Positions 1-64,000 of a DNA stretch of 64,000 bases are shown piece by piece. The notes below the pieces were generated by a model that saw only the letters and a program-made list of their open reading frames with translations, did no database searches and was not told the origin of the DNA. The position numbers and the translations under genes were made by a program. The stretch is taken from assembly GCA_020736575.1 (NCBI GenBank), contig JAGPYM010000068.1:51944-115943 (forward strand), read 5' to 3'. Source of the stretch: Thelonectria olida. Taxonomy: Eukaryota > Ascomycota > Sordariomycetes > Hypocreales > Nectriaceae. Each line of letters starts with the position of its first letter. Position 1 is the stretch's first letter.

Positions 1-927
1 AAGTCTCCCATTCTGGCCTTCAAAGCGCCGGACACTGCGCGTCTCTCGAGGAAAGCTCGCACAATACTGTAGTGCGGAACGGGAGAAGGCTTGGTGAGGC
101 ATGATTCATGAAGGATTCGCAGGTCCTCAGCCGCCACCCAGTCTGTTGCACCGCTGTCCGGGAATCTCGGACCGGCGAAGTACACGATAGGAAACTTGCG
201 CTTATGGGAAGAAGGTCCGCCATCCTCATACCCCTCTCGCCACTCAAGCCCCTGTGTGTTCACGTTGTAGGAATGGCAATTGGGCACGTTTCTCGAAAGG
301 CCTAGGCTGTCAAGGGTACCTGAGATGCCAACATCGCGTAGATCTTCATGGGGGAGGAGGAGCGCTGCAAGCCAGCATTGAGACTGCTTTCGATACGCAA
401 GGTAAAGCTCTCCTGCTTTGGGCTGAATGACATGGGTGGCACAATTGGCACTTATGTTTTGCCCGGCAGCCATTGTTGGAAGCTCTCGAGCCAGCGCATC
501 GGTGCAATTTTGCTTTTTGGTTTGGCAGCCGGTCGGTTTGGGCAGGATCTCCCTAGTCTGTTCCCGATCGCAACGGCGTTTCCGATCAGTATGGGGTGAT
601 GAAGAGCGCTTCCGCTTCTATAGGATAGTTAACGAGAATATCCAGGAGCCCAAAACATAGAATACGTACGATTTTCACATGAATTGTCGCGTCCTCGGCG
701 ATGATTCTTTGCTGGTCTTGGAGATCGCTCAATACGCCATCATACCCAGCCATCGAGGCTTGCAGGTCATGCAAGTCGGCTTCATCGGGATCCACGGCGA
801 CGGCTGACCATGCATCTCTGATCCGGGCAGCTACTGCCGAGATCTTCTCTCGTAAGGCGCCAAAGTCTGGCTCTGGCTGCACGGCAGTCTGTTGAGCTGA
901 CTCCGTTGGAAGGGTCCGTGCAATCAT
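1..927 (-). CDS. Hypothetical nuclear protein, 3' end outside window
   Basis: I do not recognise this gene. Exon 1 (670-927, 86 codons) starts at an ATG and encodes an acidic helical segment. A canonical 52-nt intron (GTACGT...CTATAG, 618-669) follows. Exon 2 (617 down to 1) stays open to the window edge, so the gene is truncated by the window and not by a stop. Exon 2 begins with a very basic, serine-containing stretch (KRKRSSSPHTDRKRR), probably a nuclear localisation signal, followed by a Cys/His-containing globular part. The intron reading is inference from splice signals. The longer unspliced frame at 586-669 simply reads through the intron. The role is unknown. Confidence 0.6.
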
Positions 928-1485
928 AATGAATATACAATGTTGCCGAAGAAAAAGCTACCTTGAATAAAAGTAGATGAGCGTGTTACTTAAAGAAAAT
1001 GTCTCGACATAAGTCGCGAAGAAAGAAACGGCCTGCTCGGGGTTGGACGTGTCCGTGGGCATTCTTGTTATACCTGACCAAGATTGCTTCACCAAGTCAT
1101 GTTGGCTACCAACAGCGCATTTCCAATTTTAGCTATTAGCAACCACTACAGTGTGATAAGGGCGGAACACATGATTTTCACCCCATGCATCAGGGGGGGT
1201 GGTAAGGTTCATTAGTGGCACACACCAAGGACAACATCCTTGCTGACATTTGTGGGTTCGCAAAGCGCGAAAAAGTTCAATACAGTTTGTGAATCACAAT
1301 AAAGTTTTTATTAACACGGTGAGTTCTTTCTCGTGGTTGTTGTTCAACCATGCAAGCTCACAGTTGGTTCGATGGTCCTCTCTTAACAGTATTTAGGTAA
1401 TAAATTCCTCCAAATAAGCGTGTACTTGTATCAGTACGACTTTAGTCTACCTAAGGAGTGACTACGTTTGACTTGCCATCCCAGG
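928..1485. other. Intergenic, no gene recognised
   Basis: About 560 bases between the 5' end of the partial gene and the 3' end of the MADS-like gene. I see no convincing reading frame, RNA gene or repeat. Confidence 0.5.
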
Positions 1486-1911
1486 TCACGGACTGGGTGT
1501 CCGTTCCTCCTCCTCCTCCTCCTCCAGTGCTCCGTTTTCCATGGGACATTGTGATTGCGTATTTTGAGGCCGATATCGAATCGGAACTGGGTAGTTCCTC
1601 TCCTGCTATCATATGAGTGGGTTGCCGCGACGTACGAGCAAGCTGGGACTCACAAGGCTCGCCTCTGTAGGTGGCCACGATTCAGAAGATTCCGAGGAGT
1701 AGACGTGGTAGCGGCTGTTGACCTCGATTACCATGTAAACTCGTGCGCCAAGCTTGCTCAGTTGATCGCTCTTGCCGATCAAGGTCTTGCACCTCTTGTT
1801 CGTTAAGGTGCGTTTCAATTGGGCAGGTGTAAGTTTGCGCGGAATAGGCTTGGTGATTTTGAATGCAGGCTCGGAAGAAAGGACTGCTTCTGGGCGCGTC
1901 ATGGCTGTCAT
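1486..1911 (-). CDS. Small MADS-like domain protein
   Basis: A 124-residue protein from two exons: 1654-1911 and 1486-1602, with a 51-nt intron (GTGAGT...TAGCAG) in phase 0. Residues about 25-65 have the layout of a fungal MADS-like (SRF-type) fold: a basic start (RKLTPAQLKR), then KRCKTLIGKSDQLSKLGARV, then a beta-type stretch ending RYHVYSS. This is the pattern of basic helix followed by beta strands. Exon 2 ends in a run of seven glutamates encoded by a GAG repeat (CCT run on the + strand, about 1505-1526). It resembles the gene at 5568-6122. DNA binding is plausible from the family resemblance but not shown. A second ATG three codons in could also serve as start. Confidence 0.55.
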
Positions 1912-2103
1912 GGCTGTTATTATGTCTAGGCAGGTACTGTGATCTCGAGCTTTGGGGTGATGTTGTCTGGAATCGGGATGGCGACAGGAGCCACTAATAT
2001 ACCACCCCCACCATCAGGAAATCCGCAACAGCAAACCGAATCCGTCCGCCCAGCGTCTCTACAGGACGTTTTCTGTTTTCTGCTTTCTGTGTGCCCCTGG
2101 CTT

Positions 2104-2495
2104 TACCAGTATCCGAGGCCACAGGCTCCTTTTCCAGTTTGGGTGAACGATTCCATCCTCGGCGCTTACCAGTAAATTTAGGATATGCAGTTTCCTGCTT
2201 TCTGCCCGAAGACTTGTGTCCCATCGCGCGTACCAGTAAACGCCCTGTATTATGGACGCAGGTTACCAGTACCGGGCCACCGCATTACTGGTAAACCCCT
2301 TTCAGAAAACCGTACTGGTAAGCTGCCACCTGCCGACTAGTAAATAATAGGCAGGCTAACGAAAGATTACCAGTAATTCTCAGCTTTCACAGAGGAACTT
2401 TACCAGTCACTCGAACCTTCAACTAAAACCGATATCTGATTTCTTTCTCCAGGAACAATGCAAAAAGAATGCAGGCACCTGGAGATTTACCAGTA
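2104..2495. repeat. Cluster of TACCAGTA / TACTGGTA octamers
   Basis: Eight exact copies of the octamer in one orientation or the other occur at 2104, 2167, 2231, 2264, 2286 (inverted), 2313 (inverted), 2368 and 2488, plus a one-mismatch copy at 2401. Several extend to TTACCAGTAA. The stretch 1912-3035 holds no gene that I can support. The cluster could be a binding-site array or a degraded repeat; the sequence does not decide. Confidence 0.6.
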
Positions 2496-2540
2496 ATTCT
2501 TCTCTTAGAATAATCTAATAAAGTCTTTTTGGCGTCGATT

Positions 2541-2848
2541 GTATCCCTTCTCTATAGTAAATTATACGCGCGAGCTTCCTCTCTGCTCTCAAGATGGTTC
2601 ATTGCTTCAATTCTATTACAGGGGAATGATGAGAGATTGTTCTACCCGGATTAGCACTATCCATCAGATGTTGAAAAGAATTTCATAGGTTCTGAGGACG
2701 TATTGAAAACAAAAGAATCACAACTCAACAGATACGTATTAGTATCCCTTCTATATAGCAAATCATACGCTCGAGCAAGATGTTTCATGGCTTTAATCCT
2801 CTTATGGGGCAATGATGAGAGATTGTTCCACCGGGATTAGCACTGTCA
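2541..2848. repeat. Imperfect direct repeat, two copies
   Basis: A stretch starting GTATCCCTTCT and containing GGCAATGATGAGAGATTGTT-like sequence, then CCGGATTAGCACT, occurs at about 2541-2662 and again at about 2742-2848. The copies differ by small indels and substitutions. A related GGACGTATTGAAAAC / GGACGTATTAAAAAC follows each copy. This looks like an old tandem duplication of non-coding DNA about 200 bp long. Confidence 0.55.
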
Positions 2849-3035
2849 GCGGCCCGAAGCCTCCCGCCCACTGTACCTAGGGATGTTCTAAATCAGTACA
2901 TTGGTTCAGAAGAGCACGCGAAAAGCAGCTATTGGACGTATTAAAAACACAGCACATTCGGATTGACTACCAGAGTCTATCTACTCGCAAAACTGAAAAC
3001 AAAACATGACCCGAACAATGAATGATTCGATAGCC

Positions 3036-4553
3036 TTAGTGAGCCCAAGCCTTGGCCTTGATCGGCTTCGGCCCCCCCCCTCTGATGGACTGCCCGGCCA
3101 TAGTCATATGGCCATGAAGTACCTCCATTGTCGACGACATTCCCCACTCCTTATGAGAGGCAAGGAGTGCCTTTGAAAACACCATAAAGTCCCGATCGGT
3201 TTTGTAGTGAGGAATTCCATAAGCAGCGTAGCGATAGCCCTTGCCCCACGGCATCACCAGCACGAGGTTCAGCTCAAACTGCCCCGGGCAGCAGTCGTCG
3301 AGTTGTTCCTTGTTAGCCGCAACCGAGAGGGTTTTATTCGAACCATGGTTGACGTAATCGTTAAAGGCGTCCTGGTACCTTGTCTCCTTGCCGTCGATGT
3401 AGTGACCCCTGGATAAGGTTTTGAACTCTACGTTGAGACTGGGGAGAGCAAGAGCCAGCCAGTACTTGCGGAGAGGATGTCGACCCAGGATCTCGGCCAC
3501 AACCGTTTTTCCGGTTTCTGGATCGTCGATCGTGATGTTATTGGCACTGAGAGCTCCCTTACCATGAAATCTGGCCCTCATTTTTCGACGTTTTTCAGAA
3601 TTGTATTGTCCTTGTACTTCCGTGACTCCTGGAACATCTGTTTGGACTTTCCCAGATTCATCCAGCGCTCTTAACACACCGTCTAGCTTCGAGTTTGCAA
3701 GATCCTTATCATGATCGGATCCCCATGGGATTTCATCCCATACTGGGGGATCGCTGACAAAGTCTTGTATCAGATCCATTGCATCATCCGGGTGTGGGTT
3801 ATGTTGAAAACAGAAGTCGGCATAGCAGAAAAGCTGGAAGACACTCCTATCCGGGTGCTTAGCCTTAAATTTCGGGCCGAGGGCGAGAAACTCTCCTATT
3901 GTCTCATTAGGCGTCGCACCAATATAAGTAAAATATTGAGCGCCTGTCGCTTCGACCAAGTTCTGCTCCGCATCCGTTAATGGTATTGGTTCTGGTTCTA
4001 GTTCCCCGTCATCTGAATCCGCGTCGAGATCGACCTGCTGGTGGACAGATTCTGGATCGATAGGTGCAGGAGGGGCAGCTGTAGATGCAGGAGGGGCAGC
4101 TGTAGATGCAGGAGGGGCACCTGTAGATGCAGGAGGGGCAGCTGTAGATGCAGGAGGGGCAGCTGTAGATGCTGGAGGGGCAGCTGTGGATGCAGGAGGG
4201 GCAGCTGTAGATGCTGGAGGGGCAGCTGTGGATGCAGGAGGGGCAGCTGTAGATGCAGGAGGGGCAGCTGTAGATGCAGGAGGGGCAGCTGTAGATGCAG
4301 GAGGGGCAGCTGTGGATGCAGGAGGGGCAGCTGTAGATGCTGGAGGCGCTGCTGTAGATGCAGGAGGGGCGACAGAACCATCAGATCGAACAACGTCGCT
4401 TCCCGCTTCTTGCGTCTTCTTCGCCTTCTTCGCCTTCTTCGCCTTCTTCGCTTTCAACTCGGCAAGTCGCTTCAAGAGCTCTCCCTCCTCGTCTTCCGGC
4501 AAAGGAGTTGTCTCCCGCGACCCCGCAGGGGTGATGGGGAGTATAGCGGACAT
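3036..4553 (-). CDS. Hypothetical protein with APPASTA tandem repeat
   Basis: An intact single-exon frame of 505 residues from the first ATG (4553). The N-terminus is acidic (PLPEDEEGELLKRLAELK), followed by a lysine-alanine tract (KKAKKAKKAKK). About 14 copies of the heptapeptide APPASTA follow, encoded by a 21-bp minisatellite at about 4065-4375. The C-terminal 320 residues form an ordinary globular domain rich in aromatic residues, ending near a GGG stretch encoded by a C9 run on the + strand (3072-3080) that here keeps frame. No known fold is recognised. The reverse-strand frame rich in Cys/Arg is an artefact of the repeat. Repeat number is likely polymorphic. Confidence 0.7.
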   Translation of the reverse strand: MSAILPITPAGSRETTPLPEDEEGELLKRLAELKAKKAKKAKKAKKTQEAGSDVVRSDGSVAPPASTAAPPASTAAPPASTAAPPASTAAPPASTAAPPASTAAPPASTAAPPASTAAPPASTAAPPASTAAPPASTAAPPASTGAPPASTAAPPASTAAPPAPIDPESVHQQVDLDADSDDGELEPEPIPLTDAEQNLVEATGAQYFTYIGATPNETIGEFLALGPKFKAKHPDRSVFQLFCYADFCFQHNPHPDDAMDLIQDFVSDPPVWDEIPWGSDHDKDLANSKLDGVLRALDESGKVQTDVPGVTEVQGQYNSEKRRKMRARFHGKGALSANNITIDDPETGKTVVAEILGRHPLRKYWLALALPSLNVEFKTLSRGHYIDGKETRYQDAFNDYVNHGSNKTLSVAANKEQLDDCCPGQFELNLVLVMPWGKGYRYAAYGIPHYKTDRDFMVFSKALLASHKEWGMSSTMEVLHGHMTMAGQSIRGGGPKPIKAKAWAH

Positions 4554-4825
4554 ATTGAACAAAAATTAGAGTGCAAGATCAATAAGAGATGCTGAACCGA
4601 TGGAAACTTGGTGAGTTGCTAGATGCTGATGCGGTGTAGATACGACCATCTAACTGCTTTTATAATGTACTCAAGCTAAGCCCGTACCTGCAAGAACAGG
4701 ATTCTGCAAACAGGAACCGGTCTGAGCGCGTAGTTAGGAAGCCCTCGACCGAAACTGATTCCGGCTTTACACGGTTGCCAACAACATACACCTTACAGGT
4801 CCTTGCAGGGCATGAGGATGCTGGT

Positions 4826-5341
4826 ATGAATAGCCCCCTCCATATGTTTGGCCATTTATCAGAAATTCCAAACTTTCAAATCATGCAGTACACAATGTCT
4901 CAACAGCAACAGCTGGAAGAATTTCAGCGCCCTTGGAGTCAGAAGCCCCTCATCCGACCACCAACCCCTCACCCATTCGTCGAGCCTCATCCCGCCGGAG
5001 ACGAGCCCGACTTGACCATGAGAGACTTCCCCACAACAAACACAAAAAAAGACCCCTCTTTGAAGCGCGTCATGCCTCGCAGCATCCAGTCGCGAATGCA
5101 ATTAGCGCGCCTTCTTCGCCAGAATCAGAGAACTACGACTGTATTTCGGCCAAAGGTCGCTCGGTCTTTGCACCCAAGCCCACTGGGAAAGGAGATGGGC
5201 GAACTGGAGCTGGGACAACAAGACCTCTCGGAGGTCATGCAGGGTCTTACACTGGAAAATGATGAGAGGAATATGAGGAACGATGGCCTTTTGCGATGCA
5301 GACTCTGTGGACATCGATTGGCTAGTGGTTGGACGAATTGA
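4826..5341 (+). CDS. Hypothetical protein, weak
   Basis: An open frame with possible ATG starts at 4826 or 4895 (MSQQQQLEEF). It encodes a proline- and arginine-rich polypeptide ending in a short Cys-containing tail (CRLCGH). A second + strand frame over 4936-5262 also has protein-like composition (SAPSSPESENYDC), so a spliced model joining the two frames is possible. I cannot decide between them, and both could be non-coding. Confidence 0.3.
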   Translation: MNSPLHMFGHLSEIPNFQIMQYTMSQQQQLEEFQRPWSQKPLIRPPTPHPFVEPHPAGDEPDLTMRDFPTTNTKKDPSLKRVMPRSIQSRMQLARLLRQNQRTTTVFRPKVARSLHPSPLGKEMGELELGQQDLSEVMQGLTLENDERNMRNDGLLRCRLCGHRLASGWTN

Positions 5342-5567
5342 AATTGTCATGTTATTTTCAGGCTCTTCTGCCATACAAATATTATTAGAAATGATTTCTC
5401 TCTTGAAATTCGCATTAACCCCAAACCCTAGAGCGAGAAAAAGATGGGAGGGAAAAAAAGGAAAATAGGGAAAAAAGTCGCGCTAAAAGAAAATTAATCA
5501 AATGCAACCCTCACACTATTAATACATAATATTTATCGTACATATGAATCCATCCACTTGCTTAATG

Positions 5568-6122
5568 TTAATAGTCGAACCATGAAGTGCTTCTTTCCCT
5601 CTTCCGCGGTGATTCTTCCAAACCATCGGGTGATGCCGGTCGGGGTCGCTTCCGAGAAGCTGGCGCGGTTCTGGGGCCATTTTGGTAGACTTGGGGTGCA
5701 GGGTTGACGGGTGCAAGGTCACGTTCCAATTCGGGCCCGATGCGAACGATCTCCAAGTCGTCCCAGTTAGGCTTGAGAGGAGAAGTCTTGCCTGTTGACG
5801 GCCAAGCCAAGCGAAGAGAGTCTAAATCGGGTATTGAGGGCGAAGAGCGTGTTTGGGTTGCCGTCCCTTGCTTGTTTGCTGGTTGCGGAGTCATGGCCGT
5901 CTGTGAAGTTGCTCGAGGTTGAGGTCCCGGTTCATTCCAAGATGGCTCGAGATCAGGGTGTGTCTTGTAACAGAATGCCTTTCCATCATCAACCTTCTCA
6001 ATGTAGAGAGCCACCCTCACGCCGAGCTTCGTCAGGTCCATACACTTCCTCATGAGTCCCTCGGTCCGAACCCTGAGGCTGCGTGCTGGGTCCTGAGGCA
6101 CTTTCCAAGGCTTGGTACCCAT
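5568..6122 (-). CDS. Small MADS-like domain protein with nuclear tail
   Basis: A single-exon protein of 184 residues when started at MGTKPWKV (ATG at 6122), which places the conserved domain at the N-terminus; the frame is open further upstream. Residues 3-50 read KPWKVPQDPARSLRVRTEGL then a helix ending DLTKLGVRVALYIEK, then a strand-like AFCYKTHPD. This is the same layout as the gene at 1486-1911 and as fungal MADS-like proteins. The tail is proline-rich and ends in two basic clusters (SRKRPRPASP and SPRKRERS), likely nuclear localisation signals. It is divergently arranged with the ferric reductase gene across about 350 bp. A DNA-binding role is inferred. Confidence 0.6.
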   Translation of the reverse strand: MGTKPWKVPQDPARSLRVRTEGLMRKCMDLTKLGVRVALYIEKVDDGKAFCYKTHPDLEPSWNEPGPQPRATSQTAMTPQPANKQGTATQTRSSPSIPDLDSLRLAWPSTGKTSPLKPNWDDLEIVRIGPELERDLAPVNPAPQVYQNGPRTAPASRKRPRPASPDGLEESPRKRERSTSWFDY

Positions 6123-6468
6123 GATTAAAGACAGTTCTAGAAATATGCGTGAAGAAAGGCTGAGAAGGAAATGATGGTCCCGATTGAAAAGTATTTCCAA
6201 AGACAACAATGACGGATTATGCTACACGATTCAGTGAAACGAAATGAGGGGGGAACCCAGAACGCTTTAAAGTCCGGAGACAGAAAGCAGGATTGCGCAG
6301 GATGCTATTCTTGTCCTGCCTGCCGCTCGTTTCCATTTCTCGTCCCCGCCATCCATCAAGAGCCGCGCGCCTAAGCTCGAAACTCGACTCCACTGTTAAA
6401 GGTACATAATTGCTTTGATGCGCTGCTATCCTTCAGGGGCGCAGGGGCTGGACCAGAACCCTGCCGCC

Positions 6469-8342
6469 ATGGATTTTGCCCGAATTTACCTGGTCGTCCT
6501 CTGCGGCGCGTTGGCACTTCCACTGCTCCTGATCATCGCTCGTTTTCTCTACTCTACCCTTGAGCCACAACTTCGCGTCAGGGCTGCGCACTTTAGATAT
6601 TCAAAGCTAGCACTTGGCAGCATTAGTTTCGGAGTCTCGGGCTTACAGTTCTCAATACTTGTACTTTATCTTGCTGCTAATGGCTTTCTCCTTGGCGTCG
6701 GCAGCGGCGCCAAAGCAGAGTTGGAGAAGAGAGCAGCAGCGATTGCCTCGGCGAACCTCATGCTGGTCTTTCTAGGCGGTAGAACTAATCCTCTCGCGAA
6801 CTTCCTCCAGATCCCCCTCGCCTCTTATTATTTTGGTCACAGCTGGATTGCCATTGTTGCAACCTGTGAAGCCCTCCTGCACTCGGGCTTGGCTTTATCC
6901 CGACATCAGAAGTTCGATTCTCTGACCAAGTCCGGATATTTGGTGAGTGTTGGCATGCCCCCTTTAGTTTTTGTTCAATCTAATGCACTCAATTGGCTGC
7001 GAGTGGCTTATTCGCCATTGTCTTCTCTGCCCTCTGGTTTCGCAGGCTATTTGGGCGATTCTTCGGTCTATTCCACCTGCTCTGCTCTATGGCGGCGCTC
7101 GGCGGTCTTGTCTGGCACATCTGCCTGCAGCACTCGGCAGCAGCCAGGATCCCAGTCTTCGTGTCGTGCGGACTGCTGGGGTCCACTCATCTCTACCGGC
7201 TGGTCCGCATGTTCATCTGCGGTCACGCCGAAGGCTTCCTAGAAAGACCCTGGGATGACGGCAATGTCATGCGACTTCAGGTGAATACCAACAAGCCCGT
7301 CACTGTCTTTCCAGGCTGCTACTTCTACGTCTTTTTCCCTGGCCCCCTTCCCTTTTACGACTTCTTTCACGGCTACGCCATGATGCCCGTGTGGGGCAAG
7401 CCAGACCAGTACGTGACCGGCAAGACGTCCGATCTTACTTTTTTGATGTCCCGCACTCGAGGACACCATTGTAGATCTCTTGGTATTGTTTCCCCAGGCC
7501 AACGCCTTCGCCTCGACGGCCCTTACGGGAAGGACCTTCAGCTCCACACGTTTGAGACTGTTGTCCTCACTGCGAAAGGGCTGGGTATCTCGGGAATCTT
7601 ACCTTTCGCGCTGCACCTAGCTGCTCGGAAGCGACATGATAATCGCGTTCGTGACAAGTCTGCCAGGTTACGTGACTCAAGCGAGCCTGTCTTCGGTGAT
7701 CTGAGCCGGAATGTGGACTTAATATGGTGGTTAGAACACGATGATCAAGATAAATGGGTTGGCGATCAACTTCGATCCCTCCAAGAGGTTGATGCGAAAG
7801 TATGTTGCTCTTTCCCTGTCTTCTCCTCTATGCTGACACCTCGCAAGTTCTTGGTGGTTTGGTGTGTTTACCCCGTGAAAAGGAAGCCGGAACGCAAACT
7901 CCCCTTCGAAAAGAACGACTATTGGAAAAGGCGATACAGTTTTGGTTTTGAAGAGTTCTCGAGGGAACTTCGGCAAGAGGCACGATATCCCGGGCGAACT
8001 GTGGTTGTTGGTGAGTGGCGAAATGGTCAATGGTGTCGCCCACGTCTTTAACAGGTTATAGCTTCCGGCGAACAGAAATTCGTGAATACGATGCGGGGCA
8101 TAGTTGTGCAGAATACGACGTCGCATCGAATCATCGAATTTGCTAATCTGGAGTATTTTACGCCGCCAGGGGGGTTTAAATCTACATTCCGCAGGTCTCT
8201 GGACTTGCAGGAGACTCTGGTCAACTCGGGCGAATCCTCATTAGACAAGTCCCAGGCCACGCCAGTCAACCCGGACGGTATTGAGATGATGGAAATGGAT
8301 ATTGCTGAGCAACGCACCCAGAAGATTAGAGAGATGGTTTAG
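6469..8342 (+). CDS. Ferric reductase-like transmembrane protein (FRE)
   Basis: A flavocytochrome family member that moves electrons from NADPH through FAD and two haems across a membrane to reduce metals. Start ATG 6469 lies in a strong GCCGCCATGG context. Modelled exons are 6469-6942, 6996-7799, 7848-8010 and 8062-8342, giving 573 residues. Four bis-haem histidines are spaced correctly: H124/H138 and H185/H199. A GPYG motif (LRLDGPYGK) and a GxGxxG-like TAKGLGISG in the nucleotide-binding half are present. The usual HPF FAD motif is not recognisable. Introns 2 and 3 are canonical. Intron 1 (6943-6995) has donor GTGAGT and a CTAAT-like branch site but ends in TTG instead of TAG, so splicing there may fail. 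FRE genes are one of the five typical Starship cargo families. Confidence 0.8.
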
Positions 8343-8598
8343 GTGTAATAAATATAAAGTTTTGGCTTCCTTTTTTAATCTACTGGCTAGCTCTCTGCCC
8401 GCCTTATCTCACTACTCTGTCATCGCGCAGGCGGTCGATCAGTCCGAACCACCTGAACCCGCTAGTTATTCCGCACGCCAGCTTCACTCGACTCACCTCC
8501 CTGGACGATCTGATTCAATGATGCTCGCCCCGAGGCGGAGGATTTTATGTAATTAGTAATATATTATCAGGCCCAAGTTATAAAATAGAGTTCTCATT

Positions 8599-11131
8599 CT
8601 AAACCCAAGCGTCGCTACTGCCAGATGGCAAAAATCTGCCCAGCTCCTCGCTCAGCTTCTCAATCTCTGCAGTTAGACTGTTGCCCGTGGTCCCAGTCTC
8701 GCACAACAATCGATGATCCCTCCTTCCAAACGCACAGTCTAGCCCTTGATCTCTAATGAGCTTTTCCACTTTGTAAGGACAGTTGCTGATGCTCTGCTCC
8801 CCCATTAAGCTATCACGCAATCTCACATCTAATACCGTATCCATCGCGGAGACCTGCACCTCTAAGACTCTAGAAAATGATTCCCCTCTGCGGCAGCGGG
8901 CCAAGATCGCTGGCGTCACTAGGCTATCCCCAGTCCACTGAGCTTCTGCCCCACGATAGTGGATGCGGGCGCTTCTAAGGTGCAAGCCTGTGATCAAGTT
9001 CGTCATCTCTGGACCCGGAGTCAAACGGCACAAGAGTCGAATACAGGCTGCTTCTGGCGAAGAATAGAGCATTGGAGCAGACAAAAGCTCGATGTAGAAT
9101 AGGCAAGAAAGCATTCGCTCGGCACTGAGTTGAAAGGACAAGGCATCGTAAGGTCCGCCCATGTAGCGGGCGGTAAAGTCGGGTCCATGCTCACGCCGAG
9201 TGGCATGGATTCTAGTTGGACAGTCAGTTCCTGGCCAGAATGAGGTCCAGCATATGTGTTTTCTCACTCTGTACGCCTCCCAGCCATGTGATGGCCTTCG
9301 AATATCAGGATGGCGTTCATGCCCATACTGCTCGCCGTTCTTTCCATCTTCCAGGTTAGTCCCTTGCCGAAAGACACGAGAGATCGTTGCTTGTCAACCT
9401 TGGGATCGCCGAGGTTCTTCAGGTGGTATTGGCAATCGGACAAGCTCCATCCTTCCAAGAAGATGGTTTGAATAAAGAAAAGCCCTATTGAATTGGGTCA
9501 GAAAGTAAACTGTTTAGAGAAACGTCAGCTTACCAATTCCAGATCCAATAACGAGGTCGAAGTGCTTCCGTAGAGAAAGTGGTAAACCAATTGAGGATTG
9601 CAAGTCCTTTAAGAACTTAATCATCTCCCACTTATATTGAGACGTCCCACCCAACTCGAGAACCCTATTTCCACTAGTTGGTGGTTGTAGGAGGAGTAGT
9701 CCGTCATGTCGCTGCCCACACAGAGGGCATTGCGTGACTTGCTCCTTTGGTGAGTCGGCGGTTGCTTGCTGGGTGCCACATATAATCACGCAGGCGTCAC
9801 AAAGTCGGTGCCTGCATTCTAACTTTGTCGAAGCTAGCCTCATTAGACACACAAAACAAAACTCCTCCTCAGTGCAATCCCGCCAAGCAGCCTGGAACTC
9901 GCGGAGCAAAGAAAGATGTGCACATGCCGAGGAACCATCTTGCCGTTCTAGAGCGAACCGAATGAATGTTTCGCGGACTTGATCTAATAGTCCATCTTCG
10001 TTCAGGCTCCTCTCTACCCGACTCAGCGCAGCCCTGTAGTTCTTGTCAAATGTTAGGTGAGGGGGAAAGACTTGATTGTTGTCCAGGTTAGCGGAAAGTT
10101 AGCGGGGTTGCGGGGCTCTCGGCGGGCTTACAGTGCATGCCTGGAGGATGCGCATCAAGGTCAAGCGCCGAGGCCATGACGGGGATGTGATCGATATTGG
10201 CATCCTTCATCGACAAGATGAAATGCACAAGTGTCTCTGTCAGTTGCTGTGATGTTGGATTCTGGAGGCGAACTGCGTGATGAAAGTCAAGTTGATGGCC
10301 GGTGGACTTGGAGAATCGGAGCACCGCGGTCTGAAGAAGGTGCTTGAGGTGCTGGCTGCTAAACCCATACCCCGCGTTCTCGCGAGCAGCAAACGAAGCT
10401 TCTGTCTGAGACCAAAACTCAGAGGCGGCGTTCCAGGTCGGAATCAGTCGCACGCTCTCGAAGGCATTTTCACCTTGCAGGTATATAGGCGAATTCACTC
10501 CAGCCTTAACGACATCCTCGCCTCCCGAGACTGTACACATCAATCTTGTCCGCAAACGACTCTCGAACGACACGATCTCGCTTCGATTGCGCCAATGGAA
10601 TATGACCAGGATTCTCGGCGGTGCGGAGATGGCCCTCAACCTTGCTCGGCGACTCCAGGACGCCAATATCTCGATGACAGGCCCAACGCCGCCCAAGTCA
10701 TCGAGAAAGAGCAATACGGTTGAAGCAAATGGGAATAAAAGCTGCCAATACATGTCGAGAGCGAACTGCGCGACCTTATGCGGCGGGCTCTGAGGCGTTA
10801 AAGAGCACTGGAGAGGGTGCAGCGCCATTTCCCCGCCCGAGTATTGGTCATGTATTTTGTCGAGCCGGGTCTGGTTATGGAGCTCGCAATCCAATATTAG
10901 CGTTGCAAGCTGCACTGGTCGGAAAAGAATGCCAGCGCCTTTGGGGAATCTCTCATCTAGCTCAATGCTTCGATAAAAATGTCGCTTTTCCACGCCCCCA
11001 ATTGAAAGGACCATTCTGGGTTGAAAGGCTTGGTGGTCGAAGAGCTCATAAGCCCGACGGTGTTCGGTGATGACTGGAGACAACTCTTTTTGCCTGCCAA
11101 ATCGTAGTTCAATCCAGTTGTGAGACGCCAT
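8599..11131 (-). CDS. Patatin-like protein with RING-like zinc cluster (PLP), probably inactive
   Basis: Modelled as 788 residues in four exons: 10132-11131, 9534-10070, 9268-9484 and 8599-9211. All junctions are canonical and keep frame. Residues 1-330 are the variable N-terminal part of fungal patatin proteins. Residues 405-451 form a Cys/His cluster (CFVC, ECRHRLCDAC, CPLCG) like a RING finger. From about 480 a patatin-type segment follows (RVLELGGTSQ ... SLRKHFDLVIGSGIG), then the C-terminal part containing FYIELLSAPM. Active patatins have a DGGGxR oxyanion loop and a GTSSG-like GxSxG nucleophile elbow. Here these are LGGTSQ and GSGIG (509-513), with glycine in the nucleophile position. 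Lipase activity is therefore unlikely. It is convergent with FRE and divergent from DUF3723, and is a typical Starship cargo family. Confidence 0.8.
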
Positions 11132-11368
11132 GTTTCATGGTAGGTTGACCTGTCTGAGCTGATATCGGCATCTGCGCCGATATTTGAGTGTCGCACCTGC
11201 ACCGACGCTTTCTGGTTACTGTTTCCTGTTTTCGTGGAGGACCGCACAATCCGGCTGCTAGCGCCGTTTCTCCATCCCGTGTCCTAATTTGGAGCAGCAA
11301 GTAAAACACATCAATAAGGACGAGGTCGGCGTGCCATCACATCATGAGAAGTCCAGCAACTCAACATC

Positions 11369-14300
11369 ATGGAACTTGTCGGAATCGTCCGTTGCCCAGT
11401 CCGCTCGCTCATTCCTTATGGAGAGGGCAGACAGGTAAACCTCGATACGGTCAAACGGCTGGCAAAGTGCTTCGAGAAAACAAAATGCAGGCCTGAGGAA
11501 GAAGACAACTTTATTCGCGGAGTCATCACCTACGACGACCTCAGGCAGATTGTCTCGACACTGGGGGTCTCTGAAAACGCCCTCAAGCGCACCACTCTTC
11601 AAAGGAGTTTTCCACTTCTATCCGGGCACAACATCGCCTGTCTTGAAGGACGACACAGAATCCGGGCTGCAATCGAACACAAACCGCTTTCGTGGTGGGT
11701 GGTGAAGTTATTGTGCGTCCAGGGGAGCTGGATAGAATTTCCTCTAAAGATAGCTCTTGCATCCATCGACCCCCAGATTATTCAAGATCGAATTGAGGCT
11801 ACCTCACGCGAGACGCCCTACTCGGATGCCGAGGTCTATCGGTTAGTCCGCAAGTACATGAAGAACCACGACAAGGCGAGAGTGGAAGGGTGTCTGAGCC
11901 GGCTATCGCCCCCTAAGCAGGTCAGTTTGAAAGGCCTATTGAAGCGACCGCAGCTTGTTTGCGATCTCGACGCCCTGATCAAGTTCCCGGGGGTGATAGG
12001 AGGGCTCCAACTCGGCAACATCCACAAGTACCTCGGCCTTCACGTTGATGAGAATTTCTCCTTTTGCTTGCAACACATTCTCAAAGTTTGGGAGTTTATC
12101 ACTGACAACGATCCACGGGTGAACGCTGCCATCAGCTTGTATGATGTCAAGTGCCTACAATTCCGCGCTCCGATTACCAGTCACGGAGACAGGATGGCAA
12201 TCAACCGCATGTTTGATGAAGGGACACTGCTGGAGGGCATAAAGGACCTGGACTTGCGAGATCGAATCCGAAAAAGGGTGCTCTCTATTCAGTTCATCAT
12301 CCCCAGCGTTGAAACATTCCACGAAAACATGAAGTACATCTCAATAGCGGCTAAGATCCTGAGAAGATACCTGATGGAAGTGCCTACCTGCAAGCGCAAT
12401 AAACCAACGCTATTTGAGAGCTTTGCGAGCAACTGGAAGAGCCCTGGGGTACAATACGTCGAACACAACTATGGTGAATTCTCGCAAACCACACAGACCC
12501 CAACAGCATGGCATGCCTACAAAACTGTCTTCCTCGCCGCCCTCAGGGACTTTGCGCGGCTATCTTTCGAGCACCCCCGACAAGACGTGCGTGGAGAAAC
12601 CATGCCTGCGTTTCCTGAAGGACGTCGAATTACTTATCTTGCCCGCCTTGCTCTCCAAGTCGGCTTCGAGAACACCAAGATTCAAGGGGCACTAGAGATG
12701 CAAACAGGCCACCCCGAAGTTGCCCAATACAAGCCTAAAGTTGGCCATCCCGCGGATTGGAGGGGAGGCATACCGTTTACGAAAAGCTACCTTGAGCTGG
12801 TATCACAAGCCTTTCTTCCACAGCTGTCCGGTCCTGTGTCAAAGGGAAAAGCTATCACTCCCCTGTATGTCATTAAAGATACAATCGATGCATTCTTTGG
12901 AGCGGGCAATAGGGCAATTTGCGATAACTCCGGCGACTTAGGTCCTCTAAATTCTCTAACGATGGACGAAGCCTATGGTGATCCCACCACGTTTACTCCT
13001 CCTGAGATCAGCAAACCAAATCAAAGCAAAGATCTTCCAATCGAGAACCGCAGTGATGATGGATCAGTTGACGCTTCAGAGACCCAGAAACGCAACCAGA
13101 CCTCCACGTCAAATGCCTTGAGACTCAGAGCTCGCCGTATTTCGAAAAGCCAAAGACACAGTCAGGCTCCTAAGAAACGAATTTCCAGGATACAACAGCG
13201 TACCCTGGACGTTGATTCATTGCAGAGAATTGACGTGATGCAAGCTGAGCGTCTTCATGTCGAGCCCTCAAATGAACCGCAGTACACAATCACCAGGGAC
13301 ACTGGTCGCACTCCTCCAACGTCTAGTATTCCCGAAGAGCCAGACACGATACAGCCAGAAGCCACTTCTCCAATTGAGCATCAACAGGTGGAATTGGCAG
13401 AACTGTTAGAGGACTTTGAAGGCGAGTCTCCAAGGGCGCTGGGGCAGACTATTTTCAGGGCTGATGACCGCACTCCTCGCGTGTCCACCGTACCAGAGAT
13501 GCCAAACGAAATGCAGACGGAAACTCTGTCCCCAGGGGACCCAGCGCAGTTCGAGTCGGTAGTTGCCTCGGCGGCCTCGCCCAGCGAGCCTCCAAAGACC
13601 CCAGGGGAAACTGTGTTCAGGGAAACCACCCATAATCCATCTCCAACGTTTGTAGCACCAGAGGAATCAGATGTAACGCAAGCGACTTCGCAGACCGGAT
13701 CACCAAGAGAACACCAGCAAGTTGAACCATCAGAATCCCCTAAAATTTCGTGGTTGCGCATGTCCACAATGCCGAACAGATCCGAGAGGATTCCCCTCGC
13801 CATCCCAGTGGGGCATGAGGAAGGGGAAGCGACAGTGGGTCGCAGGATTGTACCGATATTCAGCTTGGCGAAGGAGCCAGAGCAAGCTAATCCGACAATT
13901 GCTGAGCCCTCGCGGACACGCGGCTCCACAATGCCAAACAGGTCGGACAGGTCTCCAGTGACCCAAACAACCCCAAGTGAATCCAGTCAAATTGAGCTAG
14001 CAGCTGATTGTGGCACCTCAACGACGCAGGCTCCCATAGTTGGTAATATGCCGGATGCTCTCCAAACAGGCTACACCCATTCAGGAGAGCCTGGCCAAGC
14101 CAAGGTTGCAACAGATTCCGCGTCAATGCCGGACAGATCTGGTAGAGAGACTGCACATGGCAAAGGGCCACCGAATGTCGAGTCCTCGCCGGCAAAGAAT
14201 CTTGTCTCAGCAGATCTAGAACTGTCAGGGGGCGCCAAACTGTTCAAAATTCCAGTACAAATAGGAACGTTAGGAACATTGCCACAGGTTCGAAAGCGGA

Positions 14301-14551
14301 GATTGGAAGACGACCTCGTGGCTAATCCAACGACTGTGGTAAGCGAGAGAGCGCAGGACCTTCAGAGAACAAGTTCCAGGAGCAGCGCTCTGATTAGCCC
14401 GATTCGCGGTATGCAGAGACAACGCCAACAAAAGGGAGAAACACGAAGGGAAATCCTTATCCGATCAGACAAGGGGGGTGAGAGGGCGACTAAGCGACCT
14501 CGGCTAGAGGTGCCTGAGCGCGAGAATCAGTCCTCGACGGAAGGAAAATAG
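11369..14551 (+). CDS. DUF3723 family protein
   Basis: An uninterrupted 1060-residue frame from ATG 11369. The N-terminal 460 residues match the layout of fungal DUF3723 proteins: an opening VPLRSL-like block, then CLEGRHRIRAAIE at about 91-103 (reminiscent of the ParB-type GxHRxxA motif), then WWVVKLL and a long helical region. The C-terminal 580 residues are disordered and rich in Thr, Ser, Pro and Glu, with loose repeats around TMPNRSDR / TVPEMPN / SIPEEPD and a final basic block (KRPRLEVPE). The molecular function of DUF3723 is unknown; the family is known as common Starship cargo. The gene shares a 237-bp divergent promoter region with the PLP gene. There is no sign of degeneration. Confidence 0.85.
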   Translation: MELVGIVRCPVRSLIPYGEGRQVNLDTVKRLAKCFEKTKCRPEEEDNFIRGVITYDDLRQIVSTLGVSENALKRTTLQRSFPLLSGHNIACLEGRHRIRAAIEHKPLSWWVVKLLCVQGSWIEFPLKIALASIDPQIIQDRIEATSRETPYSDAEVYRLVRKYMKNHDKARVEGCLSRLSPPKQVSLKGLLKRPQLVCDLDALIKFPGVIGGLQLGNIHKYLGLHVDENFSFCLQHILKVWEFITDNDPRVNAAISLYDVKCLQFRAPITSHGDRMAINRMFDEGTLLEGIKDLDLRDRIRKRVLSIQFIIPSVETFHENMKYISIAAKILRRYLMEVPTCKRNKPTLFESFASNWKSPGVQYVEHNYGEFSQTTQTPTAWHAYKTVFLAALRDFARLSFEHPRQDVRGETMPAFPEGRRITYLARLALQVGFENTKIQGALEMQTGHPEVAQYKPKVGHPADWRGGIPFTKSYLELVSQAFLPQLSGPVSKGKAITPLYVIKDTIDAFFGAGNRAICDNSGDLGPLNSLTMDEAYGDPTTFTPPEISKPNQSKDLPIENRSDDGSVDASETQKRNQTSTSNALRLRARRISKSQRHSQAPKKRISRIQQRTLDVDSLQRIDVMQAERLHVEPSNEPQYTITRDTGRTPPTSSIPEEPDTIQPEATSPIEHQQVELAELLEDFEGESPRALGQTIFRADDRTPRVSTVPEMPNEMQTETLSPGDPAQFESVVASAASPSEPPKTPGETVFRETTHNPSPTFVAPEESDVTQATSQTGSPREHQQVEPSESPKISWLRMSTMPNRSERIPLAIPVGHEEGEATVGRRIVPIFSLAKEPEQANPTIAEPSRTRGSTMPNRSDRSPVTQTTPSESSQIELAADCGTSTTQAPIVGNMPDALQTGYTHSGEPGQAKVATDSASMPDRSGRETAHGKGPPNVESSPAKNLVSADLELSGGAKLFKIPVQIGTLGTLPQVRKRRLEDDLVANPTTVVSERAQDLQRTSSRSSALISPIRGMQRQRQQKGETRREILIRSDKGGERATKRPRLEVPERENQSSTEGK

Positions 14552-15181
14552 AGTGTTCCAGTCTAGCATGGATTAATTGAAGCCAAAAAAAAAATAACGC
14601 AAAAAAGAATGCGATCCTCGCGAGTTTCCTCTTTTTGATAATGGTCAAGGTCAGCTGCGGTGCAATGTTCAAGCCACCAACGTTGATTTTACGAACTTCT
14701 CCATAAAGTTGGGTCATCAGGGGGCTGATTGGGTTACCGACTGACTGGAACACGCTAAGCCACCGTCTGCTCTAGCTCAGGGAGACCACACCACCACCTC
14801 AGAAGTTCCGCGCATCGCCGAAGATACCTAGTTCCGTGATAGCCGCTGACATGAACTCTACATCCTTCTCACCAAAGCCCCGCCACGCATGTTTCCATCA
14901 TGCAGAAACTCGAAAAGGGAAGGGGAGGGGCTGATGATGTCATCTTCAGAGTCGCATTTATTCCGCTCGTCCGGCCAGTACCCAATTCAGACCATTGTAT
15001 CACTCCCTGATAATTTGCTGCACAAGAGAATGGGCCGTGACGTTTGTTGTCTCGCGGCTCACGCGCCTTATGAATACATCACACGTGGAGAGGACTAGGA
15101 GCGTTTCTAAAGTGCTTGCATCCAAGTAGTATTGGGTGGGTCCAGCCCCCTTGTCCGCGCCTCGCCCGCACTTAGCATCTA
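14552..15181. other. Intergenic, no gene recognised
   Basis: Between the convergent DUF3723 and coiled-coil genes. A short A tract near 14585 could belong to 3' processing signals; nothing else is recognised. Confidence 0.5.
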
Positions 15182-15845
15182 TCACATGACTGCTAACTCA
15201 GCCGCCTGACTGCCACTGTGGTCCTCCAGGTCCATCATCTCCTTTTCCAACTGCCTCGCGAAGCGGGTGAAAAATTTATCCATGCCCTTCTTGATTGTTT
15301 CGATGGAGTAATTCACCTTCTCTTCGTGACTTGTTCGCTGCAGTTCAATCTTTTCTCCTAAATTTGTAAGACACGTCTGCAAATCCCCTAACAGATGGTC
15401 TACACGTTCAAGACGATGTTCCATGCGTTCAAGTCGATATTCCACACGGTCAATCCGAGTCTGCATTTCTGTGCTGTATGCAAATGGATCAGCTTCTGCG
15501 AGAACGATAAGAGGATAATGCCTACCCCTGGTTGCCGTTATCAAGCTGTTCTGGCCGTAGAACAAGATTCAGCGTGCATGGCTGAGGGGTCCCTGTCCCC
15601 GGGGTGCCGATAGATGTCGATGGTACACCCGACCGGGTCACTGGAGGTGTTCCAAAGGCGTTCTGTTCACCGAAGGAGTTGGAATGAAGTTGATTTTGAA
15701 GAGGATGGGTAGTGGTGTTCATGTCAAAAGTAGGATCCCAGGAGTCAAAGAACCCGCTGTTGGCAACCTGTTTCTCGGCTTGTGCCCAGAAAGGACTTCC
15801 AGAGATCCCACGGTCCATGTTCGATTGGTTTTGCGGATTAAACAT
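15182..15845 (-). CDS. Small coiled-coil protein
   Basis: A 203-residue protein in two exons (15526-15845 and 15182-15473) with a 52-nt intron (GTAGGC...ATACAG, branch GCTGAT). The N-terminal half is a Ser/Thr/Pro/Asn-rich segment (MFNPQNQSNMDRG...). Exon 2 is a long charged heptad-like helix (RIDRVEYRLERMEHRLERVD) expected to form a coiled coil. The encoded size and two-part design recall the gene at 17606-17964. Function unknown; oligomerisation through the helix is inferred. Confidence 0.6.
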
Positions 15846-16151
15846 AATGGGTTACTTGAAAGCTTGCTCAGTGTCGGGAAACCGGGCCACTTGGCTTTTA
15901 TGATCAAGAAGGTGCATGTGTATGTGTGTGTGGAGGCCAGCCTCCCTGGCAAACACCGAGCTATGTTGAGAACATGTCGTCTCAGTAAGCGCCCTGCTAA
16001 TCCTGTCAATGTCCTTTATTCTGCTTTGCGTTTCCTGCTTCTGTTTCCAGCTTTTGCAAAACGTCCCAGTGCCGGGTATCCAAGAGTATAAGACAGCCCC
16101 GATACCTCATGAGATTCATTGACGAGCAGCCTCGACAAATTTCATTCCAAG

Positions 16152-17251
16152 ATGAAGCATATCTTCTCTATCAACCTTCTGATTCACGGCGGACTCGCCA
16201 TGGCGAACCTTCCCTCCATGTGCCTTTACAACCCCGTCGAACTGGTAGCGGGCCTGGACCTAGCTGCTATGAGGTGGGCACCCGATCCAAAGCGAGCTCT
16301 AACCTGTTGGCTGACAGCGCCAGAACTGCATATCCCCTATCAGAGCCCTGCACAGCAACAATTGACTTTGATGACCGGGACTTCCTTCCTATTACGTATA
16401 CATTCAAGCCAATCTCCTGTGATGGTCCGGAGCTAGTGCAATTTACTGTGCCGCTCGGTGCTCCATCTGGAGAAGCGTATATCACCTGGTCAGCTCTGTC
16501 AGGGTCGTTCTAATGATAGCACGAGACTAACTATCACTGCAGGCGATGCGCGAGTGAATTTTTGATGTGCGGCCGTGCGCTTATTTTGGGTGGCCAGTCG
16601 GATCGCAGCCTCAATCTTCAAGTTGACGGACACGAAGGACAGGTCATCTGCGAGGGAGGATATACCTTGACCACCACCACTCCAGGTTCCTCGACCCTGA
16701 CAACTGTGGTCACTAAGCGCCTCACCAAGCCAAGAACCGTTCCAACTGAACTTACCACCACACCAACTAAACTTGCCACCACACCAACTAGTGGGGGATT
16801 CCTTGGTGACAAGGAGACCAGCGGTGCCTATGCTCCGGATCGGACCAGTGTTATTACCACAACTGACGTGACTAGCGTTGTAACTGACGCTACTGCAACA
16901 TCTGGTACTCCTGTCACAACTAAAGCAGCCACAACAACTGAATTTTCTACAACTGATACCAGGGCGGCAACTGACACTTTCACGGCGAATGAGACGACTG
17001 GCACCGCTGTTGCAAGCGGCGTTACGCGGGATCCGATCGGTAAGTCATGATCTCGTATGATCAACATCATTCGTTTATTCACCCATAGTTTTTTAGTCGA
17101 GACAACTAAAGAGAAGGTCGAGAGTAGCCCAGCTGTGACCAGCGGGGCTACTACGGCTCTTAACCGACCGATTATTCTCACCACAATCTTCTCCACTGTC
17201 ACACTTCTTCATACGGTCACTACTCAAGCGAGCTCGTGTCCTAGCTTATAG
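16152..17251 (+). CDS. Secreted Ser/Thr-rich surface protein, probably GPI-anchored
   Basis: Modelled as 312 residues from four exons: 16152-16273, 16324-16488, 16543-17039 and 17097-17251, with introns of 50, 54 and 57 nt. A signal-peptide-like start (MKHIFSINLLIHGGLAMA) precedes a small Cys-containing domain (residues about 25-125, with SEPCTATIDF, YITWRCASEF and GQVICEGG). Then comes a long Thr/Ser/Pro-rich stalk (TTTPTKLATTPTSG etc.) and a C-terminal hydrophobic segment (PIILTTIFSTVTLLHTV) typical of GPI-anchored fungal wall proteins. The Cys-domain pattern resembles a common family of fungal extracellular proteins of unknown role. The final location is inferred from composition. Confidence 0.65.
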
Positions 17252-17605
17252 GAGGAGTCATGACTAGGTGGGGATAATTTGTTAGATTCACTCTTTTGGC
17301 TAGTCTTCTTCAACTCTCTCAGTTCTGTTTCGTTCTCCTTTCTCAGATCCTGCCGCAATCATGTATTTACGTTAGCTTCGTCTCTTTTAGAATCAATCTG
17401 CTGCTTTTCCATATTAAACCGCTTCAGTAAACAGTGCTATACACTTTCAATTAGAAAAGAAACTAGATGATTTGAAAATATAACTTTACCGCCCTTACTC
17501 ATGTTACTCTCCAAGCAAGTCACTTATCAGAGTATGGCTAGATCTGTTCTAATAGTAGCAAGGTCCTATCGCGCCGTCTTTCCCCCCCTCTTCATGTTCC
17601 ATGCA

Positions 17606-17964
17606 CTACGTACTCATGGCGTCGTGATCCTTTTCCGGTTCGTACGTCTTCCAAGGCGCAGGCGGCGCGTGAGCGTCACTCGGAGCGGAAGGTTCGGGTT
17701 CAGGAGAACTCTCAGGCTTTTCACAATTAGCGCACCCTCCTACAGTCTTCTCCGCGAGCTCACCTCTTGCTTCAAGACTCTCAAGAGTCTCAGGTTGCTG
17801 GATATGAGACTCGAAATGTCCTCCTCCAGCTCAAAGGTTCTCAACTGAATGTTGTTGAGGTGGCCTTTCACCTCACGAAGCGTATCCAGCATGCGATAAA
17901 TTTCTTGTTGCATGGACTCTTGGGCCTTGGCGTTCCGATGCTGGGTTTCTTGGATGGAATTCAT
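17606..17964 (-). CDS. Small coiled-coil protein
   Basis: A 103-residue protein in two exons (17764-17964 and 17606-17716), with a 47-nt intron (GTGAGC...AAAAG, branch GCTAAT) in phase 0. Exon 1 is a heptad-like helix (MNSIQETQHRNAKAQESM onwards, with LREVKGHLNNIQLRTFELEE). Exon 2 is an acidic, proline-rich tail (PESSPEPEPSAPSDAHAP). The start is the first ATG; the frame upstream of it is open but lacks an ATG. Function unknown. Confidence 0.5.
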
Positions 17965-18063
17965 TTTGTTGTTGTCTGTTCTTAGAATAAATCGTACAAA
18001 ATGGTCACTTTTATCTGTGGATTGAGCTGTTGAGACCCACCCCTCTAGAATTGGAGAGGGCAA

Positions 18064-19094
18064 CGCCGGCAGGCTTCCTATTGGGCTACTGTCTGGCTGT
18101 TGGTGATAACTCCAGTGCTAAGCGCCGGCCCTTTTGATCATCGAAGGCTGCGAGGACGGAATCGTACTACAGACAGGGGGTCCAACCCGAGACTAATTAC
18201 AATCCAGCTCTTCTTAAAGTCAGGGTGGCAAACCAAGAACGAAAATAGCAACTTGCCAGTTAGTCAATCTTTACTTCCTTTCTTTCTAACCCAGCACTAC
18301 ATCAATACAGCCTCTATTATGGAGCCGACTGGCCCTCTTGTCCCATCTGTACAAACTCCATTGGCAGATGAGCCTAGAGGCATGTTTAATCCTCGTTATG
18401 AGGGCTGATTGAAACTTATTCCTAATGCTAGTATGAATATTCTTTTAGCATTTTGCTTTCACAATCTGGCCCAGTCGATTCTCAATTCTGTGAACTTTGC
18501 TCGCTGGGAATATTATTAGTATAGAAGCAAGGGTATAATTAAATTAACTTACATTCTCCTTTGTCTGCTGCAACCCAAAGCTCTTCCATCCAGCTATCAT
18601 AGTCCATCCAAGATATTTGATTGTCTTGATAAGCACTGGAGATATATAGGGAGACTTTTTCAGCCTTTATTAAAAGTGCTCTTGTTTTGTAGCGTGCTAC
18701 CCATGTCTTAAAGCCTGATTTAATAGGGATATAAAACTTTTCCATAGCTATAATAATTGTTCCTATATGTGATAAAATTATCAGCACTTAAATAGATTGT
18801 TATATACTAACAACTGGATTCTTTAGCAGGAAGCTGCATCTTGGGCAGGAAGCTTCATCCTGGGCAGGAAGCTGCATCTTGGGCAGGAAGCTGCATCTTG
18901 GGCAGGAAGCTGCATCCTGGGCAGGAAGCTGCATTCTGGGCAGGAAGCTAGATCTTAAGGTTTATATTAGAGTGAAGGAAATTAGAGAAGTAGCACTTTA
19001 ATAAATATCTAGCCTTCTCTCCTTAAAGCAGTATTCTTAACAGCCAGCTCTCCCATATAAATGCAACACTACGAAATCCACATCCCCTTACACG
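18064..19094. other. AT-rich gap with possible degraded element
   Basis: Contains an AT-rich stretch (about 18410-18820) holding an 82-codon minus-strand frame (18539-18787) that could be a worn fragment of a mobile-element gene, but I recognise no motif in it. The 19-bp tandem array listed separately lies at its right side, just upstream of the repeat-protein gene. Confidence 0.4.
18826..18956. repeat. 19-bp tandem repeat, seven copies
   Basis: Unit GCAGGAAGCTGCATCTTGG repeated at 18826, 18845, 18864, 18883, 18902, 18921 and 18940, with single-base differences between copies (TTC, CCT, TTC changes). It ends about 140 bp before the ATG of the gene at 19095, so it lies in the presumed promoter or 5' UTR. 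Confidence 0.9.
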
Positions 19095-20117
19095 ATGGCC
19101 TCGCTTCAACAATCGATCCTTCTCTGGAAGAGCAACCAGTTCCTTAGCGATGCTATAAGTGTCCCTAAAGGCTCTAATGCTAGAGAAAAACTGTTCAGAG
19201 AGCTGGTAGAAGACGAAAATATCGTTCGAGACACTAAAAATGGCATTGAATTATTAAATCAAGCCTGTCTTGCGATAGCAGCAACCCAGGCATTCAGGAA
19301 GCAGCCAGATCAGTACAATCCCAATATTCTTACAACCTACGACTTCATGCTACTGGCTCGCATACTTCGTCTATTCTTTCCCTGCGATATGATGGAAGGA
19401 CATCGCAACTTGACAACGGTCACAAAGGGACTGAGCTCTTTCAACTTCGATGTGCCCTCCTTCAAGCAGGGCTTCGGGGTAAAGCGGCCCCGCGGGGATG
19501 AGACCGAGATGGAGGGCTCAAACAAGAAGCTGAAGGGGCTGTCTTTTGATCCGAACATCACGGCAAAGCGGCCCCGCGGGGATGAGACCGAGACGGAGGG
19601 CTCAAATAAGAAGCTGAAGGGGCTGTCTTTTGATCCGAACATCACGGCAAAGCGGCTCCGCGGTGATGAGACGGAGATGGAGGGCTCAAACAAGAAGCTG
19701 AAGGGGCTGTATTTTGATCCGAACATCACGGCAAAGCGGCCCCGCGGGGATGAGACCGAGACGGAGGGCTCAAATAAGAAGCTGAAGGGGCTGTCTTTTG
19801 ATCCGAACATCACGGCAAAGCGGCCCCGCGGGGATGAGACCGAGATGGAAGGTTCAAACAAGAAGCCGAAGGGGCTGTCTTTTGATCCGAACATTAAGGC
19901 AAAGCGGCCCCGCGGGGATGAGACCGAGATGGAGGGCTCAAACAAGAAGCCGAAGGGGCTGTCTTTTGATCCGAACATCTCGGCAAAGCGGCCCCGCGGG
20001 GATGAGACTGAACCGGAGGGCTCAAATAAGAAGCAAAAAAGTATCAGTCCGCATCAAAAGACAGCCACTTTGTTCACTTTTGATGGTATAAAATTGAAGC
20101 AAGAACCGGAGAACTAA
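19095..20117 (+). CDS. Protein with seven 28-residue repeats carrying nuclear localisation motifs
   Basis: An intact single-exon frame of 340 residues. The first 128 residues are a globular helical domain (MASLQQSILLWKSNQFLSDA; ILTTYDFMLLARILRLFFP). From residue 130 there are six full and one partial copies of a 28-residue unit, encoded by an 84-bp minisatellite (19482 to about 20040). Each unit contains KRPRGDETEMEGSNKKLK, which looks like a bipartite nuclear localisation signal, followed by GLSFDPNIT. The copies differ at few sites (M/T, L/P, S/Y). Function unknown. Nuclear targeting is inferred; the spacing could also suit repeated binding of a partner. No homologue is recognised. Confidence 0.7.
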   Translation: MASLQQSILLWKSNQFLSDAISVPKGSNAREKLFRELVEDENIVRDTKNGIELLNQACLAIAATQAFRKQPDQYNPNILTTYDFMLLARILRLFFPCDMMEGHRNLTTVTKGLSSFNFDVPSFKQGFGVKRPRGDETEMEGSNKKLKGLSFDPNITAKRPRGDETETEGSNKKLKGLSFDPNITAKRLRGDETEMEGSNKKLKGLYFDPNITAKRPRGDETETEGSNKKLKGLSFDPNITAKRPRGDETEMEGSNKKPKGLSFDPNIKAKRPRGDETEMEGSNKKPKGLSFDPNISAKRPRGDETEPEGSNKKQKSISPHQKTATLFTFDGIKLKQEPEN

Positions 20118-20600
20118 TTGGACAGGTGTTTTAAGCAGATAGTGGCCTGGTTGTTTTAAGGAGATAGTTATCTGTTATATTAAGGAGATAGTTATTGTTT
20201 TATTGTTTTCTGATTTTATTGTTTATAATAGTTATTTTATAGATAGTCTTTCTTAAGTTTTTAAGAGTTTAATAAATAAAGTTTTTTTTATTAAAACCTA
20301 TAGTTAAGCAATTAAATTAAATGCTTTAAAAACTGAAATAATCCCAGCATAGAAAACTGAGGCTTTTTATCGCTAAGGTACTATTTTAGTTTAAAGGCCA
20401 GGCGCTTAAAGCCCCTAGCAGGATCTCGATTCAGTAGAGGTAAGCTCGCACTAGCACAAAGCAGAGCCACAGAAAGCAGGAAACGTCCAGTACATATAGG
20501 AGGGCCAACCGGAGTTTAAAGGTTATAAACCCAAGGGCCCATCAATGCAAGGTCACTTTTGTCCTGTAATCCCTATATCGACCACAAGTGTACTTTCATC
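20118..20600. other. Intergenic, AT-rich 3' region then promoter
   Basis: Contains three copies of AAGGAGATAGTTAT-like sequence near 20130-20190 and T-rich tracts. CAGAAAGCAGGAAAC lies at 20470-20484, about 120 bp before the ankyrin gene; similar motifs are near other genes in the window. Confidence 0.4.
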
Positions 20601-21476
20601 ATGCCCACTACGTCTCCCATCGGCAACACCTCGTCTAACAACCCTTTGGTTGACGATGTTCCCATTGTCTGGTACAGCGGCTCTAATGGTGTCTGTGGCC
20701 CAACAGATGATCTTGTCCATGGTGTCCTGGCGGGTAACGTTGCTCGCGTTCGTCATCTTTCGATACTTGGTTTCACTATACCAGCAGTCGATTCATGGGT
20801 GGTTTACGAAGCATGTCTTCAAAGCGTCAAAATGATGCATGCTCTATCTATGAATCCGAGATCAAAGCTCAATCGGGTAATGCCGTGGCAGATGGGTGAT
20901 CGGAACATTCACTTCCTTCTGCGTACGCCATCGGGTCGATTCCTGGGAAGCAAGATGGCTGCCATCGCCTTTCTCATTCAAAACGGTGCCCACCCTCTAG
21001 AGCGGGATCGGCTGGGAAATACCGCTCTACACATCCTTGCGGAGGTGCCGACTCAAAGCGATGCCGACGGCTTTGGCATCATGAAGGTTTTACTCGACAA
21101 GGAGGACAATGGATTTATATCTAAAGGCATGCGTGAGGCCTGCATCTCCAATATCGACTCTCGCAATATACCCCTCGAAGCTAGCGAAGGAAGCACGGCT
21201 TTAATGAATGCAGTTATGCATGGTCACACGGAGTGTGTTCGGGTTCTTCTGGAACAGGGAGCCAACCCTCACTTGCTCGGACCCTTGTACCAATCTCCTT
21301 TACACTATGCTGTTAGGCGAGACTTTCTAGATGTAGTCAAGGTTCTCTTGCAGCATGGGGCTGTCGTGACTAGTGAGGTTGAGGAGGAAGTTCGGTCCTT
21401 GGAAATAGCCCAGATCTTAGCGGACTATAGAGATAGACAGATGGCTTGGGATAGTTCAGAGACGTCAGAGGAATAG
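20601..21476 (+). CDS. Ankyrin-repeat protein
   Basis: A single-exon protein of 291 residues from the ATG at 20601 (the upstream open frame has no earlier ATG). Ankyrin units are clear in the second half: RLGNTALHILAEVP, then EGSTALMNAVMHGHTECVRV with LLEQGANPHLL, then YQSPLHYAVRRDFLDVVKV with LLQHGAVV. A diverged unit lies nearer the N-terminus (VHGVLAGNVARVRHLSILG). Ankyrin repeats are protein-binding scaffolds; no effector domain is seen, so the partner is unknown. Confidence 0.8.
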   Translation: MPTTSPIGNTSSNNPLVDDVPIVWYSGSNGVCGPTDDLVHGVLAGNVARVRHLSILGFTIPAVDSWVVYEACLQSVKMMHALSMNPRSKLNRVMPWQMGDRNIHFLLRTPSGRFLGSKMAAIAFLIQNGAHPLERDRLGNTALHILAEVPTQSDADGFGIMKVLLDKEDNGFISKGMREACISNIDSRNIPLEASEGSTALMNAVMHGHTECVRVLLEQGANPHLLGPLYQSPLHYAVRRDFLDVVKVLLQHGAVVTSEVEEEVRSLEIAQILADYRDRQMAWDSSETSEE

Positions 21477-21673
21477 GCAGAGATATATAAGCTAGCTGAA
21501 AAGATTAAGCACAAGCAAGGAAATTTGACATCTTTAAATATAATATTTCGCCCCTTTCTAATAGCCCGCAGTCTTTATCACCTACGAACAAGGAGTATCA
21601 TCGATGAGGTGGTAGCAGTCTTCTGTTACACTACAAGGCAAGTTTATAATTCCACTCCATTCTATCTCTTACT

Positions 21674-21815
21674 TTAAACCACAGGTTCCAGTCCCCAGTT
21701 TCCAGGTTCCAGTCCCAGTTTCCAGTCCCAGTTTCCAGGTTCCAGTCCCAGTTTCCAGGTTCCAGTCCCAGTTTCCAGGTTCCAGTCCGAGTTTCCAGTC
21801 CCCAGTTGCCAGTCT
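21674..21815. repeat. Tandem CCAGTTTCCAGGTTCCAGTC minisatellite
   Basis: Repeats of a roughly 20-bp unit (GTTTCCAGGTTCCAGTCCCA and shorter 13-bp versions lacking one TTCCAG block) fill this stretch between the ankyrin and F-box genes. The minus-strand frame across it (Trp/Asn/Leu repeats) is a by-product of the repeat and is not annotated. Confidence 0.8.
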
Positions 21816-21958
21816 TCAGCTTTGAGTTACTCGTTCTGTAGGACACTAGTGATCTTTCCAGAGCTTGAAAAGGTCGGTCCTACACAATCGGCCCCCATCT
21901 AGGTATATATTGGTGAGAATGCCTTTCACCATTCTCCACTCGGCAGCCCAAAGCCATT

Positions 21959-23089
21959 ATGGAGACTCTTCCCCTAGAAATGGTAACTGAGATTGCTCGG
22001 AACCTTGCATCCACTTCCGACGTTCGACACTTCCGACTCGTAAGCCGAGCGTTCGCCTATGCCGCATCTCCTGTTCTGTTCTGGCGTGTCCATGCCATTA
22101 ACACAGTGGGAAATCTAAACCAACTTCGTGATTTTCAGTGCCATCCTTCGAACTCAGCCCCTGCGGCAAGGCACCTAACACTATATCATGGGGACTGGCC
22201 AGCACTGGATTCTATCGACGCATGGAGCCAAACTCCTCAGGCGCTCCAACAGAACACTTTGCCAAATCATGCGAAGATAAAAGCCTATTTTGCATATCGG
22301 CAATTCATTGATCAAGAGGCACTTCGAGACCTCAACACAGACATCTCCAGGTTCACGGGGATGTTGGAATTGTTTCCAAATTTGACCAGCCTGACAATAT
22401 CTCACATACATGCCTGGCGATGGGGAAAACTTAGCAACGATCACTACCACGAACTCAGCCGGAATATTCATGTCGTTCCATTCTTCAAAGGTTGGGTCGG
22501 GGATCTCGTTCAAAAGCTACTGCCGATTCTGTATAAATCTCCACGACTAAAACAACTTAGCGTTCAAGGTTCTCTTGACCTCAGGGGAGTCGAATGGACG
22601 GCGGTCAATCGAAATATCCTATATTTAAAAGTCCAGTCCTTAATAACTTGCGAGTCACAGGAGGATCAAGCCGGCATTTTCCTCCGCTCTTTCCCAAACC
22701 TTCAGCAGCTGGAGCTGGGGACGGAAGCCGGCAGGTGGATTCGTGAGCAGAAGCTCCCTCTTTACTCATTATGGTGGCCGGATCTTTGGCAAGTCACCTT
22801 TCACAATCTATGGGCGTCGGAAGACGAGCTTATCGACTTTATCGTGCGACACCAGCTACAACAACTTACACTAAATAATGTCACACTATTCAATGGCTCC
22901 TGGGCGTCATTCTTCGATCGAACGCGCAACCTCCCTAAACGGTCTCTCCAGTCATCGGAGTGTATCATGGGGACTGGTCATCGTGTCGACCTGGCCGAAG
23001 CAGCAACGTCCTGTAGACGTTGGCCCGCCAGCGCTGCTGAAGTCCTCGAGCCCCAGGTGCGCCTCTCCTTTAGTTTCAAAGAAGCATAA
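21959..23089 (+). CDS. F-box protein
   Basis: An intact 376-residue frame starting METLPLEMVTEIARNLAS, a typical F-box (LPxEMxxxIxxxL ... VRHFRLVSRAF), residues about 3-45. F-box proteins recruit substrates to SCF ubiquitin ligases through Skp1. The remainder has LRR-like spacing (LEL..FPNLTSLTISHI; SPRLKQLSVQG; FPNLQQLELG; LQQLTLNNVTLF), as usual in fungal F-box proteins. The last 50 residues after RNLPKRSLQ are Arg/Ser-rich and do not continue the LRR pattern, so the 3' end may have diverged or frameshifted. The substrate is unknown. Confidence 0.75.
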   Translation: METLPLEMVTEIARNLASTSDVRHFRLVSRAFAYAASPVLFWRVHAINTVGNLNQLRDFQCHPSNSAPAARHLTLYHGDWPALDSIDAWSQTPQALQQNTLPNHAKIKAYFAYRQFIDQEALRDLNTDISRFTGMLELFPNLTSLTISHIHAWRWGKLSNDHYHELSRNIHVVPFFKGWVGDLVQKLLPILYKSPRLKQLSVQGSLDLRGVEWTAVNRNILYLKVQSLITCESQEDQAGIFLRSFPNLQQLELGTEAGRWIREQKLPLYSLWWPDLWQVTFHNLWASEDELIDFIVRHQLQQLTLNNVTLFNGSWASFFDRTRNLPKRSLQSSECIMGTGHRVDLAEAATSCRRWPASAAEVLEPQVRLSFSFKEA

Positions 23090-23412
23090 GCAACCAATAA
23101 TGAGCTTGAGGGTGCAAGGTTAGACTCAGGGAACGAGAATGCTATACGATGAGGTGCTTTCAATTTGATTGCTCTGTAGGGTAACTTCAAGCAGTGATGG
23201 TCATGATGGGAGGCGTGGATAAGTTGAACTCATAATAGAAATTTGTTTCAGTTAAAAATACAAACATCTACACTTTTTACCTACCTCATGTCTATGACTG
23301 CAACGTCCTCCTCACTATCCTTCTATATGTACCCGGAACAATGTGCTCCGAGGTGTGTGAGGAGTTGCCAGTACTCAGAACTCGCTGACTAAGATTTACC
23401 GGCGGGTAAATC

Positions 23413-26148
23413 TTAGTCAGCAATCTCCTTCGTCCTGTGGAGTAATATCTCTCGATCCTCCGCTTCCAGATTAAACATTCCATCCTCCCATTCAAATACC
23501 TGTTTTGAGCCCTTTATCAAAATGTCCTGGAATATCCTCCCAGCTTGACATAAGTGTTCAATATAATCATCAGCAAGCAGGCCATGGAATGCCTCCTGCT
23601 CTTCCTTTCTCTGAGGACTGTTAAGCTGTTTCCATTCGTCCTTGAGGATATGAAAGGGGTTATTTGAATTGACGAGGATAAATGGTAGCAGTCCATCGCA
23701 AGAACCACAGATAGTGTTCCATGCCCTTCCAGCCGCTAAATGCTTGTCCAACTTTGGAACATCCATCCCCAGTCGCCGAGCAAGCTCTTCGGTATCTGTA
23801 TAGAGGCGTTTTAGTCGACCGAGACTGGCTGTCTTCTTATCGAGTTCTCGAGCAACGCATGCTTGGGCGTAACGGCGTTTAAACTCGTAGAGAGATGTCT
23901 TTTCATCAACAGATTTGAGACATCTACCATGCTGCAAGAGAGGGTCCTCTGCATCTGAAATGACCACGTGTACATCGCGACGCCTCCATGCAGATACTAA
24001 CTCGATAAACTGTTGAACTGCAAATGAGCTTCGGATTGATGCCACTCTCATTAAAACATCCAGTTGTGGCTGGGATAGATCTGACTGGCCTATCTGGGGA
24101 ATGCGGCATAAAGGGTCCTTCTCCCTAATGAGCCTCTCCTGTTCATCCAGCTTTCTTCTGGGCGCCAGATAACTGCGTGTTGCCCTTGTTGTCGGTTCTT
24201 GGGGAGCATGCCTCTTGCGTGACCTCTTTAGCCTGGGCGGCTCGGGGGAAGGACTTGACGATGTAGGTAAGTCGATAAACCTGGCCCCGTGTTGTTGTAA
24301 CTGCTCAACGAGGCCATCCTCAGGGCAGCCGATGACTCTTTCAAGTTGAATCTCTTCCCCCGGGCGTAGGTAATTGATTGACCGAGCGGCACAGGGTCCG
24401 TAATTCAAAACCTGATGGTACTGTCCCGGTTTGGTAGCAACGGCTTTCCCAGGTTTAGAGACCAGGATGATAAAGTCAATACCTTCACTCTCTAGCAGCG
24501 AGGGAGCAATCAGTAGGGAGTGATGACTGACTTCGCCAGTGCACCCACTGCACTTCCACTCCCTCCGGATAAAGTCGTGAAATCTGGCAATGTGATGTTC
24601 TTTGATGATGGTCCATAATTTGTAGCCGAAATATGGCTGATTGAACGAAGAAAGGCCGTGATATCTCCGGCCTGTTGAGGTTTTTTCTTCCCAGGTTGCG
24701 TCTTCCCAATGCATGCGGTTTGCAGAACCGTTAGAGCCGATGTGGTGGTATTCAGAATGTAGGTCGCTAAGGTCTGCGTTTCCTAAAATGGCAGGCCCTG
24801 GGTTGAGCGGGCTGTTGAAGTTGATGTTGCTTAGGTGCCCAGAATAGTATGGAATGGGGCTGCGTGGCGGGTTTTTGATGAATCGCTCAAAGATGCCCTT
24901 GGCCTCCTCAACGGTTGGCTCCTCAACTTCCTGGGAGAAGCCTGACCAGTTGAACTTGGTTTTCGGCTCGCGAGTAAAGATTGATGCATGTCCCTTGCCT
25001 TTTGGGCCAGCCCGGTATTCAACCTCTGAATATTGACAGTCACCATCAGTCGTATTAAGCTTGTCTTGGATTTTAGTAAGGTCAATATTGGGGGTGGGAA
25101 CTGAAATTTCATTGGCAAAATCGGGGTGGGATGTGATTTTAGCAAGAGCTTGGACGAGTCCTTCTCCCATGTCGGCTGATGTGAGTGTGAATATTGGTGG
25201 CAAGCTTGCAGCATCTGGAGCTGGCGACGTATCTGGGGTTGTGGCATCGGTGGCATTTGCGGGCGTCGCGCAAGCCTGAGCATCGTCTTCGTCTCCGGGC
25301 GTCGCTTCGTCTCCGGGCGTCGCTTCGTCTCCGGGCGTCGCTTCGTCTCCGGGCGTCGCTTCGTCTCCGGGCGTCGCTTCGTCTCCGGGCGTCGCTTCGT
25401 CTCCGGGCGTCGCTTCGTCTCCGGGCGTCGCTTCGTCTCCGGGCGTCGCTTCGTCTCCGGGCGTCGCTTCGTCTCCGGGCGTCGCTTCGTCTCCGGGCGT
25501 CGCTTCGTCTCCGGGCGTCGCTTCGTCTCCGGGCGTCGCTTCGTCTCCGGGCGTCGCTTCGTCTCCGGGCGTCGCTTCGTCTCCGGGCGTCGCTTCGTCT
25601 CCGGGCGTCGCTTCGTCTCCGGGCGTCGCTTCGTCTCCAGGTGTCGCGCGGGCCTGAGCAGCATTATCGGTGCGCCTTGCTGCAAGGTCGAGATCGACTC
25701 TAACAGGACTAGCTTCTCGGGGTAATGTAGTTTGCTGAACGTCGCGGGGTTCCTCCGCTAAATCGGTCATATTAATATCCTCAGTAATGGACTGTTCGGC
25801 ATCCATCATGGGTGCGTCCTCAGTTGAGAAACCGTCACTTCCCTGAGACGTATTGGCTGGCTGGTCGACTTGTGCGGCTGGATCTTTGCTGAGGGTTGAA
25901 TGCGCGGACCGAGCCTGAATCTTTCTTATCCAATGCTCAAGCTTGTTAAGGCGGGCCTCAAGGTCGGCCCATGGTGACCCTCCATCTTGTTCTCTCACTG
26001 GGACTGCGGATCGAGACCGAGTAGATCGTTTGGGCTGATGTGTTTTGGTTGGCAAGTTTTGCCGGATCTCCCTAAGCAAATTTATTGCTTCGCTGAGTTC
26101 TTCGCGCAGCAAGCCAACCTCAGTGGGGGGAGAGTCGGGAATGGGCAT
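23413..26148 (-). CDS. JmjC-type domain protein with ATPGDE repeat array
   Basis: An intact single-exon frame of 911 residues. The N-terminus is a coiled-coil-like segment (LREELSEAINLLREIRQNLP) with a basic patch. Residues about 168-288 are some 20 copies of ATPGDE, encoded by an 18-bp minisatellite (about 25285-25645). Residues about 400-610 look like a JmjC cupin: HWED at 480-483 supplies a plausible H-x-E iron pair, FGYKLWTIIKEHHIARFHDF follows, a CSGC pair sits before SLLIAPSLL, and PGQYHQVLNYG supplies the third ligand H578. JmjC enzymes are Fe(II)/2-oxoglutarate dioxygenases, often histone demethylases; activity is inferred. The C-terminal 250 residues are conserved in a relic at 48510-48796. 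Confidence 0.7.
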   Translation of the reverse strand: MPIPDSPPTEVGLLREELSEAINLLREIRQNLPTKTHQPKRSTRSRSAVPVREQDGGSPWADLEARLNKLEHWIRKIQARSAHSTLSKDPAAQVDQPANTSQGSDGFSTEDAPMMDAEQSITEDINMTDLAEEPRDVQQTTLPREASPVRVDLDLAARRTDNAAQARATPGDEATPGDEATPGDEATPGDEATPGDEATPGDEATPGDEATPGDEATPGDEATPGDEATPGDEATPGDEATPGDEATPGDEATPGDEATPGDEATPGDEATPGDEATPGDEATPGDEDDAQACATPANATDATTPDTSPAPDAASLPPIFTLTSADMGEGLVQALAKITSHPDFANEISVPTPNIDLTKIQDKLNTTDGDCQYSEVEYRAGPKGKGHASIFTREPKTKFNWSGFSQEVEEPTVEEAKGIFERFIKNPPRSPIPYYSGHLSNINFNSPLNPGPAILGNADLSDLHSEYHHIGSNGSANRMHWEDATWEEKTSTGRRYHGLSSFNQPYFGYKLWTIIKEHHIARFHDFIRREWKCSGCTGEVSHHSLLIAPSLLESEGIDFIILVSKPGKAVATKPGQYHQVLNYGPCAARSINYLRPGEEIQLERVIGCPEDGLVEQLQQHGARFIDLPTSSSPSPEPPRLKRSRKRHAPQEPTTRATRSYLAPRRKLDEQERLIREKDPLCRIPQIGQSDLSQPQLDVLMRVASIRSSFAVQQFIELVSAWRRRDVHVVISDAEDPLLQHGRCLKSVDEKTSLYEFKRRYAQACVARELDKKTASLGRLKRLYTDTEELARRLGMDVPKLDKHLAAGRAWNTICGSCDGLLPFILVNSNNPFHILKDEWKQLNSPQRKEEQEAFHGLLADDYIEHLCQAGRIFQDILIKGSKQVFEWEDGMFNLEAEDREILLHRTKEIAD

Positions 26149-26160
26149 CGTGGCGCCAGA

Positions 26161-26520
26161 ATGCGGAGTGAGTTGTGTAAAGGGAACAAGTTGGCCGGCT
26201 CTAATGCGTGCTCACAGAGGGGGAGCACCGTGCTACTTATAGACAAGGTCCGGCCAACATGGAACTAAGCACCCGTAGTCGTAATGAGCGGCTCGTTGCG
26301 CCACTACTCCGGGCTTAAGTTTCGCCGATTTCCAAGGTCGTAGCCTCAATCTGACCACCAATGTATCTCGTCAGGGACACTGAGTTCTGCACGCAGCAAG
26401 ACTTCTGAGAGGGGTGTGCATCATGTTGCCCGAATGCGGAGTTGTATCAAGAGAACAAGTTAGCCAGCCCTAATATGTGCTGAAAGGGAGGACCGGCTAA
26501 TCCAACCAAGCACCCGTAAT
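26161..26520. repeat. Imperfect direct duplication upstream of the JmjC gene
   Basis: Copy 1 (26161 to about 26280) and copy 2 (about 26443-26520) share ATGCGGAGT, GAACAAGTT(G/A)GCC(G/A)G, CTAAT(G/A)(C/T)GTGCT and AAGCACCCGTA in the same order with small indels. They cover the presumed promoter of the JmjC gene, which starts at 26148. The region 26149-26681 holds no other gene that I recognise. Confidence 0.65.
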
Positions 26521-26681
26521 GGTCGGGAGGATGCCCGGAAAGTCGTAGGCGCAAGATGATGCCTGTGAGCGTAATAAAGATGAAGATGGATGTTTCTACT
26601 CGTGCTTTTCCACAAACAAGCAAAAGACGGGTCTGTTACATATAGTAGTGATTAATTAGGTATGCGAGTGACTCAAAACGT

Positions 26682-27566
26682 CTAAATCTCTTCCTTCTCT
26701 TCATTTTTCAACTTTATTGGTACTAGCTCTAGTCCACTCACTTGGAAGGCCCTCCATTCTTCATGATGCTGTTTGCCGTAACTGGACCCCAACCACTTTG
26801 AAAAGAGTGTGTCCTGGCCCAATACTTCTTGGATGCTAATCATCCAGAAGAATATTAACTTCCCATCCAGATTGAAAGACCGGAGTGCAAACATCTCCTT
26901 TTGAGAAATCACCGCCGAGGACCCAATCGCATTGCTAATACGGCCAGCGAGGGCTTCGTCATAAACAACAAATATATTTTCTTGGGGGTGATAGAAGATG
27001 ACCTGCTGCAGTACCGGCTTTGTCCCCAGTGTGTAAACCCACACTGGAAAACACATTGACTCTGGAGCAAAGCATCTGACCCAGCCCTTTTTCGTTTGTT
27101 GTATGCCGTGAGGGAGCGTTTCGATCGCGAAGATATCAAAAGTCGGCAGGTCCGTGGCGTCGGAGATATCCTTCGAGCAATTGGCTGGGTGGGCATGAAA
27201 TTCGGTACATATCTTGACGGCATTGTCAAGTATACTCTTTCTAAAAGTCCATCGTCTCCCGCCGTCGAGGTGAAATCGGGTCCATTCGCTGAACCGCAGC
27301 GCGGATATCTGCTCGTGGCTCAGCTGACACAAGGTGTCAATGGCGGGCTGATGATCCGTGCCTTTTGTGAAGATGGTGTATGGCTGTGTGGCAGTTGTCC
27401 AGAGACCGGTTCGACTGACATGCAAATCAGGCTCAGAGACGAAAAATAACTCCTTGGTTGTGGTTAGTGAACAGTAAATTAGGAAGTAAATATGCCATAC
27501 TTCCGATTTTTCGGTCGACTGTTTGGGCCCAAGAAGGAAAATTGGTGAATCCTTTTGTCTGGACAT
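26682..27566 (-). CDS. Hypothetical protein
   Basis: Starting at ATG 27566, exon 1 (27501-27566) and exon 2 (26682-27452) encode 278 residues. The 48-nt intron (GTATGG...CTAACCACAACCAAG) has a good branch site but happens to be open in frame, so the unspliced frame is also continuous. The protein is rich in aromatic residues and looks globular (TFRKSILDNAVKICTEFHAH; VIFYHPQENIFVVYDEALAG), ending in a charged tail (LKNEEKEEI). No family is recognised. Confidence 0.5.
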   Translation of the reverse strand: MSRQKDSPIFLLGPKQSTEKSEVWHIYFLIYCSLTTTKELFFVSEPDLHVSRTGLWTTATQPYTIFTKGTDHQPAIDTLCQLSHEQISALRFSEWTRFHLDGGRRWTFRKSILDNAVKICTEFHAHPANCSKDISDATDLPTFDIFAIETLPHGIQQTKKGWVRCFAPESMCFPVWVYTLGTKPVLQQVIFYHPQENIFVVYDEALAGRISNAIGSSAVISQKEMFALRSFNLDGKLIFFWMISIQEVLGQDTLFSKWLGSSYGKQHHEEWRAFQVSGLELVPIKLKNEEKEEI

Positions 27567-27993
27567 GCTTGACGACAGGAGGCTGAATTCAATATTTGAT
27601 GGGCCACGATTTCGCCGCTGTTGCGAGAGGGGAAGCAGTCTTAAATAAACCACGATAAAACATCACGTAGCACGGGATCCAATAAGCTTGGCTGAGAGTA
27701 CGCCAGGACGCAAGGAGTCAGTACCGCTACCCAACTCTCACACCCCCAAGATCTTGTGTTGGAGAGCCCCCAAGTAGACTGCGAGCTTTGAAGCGGAATG
27801 CGGCAGGTTCCTCCGTTGGGGATTGCGTGAAGTGTGGTGGGGAGCTGATCGGCTGACCTGAACATGGACGCACAGTCAGTTTACTCTAAGCAACTGGGAG
27901 GCTGGTTGGCTAACAAGTGCTAGTTACCTCGCCAGGTGTACAAACCCTACGATTCACGCAGTTATACAAGGACTCTTGTGCTGTAAAGAGAAA

Positions 27994-28215
27994 ATGACCA
28001 CATTGGAGCTCTTGGGTGAGCAGTTCCAGGAGCTCGCGGAAACTGGAAAGACTCAACCAGACCATTTTCGCAGGCAGCTAGCGGAGAAAAAGTTGATGTT
28101 TTCGGACTCATGCCTTCCCGCTAAAGGAACAAGACGGCGACTCAAGAGAAAGGGACGGGATGGCTTGAGGGGTACAAAACGACGAAGGCTCGGTAGGATA
28201 CCCGAAAAGTCATAG
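27994..28215 (+). CDS. Small basic hypothetical protein
   Basis: A 73-residue frame (MTTLELLGEQFQELAETGK ...) with a helical N-terminus and a strongly basic C-terminal half (RRRLKRKGRDGLRGTKRRR), reminiscent of the nuclear tail of a larger protein. It may be a real small gene or the last exon of a decayed one; no upstream exon is evident. Confidence 0.3.
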   Translation: MTTLELLGEQFQELAETGKTQPDHFRRQLAEKKLMFSDSCLPAKGTRRRLKRKGRDGLRGTKRRRLGRIPEKS

Positions 28216-28368
28216 AGGACTACCGAGAACAGGGATAGCGAGTTCTTCTCGTCTCCGGAGGCTTTCGATTTAGATTACTCGATATTTCTTTTATTAATGA
28301 CGTGTTTGTGCTGTATACAGCATGGAGCAACGCATAATACATTTTCATTCGAGGGCAAAGAAGCTACA

Positions 28369-29977
28369 CTATCTTTTCGCAAACTTATGACCACTAGTAG
28401 CGATTCTCTCCGGCATAGTGGCTCCTTTCTGCCATGGCAGCCACTCGCAATCGTCTCGAGCTGTTTCGAACTGTTCTCTAGTTGAAAGCGATACAAGTTC
28501 CGCTTTCAATACAAAGTCCCCTCCAGCATCCTTCCAGGCCCCTATCAGATTCAAATCGGGCATATATGCCTCAAACTGGGTAGCTGTCCACCAATTAGTA
28601 TTTAAATCAGGCGGGAGCAGTATTACTAACCTTGTCCGTCGCGTGCCAATTGTCGTACTCGTACAAACTCCTGGGCGAGGGGCATGAGAGGATCGCCTTC
28701 ATGCATTTGTAAGATTTCATTAGAAGTCATACCGTCCAGTGCCCATTCACGGGCCGCAAGGGTATATGAATTCTTGATTAGAATCTCGCAGAAGAGCGTA
28801 GAGTAGCTTATATCCATTCGCCGTTTCTTGCCTAAACATATCTTTTTATGGTCGTCAGCTTGAGCAAATGAGACACTTCGGTCGCAGAAAATACAGCGCC
28901 CGCGTGCTGCATTATTGACTGCGTGTTCCTGGGCGATGTGTGTTGTTAACGTCGGTGGCCTGGCGACTGTCAGACACCAAGGGCAACCGAGACACATCCT
29001 GACTCTCTCTGCGAATGCGTCTGGAGGCCTTCTGCATATGGCTCCTATTTGCCTCCAGGAGCACCCTGCCATTCGGAGACTGTGTGCAATTTTAAAATCA
29101 GTATCCTCCCACTCCCCTAATATTCCTATTTCTCCGTGTGCGCTGAGATGAAGCCTCCAAAGTAACGGGCCGCTAACGGTTATTTGGCAGCGAATGCATC
29201 TTTCCTCGTTCCTGGGGCAAGGGTGATCTGGAGGAGCAGATACCCAGAGACAACGGGGGCAACACCCATCAACATCTTCAACTTATTAGTTTATTAATTA
29301 AACAATGGTAAGGATAAGAATATACCTAGACTTTGAGAACCCAATTGTAGGAGTTGTTTGGGGCTTCCGATCGGTTGGCTCGATCTAACTTCAGATACTG
29401 TAGCATCTAGTGAGATCCCCGCTCGAGTTAGAGCTGATCTCAATCTGCGGTTCTCTTCTGTTAATATCTCAACCTGCTTTTCTAGGTTTTTCCGCCTTTT
29501 TTCTTTCCTTCGCTGGGAAGCCCGAGCGATAAGTTTATGTCTTTCCTTCTTCTCAGCTATCTTCGGATCGGTCGTTGCAATGGTCATGCATGTCTGCTGT
29601 GCGGTCGTGCTTCCACTGCTGGGAATTGTTGGAGCGTTTAGTGGATTAAGCGGCATAGGGGTCGAGGCGGAGGGTCGAGGCGGAGTTTGACTTTGAGGAG
29701 ATCGACTAATATGGTATTCATGTTGTTGGGAGACATGTTGTTGGGAGACAGATCCATAAGTAGATTGGCCAGTGTCGGGTGGAGGGCAATAAGTCCGGAC
29801 GAGGGCGTCTGGATGCCTTTTATTAGCAATCTCACAATATAAGGATCCAAGATACATACCTGGGATTTTCTGATTCTGAACATCTGCCTGCTCCGTCTGA
29901 TTGAGGACAGTAACTCCGCTTGGAAGTACGGACGAGGATGGTGGATCATCGTTGAGTATGCTTGCGATTGAGAGCAT
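28369..29977 (-). CDS. bZIP transcription factor fused to a zinc-finger module
   Basis: Four exons (29860-29977, 29326-29808, 28631-29281, 28369-28583) joined by 51-, 44- and 47-nt canonical introns give a continuous 488-residue frame. Residues 126-150 are a bZIP basic region (KKERHKLIARASQRRKEKRR), followed by a short leucine zipper (LEKQVEILTEENRRLRSAL). Directly after the next splice site comes a Cys/His-rich module: DGCCPRCLW, CIRCQITV ... LHLSAH, CLGCPWC ... THIAQEH, and CIFCDRSVSF ... HKKICLGKKRR, which look like several C2H2/CCHC fingers. The C-terminus is a small acidic and aromatic domain. Separate single-frame calls would split this into two or three genes. DNA binding is inferred from the bZIP; targets are unknown. 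Confidence 0.6.
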
Positions 29978-30934
29978 TCTTTTTAGAATGGAGGCACCTT
30001 GGCCCTGGGAGCCCTAGAGCGGAATGCAGCAGGTTCCTTTGACTCTGAAGCTCGCGCAGGAGTACGTTGGACGCGATGGGTATGACTGCGGAAGGGAGAT
30101 AAGGAGGGAACAGAAGAGATGCCGATCTCTCCTTATAAAACGAGTGGCAACACTGGCACTTCAGGAGAGCAACTGCCTCGCCTGGATCTAATTGCTTCTT
30201 CTCGTTTTATTAGGGTGGAGGTGTGGCGTGGAATAGATCGCGGGGTCCTGGTACTGTTACTACATATTGGTCGGCATGGAGAATGATAAGCCAACAACAG
30301 TACAGCACAGCTTGGACAACTCGGACCACCTTGTAGCTTCCCCCCTCGAGCTGGCGTGCGCGCTCTAGAATCGCGTCGAGGGCAGGGATGCGTGGGCTGG
30401 GGGAGGGGGTGAAAATAGGAGGCTTGTACTGGGCTCTACTGGAGGTGGATTGTGGGAGAGAGTCAAGCGGGGAGTCAAGGGTGGTTCCCAGCAAAGGAAA
30501 GGGTTGGTTTCAATAATTGGGCCGCGTGTGGAAAACTCTTCTTGGTTCTGGCTTGGCGTGTTTCTATCAAGGTCAAGATGTCGGCCTGTTCTTCTCCTCG
30601 GATCGCCCAACTGAAAATAGCGTCCTTGGAATCAGCGGGCCGCTTTGGCCCAACGATTCATTTCAGTCCAAGGCGCGATAACATTCTCATACAGATAAGG
30701 ATGATCTAAGAGTGTGCTTTTAGTCCTTTCCCGATGCCGTAGTTTCCTTCATTAGCCCTCGATCATTGCACCTCTATCACTTGAACAATATCGCATAACT
30801 AGGTATGCCTTCACAAGCACCAGTTCAAAGACGACGAGGTCATGTCAGTCAAAGGTGATTGAATTGATTGGTCCTTCTTCTCCTTTAGTTGCAATAAAGA
30901 TGCCAACCATCGCTAGACTCAGGTTTCAGTCGAC
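29978..30934. other. Intergenic, includes a segment duplicated near 33.6 kb
   Basis: Minus-strand frames at 30210-30610 lack ATG starts and I cannot build a convincing gene. The part at about 30340-30420 (GAGCTGGCGTGCGCGCTCTAGAA ... GGGAGGGGGTGAAAATAGGA) is similar to 33574-33675. Confidence 0.45.
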
Positions 30935-31453
30935 TCAGTTCTCTGCCCTCTGTTTGAACCTATCGTTGAGGGACCAGCGAAGAAGTTGTAGAAATACTTC
31001 GACTGTCACCTCCCGGTTGATCCCCAGACCCTCCTCCAGCTGTAGTACTGCATCTAGTGCCTTGTCCGTCGCAAGCCGTAAATGTTGGAAAGAATCCTGG
31101 TCCGACACTCGAACCCAGTAATTATTGGCTGGGTTGACCCAATTGATCTCGCCTTTTTGATAACACATTGTCCTATACTGCCCCTTCTCAGGCCTTACAA
31201 ACAAGGTATATCGAGACCTGTCCTCGTCCTGCGGCTCATTTTCCAAATCGGTCTCGTTCCCACTCTCAGAATCGTCGACGGTCGTGGGCGGAGTCATCTT
31301 GTATTTGCGGGTGACGGTGAACGGTTTCGGTGTGTCTGACAATGTATTCATCGTGATTACATCGCCTGCCTCGCTTTGAGATGCGGCTTTCGACATATTA
31401 GAATCATGTTGTATGAGGCGAAAGGAACACTTACCCTGCGAAGAGATAGACAT
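30935..31453 (-). CDS. Hypothetical protein
   Basis: ATG at 31453. A tiny first exon (31435-31453, MSISSQ) and exon 2 (30935-31386) flank a 48-nt intron (GTAAGT...TCTAAT...CGAAAG). The intron is a multiple of three without a stop, so the frame is open either way. The spliced protein has 156 residues: an acidic low-complexity segment (DDSESGNETDLENEPQDEDR) and then a compact domain (RYTLFVRPEKGQYRTMCYQK; VNPANNYWVRVSD; a final amphipathic helix). No family recognised. Confidence 0.5.
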   Translation of the reverse strand: MSISSQGKCSFRLIQHDSNMSKAASQSEAGDVITMNTLSDTPKPFTVTRKYKMTPPTTVDDSESGNETDLENEPQDEDRSRYTLFVRPEKGQYRTMCYQKGEINWVNPANNYWVRVSDQDSFQHLRLATDKALDAVLQLEEGLGINREVTVEVFLQLLRWSLNDRFKQRAEN

Positions 31454-31898
31454 ATTGGACGACTTGATGGGATGAAGAAAGTTGGGAAATGCAAATAGAG
31501 AAGAGAAGTGACTTCTTTATGTACTCTCCTCAGCCTGATTGCAAGGGTTCGCCCCTGCATGTGCATCTTTAGGTCATATTACACCGCTAAGAAGCTGAGT
31601 CCAGGGGGTTCGGCGCTTCGAGAGAGAACAGACGGAAGGCAACAACTTGCTGACACAAGAGATTTGTGCGGCTGGTTCTAATGCCAAAGGGATGAGGATT
31701 ACAAATTAGGAGGAGAGGCGAAACGACAACTCCAATTCGAATAAAGGAACTAGAACTGTTTCAACACTAGAAATGCAGGTAAACAAAAACTTCCGGCTAG
31801 GTCAGTTTCCGACAATGATTGTGCTGCCTGCTTCAGCCTCCAAAATTGCCTTTGGTCTAGCCAGAATTAGCACATTGAAAACAGTTCTCTGGGCGAAC
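31454..31898. other. Intergenic, no gene recognised
   Basis: About 445 bases between two minus-strand genes; presumed promoter of the 30935-31453 gene. Nothing else seen. Confidence 0.4.
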
Positions 31899-32582
31899 TT
31901 ACCCTCGCAGGACCGCTAATTGATCGTGACCCTCGTTGTGAAGTGCGGCTTTCGTATGATACCAAATTCTTCTTAAGGTATTGAATGTATATCCGGGGAA
32001 ACGCTCGTAGAATGAGGATGCATAGACCTCAGTCCTTTCCACAAGCCATTTCCTCATCTGATCTTGGATCTCATTCCTGGAAATCAATACCATTGGACTT
32101 AGAACATCTCCGTAAGGCGTTATCACGTTTCCAAGCTCTTCCACTATGGCTTGAGTCTCGTGCTCGTCAGGCATTGCTTGCAGGGTGGTCTGGTGCAAAT
32201 CCTGGGTTGCGTCCGCGTCGTGACTGTTGGTAGTGTTCGGTACAGTCTGCTCACTTGACATCTCATCAGGCATTGCTTGCGGGGTGGTCTGGTGCAAATC
32301 CTGGGATGCGTCCGCGTCGTGATTGTTGGTAGTGTTCGGTACAGTCTGCTCACTTGACGTCTCGTCAGGCATTGCTTGCGGGGTGGTCTGGTGCAAATAC
32401 TGGGATGCGTCCGCGTCGTAACTGTTGGTAGTGTTCGGTACAGTCTGCTCACTTGACGTCTCGTTAGGCATTTCTTGCGGGGCGGTCTGGTGCACTTCCT
32501 GGGATGCATCCGCGTTTCCAATGTCGGAGACTCGAGCTTCCTCTTCTTCTAGCTCGGTCTCTAAGGCTCCAAAACTCGCCAT
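31899..32582 (-). CDS. Hypothetical protein with 33-residue repeats
   Basis: A single-exon protein of 227 residues from ATG 32582 (MASFGALETELEEEEARV). The middle consists of about four copies of a 33-residue unit containing DADASQDLHQTTPQAMPDE and SSEQTVPNTTN, encoded by a 99-bp minisatellite at about 32160-32515. The last 80 residues are a non-repetitive helical domain (RNEIQDQMRKWLVERTEVYA; YHTKAALHNEG). Function unknown. Confidence 0.6.
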   Translation of the reverse strand: MASFGALETELEEEEARVSDIGNADASQEVHQTAPQEMPNETSSEQTVPNTTNSYDADASQYLHQTTPQAMPDETSSEQTVPNTTNNHDADASQDLHQTTPQAMPDEMSSEQTVPNTTNSHDADATQDLHQTTLQAMPDEHETQAIVEELGNVITPYGDVLSPMVLISRNEIQDQMRKWLVERTEVYASSFYERFPGYTFNTLRRIWYHTKAALHNEGHDQLAVLRG

Positions 32583-32635
32583 AGTACCCGCCAGAGATCC
32601 ATGTTTGACTGTGGACAATGCCGCACTAGAAAGTG

Positions 32636-33301
32636 TTAGAGGTGACGACTATAGCGATGAGTAACGGACCTGCTCAGTGGCTGTTCTTCTCTAACAGCAT
32701 CGTTGCTTTTGACATCTGGAAAGCGATGGAACGCACAGCAATTCCCATGCCTCAAAAACGGGTCAGAAATCACCGATACGCCATTGCCAATGTCGAAGAT
32801 GACCACATGGCCATCAAAGCTCTCGCCGAGTTCGAAGTCGATGCGGTAAATCTTGAACTTTCCTGGAAACGTCTGATTCACCTCCAGGGCAGCTCCCAGC
32901 GATTTCACAATACCGTCCTTGAGCAGCCTTGCAACCACCAGTTCTGGTTCTTGGGGAATCTCTGCGTCGGCTCTAAACCGTCCATCTCCAAGACAGCACA
33001 ACGACGCGAAACGTTGCCACGGGAAAAACTGGATCATGCTGGTGGCAGGTCAGTCATGATCTAGAAAAGCGCAGATGTCTTACATTTGAAAGCTGGGCTT
33101 AGTCACCAACTGCCACCCTGTCTTTTCGATTTCGACACACTTTAACCACCCGATTGCAGACTTCCTGAGCATGTTTTCCTCCATTCGGTTGGTGGAGCGT
33201 ATCAATCCTTCACGCGTTAGAAACCGGACACCCCCCTCAGCATAAGACGAGGTGCCTTTGGGTTTCTGGACGAGCATGTAACCAAAAAATTTATATTCCA
33301 T
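32636..33301 (-). CDS. Hypothetical protein
   Basis: Two exons (33084-33301 and 32636-33038) with a 45-nt intron (GTAAGA...CTGACC...ACCAG) give 206 residues from ATG 33301. Exon 1 encodes MEYKFFGYMLVQKPKGTSS and a helical region; exon 2 a beta-rich part (GKFKIYRIDFELGESFDGH; VVIFDIGNGVSVISD). The last 40 residues are less protein-like, so a further intron near the 3' end is possible. No family recognised. Confidence 0.5.
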
Positions 33302-33592
33302 AGCGACACTTGAGCTCCGTCTGACGGGCCATGAAATGATGGATTAAGAAAGCAAATTCCGCCCGGTGTAGTTGCGGGTGGTTGCGAGAGTGATCGGCTC
33401 GCCTAGAGCTAGCGTCGGTTCTTATTGCGTCCTCGTAGCTCACAAGTCTGCATCCCCAACTTCGCAACCGCGAAGGAGTGGAGCCGACCAGAGAGACCTG
33501 CTGCTGTTAATACAGACGCGATGGCACGGAGACAGCTGAGCCGTCAACGGCGTGGTCTGGGTCGCATATACTCGGGCCACCATGGAGATCTC

Positions 33593-33943
33593 TCAGGCTG
33601 GCGCGCACGCTCCAGAACCACTTCTCAGGGCAAGGGCAGGGATGAAGGGTCTGGGAGGGGGTGAAGATAGGAACTGGGCACGGGTTGTCCTGGTGGGGAG
33701 TTGGCCCGTCCCTCGCCAAGAGTTAGCGTAGGTTCCTCGTCTGTCTGGCTCGCCCCCGAAATGCTGTGATCCCCCAACGACAGTATTGTTTTGCTTCTTC
33801 TCAGGCCACAGGTCATGTTCCCAGGATTGAGCGAGGATTGCGCGCGGGATGAGTGTCCGGGCGGCGATCTCGGCCAACGCGAACTCCGACACAGACAAGT
33901 TTCCCCCAAGGGAGAGGTCGTTCCTGTCACAAATATCGGCCAT
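33593..33943 (-). CDS. Hypothetical protein, possibly decayed
   Basis: A 116-residue frame from ATG 33943 (MADICDRNDLSLGGNLSVSE ...), starting only 66 bp from the divergent gene at 34010. Its 3' part (PPPRPFIPALAL ...) lies in DNA similar to 30340-30420, but an indel of about 7 bp puts the two copies in different frames there. The tail may therefore be a frameshift product. Confidence 0.35.
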   Translation of the reverse strand: MADICDRNDLSLGGNLSVSEFALAEIAARTLIPRAILAQSWEHDLWPEKKQNNTVVGGSQHFGGEPDRRGTYANSWRGTGQLPTRTTRAQFLSSPPPRPFIPALALRSGSGACAPA

Positions 33944-34009
33944 GCCCCCATCCAAGTCCTCTTCTCGGAACGACCAAGCGTGACCAAGGCTTTCAATACT
34001 CCAATCAAG

Positions 34010-34932
34010 ATGTCGAAATATCGTGTTGTGCTGTTATGCGAACTACTAAAGCGCCTTCGTTCCATTGATGATATCTCAACACACGAACTTCTGTTGCTCT
34101 TCCTCTCCATACCCGGTGTTCCAGCAATCCGAGCATACGAGCTCTTCTGTTCCGACCCTTCTTTGAAGCCCGAAGTTCAAGAGACATTTCTTCGCTCGCC
34201 CCATGTTTCGTTATCTGAACGGTTATACATACTCCTGCATCTCCCCCAGAAGCACCAGAAAAGCCCATGGTATCCCGATCGTAAAATTGAACCCCAGAAT
34301 CTAAAGGTAAACCAAGCAGCTTTAATCCTCTCCCAACAGAAGACTAACAAAGGCAGCCTGTTAAGGATGAGCAGGATCAACTTCCGAATGCTCCGATCTT
34401 TCCTCTTACCATCGAAGACGATCCTCCTTTATCGTGGGCCGATACCTCGTCGAACAGTAATGCCTTGCTTATCTGTGCATATACTTCCCTCGATGTTGTC
34501 ATGTCTGAGACCAAACGACCTTTCGAATATTATTCCACCCTCTTGTCTGGCCTCGGGCCTTACCTCTTTTGCGCCTGTCTTCACAATATCGCGCACAGAA
34601 GGCTGAAAGAGGACAACAAACTTCGACCGTGCGATGATCTCTCAACGAATTTATCCATCCTCTATCAAAAATTCAAGCATCGAAGACAGCACCCGCTTCC
34701 TACGATCACAGTAGACTCCTCAGGAGGTGCTATACGGCCCAGCAAAGACATTTTGGAGAATATCTGGAGCTTTGGAATAATTGCAAGGCCAAGTGAGCTA
34801 CGAAGCACCGCCGACGAGAGTTTACCAATTGCTGGTGGCATGTTCTGTGGTAGTCTCAAGCTATGTCTCCTTCCCGGCGAGGCTTCCTTGCCCGAAGCAA
34901 TTGAAAAGTTATGCGATTACGTTGAGAAGTAG
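34010..34932 (+). CDS. Hypothetical protein
   Basis: Exon 1 (34010-34306) and exon 2 (34357-34932) joined across a 50-nt intron (GTAAAC...GACTAAC...GGCAG) encode 290 residues. Exon 1 is helical (KYRVVLLCELLKRLRSIDDI; HELLLLFLSIPGVPAIRAYE). Exon 2 continues with an acidic linker (PLTIEDDPPLSWADTSSNSN) and another helical domain (YYSTLLSGLGPYLFCACLHN). The sequence is consistent with a soluble alpha-helical protein. No family recognised. Confidence 0.55.
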
Positions 34933-35163
34933 CTTGTATACATGATTCAGTCCTTATTTCCTTGCTCTCGCCTCCAAATATCCTCTTCCCGAGACTCAAA
35001 GATCTCAGTCTTCCGGAGATCCACTCATTTTATTCGCCTCTCAATCGCCTGGCTCGTCTTCTCCTCGTCTTCTGTGCGCCTGCAGAACGTGCCAGAGTAG
35101 TGCACACATGTACCGTGATATCCGCGCCCCATGTACCCCGCAGCCTTGGCCTCTGCTCGACAT

Positions 35164-35559
35164 TTACTGGGAGTTTGATGCTGCGACAGTCAGACGCTCC
35201 AAGCATACAACACAATTTGTTCCATGACCACATTTGCACAATGCAACCTCCCCCGCCTCTTTAAAACGTTTATACCTCCAACAGTCGCAACAGTAAATAG
35301 GAGGGTTGTGAAGCCGCATCCGTTGTCCTTTCTGCTTGTAGTGATCCTTTCCATTTTGGCCAGCTCGAGCGAAAACTAGTGCCTTAATACCATCCTCGCA
35401 CTTGTTTGCAACTGGGCGCTCGTCATTGTTTGGCACCGGGCGCTCATCATCGTCTTGAGGTGATAGTCGAGGACTCTTAGTTTCACGGCGGTCAATAGTC
35501 TCTTCAGGGGCTCTTTTTCGTTGCGGCAGCTGAAGGTGTGTCCCGTCTGTGTTGTTCAT
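35164..35559 (-). CDS. Small Cys-rich hypothetical protein
   Basis: A 131-residue frame from ATG 35559 (MNNTDGTHLQLPQRKRAPEE). The first half is charged and disordered with a DDDERP/NNDERP repeat. The second half carries a zinc-ribbon-like set of cysteines: YCCDCWRYKRF then CKCGHGTNCVVC. Zinc binding is inferred. Function unknown. Confidence 0.5.
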   Translation of the reverse strand: MNNTDGTHLQLPQRKRAPEETIDRRETKSPRLSPQDDDERPVPNNDERPVANKCEDGIKALVFARAGQNGKDHYKQKGQRMRLHNPPIYCCDCWRYKRFKEAGEVALCKCGHGTNCVVCLERLTVAASNSQ

Positions 35560-36127
35560 TTTGGATGGTTGCGGACTTTGGGGGCTGAGTGGCGGGGGGC
35601 GCTGCTCCAGGGTGTGATGAATGTGCAAGTGGATGTGTAGAGTTCAGCGTTCAATTTATATCTATGGTGTGGGCTAGACTGTACATTGCCGATCGTAGAT
35701 TTCCTTGACCAAGCCCGGAATCGGGTTTAGGAGGTGTTGGCTCCAGGACTTCTCGCTTAATCCATTGGGTAACTTCAGATCATCAGGATCAAACATAATC
35801 TTCGGCCTCGCTGATTTTTCCACTTGCCTACTAATAGCATTTGGAGTATCTTTAGCTACAGCGAAGGCGTCAATACTCTCACAGTGACAGCAAGAACACT
35901 AGTGAGAACTGCTTGTGTCTTGTTTGGTTTTGTTATATGGATAAAGAATTATCGTGTATGTCGGACCTGCTTGTGTCTTGTTGGTTTTGTTACATGGATA
36001 AGGAAAGACAAAGTTTAGTTCAACTGGGTCATGAGAAGTGTAAGCCGAGAATAAGAAGACATCCAATTCCATTTCTAAGTGGCTACCGAGATTGGGGGTG
36101 CTGGTACCCCACTAAAAGAGAACACCC
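35560..36127. other. Intergenic with a short direct repeat
   Basis: GCTTGTGTCTTGTTTGGTTT... at 35911-35944 recurs with two differences at 35969-36001. No gene is supported here. Confidence 0.5.
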
Positions 36128-36757
36128 TCACCGTGGACCCCCTGCGAGGTCAGGATGCGCACGCATCCACCCTTCAACAGCAATTGTCCTCCCTATATAC
36201 AACTTCTCTACTAACCAAGGAAATGGGTCTGTGGAGGGGCAATAGCAGGTGTCAAGATTGTAACCAACAAATTCTTCAAACTTTGGATCTGTTCCTACTA
36301 CCATTTTTGGTCCCTGGAAATTCACCCACTTCGTGAAATCTTCTCTTGTCGCGCTAGAAAGAAAGATGGTGCCGTCGATCTTCTCGTCTTCTGGGTCTGG
36401 GTTGCCGTAGACAGTGAATGTGAAATCCTGTCTGTTTCTCTTCTCCTCCTCGATAATGTTTCGACGTTCAAGCCATGGCAAATAATCGCCAATAAGTGCA
36501 ACTTTCATGTGAGGAATGTCGGGTGGAAGGACGCTTAGGCCGATTTCCGGAGGAGTTTGCTTGAGGAGGCTGTGTTCGGAGCCGCCCACTTGGGACGGAG
36601 CGGTTGTCGGCCGAGAGTCTCGGGAGCCTGACTCAAGAATTGAGACTCCCCTCTGACGCGTGCATCTGAGTCTGACAACGAGTCCGGCAATGATGATAGA
36701 CATAAACGCAGTTACCACAGATAAGGCAACAATAATACGCATTTGCTGCTGCATCAT
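36128..36757 (-). CDS. Single-pass membrane protein of unknown function
   Basis: A 209-residue single-exon frame. Residues about 6-28 are a hydrophobic helix (MRIIVALSVVTAFMSIIIAG), followed by basic residues (RLRCTRQR), suggesting a signal anchor. A Ser-rich linker leads to a soluble domain of about 140 residues (MKVALIGDYLPWLERRNIIE; FTFTVYGNPDPEDEKIDGT; DPFPWLVEKLYIG). No family recognised. Confidence 0.6.
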   Translation of the reverse strand: MMQQQMRIIVALSVVTAFMSIIIAGLVVRLRCTRQRGVSILESGSRDSRPTTAPSQVGGSEHSLLKQTPPEIGLSVLPPDIPHMKVALIGDYLPWLERRNIIEEEKRNRQDFTFTVYGNPDPEDEKIDGTIFLSSATREDFTKWVNFQGPKMVVGTDPKFEEFVGYNLDTCYCPSTDPFPWLVEKLYIGRTIAVEGWMRAHPDLAGGPR

Positions 36758-37195
36758 CGCTAACGCGGCTTAGGTCGTGGCGGAGGCTTTGGAACGCCAG
36801 TCGTGTCGTAGGCTCCTCGCATTGAAACAGTTGGCTCTCTGAAAAAGGAAATTGGAATTTCAAGGCGGAACTTTGGCGAACCAAAATGAGGCCCACGATT
36901 GCCTTGAGGTGCTTCTTATAGATCATCGGTGTGACAACGACAGTTGCGGCGCGTCTGGGTCGACCAAAGAACGGAAGCACGAAGAATCAGGGATGCATCT
37001 GAGTCCTGCACGCCTAGATCAGCCACCCCTCCCCTTGTCTCGGACCCCCATCCCCGACCTCCCTTGCCTCGCTCAGGTGGGTCAAAGCTAATCCAGACTT
37101 GATGACATGAAAATCTGATTCGGTATAGTGCAGAACTCGCACTAGCTGTGCTCTCTTCCTGTCTCCTCACTCCTTTCCCACAACCACATGTTACG
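36758..37195. other. Intergenic, divergent promoter region
   Basis: Lies between the 5' ends of the membrane protein (minus strand) and the 37196 gene (plus strand). Overlapping short frames have no protein-like consistency. Confidence 0.4.
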
Positions 37196-38750
37196 ATGTG
37201 TGCCTCCTTTGCTGGGTACGCTGAGTTCCGGCTGCCCGAGCAGACGCACCCCGATTGCAGCAACGTCCAGATTGTTTGGGAGGACTCCACTCAACGACGA
37301 CCGAAACGAAGGAAACGTAGTCAACGTTCCCTTTCCGACTCGGTGCCACAGTCCGAGGAACAATGGCAAAGCTCCAGGGAAGCATTCGGTTTGGATACTC
37401 CAGAGAATATTCTTGATAAAGCCACACAACTCAGAAATCTGGACCTCAATCGGAACACTGGCGCTAGACTAGAAATTTGGCAAGAGCTGGTTTTCATTGC
37501 AGTTACAGTGGTTGATTCGTCTATTGGAAAGGATACAACACAAATACTCACCAACATCTACGGCCACCTTCCCACCTACTCAACTTGCAGGCAGGACAAA
37601 GCTGCCATCCTCCGCATAATCGGCTTCATCGATGAACTGTATTCATATTTAGAGCATCGTGCTTTCGAACTACTTATCGTCTTAAGTGAGTAGTCATTTC
37701 CTCTTTAAAGATAAAATATTAATCCTTTGCATTATAGATATTTCTCTACCAACTCTTCGTTCAACCACTCACGAGAAATTCCAAGAGCTCAAGACGGTTC
37801 AGAAGGTCTATGAGCCTAAGGAAGAGATCCAAGCCTCAGCACCATTTTATATTCCATTTTTGGTTTGGCTTGTCCGACCTGAATATACTCTGGATCAGAT
37901 TTGTAACGCCTTGGGAACGCACACACTTGGTCAACACGAGTTTGAAAGGTTTCAGACGGCATTCAACGGTCAAAAGCTTCCACCCTGTCTCCTTGACACT
38001 CTAGGTGACTATCGAACACCCCGAATCGCAACCAATGCAGACAAACAGTTAACAGGAGGGCTGACACCTGACGACGGTGCACCCTCGACGCTGCCTGGTT
38101 CCATTACCTCCTCCGACTTATCGAATGTCCAAACTCCGCCTGGCCTTCCGGAAGATGGGCAATTAGACGACCTCCCTGGCGGCCTCGACTGGTCAGATAT
38201 TATCGACTATGAGAAGTACGTTGCGACAATAAACATTTCGATTGCTGGTTATACGACCTTCGATCTTTCAGCAGAGCTCCAGCACGAGGTTTCAAGGGCT
38301 GGAGAGACAAAAATCGGTCCCATTACCAGAATAAAGAAACCGGGTTTGAGTTGCGTTCAATACGACTGGACTGAGGCTATTTGGAAGGTGGTTGACAAAG
38401 TTTGCGATTACCTGGTGAGTGTGCTCCTGCTAATAAGCAAATATCAACTAAGTATGAAGACCGAACAATTAGGAGTTTTAGATCAAACAGACATATGCAC
38501 ACGAGTATCATATATAGAGCATAATTTCGGGCCGGCTAGGATTGAGCCAGACTGCTTGGGGATTTTTATACCCACTCAGGTATCACCAAAATCAGTTTAT
38601 GTTTCGATGAGGAGCTCAGAACTCAGCAGCTCGAAGTTTGACAACAGGATCGCTTGGAGGGCCAATCGTGGATTATTACTCGAGCAAGGCGCAACCCTAT
38701 CAACAACCAGACGCATCTCCTACTTTGCCATAAATATACCGTTGAAATGA
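37196..38750 (+). CDS. Hypothetical protein, three exons
   Basis: Exons 37196-37685, 37738-38414 and 38460-38750 encode 485 residues. Intron 1 is GTGAGT...TTATAG (52 nt). Intron 2 is GTGAGT...CAACTAAGTATGAAG (45 nt); it is open in frame and so easily missed. The N-terminus holds a basic patch (RRPKRRKRSQRSL), probably a nuclear signal. A helical region (ILTNIYGHLPTYSTCRQDK), a Pro/Asp-rich linker and a beta-rich C-terminal part follow. No family recognised. Confidence 0.55.
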
Positions 38751-40100
38751 TTCTGTCCATAGCTATGTTTTCTTTGCTTTATATACATGTACTGTAGGCT
38801 TTGTATCGTTTATTATAGAGAGAGGTTCGACTGGATCGCTTGACTTCGTCTTTGGGTCTTCTATATTGTTAGACCAAGGATAGGCATAAAGACAATACAA
38901 CTAACCTGTGCCTGAACCTCCCTGTCCTGACTGGCCTGATCCCCCTCCGCTCGGCTGGGGCTTGCTATTGGGATCAGTCATGTTGCGGTGTGGATTCTGT
39001 CTGATGTTCGAAGCGTTCTAGTAGGTTATAGACTGCAAATGGATTGCAAATTGATTGGCATCAACGCGGGGGTTCATATGGCTACTTATCATCATGCACA
39101 TCAGGAGGGATGATCATCTCAGTTACCCCGTGGGCGACATAACGGGCCTTCAACCTGGACTCTCGATCACAATAAACAAGACTACATCTAATACATGTTC
39201 ACTGCGAACCACAATGCACAAGAGTCTCAGCTTAACGAGACAGACGTAAGTAAGCAACCAACGCCATGGACACGTCAGTTATCCGTTGCTTGCATGCATA
39301 CGAACTGCCCCTGATCGATTATAATCACTCCCCTAAGCTGACCAGCGCTCTCCAACAGCAAAGCGAGGCGGCTGGGCGAAGCAAGGCCGCGGGCAGGATG
39401 GCGTTACTTGATCTCCGTACTTGGTAAGAAGGATCTCCTCTATTCGTCCGGGGAGCATCCTACTGGCATGTTTGCCCATTAAGAAAGGGGTTCTTTGGGT
39501 CCGTATGGCCGGCGAAGTGGCCGCATGGGCTCGTTCTTTTGTGGATAGCTTCAATCTAGTCACATATCCGGGTTGAACGAACGAGAGCTTGGCGATATCC
39601 AACGTACCTATCAACCACGAACCGCAGTATGCACACACCCATCCACCAATGCCTTAGCTTGAAGAGACGGCTAAGTGTTGACAACACTTAAGTCTATTAC
39701 TTGCAGGTGTAAATTAACTGACCCTAATCGGTTACAATGGCCCCTATGCCTTTCCAGGAGGCTGATTAGTACCGTCCAATAGTAAAGCAAGGCGCTCAGG
39801 TCTGTATAACGGGCCTGGAAGTTGCATTTTTGATTACATTGACCAGGGAATCTGCAGCGCAAGCCAACATATACAGACACCCCATCTATCAGAGATCTTA
39901 GCTTGACAACACAGACACGCAACTTGGAAAGAACAGCAGTATGTCTACGGCAAAGATCTCTTTCCTTCAACTGGGGAGTGTCCTACATGCGTTCACAGTC
40001 ACCTCGCCTAGACTCCACACTTCTCGGGAGCTATTGGTACAAGGACCGTCACTAGCAGGGCGAGGAATATAAAAAAGGGTTTAGAGTAGTTAATTCAGGG
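38751..40100. other. Intergenic with diverged internal repeats
   Basis: Three stretches (about 39070-39245, 39280-39670 and 39690-39915) share scattered blocks such as AACGGGCCT near the middle and (T/C)TTAGCTTGA(A/C)-(G/A)A-GAC / CTCAGCTTAACGAGACAGAC at their right ends. They look like old copies of one non-coding repeat. No gene is supported. Confidence 0.4.
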
Positions 40101-40120
40101 CGACTGCAACTAAAAGGGGG

Positions 40121-40601
40121 GTGAAATGAGTGAATGAGCGAGATGAGTGAAATGAGTGAGATGAGTGAAATGAGTGAGATGAGTGAAATGAGTGAGATGA
40201 GTGAAATGAGTGAGATGAGTGAAATGAGTGAGATGAGTGAAATGAGTGAGATGAGTGAAATGAGTGAAATGAGTGAAATGAGTGAAATGAGTGAGATGAG
40301 TGAAATGAGTGAGATGAGTGAAATGAGTGAGATGAGTGAAATGAGTGAAATGAGTGAGATGAGTGAAATGAGTGAGATGAGTGAAATGAGTGAAATGAGT
40401 GAGATGAGTGAAATGAGTGGAATGAGTGAGATGAGTGAAATGAGTGAAATGAGTGAAATGAGTGAAATGAGTGAAATGAGTGAAATGAGTGAAATGAGTG
40501 AAATGAGTGAAATGAGTGAAATGAGTGAAATGAGTGAAATGAGTGAAATGAGTGAAATGAGTGAAATGAGTGAAATGAGTGAAATGAGTGAAATGAGTGA
40601 T
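40121..40601. repeat. 9-bp satellite (ATGAGTGAA/G), about 52 copies
   Basis: Near-perfect tandem array of ATGAGTGAA alternating with ATGAGTGAG; the right third is pure ATGAGTGAA. One copy at about 40420 reads ATGAGTGGA. It gives an artefactual Met-Ser-Glu frame on + and Phe-His-Ser on -. A degenerate copy of the same satellite lies in the opposite orientation at 43651-43747. Confidence 0.95.
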
Positions 40602-41660
40602 TCTTTAGAGGCTGTTTGTTGGCTGGGTTCTGTGGTGAGGTGGAGGCATAGTGAACCATGTGACTTTTCCAGGTAGATAGAATAGATGATACGGATGAAT
40701 TTGAAGTCCGCAGTAGATGCGAGAGTTGAGCGGTTTCCAGCTCCCTTGATACTCTAGATCGTAACATGATCATCACCCTTCATGCTATCTGAATCAGATA
40801 TATACAGGTTAGACACTGTAAAATCCCGAGCATCCGTCACCAACCCTCCTGTCAAACGCACATCGTTAAGCCCCCTTTGCAACCGCCCGTATACCCAGCT
40901 CCACGTCCGCATGCAGCGGACCGGACTTTTCGAGGACAATCTTGAAAAAGAGGGAAAAAAAAATAAAAAAAATAAAGAATGTGTGCTATTAGAGTCCCCC
41001 TTCCTATGTGAACAGTTTAAGTTATGCTTCACAACAAGATTCTTCGACTATGGAAACGTGATGCGAGCTCTGCGTTGTTTAATTCTTTAACACATGAGTC
41101 TGGCCGGTGGGATAGAGCAAGCTTACCACGTTGTAAGATGTTGCAGGAGGAACCGCAAGCAGATAAAATTCTGTTCTTATGGCTGTTGGGCTCCAGTGCC
41201 GTCACAAACTCCACAGTCGAACGGGCCCTTTTTCCCCGTACCATTGCAGTTTGTACACGCCGGCATGTTTAGTAGTTGGTGATTTGAGTCAACTCAGTCG
41301 GTAAGGAGGATGCGAGTACTGTGGATGATGAGAAAGGTCCGGCGTTCTGCGGGGTTTTATAGAAAGTTATCCGTTTATTACCGACATGTGGGGTAGCATA
41401 TGCACGTGACTGACTACTGGCTTTCTCGCCACTCGCCAAGGTTGTCTCCTAAGCAAACTCAATTCCTTCACCTTCACAATGAATCATGTCGAGCCCACAG
41501 AATTCTCCCATAAAGCAACCGAATTCATCGTAAGTAATCAAATACTTAGACCGGTTTTGATAATCTAACAATACCTGAGCATCGAGTACAAGCAATACAA
41601 CTCGATTTAACCCACTCACGGTTAAAGTTCGAGTCTTCTGTTCGCGACTATCAGCATGAC
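40602..41660. other. Intergenic, no gene recognised
   Basis: About 1 kb with A-rich tracts near 40955-40980. Short frames on both strands overlap one another and show no domain. Confidence 0.4.
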
Positions 41661-42610
41661 ATGAATCGCACTGAATCCCTCCTTTCTCAGCTTTTACGAG
41701 ACGTCCGAGCCTCGCTCCCTCCGCCTAGCCGATTCACTCAAGAGCCCCCAGACACGATATCGAGTGACGACGAACAAGATGTGAAGCTGAAGGAAGATCG
41801 GGAGTTGGAGGCGTGTCAGACGCGGAACGGAGCTCGTTGTCCACATCTAGAGTGTCTCGGCCGCGATAAACTTTTCAAGCGACGAGAGAATCTTGTGCGA
41901 CATTATACCAGACGTAAGTCTGCATCTCGCTAAGCTCGGCACTATCTGATCCTGATGGTATAGATCTCCTGTGCGATGACGAATGCGCGGTCTGCGAGCG
42001 AAGAATTATAAATGAGTCCGACCGCCGACAACACATAGGGACTTGTTTAAAGCCCGATCACGAAGGTTGGAAAAGTGCACAGCAAGCGTGGCGAGAAGCT
42101 CTCGGTATCGCGAAGGGCTTCATCGATAGAGCTAGCACGAAGCGGCCACGAGCAGCTGAGGAGTCGTTGCGATCTCGCAAGGCCCAAAAGCTGGCGGGTG
42201 ATCCGCAGGGCCCAACCGTTGGTATTCCACGGGCACAAATCCTGGATGCACCATCCGATACTCCGGCCCGAGTCCCATTAGATATGCAGACTTCATCTGA
42301 GGGTTTCGGTATGCTTCATGCACCTCCAGATCGTGCCCCCTTTTGCAATTATTACACCATGGAGACACATCCTTCACTTAATACCTTACCTCCCGGCGTG
42401 CCTCCAGACCGAGCCCTTCATTCGACTCATGCACCACCCCACGCCCCAGAGCGTGCCTTGTTTTCCGATTGTTACACTCTGGATTTGCGTCAGGAGGATT
42501 TGGAGGCATTCGTTGAACAGACTTGGGCTGCAGGAACAAGCGCGACTGTTGATTCTTCGACTGTACCTTCGCAGCAACCTAGCATTGTCTCTGTTCAACA
42601 AGGTGCCTAG
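41661..42610 (+). CDS. C2H2-like zinc-finger protein
   Basis: Exon 1 (41661-41913) and exon 2 (41964-42610) joined across a 50-nt intron (GTAAGT...GGTATAG) encode 299 residues. The finger region spans the junction: CPHLECLGRDKLFKRRENLV-RH, then LLCDDECAVCERRI and RRQHIGTC. This is a pair of C2H2/CCHC-type units, similar in design to the fingers of the gene at 28369-29977. A basic stretch (TKRPRAAEESLRSRK) follows. The C-terminus has two loose repeats containing APPDRAPF / APERALF and an aromatic YYTM / CYTL motif. Nucleic-acid binding is inferred. Confidence 0.6.
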
Positions 42611-42654
42611 CAAGCAACGAATTTCAAACTAGCAAGCTCTCATTCAATTTGAAT

Positions 42655-43426
42655 CTAAGAAAACTGCACATTCATATTTATTTTCCCTCCAACCGTCTCC
42701 ATCAAAGCGTCCTTAAACGATATTGGTAAAGGCATTGGTCGCCACCAGGGAAGCTCATCGGGTATGGCAAATCCAAGGAGTATACTCTTTCCCTTGTCGA
42801 TCTGCCAGCCACACCGTGCATCTACTATCGCCCTGAAAAGTGTTAGTCACGGCACCACTGTTTGGTTTTAAAGCAAACCTACAAACCACCGCGATCCATC
42901 GTAATAGAATGTGGCCGTATGTTGAGATGGTTCAGCGATTCGTCCGGTATCGCCAATAAGCCATTTGAAGCCCCCGTTGCTCCTAGATAGTGAGAATGGG
43001 ATCCAGAATATATGGTTCCTGCCGATTCGCTAGACCAGCAGAAGACGATGAGGATTCGCATATTATCCGCCGTTCGGTTTAAGATGCAGTGTTTCAGCTT
43101 GGTTTTGCCGAATGCTCGATAGAATATAAACGTCGATTGAGGGAATAAAGATCCGATAACCTCAGCTACGAGCTAGCATGAGTTAGAAAGAAACCATCCC
43201 ACATTGCCTGCGCACTTACTTCATTCTTGAGCACAGCTGCCGTGTAAAGACCCAAGCCCACCTCCGTTTGTAGGTTGTACTCATTCCTGACGATATCATC
43301 AACTATCTCGCCGATCTGTGTATTGTCCTGTGCCCAAAATCCCTTCTCCAATATTTCGTCTTTGATGCGATTGATTTCTGAAGTCATGCTTCCGGAGCGG
43401 TTGTCGGATGGTTGGCGAGGATGCAT
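42655..43426 (-). CDS. Hypothetical protein, possible cupin-like fold
   Basis: Three exons (43220-43426, 42883-43172, 42655-42832) with canonical introns of 47 and 50 nt (donors GTAAGT and GTAGGT) encode 224 residues. The protein alternates short strands with a conserved-looking TIYSGSHSHYLGATGASNGL segment and a late DRGGLAIVDARCGWQIDKG segment. This layout recalls double-stranded beta-helix (cupin / 2OG-oxygenase-like) proteins, but I see no complete metal triad. Function unknown. Confidence 0.5.
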
Positions 43427-43650
43427 GTCGTTGGTGCCTGAACAGTGAAAGAATTTGGGCCCAGCTGTTTACCACGTGACCAGCGGTTATGCCATTTGGG
43501 TCAGCTGTATTCGCGCGCTATTTCCCTGTTCCATTGCTCTTCCCGAAAGCCTCCGCTGTTATCCCGCACATGTGTACCGACATGCTCAAGGGGTCGTTGC
43601 ACCCTATGGTGTGTGTGTAGACACAAGCTTTTCGCTCTTGTTAGCTCACT

Positions 43651-43747
43651 TCTATTCCACTCATTTTGCTCATTTACTCATTCCACTCATTCCACTATTC
43701 CGCTCATTTCACTCATTCCGCTCGTTTCACTCATTTCACTCATTTCG
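43651..43747. repeat. Degenerate TTTCACTCA satellite, inverted relative to 40.1-40.6 kb
   Basis: Tandem 9-10-bp units TTTCACTCA / TTCCACTCA / TTCCGCTCA, the reverse complement of the TGAGTGAAA satellite about 3 kb to the left. Units vary in length and sequence, so this copy looks older. Confidence 0.8.
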
Positions 43748-43869
43748 CACACGGGAACCGTGCTGTTCCACCCAAACGAGATGATCGCTCCTTACTTAAA
43801 GCACAGAGTCAACGATAGAATCGTTATGTCGTATTCCAAATCAATACATCTTGTTATTCGACAACCGAT

Positions 43870-45073
43870 ATGAGTCACTTTCCACCAGCAACACTAGATG
43901 ACGCTTTTCTCACCATCAAGGCATATAAAGAAACTATCCCGCCGCGCTTTCCAGTCACCTCCCGAGCAGAAGCTGATGCGTTATCTCTTGTATGGATCAA
44001 CGGGCTGTTAGTGTCAGATGATTACATCCTCTGGTTCCCCATGCATGAACTGGGTGTTTGGATTTTAGAACTTAGGAGATGCTGGTCGGATGTATCACCG
44101 GCCTCTCCTGATCGCATCCGTTCAGCAAACTTCGCCAAAGTTGCGAGGTACATTCGGCGCCCCAACAACAGTATTCGGTCTATTCAATCCTGTCTTCTAA
44201 TGGCCGTTCTCCTTCGCTACCACGCACTGAGCCCTGATTGGTATCTTACAACGGCATTAACCAGATTGAAAGATCAGAAGGAACCGAGTAAAAAGGTCAC
44301 AATGCTTTGGTTAAGCATGTTCTATCTGAATCTGTGAGTTCTCCTGATAAATGAGCGTTCGACAATAGCTAAAATCACAGCGAACATGCAACTGCCCATA
44401 GTCTACTAGCGGCGGCCCCTCTACTACGTATACAAGTGGTGCCAGACGCCGAGTTCCTCTGCAGTAACTTCGGGACGACGTTTGCTGAATTACAGAAGGT
44501 CTACCTGCATGGTCTGGAGGATTGTTTGTGGCGACCGTGGACTTTCAAAGAGCTCTTTACCTACGTCTGTGAGATGTCAGAAAAGGTAAGAGTATACGAT
44601 AAGGGCTTGATGGATTACATTGGAGTCCAGATAGCAAGGGCGAATATTTTCGTGCACGGCTATGCCAACCAACGTGGGGAGGCCTCTGCTCACGAGACGT
44701 ATCTGAAAATCGCCCAGAAGCTGGAAGCATCTGATCGAGTGCGCAGTATTTACCAGTGAGTAATTGACACATGAGGACACAACGTATGGCTAACCCTACC
44801 AGGGAAGGACAAAGCCTACTGGAATTGAGCGACAGATTGGATCGTAAAACTTGGATCAGCCTCTCGACGGAAACTATCAAGTTTCTCTCTGTATTTCGCT
44901 CTCTTTCCAGCGACATTGAGCTGCTCTATAGCCTGCTTCAAGTTCACCGCGACTATAGCGAGACTCCTTTTCCATCTATAGAATGGAAAGACTTCACTCA
45001 GCCCCCGGCCTCAACTACCTCATCAATGACTATAGAGGATTTCTCGGGAAACCTTTTGTCTGATCTTCCTTGA
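43870..45073 (+). CDS. Hypothetical protein, three exons
   Basis: Exons 43870-44333, 44381-44755 and 44803-45073, with two 47-nt introns (GTGAGT...TCACAG; GTGAGT...GGCTAACCCTACCAG), encode 369 residues. The protein is mostly helical (SIRSIQSCLLMAVLLRYHAL; TFKELFTYVCEMSEKVRVYD) and ends in an acidic Ser/Thr-rich tail. No membrane segment and no family are recognised. The three separate frames would be miscalled as three small genes. Confidence 0.6.
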
Positions 45074-45568
45074 TCGCTGGGGGTTGCCCTGGTTTCTCAT
45101 ATGATCACGGGTGAATCACCTTTCGAAGGGCTCCCGGATATATCTTAGATGAAGGTTGGATGGATAACAATAGCATTAAATTTGAGAAACGAGTTCTACC
45201 TAAAACAAACTTCTCAATTTTCTTCCGTCAAACTTGGCCCTTGTTCGTTCCCAACATTTACCCCTCCATTCGCCTGCATTGGTGTTGCGTTATTATGGGA
45301 CACTAAGGTAGTGCACGAGCCACCCCCGTGCGAGCCTTTGCCATCGAAACAAAGTACTACGTAGTAAGAAAGGCCGGGAGGAAATGACATGGACGTTTAG
45401 GCAGCCATGACAGACAGCCCGATGAAAAGTCTCCCGTAGCATTCATGTGCGCGACCTCTCTGAGTTTGGCCTAGGGCATTGCTCCTCAGCTTGCCTCAAT
45501 AAGTTCCCTCTTGCTAGCCAAGGCCATCTCCAACTTCCGTCATATATGATAACTCTATATCCTCTAAG
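45074..45568. other. Intergenic, convergent 3' region
   Basis: Between two convergent genes; no gene or repeat recognised. Confidence 0.4.
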
Positions 45569-47427
45569 TCACAAGCTATAACACCGTTGCGTCATCGTAC
45601 GGGATATCCACGGCCCAATATACCGCTCGACGGTCGATTTTCCATCGCCCTCCGGTTCAGCGCTCTCATCCGAATCCCATCCGTCGATCCACTCGTGTTC
45701 ATAAATAGCCCGTTCAGCAACGGGAAACCCGTCTACTTCACGCAGCCACAAGAACATATTCCGAGTCACAGACTCTGAGCAGTCTCTCTCACGATTGAGA
45801 TCATCGTATCGGACGGGAATGTTACTGCCTGAAACGTCATCGACCCCCGCTGCAAAGAATTCCATAGATGCCACCAACGGTTCCGTCGGATATTGGGCCT
45901 TCTGAGTCTTGTTCTGGCAATCCCATGCCCAGCCGACATAACTCAAGCCGTGATATCCCTGACACTGCGCATGCAGCTGCACTTCTAGAACGCAGTCTTT
46001 AATAGCTGTGGTACCGAATGGCCCAAACGGGACGATAGGGGGTTGAGCATGATGCTCAGTTTGAGATAAGAACATCAGCCGAGCCTCATCTGACCGCCTT
46101 ATCACCCCCCCCCTTGAGTGAGTTTAGAGACAGGTGCTTGTACGAACGATATAGAGGTGGTTGTCCAAGCCGCTGCATGTAGATCGACCAAGAATGCGAC
46201 TGGGCGAGCCCATCTCATGATGTAGTCTTGAATACCAATGAGAATACCGCCCAGCCAAAGGAAGCCTAGCTTAGGAGACCGATTCATGAACATGTGCGCC
46301 AGAACGTGAGGGTCCTTGGCACACTCAGATGTGAGGATAGCGAAAGCCCCTTGCACCCACGCACCACAAACATTGCATGGAATGTCAGATTCGACAAAGA
46401 TGCTACTCAGAAGCGAGGTGATCCCTGTGGTGGTGCAACTCAAGGTGAGCAGCCTATCCAACTGACGATCGTCTTTTCCCCAAGGCCGACTATACCCATA
46501 AGGTGGACTGTACAGCGTGGAGGATTGTTTTAATCGGGGCTTGCTGGGAAGTCGAGGAGAAGGTAAGCAGACCTGCTTCGTTATGCTTTGTGACATTGGC
46601 AGAAGTAGAGCCGCTGTAAACGCCGCATGACTCTGGTCAGCTACGCTGTGGTATCTCGCGTAGTCAAAGATGTAGCGCGCCGCGGTCGAGAATGGTACAC
46701 CAATGGAAGAGACTGGCAGAGCTGAGTGTGTATGACGAAGAAGGACCATGGGCTGGTCAGATCGGAGCGTAACAGACCACGGGGACTTAAGCAACCGGTT
46801 ATTATGAGGGATGCAAGCATTCCACCCCTCTTCTGGGGCGAGAACCGCAGCCCACCACCTTGCTGCGTCACTCGTTACATCCCCTAGGTCTATAACCGTC
46901 GACCCGTCGGCAGTTGTATCGCTGCTAACACCAAGGAATTCTCCATCATCGTCAAGCCATAGAGCCTGGCTATCGGTGTATTGAATGGCAGATGCACCAG
47001 GTATGACTTCAGTCCAGCGTGCAGATAGGACATACGCCCATGCAAGAGTAAGCACTGAAGTATGGTTCCCTTCTTCACCAAACCACTTTGGAAGGCCAGA
47101 CGACGATCTCGTGGAGAGCGATAAAACAGTTGGGCGGACTGTTGTAACCCCGAACACATATCTCTTCTTGAACGATGGTAGGTTGCAAGCGCCTTCAGTG
47201 GTTCCCCAAGTAGCGATTCCGGTTGCGTATAACGAGCTAGAGGAGTTCCTATCAAGCTCCAGCTGTGCAGGAAAGTAGGGATGTTGGGGGATTACGTTTT
47301 CGAGGTTCAGGCTAGGCGCACACTGAAAAGACGAAAACGCTGCCTGGTAGAGCTTGAACCACGTCCGGTATCCTCTCTCATAGAAGTACGTGAAAGTCTC
47401 GTCGCTCGGGCGAACAGCATCTTGCAT
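45569..47427 (-). CDS. Conserved fungal protein of unknown function, frameshifted at a G9 tract
   Basis: The first part (47427 down to 46102, 441 codons) runs into a stop immediately after a run of nine G on the coding strand (46105-46113). The second part (46105 down to 45569) continues the same protein in another frame. The two parts together resemble a large fungal family with no assigned function, with features such as IPCNVCGAWVQGAFAIL, HVLAHMFMNRSPKLGFLWLG and EARLMFLSQTEHHAQPPIVP. A length change in the G tract best explains the break. It could be a real mutation, a slippage-prone switch or a sequencing error. Confidence 0.65.
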
Positions 47428-48156
47428 GATGATGTCTTTTCTAGATGAACTGCTAGTTCAGATGGTCATTCACCGTTCGGGAGTCCAATGAGATGTGGTT
47501 GTTGTGAAGGATCGCCGCACCACGAAATATAATGGGTTTGAAAGGATGCATTGATGGTTCTGATCCAGCCGCTTTGAACCCAGGTTGTTGCACGGTCAGG
47601 TGATGCCCTAATTAGTCATCACTCGCTCGAATACTGCAACGGGTATGCGTCTAGAATGTATAATGCCAAAGAGTAAAAAGTATACGAAGCCCAATCACAA
47701 GCATGTCGTAAGCGCCCCCAATCGAAAGAACTGGGTTGATTCTCACAAGATTGCAAAAGAATGGCAAAGCAGAGCCCATCGGTAGCGTCCATCAGGCGAC
47801 GTCCATCAGGCCACCAATTGCCTTGCCTTTGTTGCCTGGACGTAGCTCCACCTAACTAGCTAACCATCCAGCCATGTGCTTACATGGCTTGTTCTCGGCA
47901 ACATAAAAGATCGCTCGGCGCCTTCTGTAAGGTCAGGATACCAAAAAAATTCCCAAGAAAATTGGACAGTATAGATGAACCTTTGGTGAGTCCAACCCAC
48001 ACCCCGTTGCTCTTCTTCGTACTCATAGTCAACAGATTTAATCCATCACGTCAGATTTCTACCACGAACAGAAGCTCAATACTCCCCCAACCGTCCCGAG
48101 TCGTGAAGATCTCACTCACCCGTTCCGGGTTATTGTCCGGTCTCTGATTGAGCAAG
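47428..48156. other. Intergenic, possible upstream exon
   Basis: Holds a + strand frame (47884 to about 47984, MACSRQHKRSLGAFCK...) ending at a good donor (GTGAGT). It might be a 5' exon of the Cys-rich gene at 48157, but the intron would be unusually long for this region. Not annotated as a gene. Confidence 0.35.
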
Positions 48157-48456
48157 ATGATCAGTTCAGGACAATCGGGGTTCTGCAGTGTCTGCGGACA
48201 CACAAATGAGGTTCACCGCAAGGAGCCATGTGCTGCACGGAGATGCCGAAAGAAGATCAAGGTCTGCGGCGGCACACTCCATTCGCTTATGCATATGGAT
48301 GGTACTATTGATGAAAACCACCCGGGATGGGTTGTCTGTAAACCATGCCCTGATCATGGCCGGGAGAGCAAAGATGTGGACTACAGTAGCTGCCCTGTTG
48401 TTGCCAAGGACGGTTATGGAAATCTTGTCATTGTCCAATATGGTGTTGAGTTTTGA
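48157..48456 (+). CDS. Small Cys-rich protein
   Basis: A 99-residue frame from ATG 48157. Cysteines and histidines are arranged as FCSVCGHTNEVH, CAARRCRKKIKVCGGTLH and VCKPCPDHG, suggesting one or two zinc sites. No family recognised. An upstream exon is possible. Confidence 0.45.
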   Translation: MISSGQSGFCSVCGHTNEVHRKEPCAARRCRKKIKVCGGTLHSLMHMDGTIDENHPGWVVCKPCPDHGRESKDVDYSSCPVVAKDGYGNLVIVQYGVEF

Positions 48457-48509
48457 AGAGGAACTTGGGAGGTGCCACTACATCCTTGACTTAGTTGATG
48501 GTCGCGTTA

Positions 48510-48796
48510 TTAGTAGCAAGCCTCCATCGTCCTGCAGAGTAACGAGGCTAGGTCCTCCGCTTTTAGATCAACCTTCCACTCCTTTTGCGTATGTAAAGGG
48601 GCTTCTTCGAATCGAGAAGAATAAATGTTAACAGCCCATCGTAAGGACCACGGACTGAATTCCACATCCTTCCTTCCTCCAAATGACCTTTCAGTTTGCT
48701 GTCTACCTCTAGATGCTGAGCAAGCTCTTCAGTGAACCCTTTACTGCCTCGTAACTCTCCTCTTGTTCTGATCAACTCCTCGAGCAACGCACGCAA
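48510..48796 (-). pseudogene. Relic of the C-terminus of a JmjC-family gene
   Basis: Minus-strand reading gives GFTEELAQHLEV...HLEEGRMWNSVRGPYDGLLTFILLDSKKPLYI, then in another frame DLKAEDLASLLCRTMEA followed by a stop. This parallels the last 100 residues of the protein at 23413-26148 (EELARRLGMDV...HLAAGRAWNTICGSCDGLLPFILVNSNNPFHI ... LEAEDREILLHRTKEIAD). About 60 residues are missing between the two blocks and nothing upstream is preserved. It is a decayed, internally deleted paralogue fragment immediately downstream of the Spok-like gene. Confidence 0.75.
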
Positions 48797-48822
48797 AGGG
48801 AACGAACATAGAGCAACGGCTA

Positions 48823-51302
48823 CTATACTGACTGCAGGCGACCCGGTAGGAAACCACGTTTCCGGTTGTAATTCCCAAAATCATCTCCCTGCCGTTTCCT
48901 CTTCTCCCCGGATACCTTGAAAAGCTGCTTGTGTTTGAGGTTTGGAAGAAGGGTTGCGCGGTCGAAATCGACGAGCATGACGCGGCAGCGCTCGTCGTTC
49001 CAGAGCCGGTTGGCGTCGCGCTCGTCGCCGTGGTCGACGCCCTCGGCCCAGACGGCCTGCGAAGACCGCCGCACTTCCACCGCCAGGTCTGCCGCGCCAG
49101 CACCCGCGGTCACCGTGTCCGCCATCGTCTCCCCACCCCACGACATCAGCATCATGTGGAAGACCCTGGCCCCGCCAGGGAGTATGTAGCCCCGGCCCAG
49201 CCGCGCGAGTCCCAGGTGCACCGGTACCACCTCGCCCTGGAGCCTGTCGAGCCGCGCGTAGATACGGCTCTCGTGCTCCAAGAGGCGAGGATGGTCAGGC
49301 AGTGTTCCCTTGCCGACAAAGGTGTACCCGTACGGCGCCAGCTCCAGCTTGAAGAGCACGCCCGTCGCTCCCGTCTTGCCCCAGCCGTCCAACGCCTCGC
49401 AGTCTCGATACGGGTTCTGGCGGAGCCGCTCGCCCACTAGGCGGGCGAACTCATCGGCGTCGATAGGGTGCCGGGTGCCACCTTCGGCGGTACGATGCGA
49501 GAGCACGTTCGGGCAGTCGGCATCAAGATCCCAGCCTCTCTTGAGGCCCAACAGGCAGGCCTGCGTGCAGTATTTCTTGGCAGGTGCCGACTCGGACATC
49601 TCGGCATCCTCTTCCTCTTCCCCCCCCCGGCTTCGGAGCTGCCGCTCGATGGGCCTTCTTTCCGTTTGCTGACGTCCGTCCTTGCCCAAGATCGGGACAG
49701 ATCACCGTCCGGCCTGTCGTCTTCTTCGTCCTCCTCATCTCTACGAAGCACCGCCGTGGCCCTGCAGGACGACCTTGACCGCAACGAGACCTCTCGGCCG
49801 GCCGGGACCGCGTTAGACATGAACTCCGAGCCATCCGTTGCTTGCGATGACGACGCCGAGGGCGAGTCCGTATCCTCTGCCCCTAGAAGATACGCCGCAC
49901 CGTCGTAGGGCTCCCTCCATTTTCTCAGTGTTGCCTCAGCCTTCCGCGACGCCGCGTCGAGTGAAGCTCCCTTGAGAGCTTCAGATCGGAGACTCAATAG
50001 GCAAAAGCTAGCCAGCTGAGCCGCTGCCGTATAGGACACCTTGTCGTCAGCCCAATCCCCGTCTGACGTTTCGCCCACGTCCTCATCCGGCACGCACGGA
50101 TGACAATATAGCGTCTGCGGGTCGGCTCGGTCGATATGAAGGAATAACAAAGACTCGCCGGCAGCAATATAGCCATATGCAACCTCATACCGTACCATGT
50201 AGTCGAAGACCTGTGTCAGCGCCATGGCAATCAGCGCTTCCGCCTTGTCCTGTCCCCGTAGCTCGGTATCGCTCCGAGACTTGTTGCTGCTGATTCGCTC
50301 CATGACCTCCATAAACAGCTTCTCCTTCGCAATGGCTGGCTTCAGATACTCCAACTCAACCTTGTGAGCTGCCTTGTAGTCGTAGACAAACGCTAGGCTC
50401 TCGTCTCCGCCCAGGCGCGTACGGACACCCGCTCCGTCAGGTTTCGTCGGTGGACGCTTGACTCTCTGCTCGGACGCCACTCGTTTGTTCGGTCCGGTCC
50501 GGCGCCGTCGCTCCTGCCTTTCATCGCTCGGGTCCTCCTCCCCAACCTTACTACCATCGTTAGGTTGCGTGAAATCCCGGATGTTGTTGCTGAATCGTAG
50601 CCCCATACACTGATATTCCTTGCGCAGCTCCTCTTCGTCCCAGACGGGACGCAGAATTTCCCAGACAGGATCTTCCACAGCAAGCTTCTCAAAGTGATCG
50701 ACGGCATTCTCGTTGCCTGCCCGTTTGCGGTGGATCGTCGTTCCTAGATCTCTGGTCGTACTCTCTTGATGGAAGAGCCGCCTCTTCCCACAGACCGTCC
50801 TGATTGCCTTAAAATGATGTTGTCGGGTGTTCGTAAAGCTGGTCCAGGGACGAAGCCACTTAGGATAGTATTTACCCTCGACCTTCGTAAATCCCGTCGA
50901 TGACTTGGATTTGTCGGCGAGCCCGAGTTTCTTGTAGAGGTAGAAGTGGCAGTTGTATAGATATTCTTCCAGTGTCGTCCTCTGGTTCTTGCGTCGCTCT
51001 GCCTCTTCTCGTGCCTGTGCCACCTCTTTCTCGCGTCGCTCTGCCTCCTCTCGTGCCTTTGCCTCCTCTTTCTCGCGTCGCTCTGCCTCCTCTCGTGCCT
51101 TTGCCGCCTCTTTCTCGCGTCGCTCTGCCTCCTCTCGTGCCTTTGCCGCCTCTTTCTCGCGTCGCTCTGCCTCCTCTCGTGCCTTTGCCTCCTCTTTCTC
51201 GCGTCGCTCTGCCTCCTCTCGTGCCTTTGCCTCCTCTTTCTCGCGTCGCTCTGCCTCCAGCTCCTGCCGGAGCTGGAGGATCTCGTGAAGATAGTCGGAC
51301 AT
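48823..51302 (-). CDS. Spok: Spok-like spore-killer homologue, reading frame broken at a G9 tract
   Basis: Domain order matches Spok meiotic drivers. An N-terminal coiled coil (residues about 1-110) contains six 14-residue repeats (AERREKEEAKAREE). A nuclease-like domain carries the PD-(D/E)xK-type VYDYKAAHK near residue 308. A Cys cluster (KKYCTQACLLGLKRGWD) leads into a kinase-like domain with HGDERDAN and LVDFDRA at about 48961-49032. In Podospora the nuclease part is needed for killing and the kinase part for resistance. Here the frame from ATG 51302 runs through the nuclease, and the kinase lies in another frame. The switch sits at a run of nine G on the coding strand (49620-49628), between the two functional halves. 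The first frame continues as unrelated residues to a stop at 49437. The cause (mutation, slippage or sequencing error) is open. Confidence 0.8.
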
Positions 51303-51984
51303 CGTGGGTAGGGGCGCGGGATATCAAGTGTGTAGCGACCGGTTGCTACGGTTGGGCGAATCCGGCGAGGAAGAATCCAAGGACGGGCACCGCATCGGCG
51401 GCGAAATTAGGGGCCAGTCGCTTTGTTGCCTTGTTCCGGGCACTCGGTCACGTGAAATCATTTTTAGGTGGTTGGTGACCAAAAAAGGCGAGTGTTACAG
51501 TGGGACAGATTCGCTCAGGCGCAAGTCCCCGGGGATCGCTCAATCTAAGCGGGGTCAGCTGTAACAACGTGCCACACGGGAACGCTGTGAGTTTCGAAAT
51601 GGTTCAATAATTTTGTATGACGTCAGACCACATCTGGTTTTGTATCCTTGGTCCAATAATATAGGCCGGAAGCCGGAAGCTGGGCTGCAGTATGGTCCCC
51701 GCATTGTGGTGTTGGACGCGACCGCGCGCAAGGCGAGGCCGTGTTTGCGACACCAAACGCGCCCTGTGCCGATCGCGATCCCACGAGCTCACTCCACCCT
51801 GTGTGCGTCACATCAACACGATCCTCGAGGCAGTCAGCTAACAGCAGCGGAGACGTCCACTCGAATGCTGACACGGGATATACACGCATGGTACTGGTCG
51901 CGCTTCTATACCGTGGACCTGACTGTGGCTGGAGAGTTCTAGCTCTACCATCGACCAGGGACGAAATAAGATCAGGAGATGACC
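51303..51984. other. Intergenic, promoter of Spok-like gene and left flanking repeat
   Basis: No gene recognised. It includes the left copy of the 58-bp direct repeat (51594-51652) that recurs at 56679-56736 on the other side of the HET-S/NWD2 pair. Confidence 0.5.
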
Positions 51985-52851
51985 TTAATCGAAGATGCCC
52001 CGCCCGCCGTACTGATTCCCTATGTGTACCGCGGACGTACCTTTGGCCTCGACGGAATCCGCTAGGTTCGCGGTCCGATCCGTGATACCCGTGCCACGAG
52101 CCAAGGCAGTCTCGCTCCACTCGTTCCCGACCCGCACCCTCGCCATCTCTTCACTCTTGATGTCCTTTGCATAGTTTCTCCCCGCGATTCCCTCAATCTT
52201 CTCCGTAACGGCCTCGGACAAGACACTATCGGTACCGGCAGCGGCGTCCTGCAGAGCCATTAAGCTCGGCTCGTCGTCCACCCCCTCGATTTCTAGCTCC
52301 ACGAGCTTGCGACGCGTGGTCTCTATGGGAAATAGCTTCTCTAGATCATCTAGAAATCCCGTAATCTGCTCTACCAGCCTGTCGAAGTTCTTGCCGTCGT
52401 ACAGCGCCCACGCCGCCTTCTTCAGCAGGCCCGTTCGCTTCTGTCTCTGGCGAGCGACAACCCCCAGTCGGCCGTGCAATCCCCGAACCACCGGCTGCAT
52501 GTCCTTGTCTTCGAAGCGCATCAAATCATCTTGTCTCGCATTGATCTCGTACCGCTTCGATGATTTCTGTACGGTCTGGAAGAGCAGTTCGATCTCTTCC
52601 AGTATCCCTTGGACCTGTCGAGAATCTCTATCATCAGGCGCGTCGGTGGCGAAGCGTGGGTCGTCGTTGATCGCGACTGCCTCGCCCCATCTACCCAATC
52701 GGATCTTGGCGATGTCGAGTTTCAGTTGGCAGCGTTCGAAGTCTCGGCCGAAATGGCGGCTCAGTTGGATGTAACCGAAGCAGTCGACGCAGTTGTTGAA
52801 CAAGGCCGCCACGCTCAAAGCGCCGGCCACAGTGCCAAAAACCTCGGCCAT
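51985..52851 (-). CDS. het-S: HET-S homologue: HeLo domain plus amyloid prion-forming domain
   Basis: An intact 288-residue, intronless frame, the same length class as Podospora HET-s/HET-S. Residues 1 to about 225 are a HeLo domain (start MAEVFGTVAGALSVAALFNN; RCQLKLDIAKIRLGRWGEAV), a membrane-targeting cell-death domain. Residues about 226-288 are the prion-forming domain with two pseudo-repeats: RVRVGNEW (238-245) and AVHIGNQYGG (274-283), 36 residues apart as in HET-s. Residue 33, which separates the pore-forming HET-S (His) and inert prion HET-s (Pro) alleles in Podospora, is His here, so this is HET-S type. It is divergent from the NWD2-type gene across 234 bp, as in the Podospora pair. 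In the family, amyloid templating by NWD2 triggers membrane insertion and cell death. Confidence 0.9.
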   Translation of the reverse strand: MAEVFGTVAGALSVAALFNNCVDCFGYIQLSRHFGRDFERCQLKLDIAKIRLGRWGEAVAINDDPRFATDAPDDRDSRQVQGILEEIELLFQTVQKSSKRYEINARQDDLMRFEDKDMQPVVRGLHGRLGVVARQRQKRTGLLKKAAWALYDGKNFDRLVEQITGFLDDLEKLFPIETTRRKLVELEIEGVDDEPSLMALQDAAAGTDSVLSEAVTEKIEGIAGRNYAKDIKSEEMARVRVGNEWSETALARGTGITDRTANLADSVEAKGTSAVHIGNQYGGRGIFD

Positions 52852-53085
52852 GCTGGTCGTGTGAGGTGAATTGATAAGGAGTTTTCTGTGGCTGAAGGGA
52901 GCTTTATTGGTGTCAGCTGCGCCGTGTGAGGGGATGGTGCGGCTGACGAAGAAGGCATCTTAGTGGTTCACCTAAGCGCCGTCCGCAGACAACGTCGGGC
53001 CAACATTCACCTCGGGCGCGAATGCCCAGCCTGATCCTGAAGAACCTCAACATGACGACGAACAACCACGATACTGGCAGAAATA
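52852..53085. promoter_or_regulatory. Bidirectional promoter between HET-S and NWD2
   Basis: A 234-bp shared upstream region between divergent start codons. It also contains the start of a short upstream frame (53052-53114) whose end overlaps the NWD2 start codon. No individual motif can be assigned. Confidence 0.6.
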
Positions 53086-53114
53086 ATGAATTCCATTGGG
53101 CATGCGGCCGTTGA
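53052..53114 (+). promoter_or_regulatory. Upstream ORF overlapping the NWD2 start
   Basis: ATG at 53052 opens a 20-codon frame ending TGA at 53112-53114, out of frame with and overlapping the NWD2 ATG at 53086. If the transcript starts upstream of 53052, this uORF would reduce NWD2 translation. The transcript start is not known. Confidence 0.45.
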
Positions 53115-56100
53115 GGGCAACGGCAAACTCCAGGTGGGGAATACCTACATCAACAACTACAACGAACCGAACCGCAATCGATGCCTTGCCGACCTACGAT
53201 TGACCGACCCCCGCGTTGAAAAGACGCGCATCGAGCATATAAAGGGTGGCCTTCTTAAGGACTCGTATAAGTGGGTTCTAGATCATGACGAATTTCGGCG
53301 ATGGCGAGACGGCAGAGACAGCCGGTTGCTCTGGATCAAAGGCGATGCCGGCAAGGGCAAGACAATGTTGCTCTGCGGGGTCATCGACGAACTCTTGCCA
53401 ACCTGCGCACATTCCGTCTCGTTTTTCTTCTGTCAAGGCACCGATTCCAAACTGAATCATGCTACTGCCGTATTGCGAGGCTTGATATACCTTTTGTTGC
53501 TTCAGCAACCATCCTTGATCTCCTATATCCAAGACAGATACGACCATGCAGGTCGTCGAGTCTTCGAGGACACCAACGCGTTCTATACCTTATCCCAGGC
53601 TCTGGCTAGTATGCTCCGCGATCACCGTGCGGAGGGTTGCTGCATGGTTATTGACGCTCTAGACGAATGCGAGACTGGTCTGCCACAGCTCTTAGACTTC
53701 ATTGTCAAGGTCGAATCTACGTCTGCTCGCGTCAAATGGATCGTGTCAAGCCGCAACAGACACGAAATCGAGCAACGGCTGTATCTCGCCGCCTCAAAGA
53801 CGAGGCTAAGTCTTGAGCTGAATGCACACCATATCCGCCAGGCCATCAATACGTACATCGACCATAAAGTCGCGTACCTCGTATCGCTCAAGGACAAGAA
53901 GCCACTGCAGGACCAGGTTCGGGATGAGATGCGAAACAGAGCCGATGGAACCTTCCTCTGGGTGGCTCTCGTCGCACAGGAACTTCAGAACGTTCGGAGC
54001 TGGGATGTTTTAAGAGTTCTCAAACAGATGCCGGCGGGCCTGGTGCCACTCTACGAACGAATGATGCTTCACATTCAGCAACTGCAGCCTGACGATAGCG
54101 ATTTCTGCCGCCTCATTATTTCGGCGGCAACTGTCGCTTACCGGCCGCTCCGCTTGTGTGAGCTGGGCGTGCTATCTGGTTTGCCTCGAGATGTCTCCGA
54201 TGACCTTCGATCTGTGGTAGATATGTGTGCCTCGTTTCTTACAATCCGGGATGACCATGTCTATCTCATCCATCAGTCCGTCAAGGATTTCCTGACGAGT
54301 AAGGAGTCGAATGCAATTTTCCAGCATGGATTTGCAGCCGCACATCATACCATGTTCTTGAAATCGATACAGATCATGTCTGATACGTTACGACACGATA
54401 TGTACGACGTACGCCATCCCGGCACGTCTATGGACCACTTCCGCCTGCCTGATCCAGACCCGTTGGCCCCGGTACGGTACTCGTGCGTCTATTGGGTTGA
54501 CCACCTAAACGATGCCATCTCACACAGGACTTCGACGCCCATCAACGACCTCCATGATAACGGCACAGTCTACAAATTCCTCAGCAAGAAGTACCTCTAC
54601 TGGCTCGAGGCGCTGAGTCTTCTCCGAGGCATGCCCGAAGGAGTGGTTGCGATGACGAAGCTGGAGACATTACTCGTAGGCGGATTGACTATCATCGTAT
54701 GGCACCGATGCACTAATTAGTATCTCTATTAGGAAGAGTCCAATAAGTCCCGCTTATTCGACCTCATTCGAGATGCACGCCGGTTCATCCTATCACACGG
54801 GTGGGCGATAGGGAACGCGCCTCTTCAGGCATATACGTCAGCGCTTATATTTAGTCCTAGGCATAGCATAACGAGGAAACTGTTCGAAGGGGAAGACCCA
54901 AACTGGATTGTGGGTAAACCGGCTATGGCGGAGGATTGGGATGCATGCCAGGCGACGCTCGAGGGCCACGGCGGTTGGGTTCAGTCGGTGGCCTTCTCGC
55001 CCGATGGCCAGCGCCTCGCGTCGGCATCAGACGACCACACCGTCAAGATCTGGGATGCCACGACGGGCCACTGCCAGGCGACGCTCGAGGGCCACGGCGG
55101 TTGGGTTCGCTCGGTGGCCTTCTCGCCCGATGGCCAGCGCCTCGCGTCGGCATCAGACGACCACACCGTCAAGATCTGGGATGCCACGACGGGCCACTGC
55201 CAGGCGACGCTCGAGGGCCACGGCGGTTGGGTTCGCTCGGTAGCCTTCTCGCCCGATGGCCAGCGCCTCGCGTCGGCATCATACGACCGCACCGTCAAGA
55301 TCTGGGATGCCACGACGGGCCACTGCCAGGCGACGCTCGAGGGCCACGGCGGTTCGGTTGAGTCGGTGGCCTTCTCGCCCGATGGCCAGCGCCTCGCATC
55401 GGCATCATACGACCGCACCGTCAAGATCTGGGATGCCACGACGGGCCACTGCCAGGCGACGCTCGAGGGCCACGGCGAATGGGTTCGGTCGGTGGCCTTC
55501 TCGCCCGATGGCCAGCGCCTCGCGTCGGCGTCATACGACGGCACCGTCAAGATCTGGGATGCCACGACGGGCCACTGCCAGGCGACGCTCGAGGGCCACG
55601 GCGAATGGGTTCGGTCGGTGGCCTTCTCGCCCGATGGCCAGCGCCTCGCGTCGGCGTCAGACGACGGCACCGTCAAGATCTGGGATGCCACGACGGGCCA
55701 CTGCCAGGCGACGCTCGAGGGCCACGGCGGTTCGGTTGAGTCGGTGGCCTTCTCGCCCGATGGCCAGCGCCTCGCATCGGCATCATACGACCACACCGTC
55801 AAGATCTGGGATGCCACGACGGGCCACTGCCAGGCGACGCTCGAGGGCCACGGCGGTTGGGTTCAGTCGGTGGCCTTCTCGCCCGATGGCCAGCGCCTCG
55901 CGTCGGCGTCATACGACCACACCGTCAAGATCTGGGATGCCACGACGGGCCACTGCCAGGCGACGCTCGAGGGCCACGGCGGTTGTGTTCGGTCGGTGGC
56001 CTTCTCGCCCGATGGCCAGCGCCTCGCGTCGGCGTCAGACGACGGCACCGTCAAGATCTGGGATGCCACGACGGGCCACTGCCAGGCGACGCTCGAGGGC

Positions 56101-56547
56101 CACGGCGGTTCGGTTGAGTCGGTGGCCTTCTCGCCCGATGGCCAGCGCCTCGCATCGGCATCATACGACCACACCGTGAAGATCTGGGATGCCACGACGG
56201 GCCACTGCCAGGCGACGCTCGAGGGCCATAGGGTCTTCAATAATATCCGTTTCGATCAGACAGGCGCTCGTCTTCTTACGGATGCTGGCACTTTCGACCT
56301 GAGCGTGCCCTCGCCCTCGCCCTCGCCACCCGATGCACTGCCATCCGGTCATCCGCATCACCCGCGTCAAGGCTATGGCATCAGCGCCGATGACGTATGG
56401 ATCACGTATCAAGGTCGGAACCTGCTCTGGCTCCCGTCAGAGTATCGTCCAAATACGTCAGCAATCGCGGCATCGACTGTCGCTCTCGGCTGCATGTCGG
56501 GACGGGTCTTACTATTCCGGTTCACGGGGGACGCTCCTCCTCGTTAG
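53086..56547 (+). CDS. nwd2: NWD2-type NLR: amyloid motif, NACHT and ten WD40 repeats
   Basis: Exon 1 (53086-54675) and exon 2 (54733-56547), split by a 57-nt intron (GTAGGC...CACTAAT...CTATTAG), encode 1134 residues. Residues 5-22 (GHAAVEGNGKLQVGNTYI) form an r0-type amyloid motif matching the GN-containing repeats of the adjacent HET-S. The NACHT ATPase has Walker A GDAGKGKT (86-93) and Walker B MVIDALDE (187-194). The C-terminus carries ten 42-residue WD40 repeats (126-bp units) that are almost identical, plus a degenerate eleventh. Variation is confined to a few sites: G/E-W/S/C-V-Q/R/E in one and D/Y-D-H/R/G-T in the other. In the family, ligand binding by the WD40 array drives oligomerisation and templates HET-S. 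Without the intron the gene would be split wrongly at 54720. Confidence 0.9.
54946..56230. repeat. 126-bp coding minisatellite (WD40 units)
   Basis: Ten consecutive 126-bp units differing at only a few codons, even at silent positions. Such identity implies recent unequal exchange or gene conversion. Most frames reported on both strands across this region are shadows of it. Confidence 0.95.
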
Positions 56548-57406
56548 GGCGCTACACTAACCTGTCAGTCAGTATATTGATCTATCGGTCAATCCTCTGT
56601 TCTATAGGTTTTTATTTGTCTCTTTCTTTTGGAGGGTCGTAGGGGTCGGCGTGTATTTACATTACTATCTTAGTTACGTCGAGATGTTCGACAATCTTGT
56701 ATGACGTCAGACCTCCTTTAGTTTTATATCCTTGGCGAATCCCGGGCGGAATAAATTTCATTCATTCATTTAAGTGCATCTTCACACCTCTACCAGTATT
56801 GACAAATAATGGGGCGCAGTGAGCATGAGGGCGTAGTGGTATAGGGCTGAGTTGCATTCTGGGAGTTGAAGAGTATTATTAGTCCACAAGTCGTTTGTTT
56901 TGAAGCTTTAGCCAAACAAGACTTAGGAAAACATCGGGGCAACGAAGCAGCTACCGACGCGTCATTTATGGATGTTACGACACAGCCACACACAACCGTC
57001 TTCGTGTTGGTCCTTTTGTCTCCTTAATCACGCGCTGACTGGTGTGATGGAGCCATTTCCTTGCTATGGACTCGGGTTGCAAGCATAAATAGGACCCCTA
57101 GAATCCCCTCATCACCGTGCTTCAACCCCATCTGCGAATTCACAATTGGTGTGGAGATGATATGTCTCGAATTCCTGAGTTGGGGGTGACTGAATTGACT
57201 ATCAGAAGTGTTCAGATAGGGTAGCCTTCGGAAGATGGGTGCCTTCCGCTGGCGTGGTTGGCTTGGCTGATGTCGGTGTCGTTGACCTCGAGGCTAGAAA
57301 CGGCAGAGAAAGAACAGGGCACTGGCTTTGTGAAGCTCAAAGCTTCGATGAATCTCGAAAGCAATCGACAAGTGAGATGGCGAGATACGACGAGCAGTAA
57401 TGAGAC
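56548..57406. other. Intergenic between NWD2 and the MYB gene
   Basis: Contains the right copy of the flanking direct repeat (56679-56736). No gene recognised. Confidence 0.5.
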
Positions 57407-58974
57407 TCATAAAACAAACTTCTGAAATTTTCCCGTCAAAAATTGGCCCTTGTTCTTTCCCAACATGATACCCCAGTGTTGCTTCACCCCATTTTCTGAG
57501 CGGTTTAACTTGCGCGCAATCTGAAAGTCTGACAACATACCTACATTCTTCAGTCGCCTGAGGAGGTCCTCCTCCTGCTTCGTCCACCTGCAACGTTGTG
57601 TACTTCTGTGTCGTTTGCCTTTAGGGCTTCCCGTGGTGAACTCGCTGGCGTCACAGGCACTGTCGTCGTCGCCATCGCCATCGCCATCGCTGTCGTCGTC
57701 GCCATCGCTATCGCCATCGCTGTCGTTGTCGCTGTCGCCGTCGCTGTGGCTGTGGCTGGTGCTGTGGCTATCATCGTTGCTATCGTCGCCGACAGGCCCC
57801 TCGGTTCCATCCCTGGTTTCCAGAGTGCACTGAACGCTCCCGTCTGGCAACGTTCTCTGAGCTTGGCCGTGTCCTAGTTTAGCCAGCAGGCTTGAGATCA
57901 TCTTCTGCATCACAAGTAACTCAAGCCGCACTGATTCTGCTTGCTCCGTCGGCATAGAAATAAGCTCTGCCGACTGGCTTGCAAGACCAGACGCTATCGA
58001 GCTGGGGCCCACGCAAGAGCCTGGCCGAAACTGTGGGCTGGAGTCCCCTGGCACCTGGCTCGATTGGTTGGCGCTCCCGTTGACGCGAGGGTCAGCGGGG
58101 ATCGGGCAGATGTCAGTGGATTCGAGTCGTGGGGAGGAATGCGACTTGAAGCCCGATGGTCTCGGCCGCTTCGGTGAACGGTAGACTTCTGAATCGTGCC
58201 CCTCAGATCCACCAGGAACGTCACATTCCGGCAATGACCGCTTTGATGAAAAGGTTTCGGTACCTGGCCCCGGGGCAATCTCGGTCGAGCTGATTCCTAC
58301 GACGCTCTCCCGCTCGGCGATTGCTGCAGATGCTAGGACGCCTAAGGCCTCGGCACTCTGAGCAAGGAGTCCACTGTTCAACTTGGAAACTGAGACCTCT
58401 TGGGCGCGAGCATCATTGGATACCGAGACCGGGAGCTCGCAGCTTTGACGAAGGTCATCTCCATGTAGCGCAGGCTTAGGTGTCGCATTAGATATGTTCA
58501 AGTTGGCCGTCTGGCTGCTTGAATCTGGTCTGTCGTCTTTGATGTTAATGGTGGAGTCTGGGAGTATTTGTTAGCTTCCCCCATAGTTCTAAAGTGCAAA
58601 GAGTTCTCACCTTTACCTCTCCAAACAAAGGCGTCTATCTGGTAACGGGGTGAACATGCTGAAGCTGGTGTACAGGGGCTTGAGACGTCCGTGACAGAGG
58701 AGCAGAAACTCAAGCATTCCTCGACAGAGGGAAAATTGGCGTATGGGTCTCCAACGCCGTCCAGGCCATCTGTTGGACTAGAATCGCTCTCCTCAATATG
58801 ACTGCAATTGCGATCATCAGCTGGGCGCTGAGGCGTGACGGGGCTAAGACGCTCGCCATCAGGAGGGGCGGATATTGAGTGCTCCTCCGTCCGCTCACGA
58901 GGTTTGGCGTGTCGTCTCCGCTCAGCTCGTTGCTTCTGGCGGAAAGGATCATATGGCTTGAATGTCAGGGACAT
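57407..58974 (-). CDS. MYB/SANT-type DNA-binding protein
   Basis: Exon 1 (58617-58974) and exon 2 (57407-58557) with a 59-nt intron (GTAAAG...GCTAACAAATACTCCCAG) encode 502 residues from ATG 58974 (MSLTFKPYDPFRQKQRAERR). The middle is disordered, with basic patches (RSPKRPRPSGF), a leucine-rich helix (LELLVMQKMISSLLAKLG) and a long Asp/Ser/Gly tract encoded by a GTCGTCGCCATC-type repeat at about 57655-57760. Near the C-terminus is a single MYB repeat: RWTKQEEDLLRRLKNVGMLS, then FQIARKLNRSENGVKQHW. MYB proteins with this layout are a typical Starship cargo family. DNA binding is inferred. Confidence 0.8.
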
Positions 58975-60570
58975 CTTGTTGGACAATGGGCAATGGGCAA
59001 TGGGCAATGGGCTTCGTGAACAAATAAAGAAGCTTCTGGGGGCAACTTGTGAAAAAGTTGAATGATGTTGATGGCTTTATTCATGAGTTTGCTGGGTAGA
59101 TCCTTCATTTATATCGTTGAGCTGAGCGTGCTGACTGCGTCACGTAGTCGGCAGCCTGGAATGCGAACGAGCTGATCGGTGTGGCTCAAGGCACACAACG
59201 ACGCCGGGTTGTAACAGGATGTGGACTCCGTCGGACGTGATGAACTGTATGATTGGCGTTCTCGCCTTGCTTGTCGCTGGTCGGTTGTTCAGAGACCATC
59301 CGAAACAAGGGTTCTGCGACGCCCTGCCCCTTCTCGTCGTAATCGTGCATGATACGAGGTCAGTCATGATGATCAGGAGGCCATCTTGAACCAATGTTCA
59401 TTGGCGATGCCGACCGGAAGTGAGTCCATCCGGGCGCTCATGCAGTGTGATAGCCAGAAAACAGGCCGTATCACACTCGCGGCGACTTTCCGAGCAGGTA
59501 GAGGTGGCGCCAACACAAGATTCGAGTTGCCAAGTTGAGTAAATATCGTCAGATCGTCAATATCCTTCCGACACGCTGACGTGTCCAGCGCACCTTCATG
59601 TCCCCGTTAGGGAAATCCCAGCAGGTCTGGATCATCTCGTGGCCGCGGCCTGACCGAGACACGTCACCTCGGGTCTTATCCAAGGCAGATTCGACAGGAT
59701 TTCAGGGGGATTGGAGACCAAAAGTTCCATCGTGAGCCAACAGTCTGCGGAAAGGGCCGGGACACTTCTTCCATAATAGGAAAATTGTGCATAACCAACA
59801 CGTATACTTCTGTCCTAGCGAGGCAGATCGGGAGGCTCCCGGCGGCGCCATCGAGGTGAGCTGAGATGGTTGCGCCCTCAACACGCTTGTCGACATGGCC
59901 ACTTGACCAATGCAAATCCTCGACCGCTCCACGCTTCCCATCGAGTCTGTCGCAGCCCCTTAGACCTCCCTGGCTCGGCCTTTCTTCAGGCCGTCCAGAC
60001 GCACCTCCTGTCGTCAGTCCCACTGCATGGCTCAACACAGTGATGCTGTTGGATGAGACAAGTGCGCCAAGCAACGGTCAGCCAACATCATTCATCCACA
60101 TCTTGTTGACAGGGCCCTTTCAAATTACTTGAATAGGTAATTTGAGCGATCTCCGGCGGGAGCAAAGGAGGCGAGGCCGGTGAAAGGGGGGTTTGGGGTG
60201 GCCCATGTGAGGCAGCCAATGCGTAATGCCGCCAGAACATCATGTGGGAAAATCCCATTGCAAGCTGTATGGCATTGGAGGAGGCAAAGAAGCCAGAGAA
60301 AGGCAAGAGAACATTTCCATGATTGTTGGAAGGCAGAGGCAAAGAACGAGAACTAAGAGAAGTGAGGAGAGATGTCGTTGCGGAGATGGCACGTGACACG
60401 TGAGAAAAAGGGAGATGGTTGGGGAGTCGAAGGACTTGAGAGGTACATTGCGCGAAATGGTGGGCGCTTAGCCGCTTTATAGAGGATCGCAAAAGCAGCG
60501 CCAGGTGGCGGGGCGCGAAATTTCCAAGTTTGGCAGGCGCCGAGAACAGGGGGAAGGATGACAATTTCCT
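58975..60570. other. Gene-poor stretch, no gene recognised
   Basis: Starts with four tandem copies of GGGCAAT (about 58985-59012). Several overlapping short frames exist on both strands, but none has an ATG start with a consistent protein-like composition, and no domain is seen. It may be transitional DNA at the edge of the gene-bearing region. Confidence 0.45.
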
Positions 60571-60727
60571 GATAGGGGCAAGCCGTTGGATAATATACTA
60601 ATAAAATATAAAATATATAAAAAACTATTTATTAAAAAACTAAAAATAAAGCTATTAAATTATAATTATTAAAATTATAAAGTTTAATTAAAAATAAAAG
60701 AAATATTACATTTTATTATTATTTATT

Positions 60728-63658
60728 AAAATAAGCCTAGTACTAGTATATAATAAAGGTTAATATAAGTAAAACCCAGCCTTATATCTATTATAATAAG
60801 CTTTTTTATAGGGTTTATAATTAGCTTTTAAATAAATATCCTTATTAAATAGACCTTATTTAAAGAACCTTATTTCAAGCCTCTAATATAAAAGTATAAC
60901 TCTTTTAAACCCTAATTTATATAATTTAACTAATTATATAATATATAATTTAATATAATTAACTTTCTACTAATTAAATAAATTATAATTTAAAAAGATA
61001 ATATTAATATAGCAGCTTAATATTTATTAGGTTATATAGATTTCCTTAAATATATTTATCTAATTAAAAAGCTTAAAAAGCATCTTAAGTAATTATAACT
61101 CCTTAATATTTCTATATTAGCTAATATAAATATACTATTAAAAGTAATATAAAGGATTAACCTAGTCCTTTTAGGCTATTATATTCTAATTAAAAGACTA
61201 AATATATAAAAAGATAATTTTAAATTCCTTAATAGGAAAGTTAGCCGACTTAATTACCTTCTAATTCGGGCAAGGAATAATAAGCTTAGTTAAAATAACT
61301 AATTATTTCTTAAAAAAATATAGGGGTATAACTTAAAGCTATAGCTCTAAGAGCTACTATATATAGTAGTAATAATCCGAATGGTTGCTTAAAAGGTTAT
61401 AAAGGAAAAATTTAAAAATAAAAAGTGGGTTAAATAGGCAAGTGGATATAAGAGTTAAAAAGTAGGGGGGGGGGGGGGGCTAAAAGGGTTAAATTAAAAA
61501 GAAAGTCTAAAAATAGGTTAAGTGGGTCTAAAGGCAATTAAGCTAATAGAAATAAATAAGGCAACTAAGTAAAAAAATATATAAAGAGTTAATATAATAA
61601 TAAAAATTACTAATTGTAAAAATATTATATTTTATAAAATTTATACTTTTAATAAAATATAATTATAAATATTTAAAAATTATTTTAAAAATATATTAAA
61701 AAAAGAAATATATTTAAATTTTTAAATTGTTTATTAACTATTTATTATATTTATTTAAAACTATATTTAAATAAATTTTAATTTATTAAAAACTATTATA
61801 AGTTTAATAATATTATAATTAAAAATTATATATTTTTACTTTTAATTAGTAAATTAAAAAATTACTTATAAAATAAAAAGATTTTTATTATATTTAATTT
61901 AAAAGAAATATATAATTTAATTTATATTAAAAGAAAAATAAATAAAAAAATATATTTAAAATAAAATTTAAATTTTATAAATGCTTTATTATACTTTTTA
62001 ATTTTATTAATATATATATAATATTTTAATAAATAATTAATTATATATTATAAAAATATTTAAATATATATATAATATATTATTTTTTTACAATTAGTAA
62101 TTTTTATTATTATATAAACTCTTAGTGTATTTTACTGCCTAGTTGCCTTGCTCTATTTTTATAAATAAGGTTCCTTAAGCAAGGTTTACTTAGTAGGGAC
62201 TTTTATTTTAAGACTAACTGTGAGCCCTATTAAGAAGCTTATTATATTAGATATAAGGCTAGGGTTTAGCCTATATTAACCTCTATTATATGCCTAGATT
62301 ATTGGCTTTTTAATAATAATAATAATAATATATTATTTAAATAATATTTTAATTTTTTTAAATAATAAAAATAATTATATAAAATATATTTATAAAATAT
62401 TATAAATATTATAAAATATTAAACTTTTAAATAAATCTATTAAAAATAAGTTTTATATATAAAAGGTTATTTTTTAAATAATAAAATCTTATTAAAAGAA
62501 ATTAAAAAAAATAAATAAAAGATTTTAATTATTTAAATAAAAAAAATTTAAAAATAATTAAAAAAATTTAAACTTTTTTAAATTTCTAAACTACTATTAT
62601 AAGTTTTAGAAAACTTTAAAAAAATAATAATATTTCTTATTAAATTAATAAAAAGAAATTAAAAGTTTATTTAATAGCCTAATATTTAAAATGCTTTTAA
62701 TAAAATTAAAAATTTTATTTTTAATAAATTAATATTTAAAATATTTAATTTTATATAACTTATTAAATTAAAAATAAACTTTTTAAATTTTATTTTAAAA
62801 TTATAAATAAAATACTATAATAATACTAAAAAGTTATATTTAATTATATTTTACTTATATAAATTATAGAAAATAAAGTTTATTTATTTTATATATATTA
62901 AAAAATTTCCTATAATAGTTTAAACTTTTAAATAGTTTTAATAATATATATTTAAAAGCTACTATTAAATTATAATTTATATAAATTATAAAAGTATTTT
63001 ATATTTTATTATAATTTAATAATTTAATAAATATTACTTTAAATATATTAAATACTTATTAGAATTTAATTATATTATTAAATATAAAAGGAAATTAAAA
63101 AATAGTAAAATTAATACTATTAGCTAATAATTTAATTTTAATATAAATACAATTAAAATATAAAAATAACTATTAATATTTATATTTAAAAAATATTTAA
63201 AATAGAAATATATTATAATAATATATAAAATAAAATAGTAAAATTTACTATTTAAATAAATTTTAAAATATAATAAATAATTACTAAATAATAAAAGATA
63301 AATAAGTAATAAATATTAAAATACTTATAAGTAAAACTTATAAAAAAATTTATAAATACCTATTTTATAAATCTTAAAAAATTAATAAAACTTATAAATA
63401 AGTTAAAATAATATTTTTATTTTTTAAAGTTAAAAGAATAGTTAAAAAAACTATTAAATAATATTTTATTTATCATAAAATACAAGTATAATAATATAAA
63501 CCTTTATAAAACTATAACTTATACTAATTATAAAATAATTATTATTTTTTTAAAATAAGCCTAATATTAGTATATAATAAAAGTTAATATAAGTAAAACT
63601 TAGCCTTATATTTATTATAATAAGCTTTTTTATAAGGTTTATAATTAGCTTTTAAATA
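60728..63658. repeat. Three copies of an approximately 107-bp repeat in the AT-rich block
   Basis: Copy A 60728-60834 and copy B 63552-63658 are direct repeats; copy C at about 62223-62306 is inverted and more diverged. Between A and B I count seven differences, all C-to-T or G-to-A towards B (for example GCCTAGTACTAG versus GCCTAATATTAG, ACCCAGCC versus ACTTAGCC). Confidence 0.8.
61551..62168. repeat. Inverted repeat inside the AT-rich block
   Basis: Left arm about 61551-61632 (AATAAATAAGGCAACTAAGT ... AGAGTTAATATAATAATAAA AATTACTAATTGTAAAAA in pieces) matches the reverse complement of about 62079-62168 with scattered transitions. The arms enclose about 450 bp. This could be the terminal inverted repeats of a small DNA transposon. 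Confidence 0.65.
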
Positions 63659-64000
63659 TTATACATATAGTTTAATAATTATTCCAGGCTACTATTATAA
63701 AATTAAAAGTATATAATAACTGGAAATAAGCTAAAAACTAGGCTAAAAATAAGCTAAAGTAGCCTAATAGTAAGGCTATATAAATTTTATAATAAGCCTA
63801 TTATAAAAAAAGACTTTTTCCTTTCTTTTTCTCTAGCTTTAAATATTTAAATTTTAAGCTACTTTTTATTATAATTATTTAAGTTTAGCCCTTTATATTA
63901 TTTAAAGTTTAATCCTGCTTCCCTAATTATAAGTAATATTATAATAAAAAAGTTATATATATAATATAATATAAAAATAGCTATATATATTTAATTTTTA

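Follow-up and report, generated by a model that had tools for sequence, protein, structure and literature searches.

In the available text of PMC12153272, Starships are described as carrying a DUF3435 tyrosine recombinase gene, the captain, at their 5′ end, together with tens of kb of cargo, and are flanked by direct repeats of 2-12 bp in 19 of 20 cases. Starships with Spok genes are already known, and FuSpok, a group of Spok homologues from Nectriaceae, includes 33 of 408 members that lie inside Starships (PMC12693581). In Spok proteins, resistance is reported to depend on the kinase part and killing on the nuclease part (PMC6660238). The HET-S/NWD2 pair of Podospora consists of two genes that are adjacent and divergently transcribed (PMC3321046). 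Here, we describe a locus of Thelonectria olida in which homologues of both systems are found on one element. The window analyzed is a 64,000-nt stretch of contig C131 (115,943 bp); its first base is C131:51944 and it reaches the contig end. Genome-wide searches were made against a single T. olida genome of 52.5 Mb in 165 contigs. There is very little doubt that the locus holds a complete Starship of 94,028 bp with a single captain and that the window represents its downstream two thirds. The distinctive trait of this Starship is a HET-S/NLR death pair and a broken Spok gene within one bordered element.

Borders, target site and captain of the element

In order to locate the ends of the element, a query was assembled from 400 bp of left flank ending in TATACT and 400 bp of right flank following the second TATACT, and was compared with 29 other copies of the target repeat, all of them paralogous and from the same genome, taking the best alignment by bits. 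The joined flanks were spanned in 26 of the 29 copies (25 clearly; L036, at 66% identity, is doubtful), and 22 of these 26 were ungapped over the 15 bases on either side of the joint. The majority of the spanning copies read AATATACTAGTATA or near it, and the best-scoring alignment left the joint unspanned in L031, L043 and L044. A count based on the longest alignment, in which all 29 copies appeared to span the joint, was dropped because six of them were poor, AT-rich matches with 65-66% identity. When the left flank was used with the query extended to base 1741, the match stopped at query base 1707-1709 (C131:18,506-18,508) in 23 of 29 copies. Since the joined flanks are continuous in other copies, they form the two halves of a single repeat, and this empty-site comparison places the Starship at C131:18509-112536. 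Its 94,028 bp, with cargo, fall inside the ~20-700 kb given for Starships. The part in the window occupies positions 1-60593, on the forward strand as oriented by the captain.

The sequence TATACT (7 bp if the preceding A is counted) is doubled around the element, at C131:18503-18508 upstream of the window and at window positions 60594-60599 (C131:112537-112542), and is single in the empty sites. As the target is AT-rich, a duplication of 6-7 bp would be weak on its own, and it is the repeat comparison that carries the argument. Candidate terminal inverted repeats of the element have TTATYCAA and CGGCT in common in a gapped alignment, a short and imperfect likeness whose score was reached by 6 of 1000 pairs drawn at random from its interior. 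When the left end was used as a DNA query, four matches were returned outside C131, all in the target-repeat part of the query and none in the element part.

The borders were also apparent in base composition, as the GC content drops abruptly from ~0.5 to below 0.2 at both of them. The element has a GC content of 0.514 and a composite RIP index of -0.60, compared to +1.23 and +1.04 in the flanks, and the index was negative in 93 of 94 one-kb tiles of the element, indicating that it is not RIP-mutated. On the simplest interpretation, insertion probably took place into a repeat that had already been degraded by RIP. From position 60600 to 64000, the window consists of this RIP-mutated, AT-rich target repeat and further repeats (GC 0.127) that run to the contig end, as judged from the joined-flank alignments and from copies elsewhere. 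Thus, the earlier note's view that the window is cargo of one element holds up to position 60,593, and the last 3.4 kb, from 60,594, are target DNA rather than cargo.

The captain (C131:18876-21318, forward strand) lies 33 kb upstream of the window, points into it, and is the first gene inside the left border, with its ATG 367 bp from that border. Three consecutive matches to DUF3435 (PF11917; model positions 1-86, 86-213 and 213-418) at C131:19577-20907 cover the whole profile, and a spliced model with five exons encodes 744 aa with no stop. Its best database relative, Neonectria punicea QQX98_011954, is identical at 692 of 704 aligned positions (98%), and the five-exon model is supported by the fact that this agreement runs across the exon joins. 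Genome-wide, DUF3435 gave 35 exon-level matches on 13 contigs; the three on C131 are exons of this one gene and the remainder are on other contigs.

The earlier note, made from the window's letters, had proposed that the window is the interior of a Starship and that a DUF3435 gene as the first gene at one end, an insertion boundary and a target-site duplication should be sought in the extended contig. All of these were found: an intact captain inside the left border, boundaries at 18,509 and 112,536 (window position 60,593), the (A)TATACT duplication at both ends and, in addition, the empty site. An alternative is that the locus is an island of genes with balanced GC, bordered by RIP-degraded compartments, in which accessory genes and a solo DUF3435 gene do not form one mobile unit. 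Solo DUF3435 genes are described as frequent in the available text of PMC12134995, and many exon-level matches are present in the T. olida genome. However, the repeat of which the flanks are halves runs on uninterrupted in 25 of the 29 other copies, TATACT is doubled only at the element, and removing an island of another origin would not restore a repeat, so that we regard this alternative as extremely improbable. The borders, duplication and empty site of the Starship were observed, whereas the recombination step is one that we infer from the captain's family: the tyrosine recombinase at the 5′ end would have moved the element as one unit, joining it into a TATACT-containing site inside the repeat and leaving the 6-7-bp duplication.

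The likeness to N. punicea raises the question of how such similar captains came to be present in both genera. A phylogenetic tree of 22 captains (T. olida and 21 chosen from 116 relatives found) placed the T. olida and N. punicea proteins as sisters with 100/100 support, 0.012 changes per column apart, and grouped the captain of Neonectria ditissima, which is 53% identical, with those of Tolypocladium and Ilyonectria destructans. On the other side, none of the 41 matches of a Sir2-like cargo gene located 21-25 kb downstream of the captain was an N. punicea protein, a negative result that is not decisive because the N. punicea contig, of 45 kb, may stop earlier or the gene may differ. We lean toward a recent horizontal transfer of the element between Thelonectria and Neonectria over inheritance within each genus; such a transfer would add to the Starship reading rather than replace it. 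The near-identical captains may thus be taken as a hint of inter-genus transfer, a lead for which the divergence of core genes is needed as a yardstick, and they provide a concrete test case.

Cargo families in the window and upstream

A Pfam scan was performed on 67 of the 115 ORFs of at least 90 aa and on two overlapping ORFs from outside that list. Matches at E 0.01 or better were obtained for 19 of the 67, with 15 over the curated cut-off; 48 had no match, in agreement with the earlier impression that many of the genes are orphans. One window ORF corresponds to a T. olida database protein, B0T10DRAFT_280677, with 100% identity over 88% of the ORF.

Five families regarded as typical Starship cargo had been reported together in the window. 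Three of them were borne out. The ferric reductase (FRE; 6400-8048, forward strand) is split over two ORFs, and its Ferric_reduct domain (PF01794) reached 28.9 bits, the cut-off being 28, with NAD_binding_6 (PF08030) at 17.9 bits, below the cut-off of 22.2. The DUF3723 protein is encoded by a 1067-aa ORF (11348-14548, forward strand) that matched PF12520 with 251.1 bits. The third is the NLR at 53.1-56.5 kb, for which NPHP3_N (123.5 bits) and WD40 repeats were detected. The patatin-like protein (PLP), a common but not obligatory accessory gene of Starships, did not stand. The candidate region, a RING-like ORF with two flanking ORFs (8602-11134, reverse strand), lies beside the DUF3723 gene and is divergent from it, and it gave only RING-finger-like matches below their cut-offs; patatin (PF01734) was found at 17 places in the genome, none of them on C131. 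The PLP identity was dropped, as no patatin domain was detectable. In its place, ORF 10091-11134 looks like a companion of DUF3723, because related places elsewhere adjoin DUF3723 matches: eight were found, of which five have a DUF3723 match no more than 25 kb away, three of these five in divergent orientation within 7 kb. This putative companion may resemble the N-terminal part of fungal RING-patatin proteins.

The MYB/SANT-like protein near the right end (57410-59076, reverse strand) is a weak case. ORF 57410-58570 matched Myb_DNA-binding (PF00249) below the cut-off (E 0.057; 14 bits against 24.4), and ORF 58501-59076 had no Pfam match. MYB was absent from the papers searched that mention Starships, so no support for the family was found in that literature. 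The window also contains genes for an F-box-like protein (21917-23086, forward strand; PF12937, 27.3 bits), a JmjC-domain protein (23416-26211, reverse strand; PF02373, 49 bits) and an ankyrin protein. Upstream of the window, NLR-type ORFs adjoin the captain, with matches to NACHT_N and NPHP3_N and 39 stretches of DUF7104; they sit in an array of ~41 copies of a 96-bp unit with 78% matches. Ankyrin proteins and the Sir2 protein are further cargo in this region. At the sensitivity of the search, the only other genomic match to the DNA from FRE to DUF3723 was a piece of 513 bp with 93% identity, and the block at 48.5-60.6 kb had 55 matches with 68-94% identity.

HET-S/NWD2-type pair and Spok homologue

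A HET-S homologue of 288 aa, counted from the first methionine, is encoded at 51985-52851 on the reverse strand. Its ORF (51988-52959) matched HeLo (PF14479) with 194.9 bits and HET-s_218-289 (PF11558) with 103.1 bits, the latter corresponding to a prion-forming domain of two repeats. Head to head with it is the gene for an NWD2-type NLR of ~1134 aa (53086-56547, forward strand; ORF 53056-56544), consisting of a HET-s-like motif, NACHT and an array of WD40 repeats whose 126-bp units occur in 10.2 copies with 95% matches. The two starts are ~235 bp apart. The HET-S frame is open, and that of the NLR is open given one inferred intron. In a six-frame translation of the element (181,044 residues), the pattern [VLI]x[VLI]GNx[YFW], which was written after the motifs had been seen, gave three matches: two in the C-terminus of HET-S and one near the N-terminus of the NLR (residues 15-21). 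A plain alignment of the NLR N-terminus with the HET-S C-terminus was not strong (157 of 2000 shuffles were equally good), and PF11558 gave no match to the NLR ORF at E 0.01. Taken as a whole, the HeLo and HET-s domains and the adjacent NLR with its N-terminal motif confirm the pair that had been proposed from the sequence. In such a pair, the NLR, once activated, would template the HET-S prion domain and thereby trigger the HeLo pore.

Approximately 0.7 kb from this pair is a homologue of the Spok meiotic drivers (48826-51323, reverse strand) that is distributed over two frames. The N-terminal ORF (49440-51323) is 51% identical to Podospora SPOK4 over 75% in a protein search, and the kinase-side ORF (48826-49701), in the other frame, showed 57% identity over 252 aligned residues. 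Among the best 120 of 166 protein relatives, proteins of Fusarium, Zalerion and Bombardia (P0127, P0128, P0130) were 85-92% identical to the N-terminal ORF over 71-87%; for P0128, from F. oxysporum, the identity was 89% over 71% of the query. The C-terminal part of these same proteins was matched by the kinase-side ORF. The T. olida protein in the database has 565 aa and stops before the kinase part, and a full-length relative of 752 aa with 89% identity is encoded on another T. olida contig. The homology to Spok that had been claimed is therefore sound, but a single intact frame is not present, the nuclease and kinase parts being split. The frame break may be either real or an assembly error.

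Possible role of the cargo and comparison with known systems

The element carries the HET-S/NWD2-type pair, the captain-side NLR-type ORFs with their ~40 repeats and a homologue of the Spok killers whose frame is now broken, and this cargo would serve persistence. Cells and spores lacking the element would likely be punished or marked by it. It is quite possible, if on balance doubtful, that the cargo is merely gathered material in which the death genes have no role in upkeep of the element. The Spok split, the lack of patatin on C131 and the scattering of pieces of the 3′ block, including HET-S/NLR, over the genome at 68-94% identity are consistent with such an origin. The open HET-S frame, the NLR that is open with one inferred intron, and the restriction of the pattern matches, albeit for a pattern defined post hoc, to the HET-S and NLR motifs argue instead for a cargo that acts in persistence. 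A more far-reaching and unlikely scenario is that an inter-genus Starship with a working HET-S/NWD2 amyloid death pair would make vegetative self/non-self recognition a property of a transposon, with the kinase-less Spok adding a killer that is checked by the resident full-length Spok. If this were true, carriers of the element would react against strains that lack it or have a different version.

No HET-S/NWD2 pair inside a Starship was found in the titles and abstract openings searched, which does not prove absence; PMC12134995 names HET-S and NWD2 a single time each, among its references. Similarly, the literature searched held no Starship report for Thelonectria or Neonectria. The T. olida element is thus a completely bordered Starship in a genus that is new among the Starship reports searched, and its empty site can be read from copies of the target repeat. 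This way of finding borders needs one genome only and is usable where no second strain exists. Given that a single mobile element carries both a HET-S/NWD2-type pair and a Spok homologue, the role of allorecognition and spore-killing genes in the upkeep and spread of giant transposons becomes testable.

In comparison with the Starship superfamily, the element is the same in kind and fits the known type, with a different host and a different target repeat. Like Enterprise (the Spok block) of Podospora, it is a Starship bearing Spok genes (PMC12693581); it differs from Enterprise in that its Spok gene occupies two frames and has a HET-S/NWD2-type pair close by. The T. olida copy is likewise a Spok homologue from Nectriaceae, as are the FuSpok genes of Fusarium, but differs from them in being split into two frames. 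Finally, as in Podospora anserina HET-S/NWD2, a HeLo-prion protein gene is adjacent to and divergent from the gene of an NLR with an N-terminal HET-s motif (PMC3321046, PMC9815663); unlike the Podospora pair, that of T. olida sits inside a bordered Starship.

A protein family beside the DUF3723 gene

The ORF at window positions 10091-11134 (minus strand), which adjoins the DUF3723 gene, belongs to a protein family without a Pfam match. Members of this family were found at eight other places in the T. olida genome, three of which (C2:1002142, C77:545879, and C83:391690) lie divergent from a DUF3723 match no more than 7 kb away. It is possible that the family is a regular partner of DUF3723.

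Repeats in the element and its right flank

Within the cargo, a 9-bp unit, GTGAAATGA, was repeated 53 times at window positions 40121-40600, and shorter arrays of the ATTTCACTC type occurred at 43654-43748. The GC skew of the 40-42 kb tile was 0.198. A longer unit of 96 bp was present in ~41 copies at locus L011, 5443-9356, inside the NLR-type ORF adjoining the captain (the Starship's tyrosine recombinase), and this array contained 39 DUF7104 stretches. Beyond the element's border, inspection by eye and inverted self-matches showed that window positions ~60740-60920 and 62130-62320 are inverted copies of one sequence. The ~1.6 kb of right flank that they enclose is probably a further RIP-mutated transposon within the target.

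DUF3435 relatives in the same genome

Another DUF3435 family was represented by three copies (L001, L002, and L003 on contigs C98, C81, and C82, respectively) that shared 22-23% identity with the captain and ~96-97% DNA identity with one another, perhaps representing a second, recently active element. Closer relatives of the captain were L006 (C81:595 kb), with 65% identity, and L005 (C82:239 kb), with 75% identity; the latter was matched by the N. punicea protein QQX98_012110 across 78 residues with 97% identity and across 71 with 87%.
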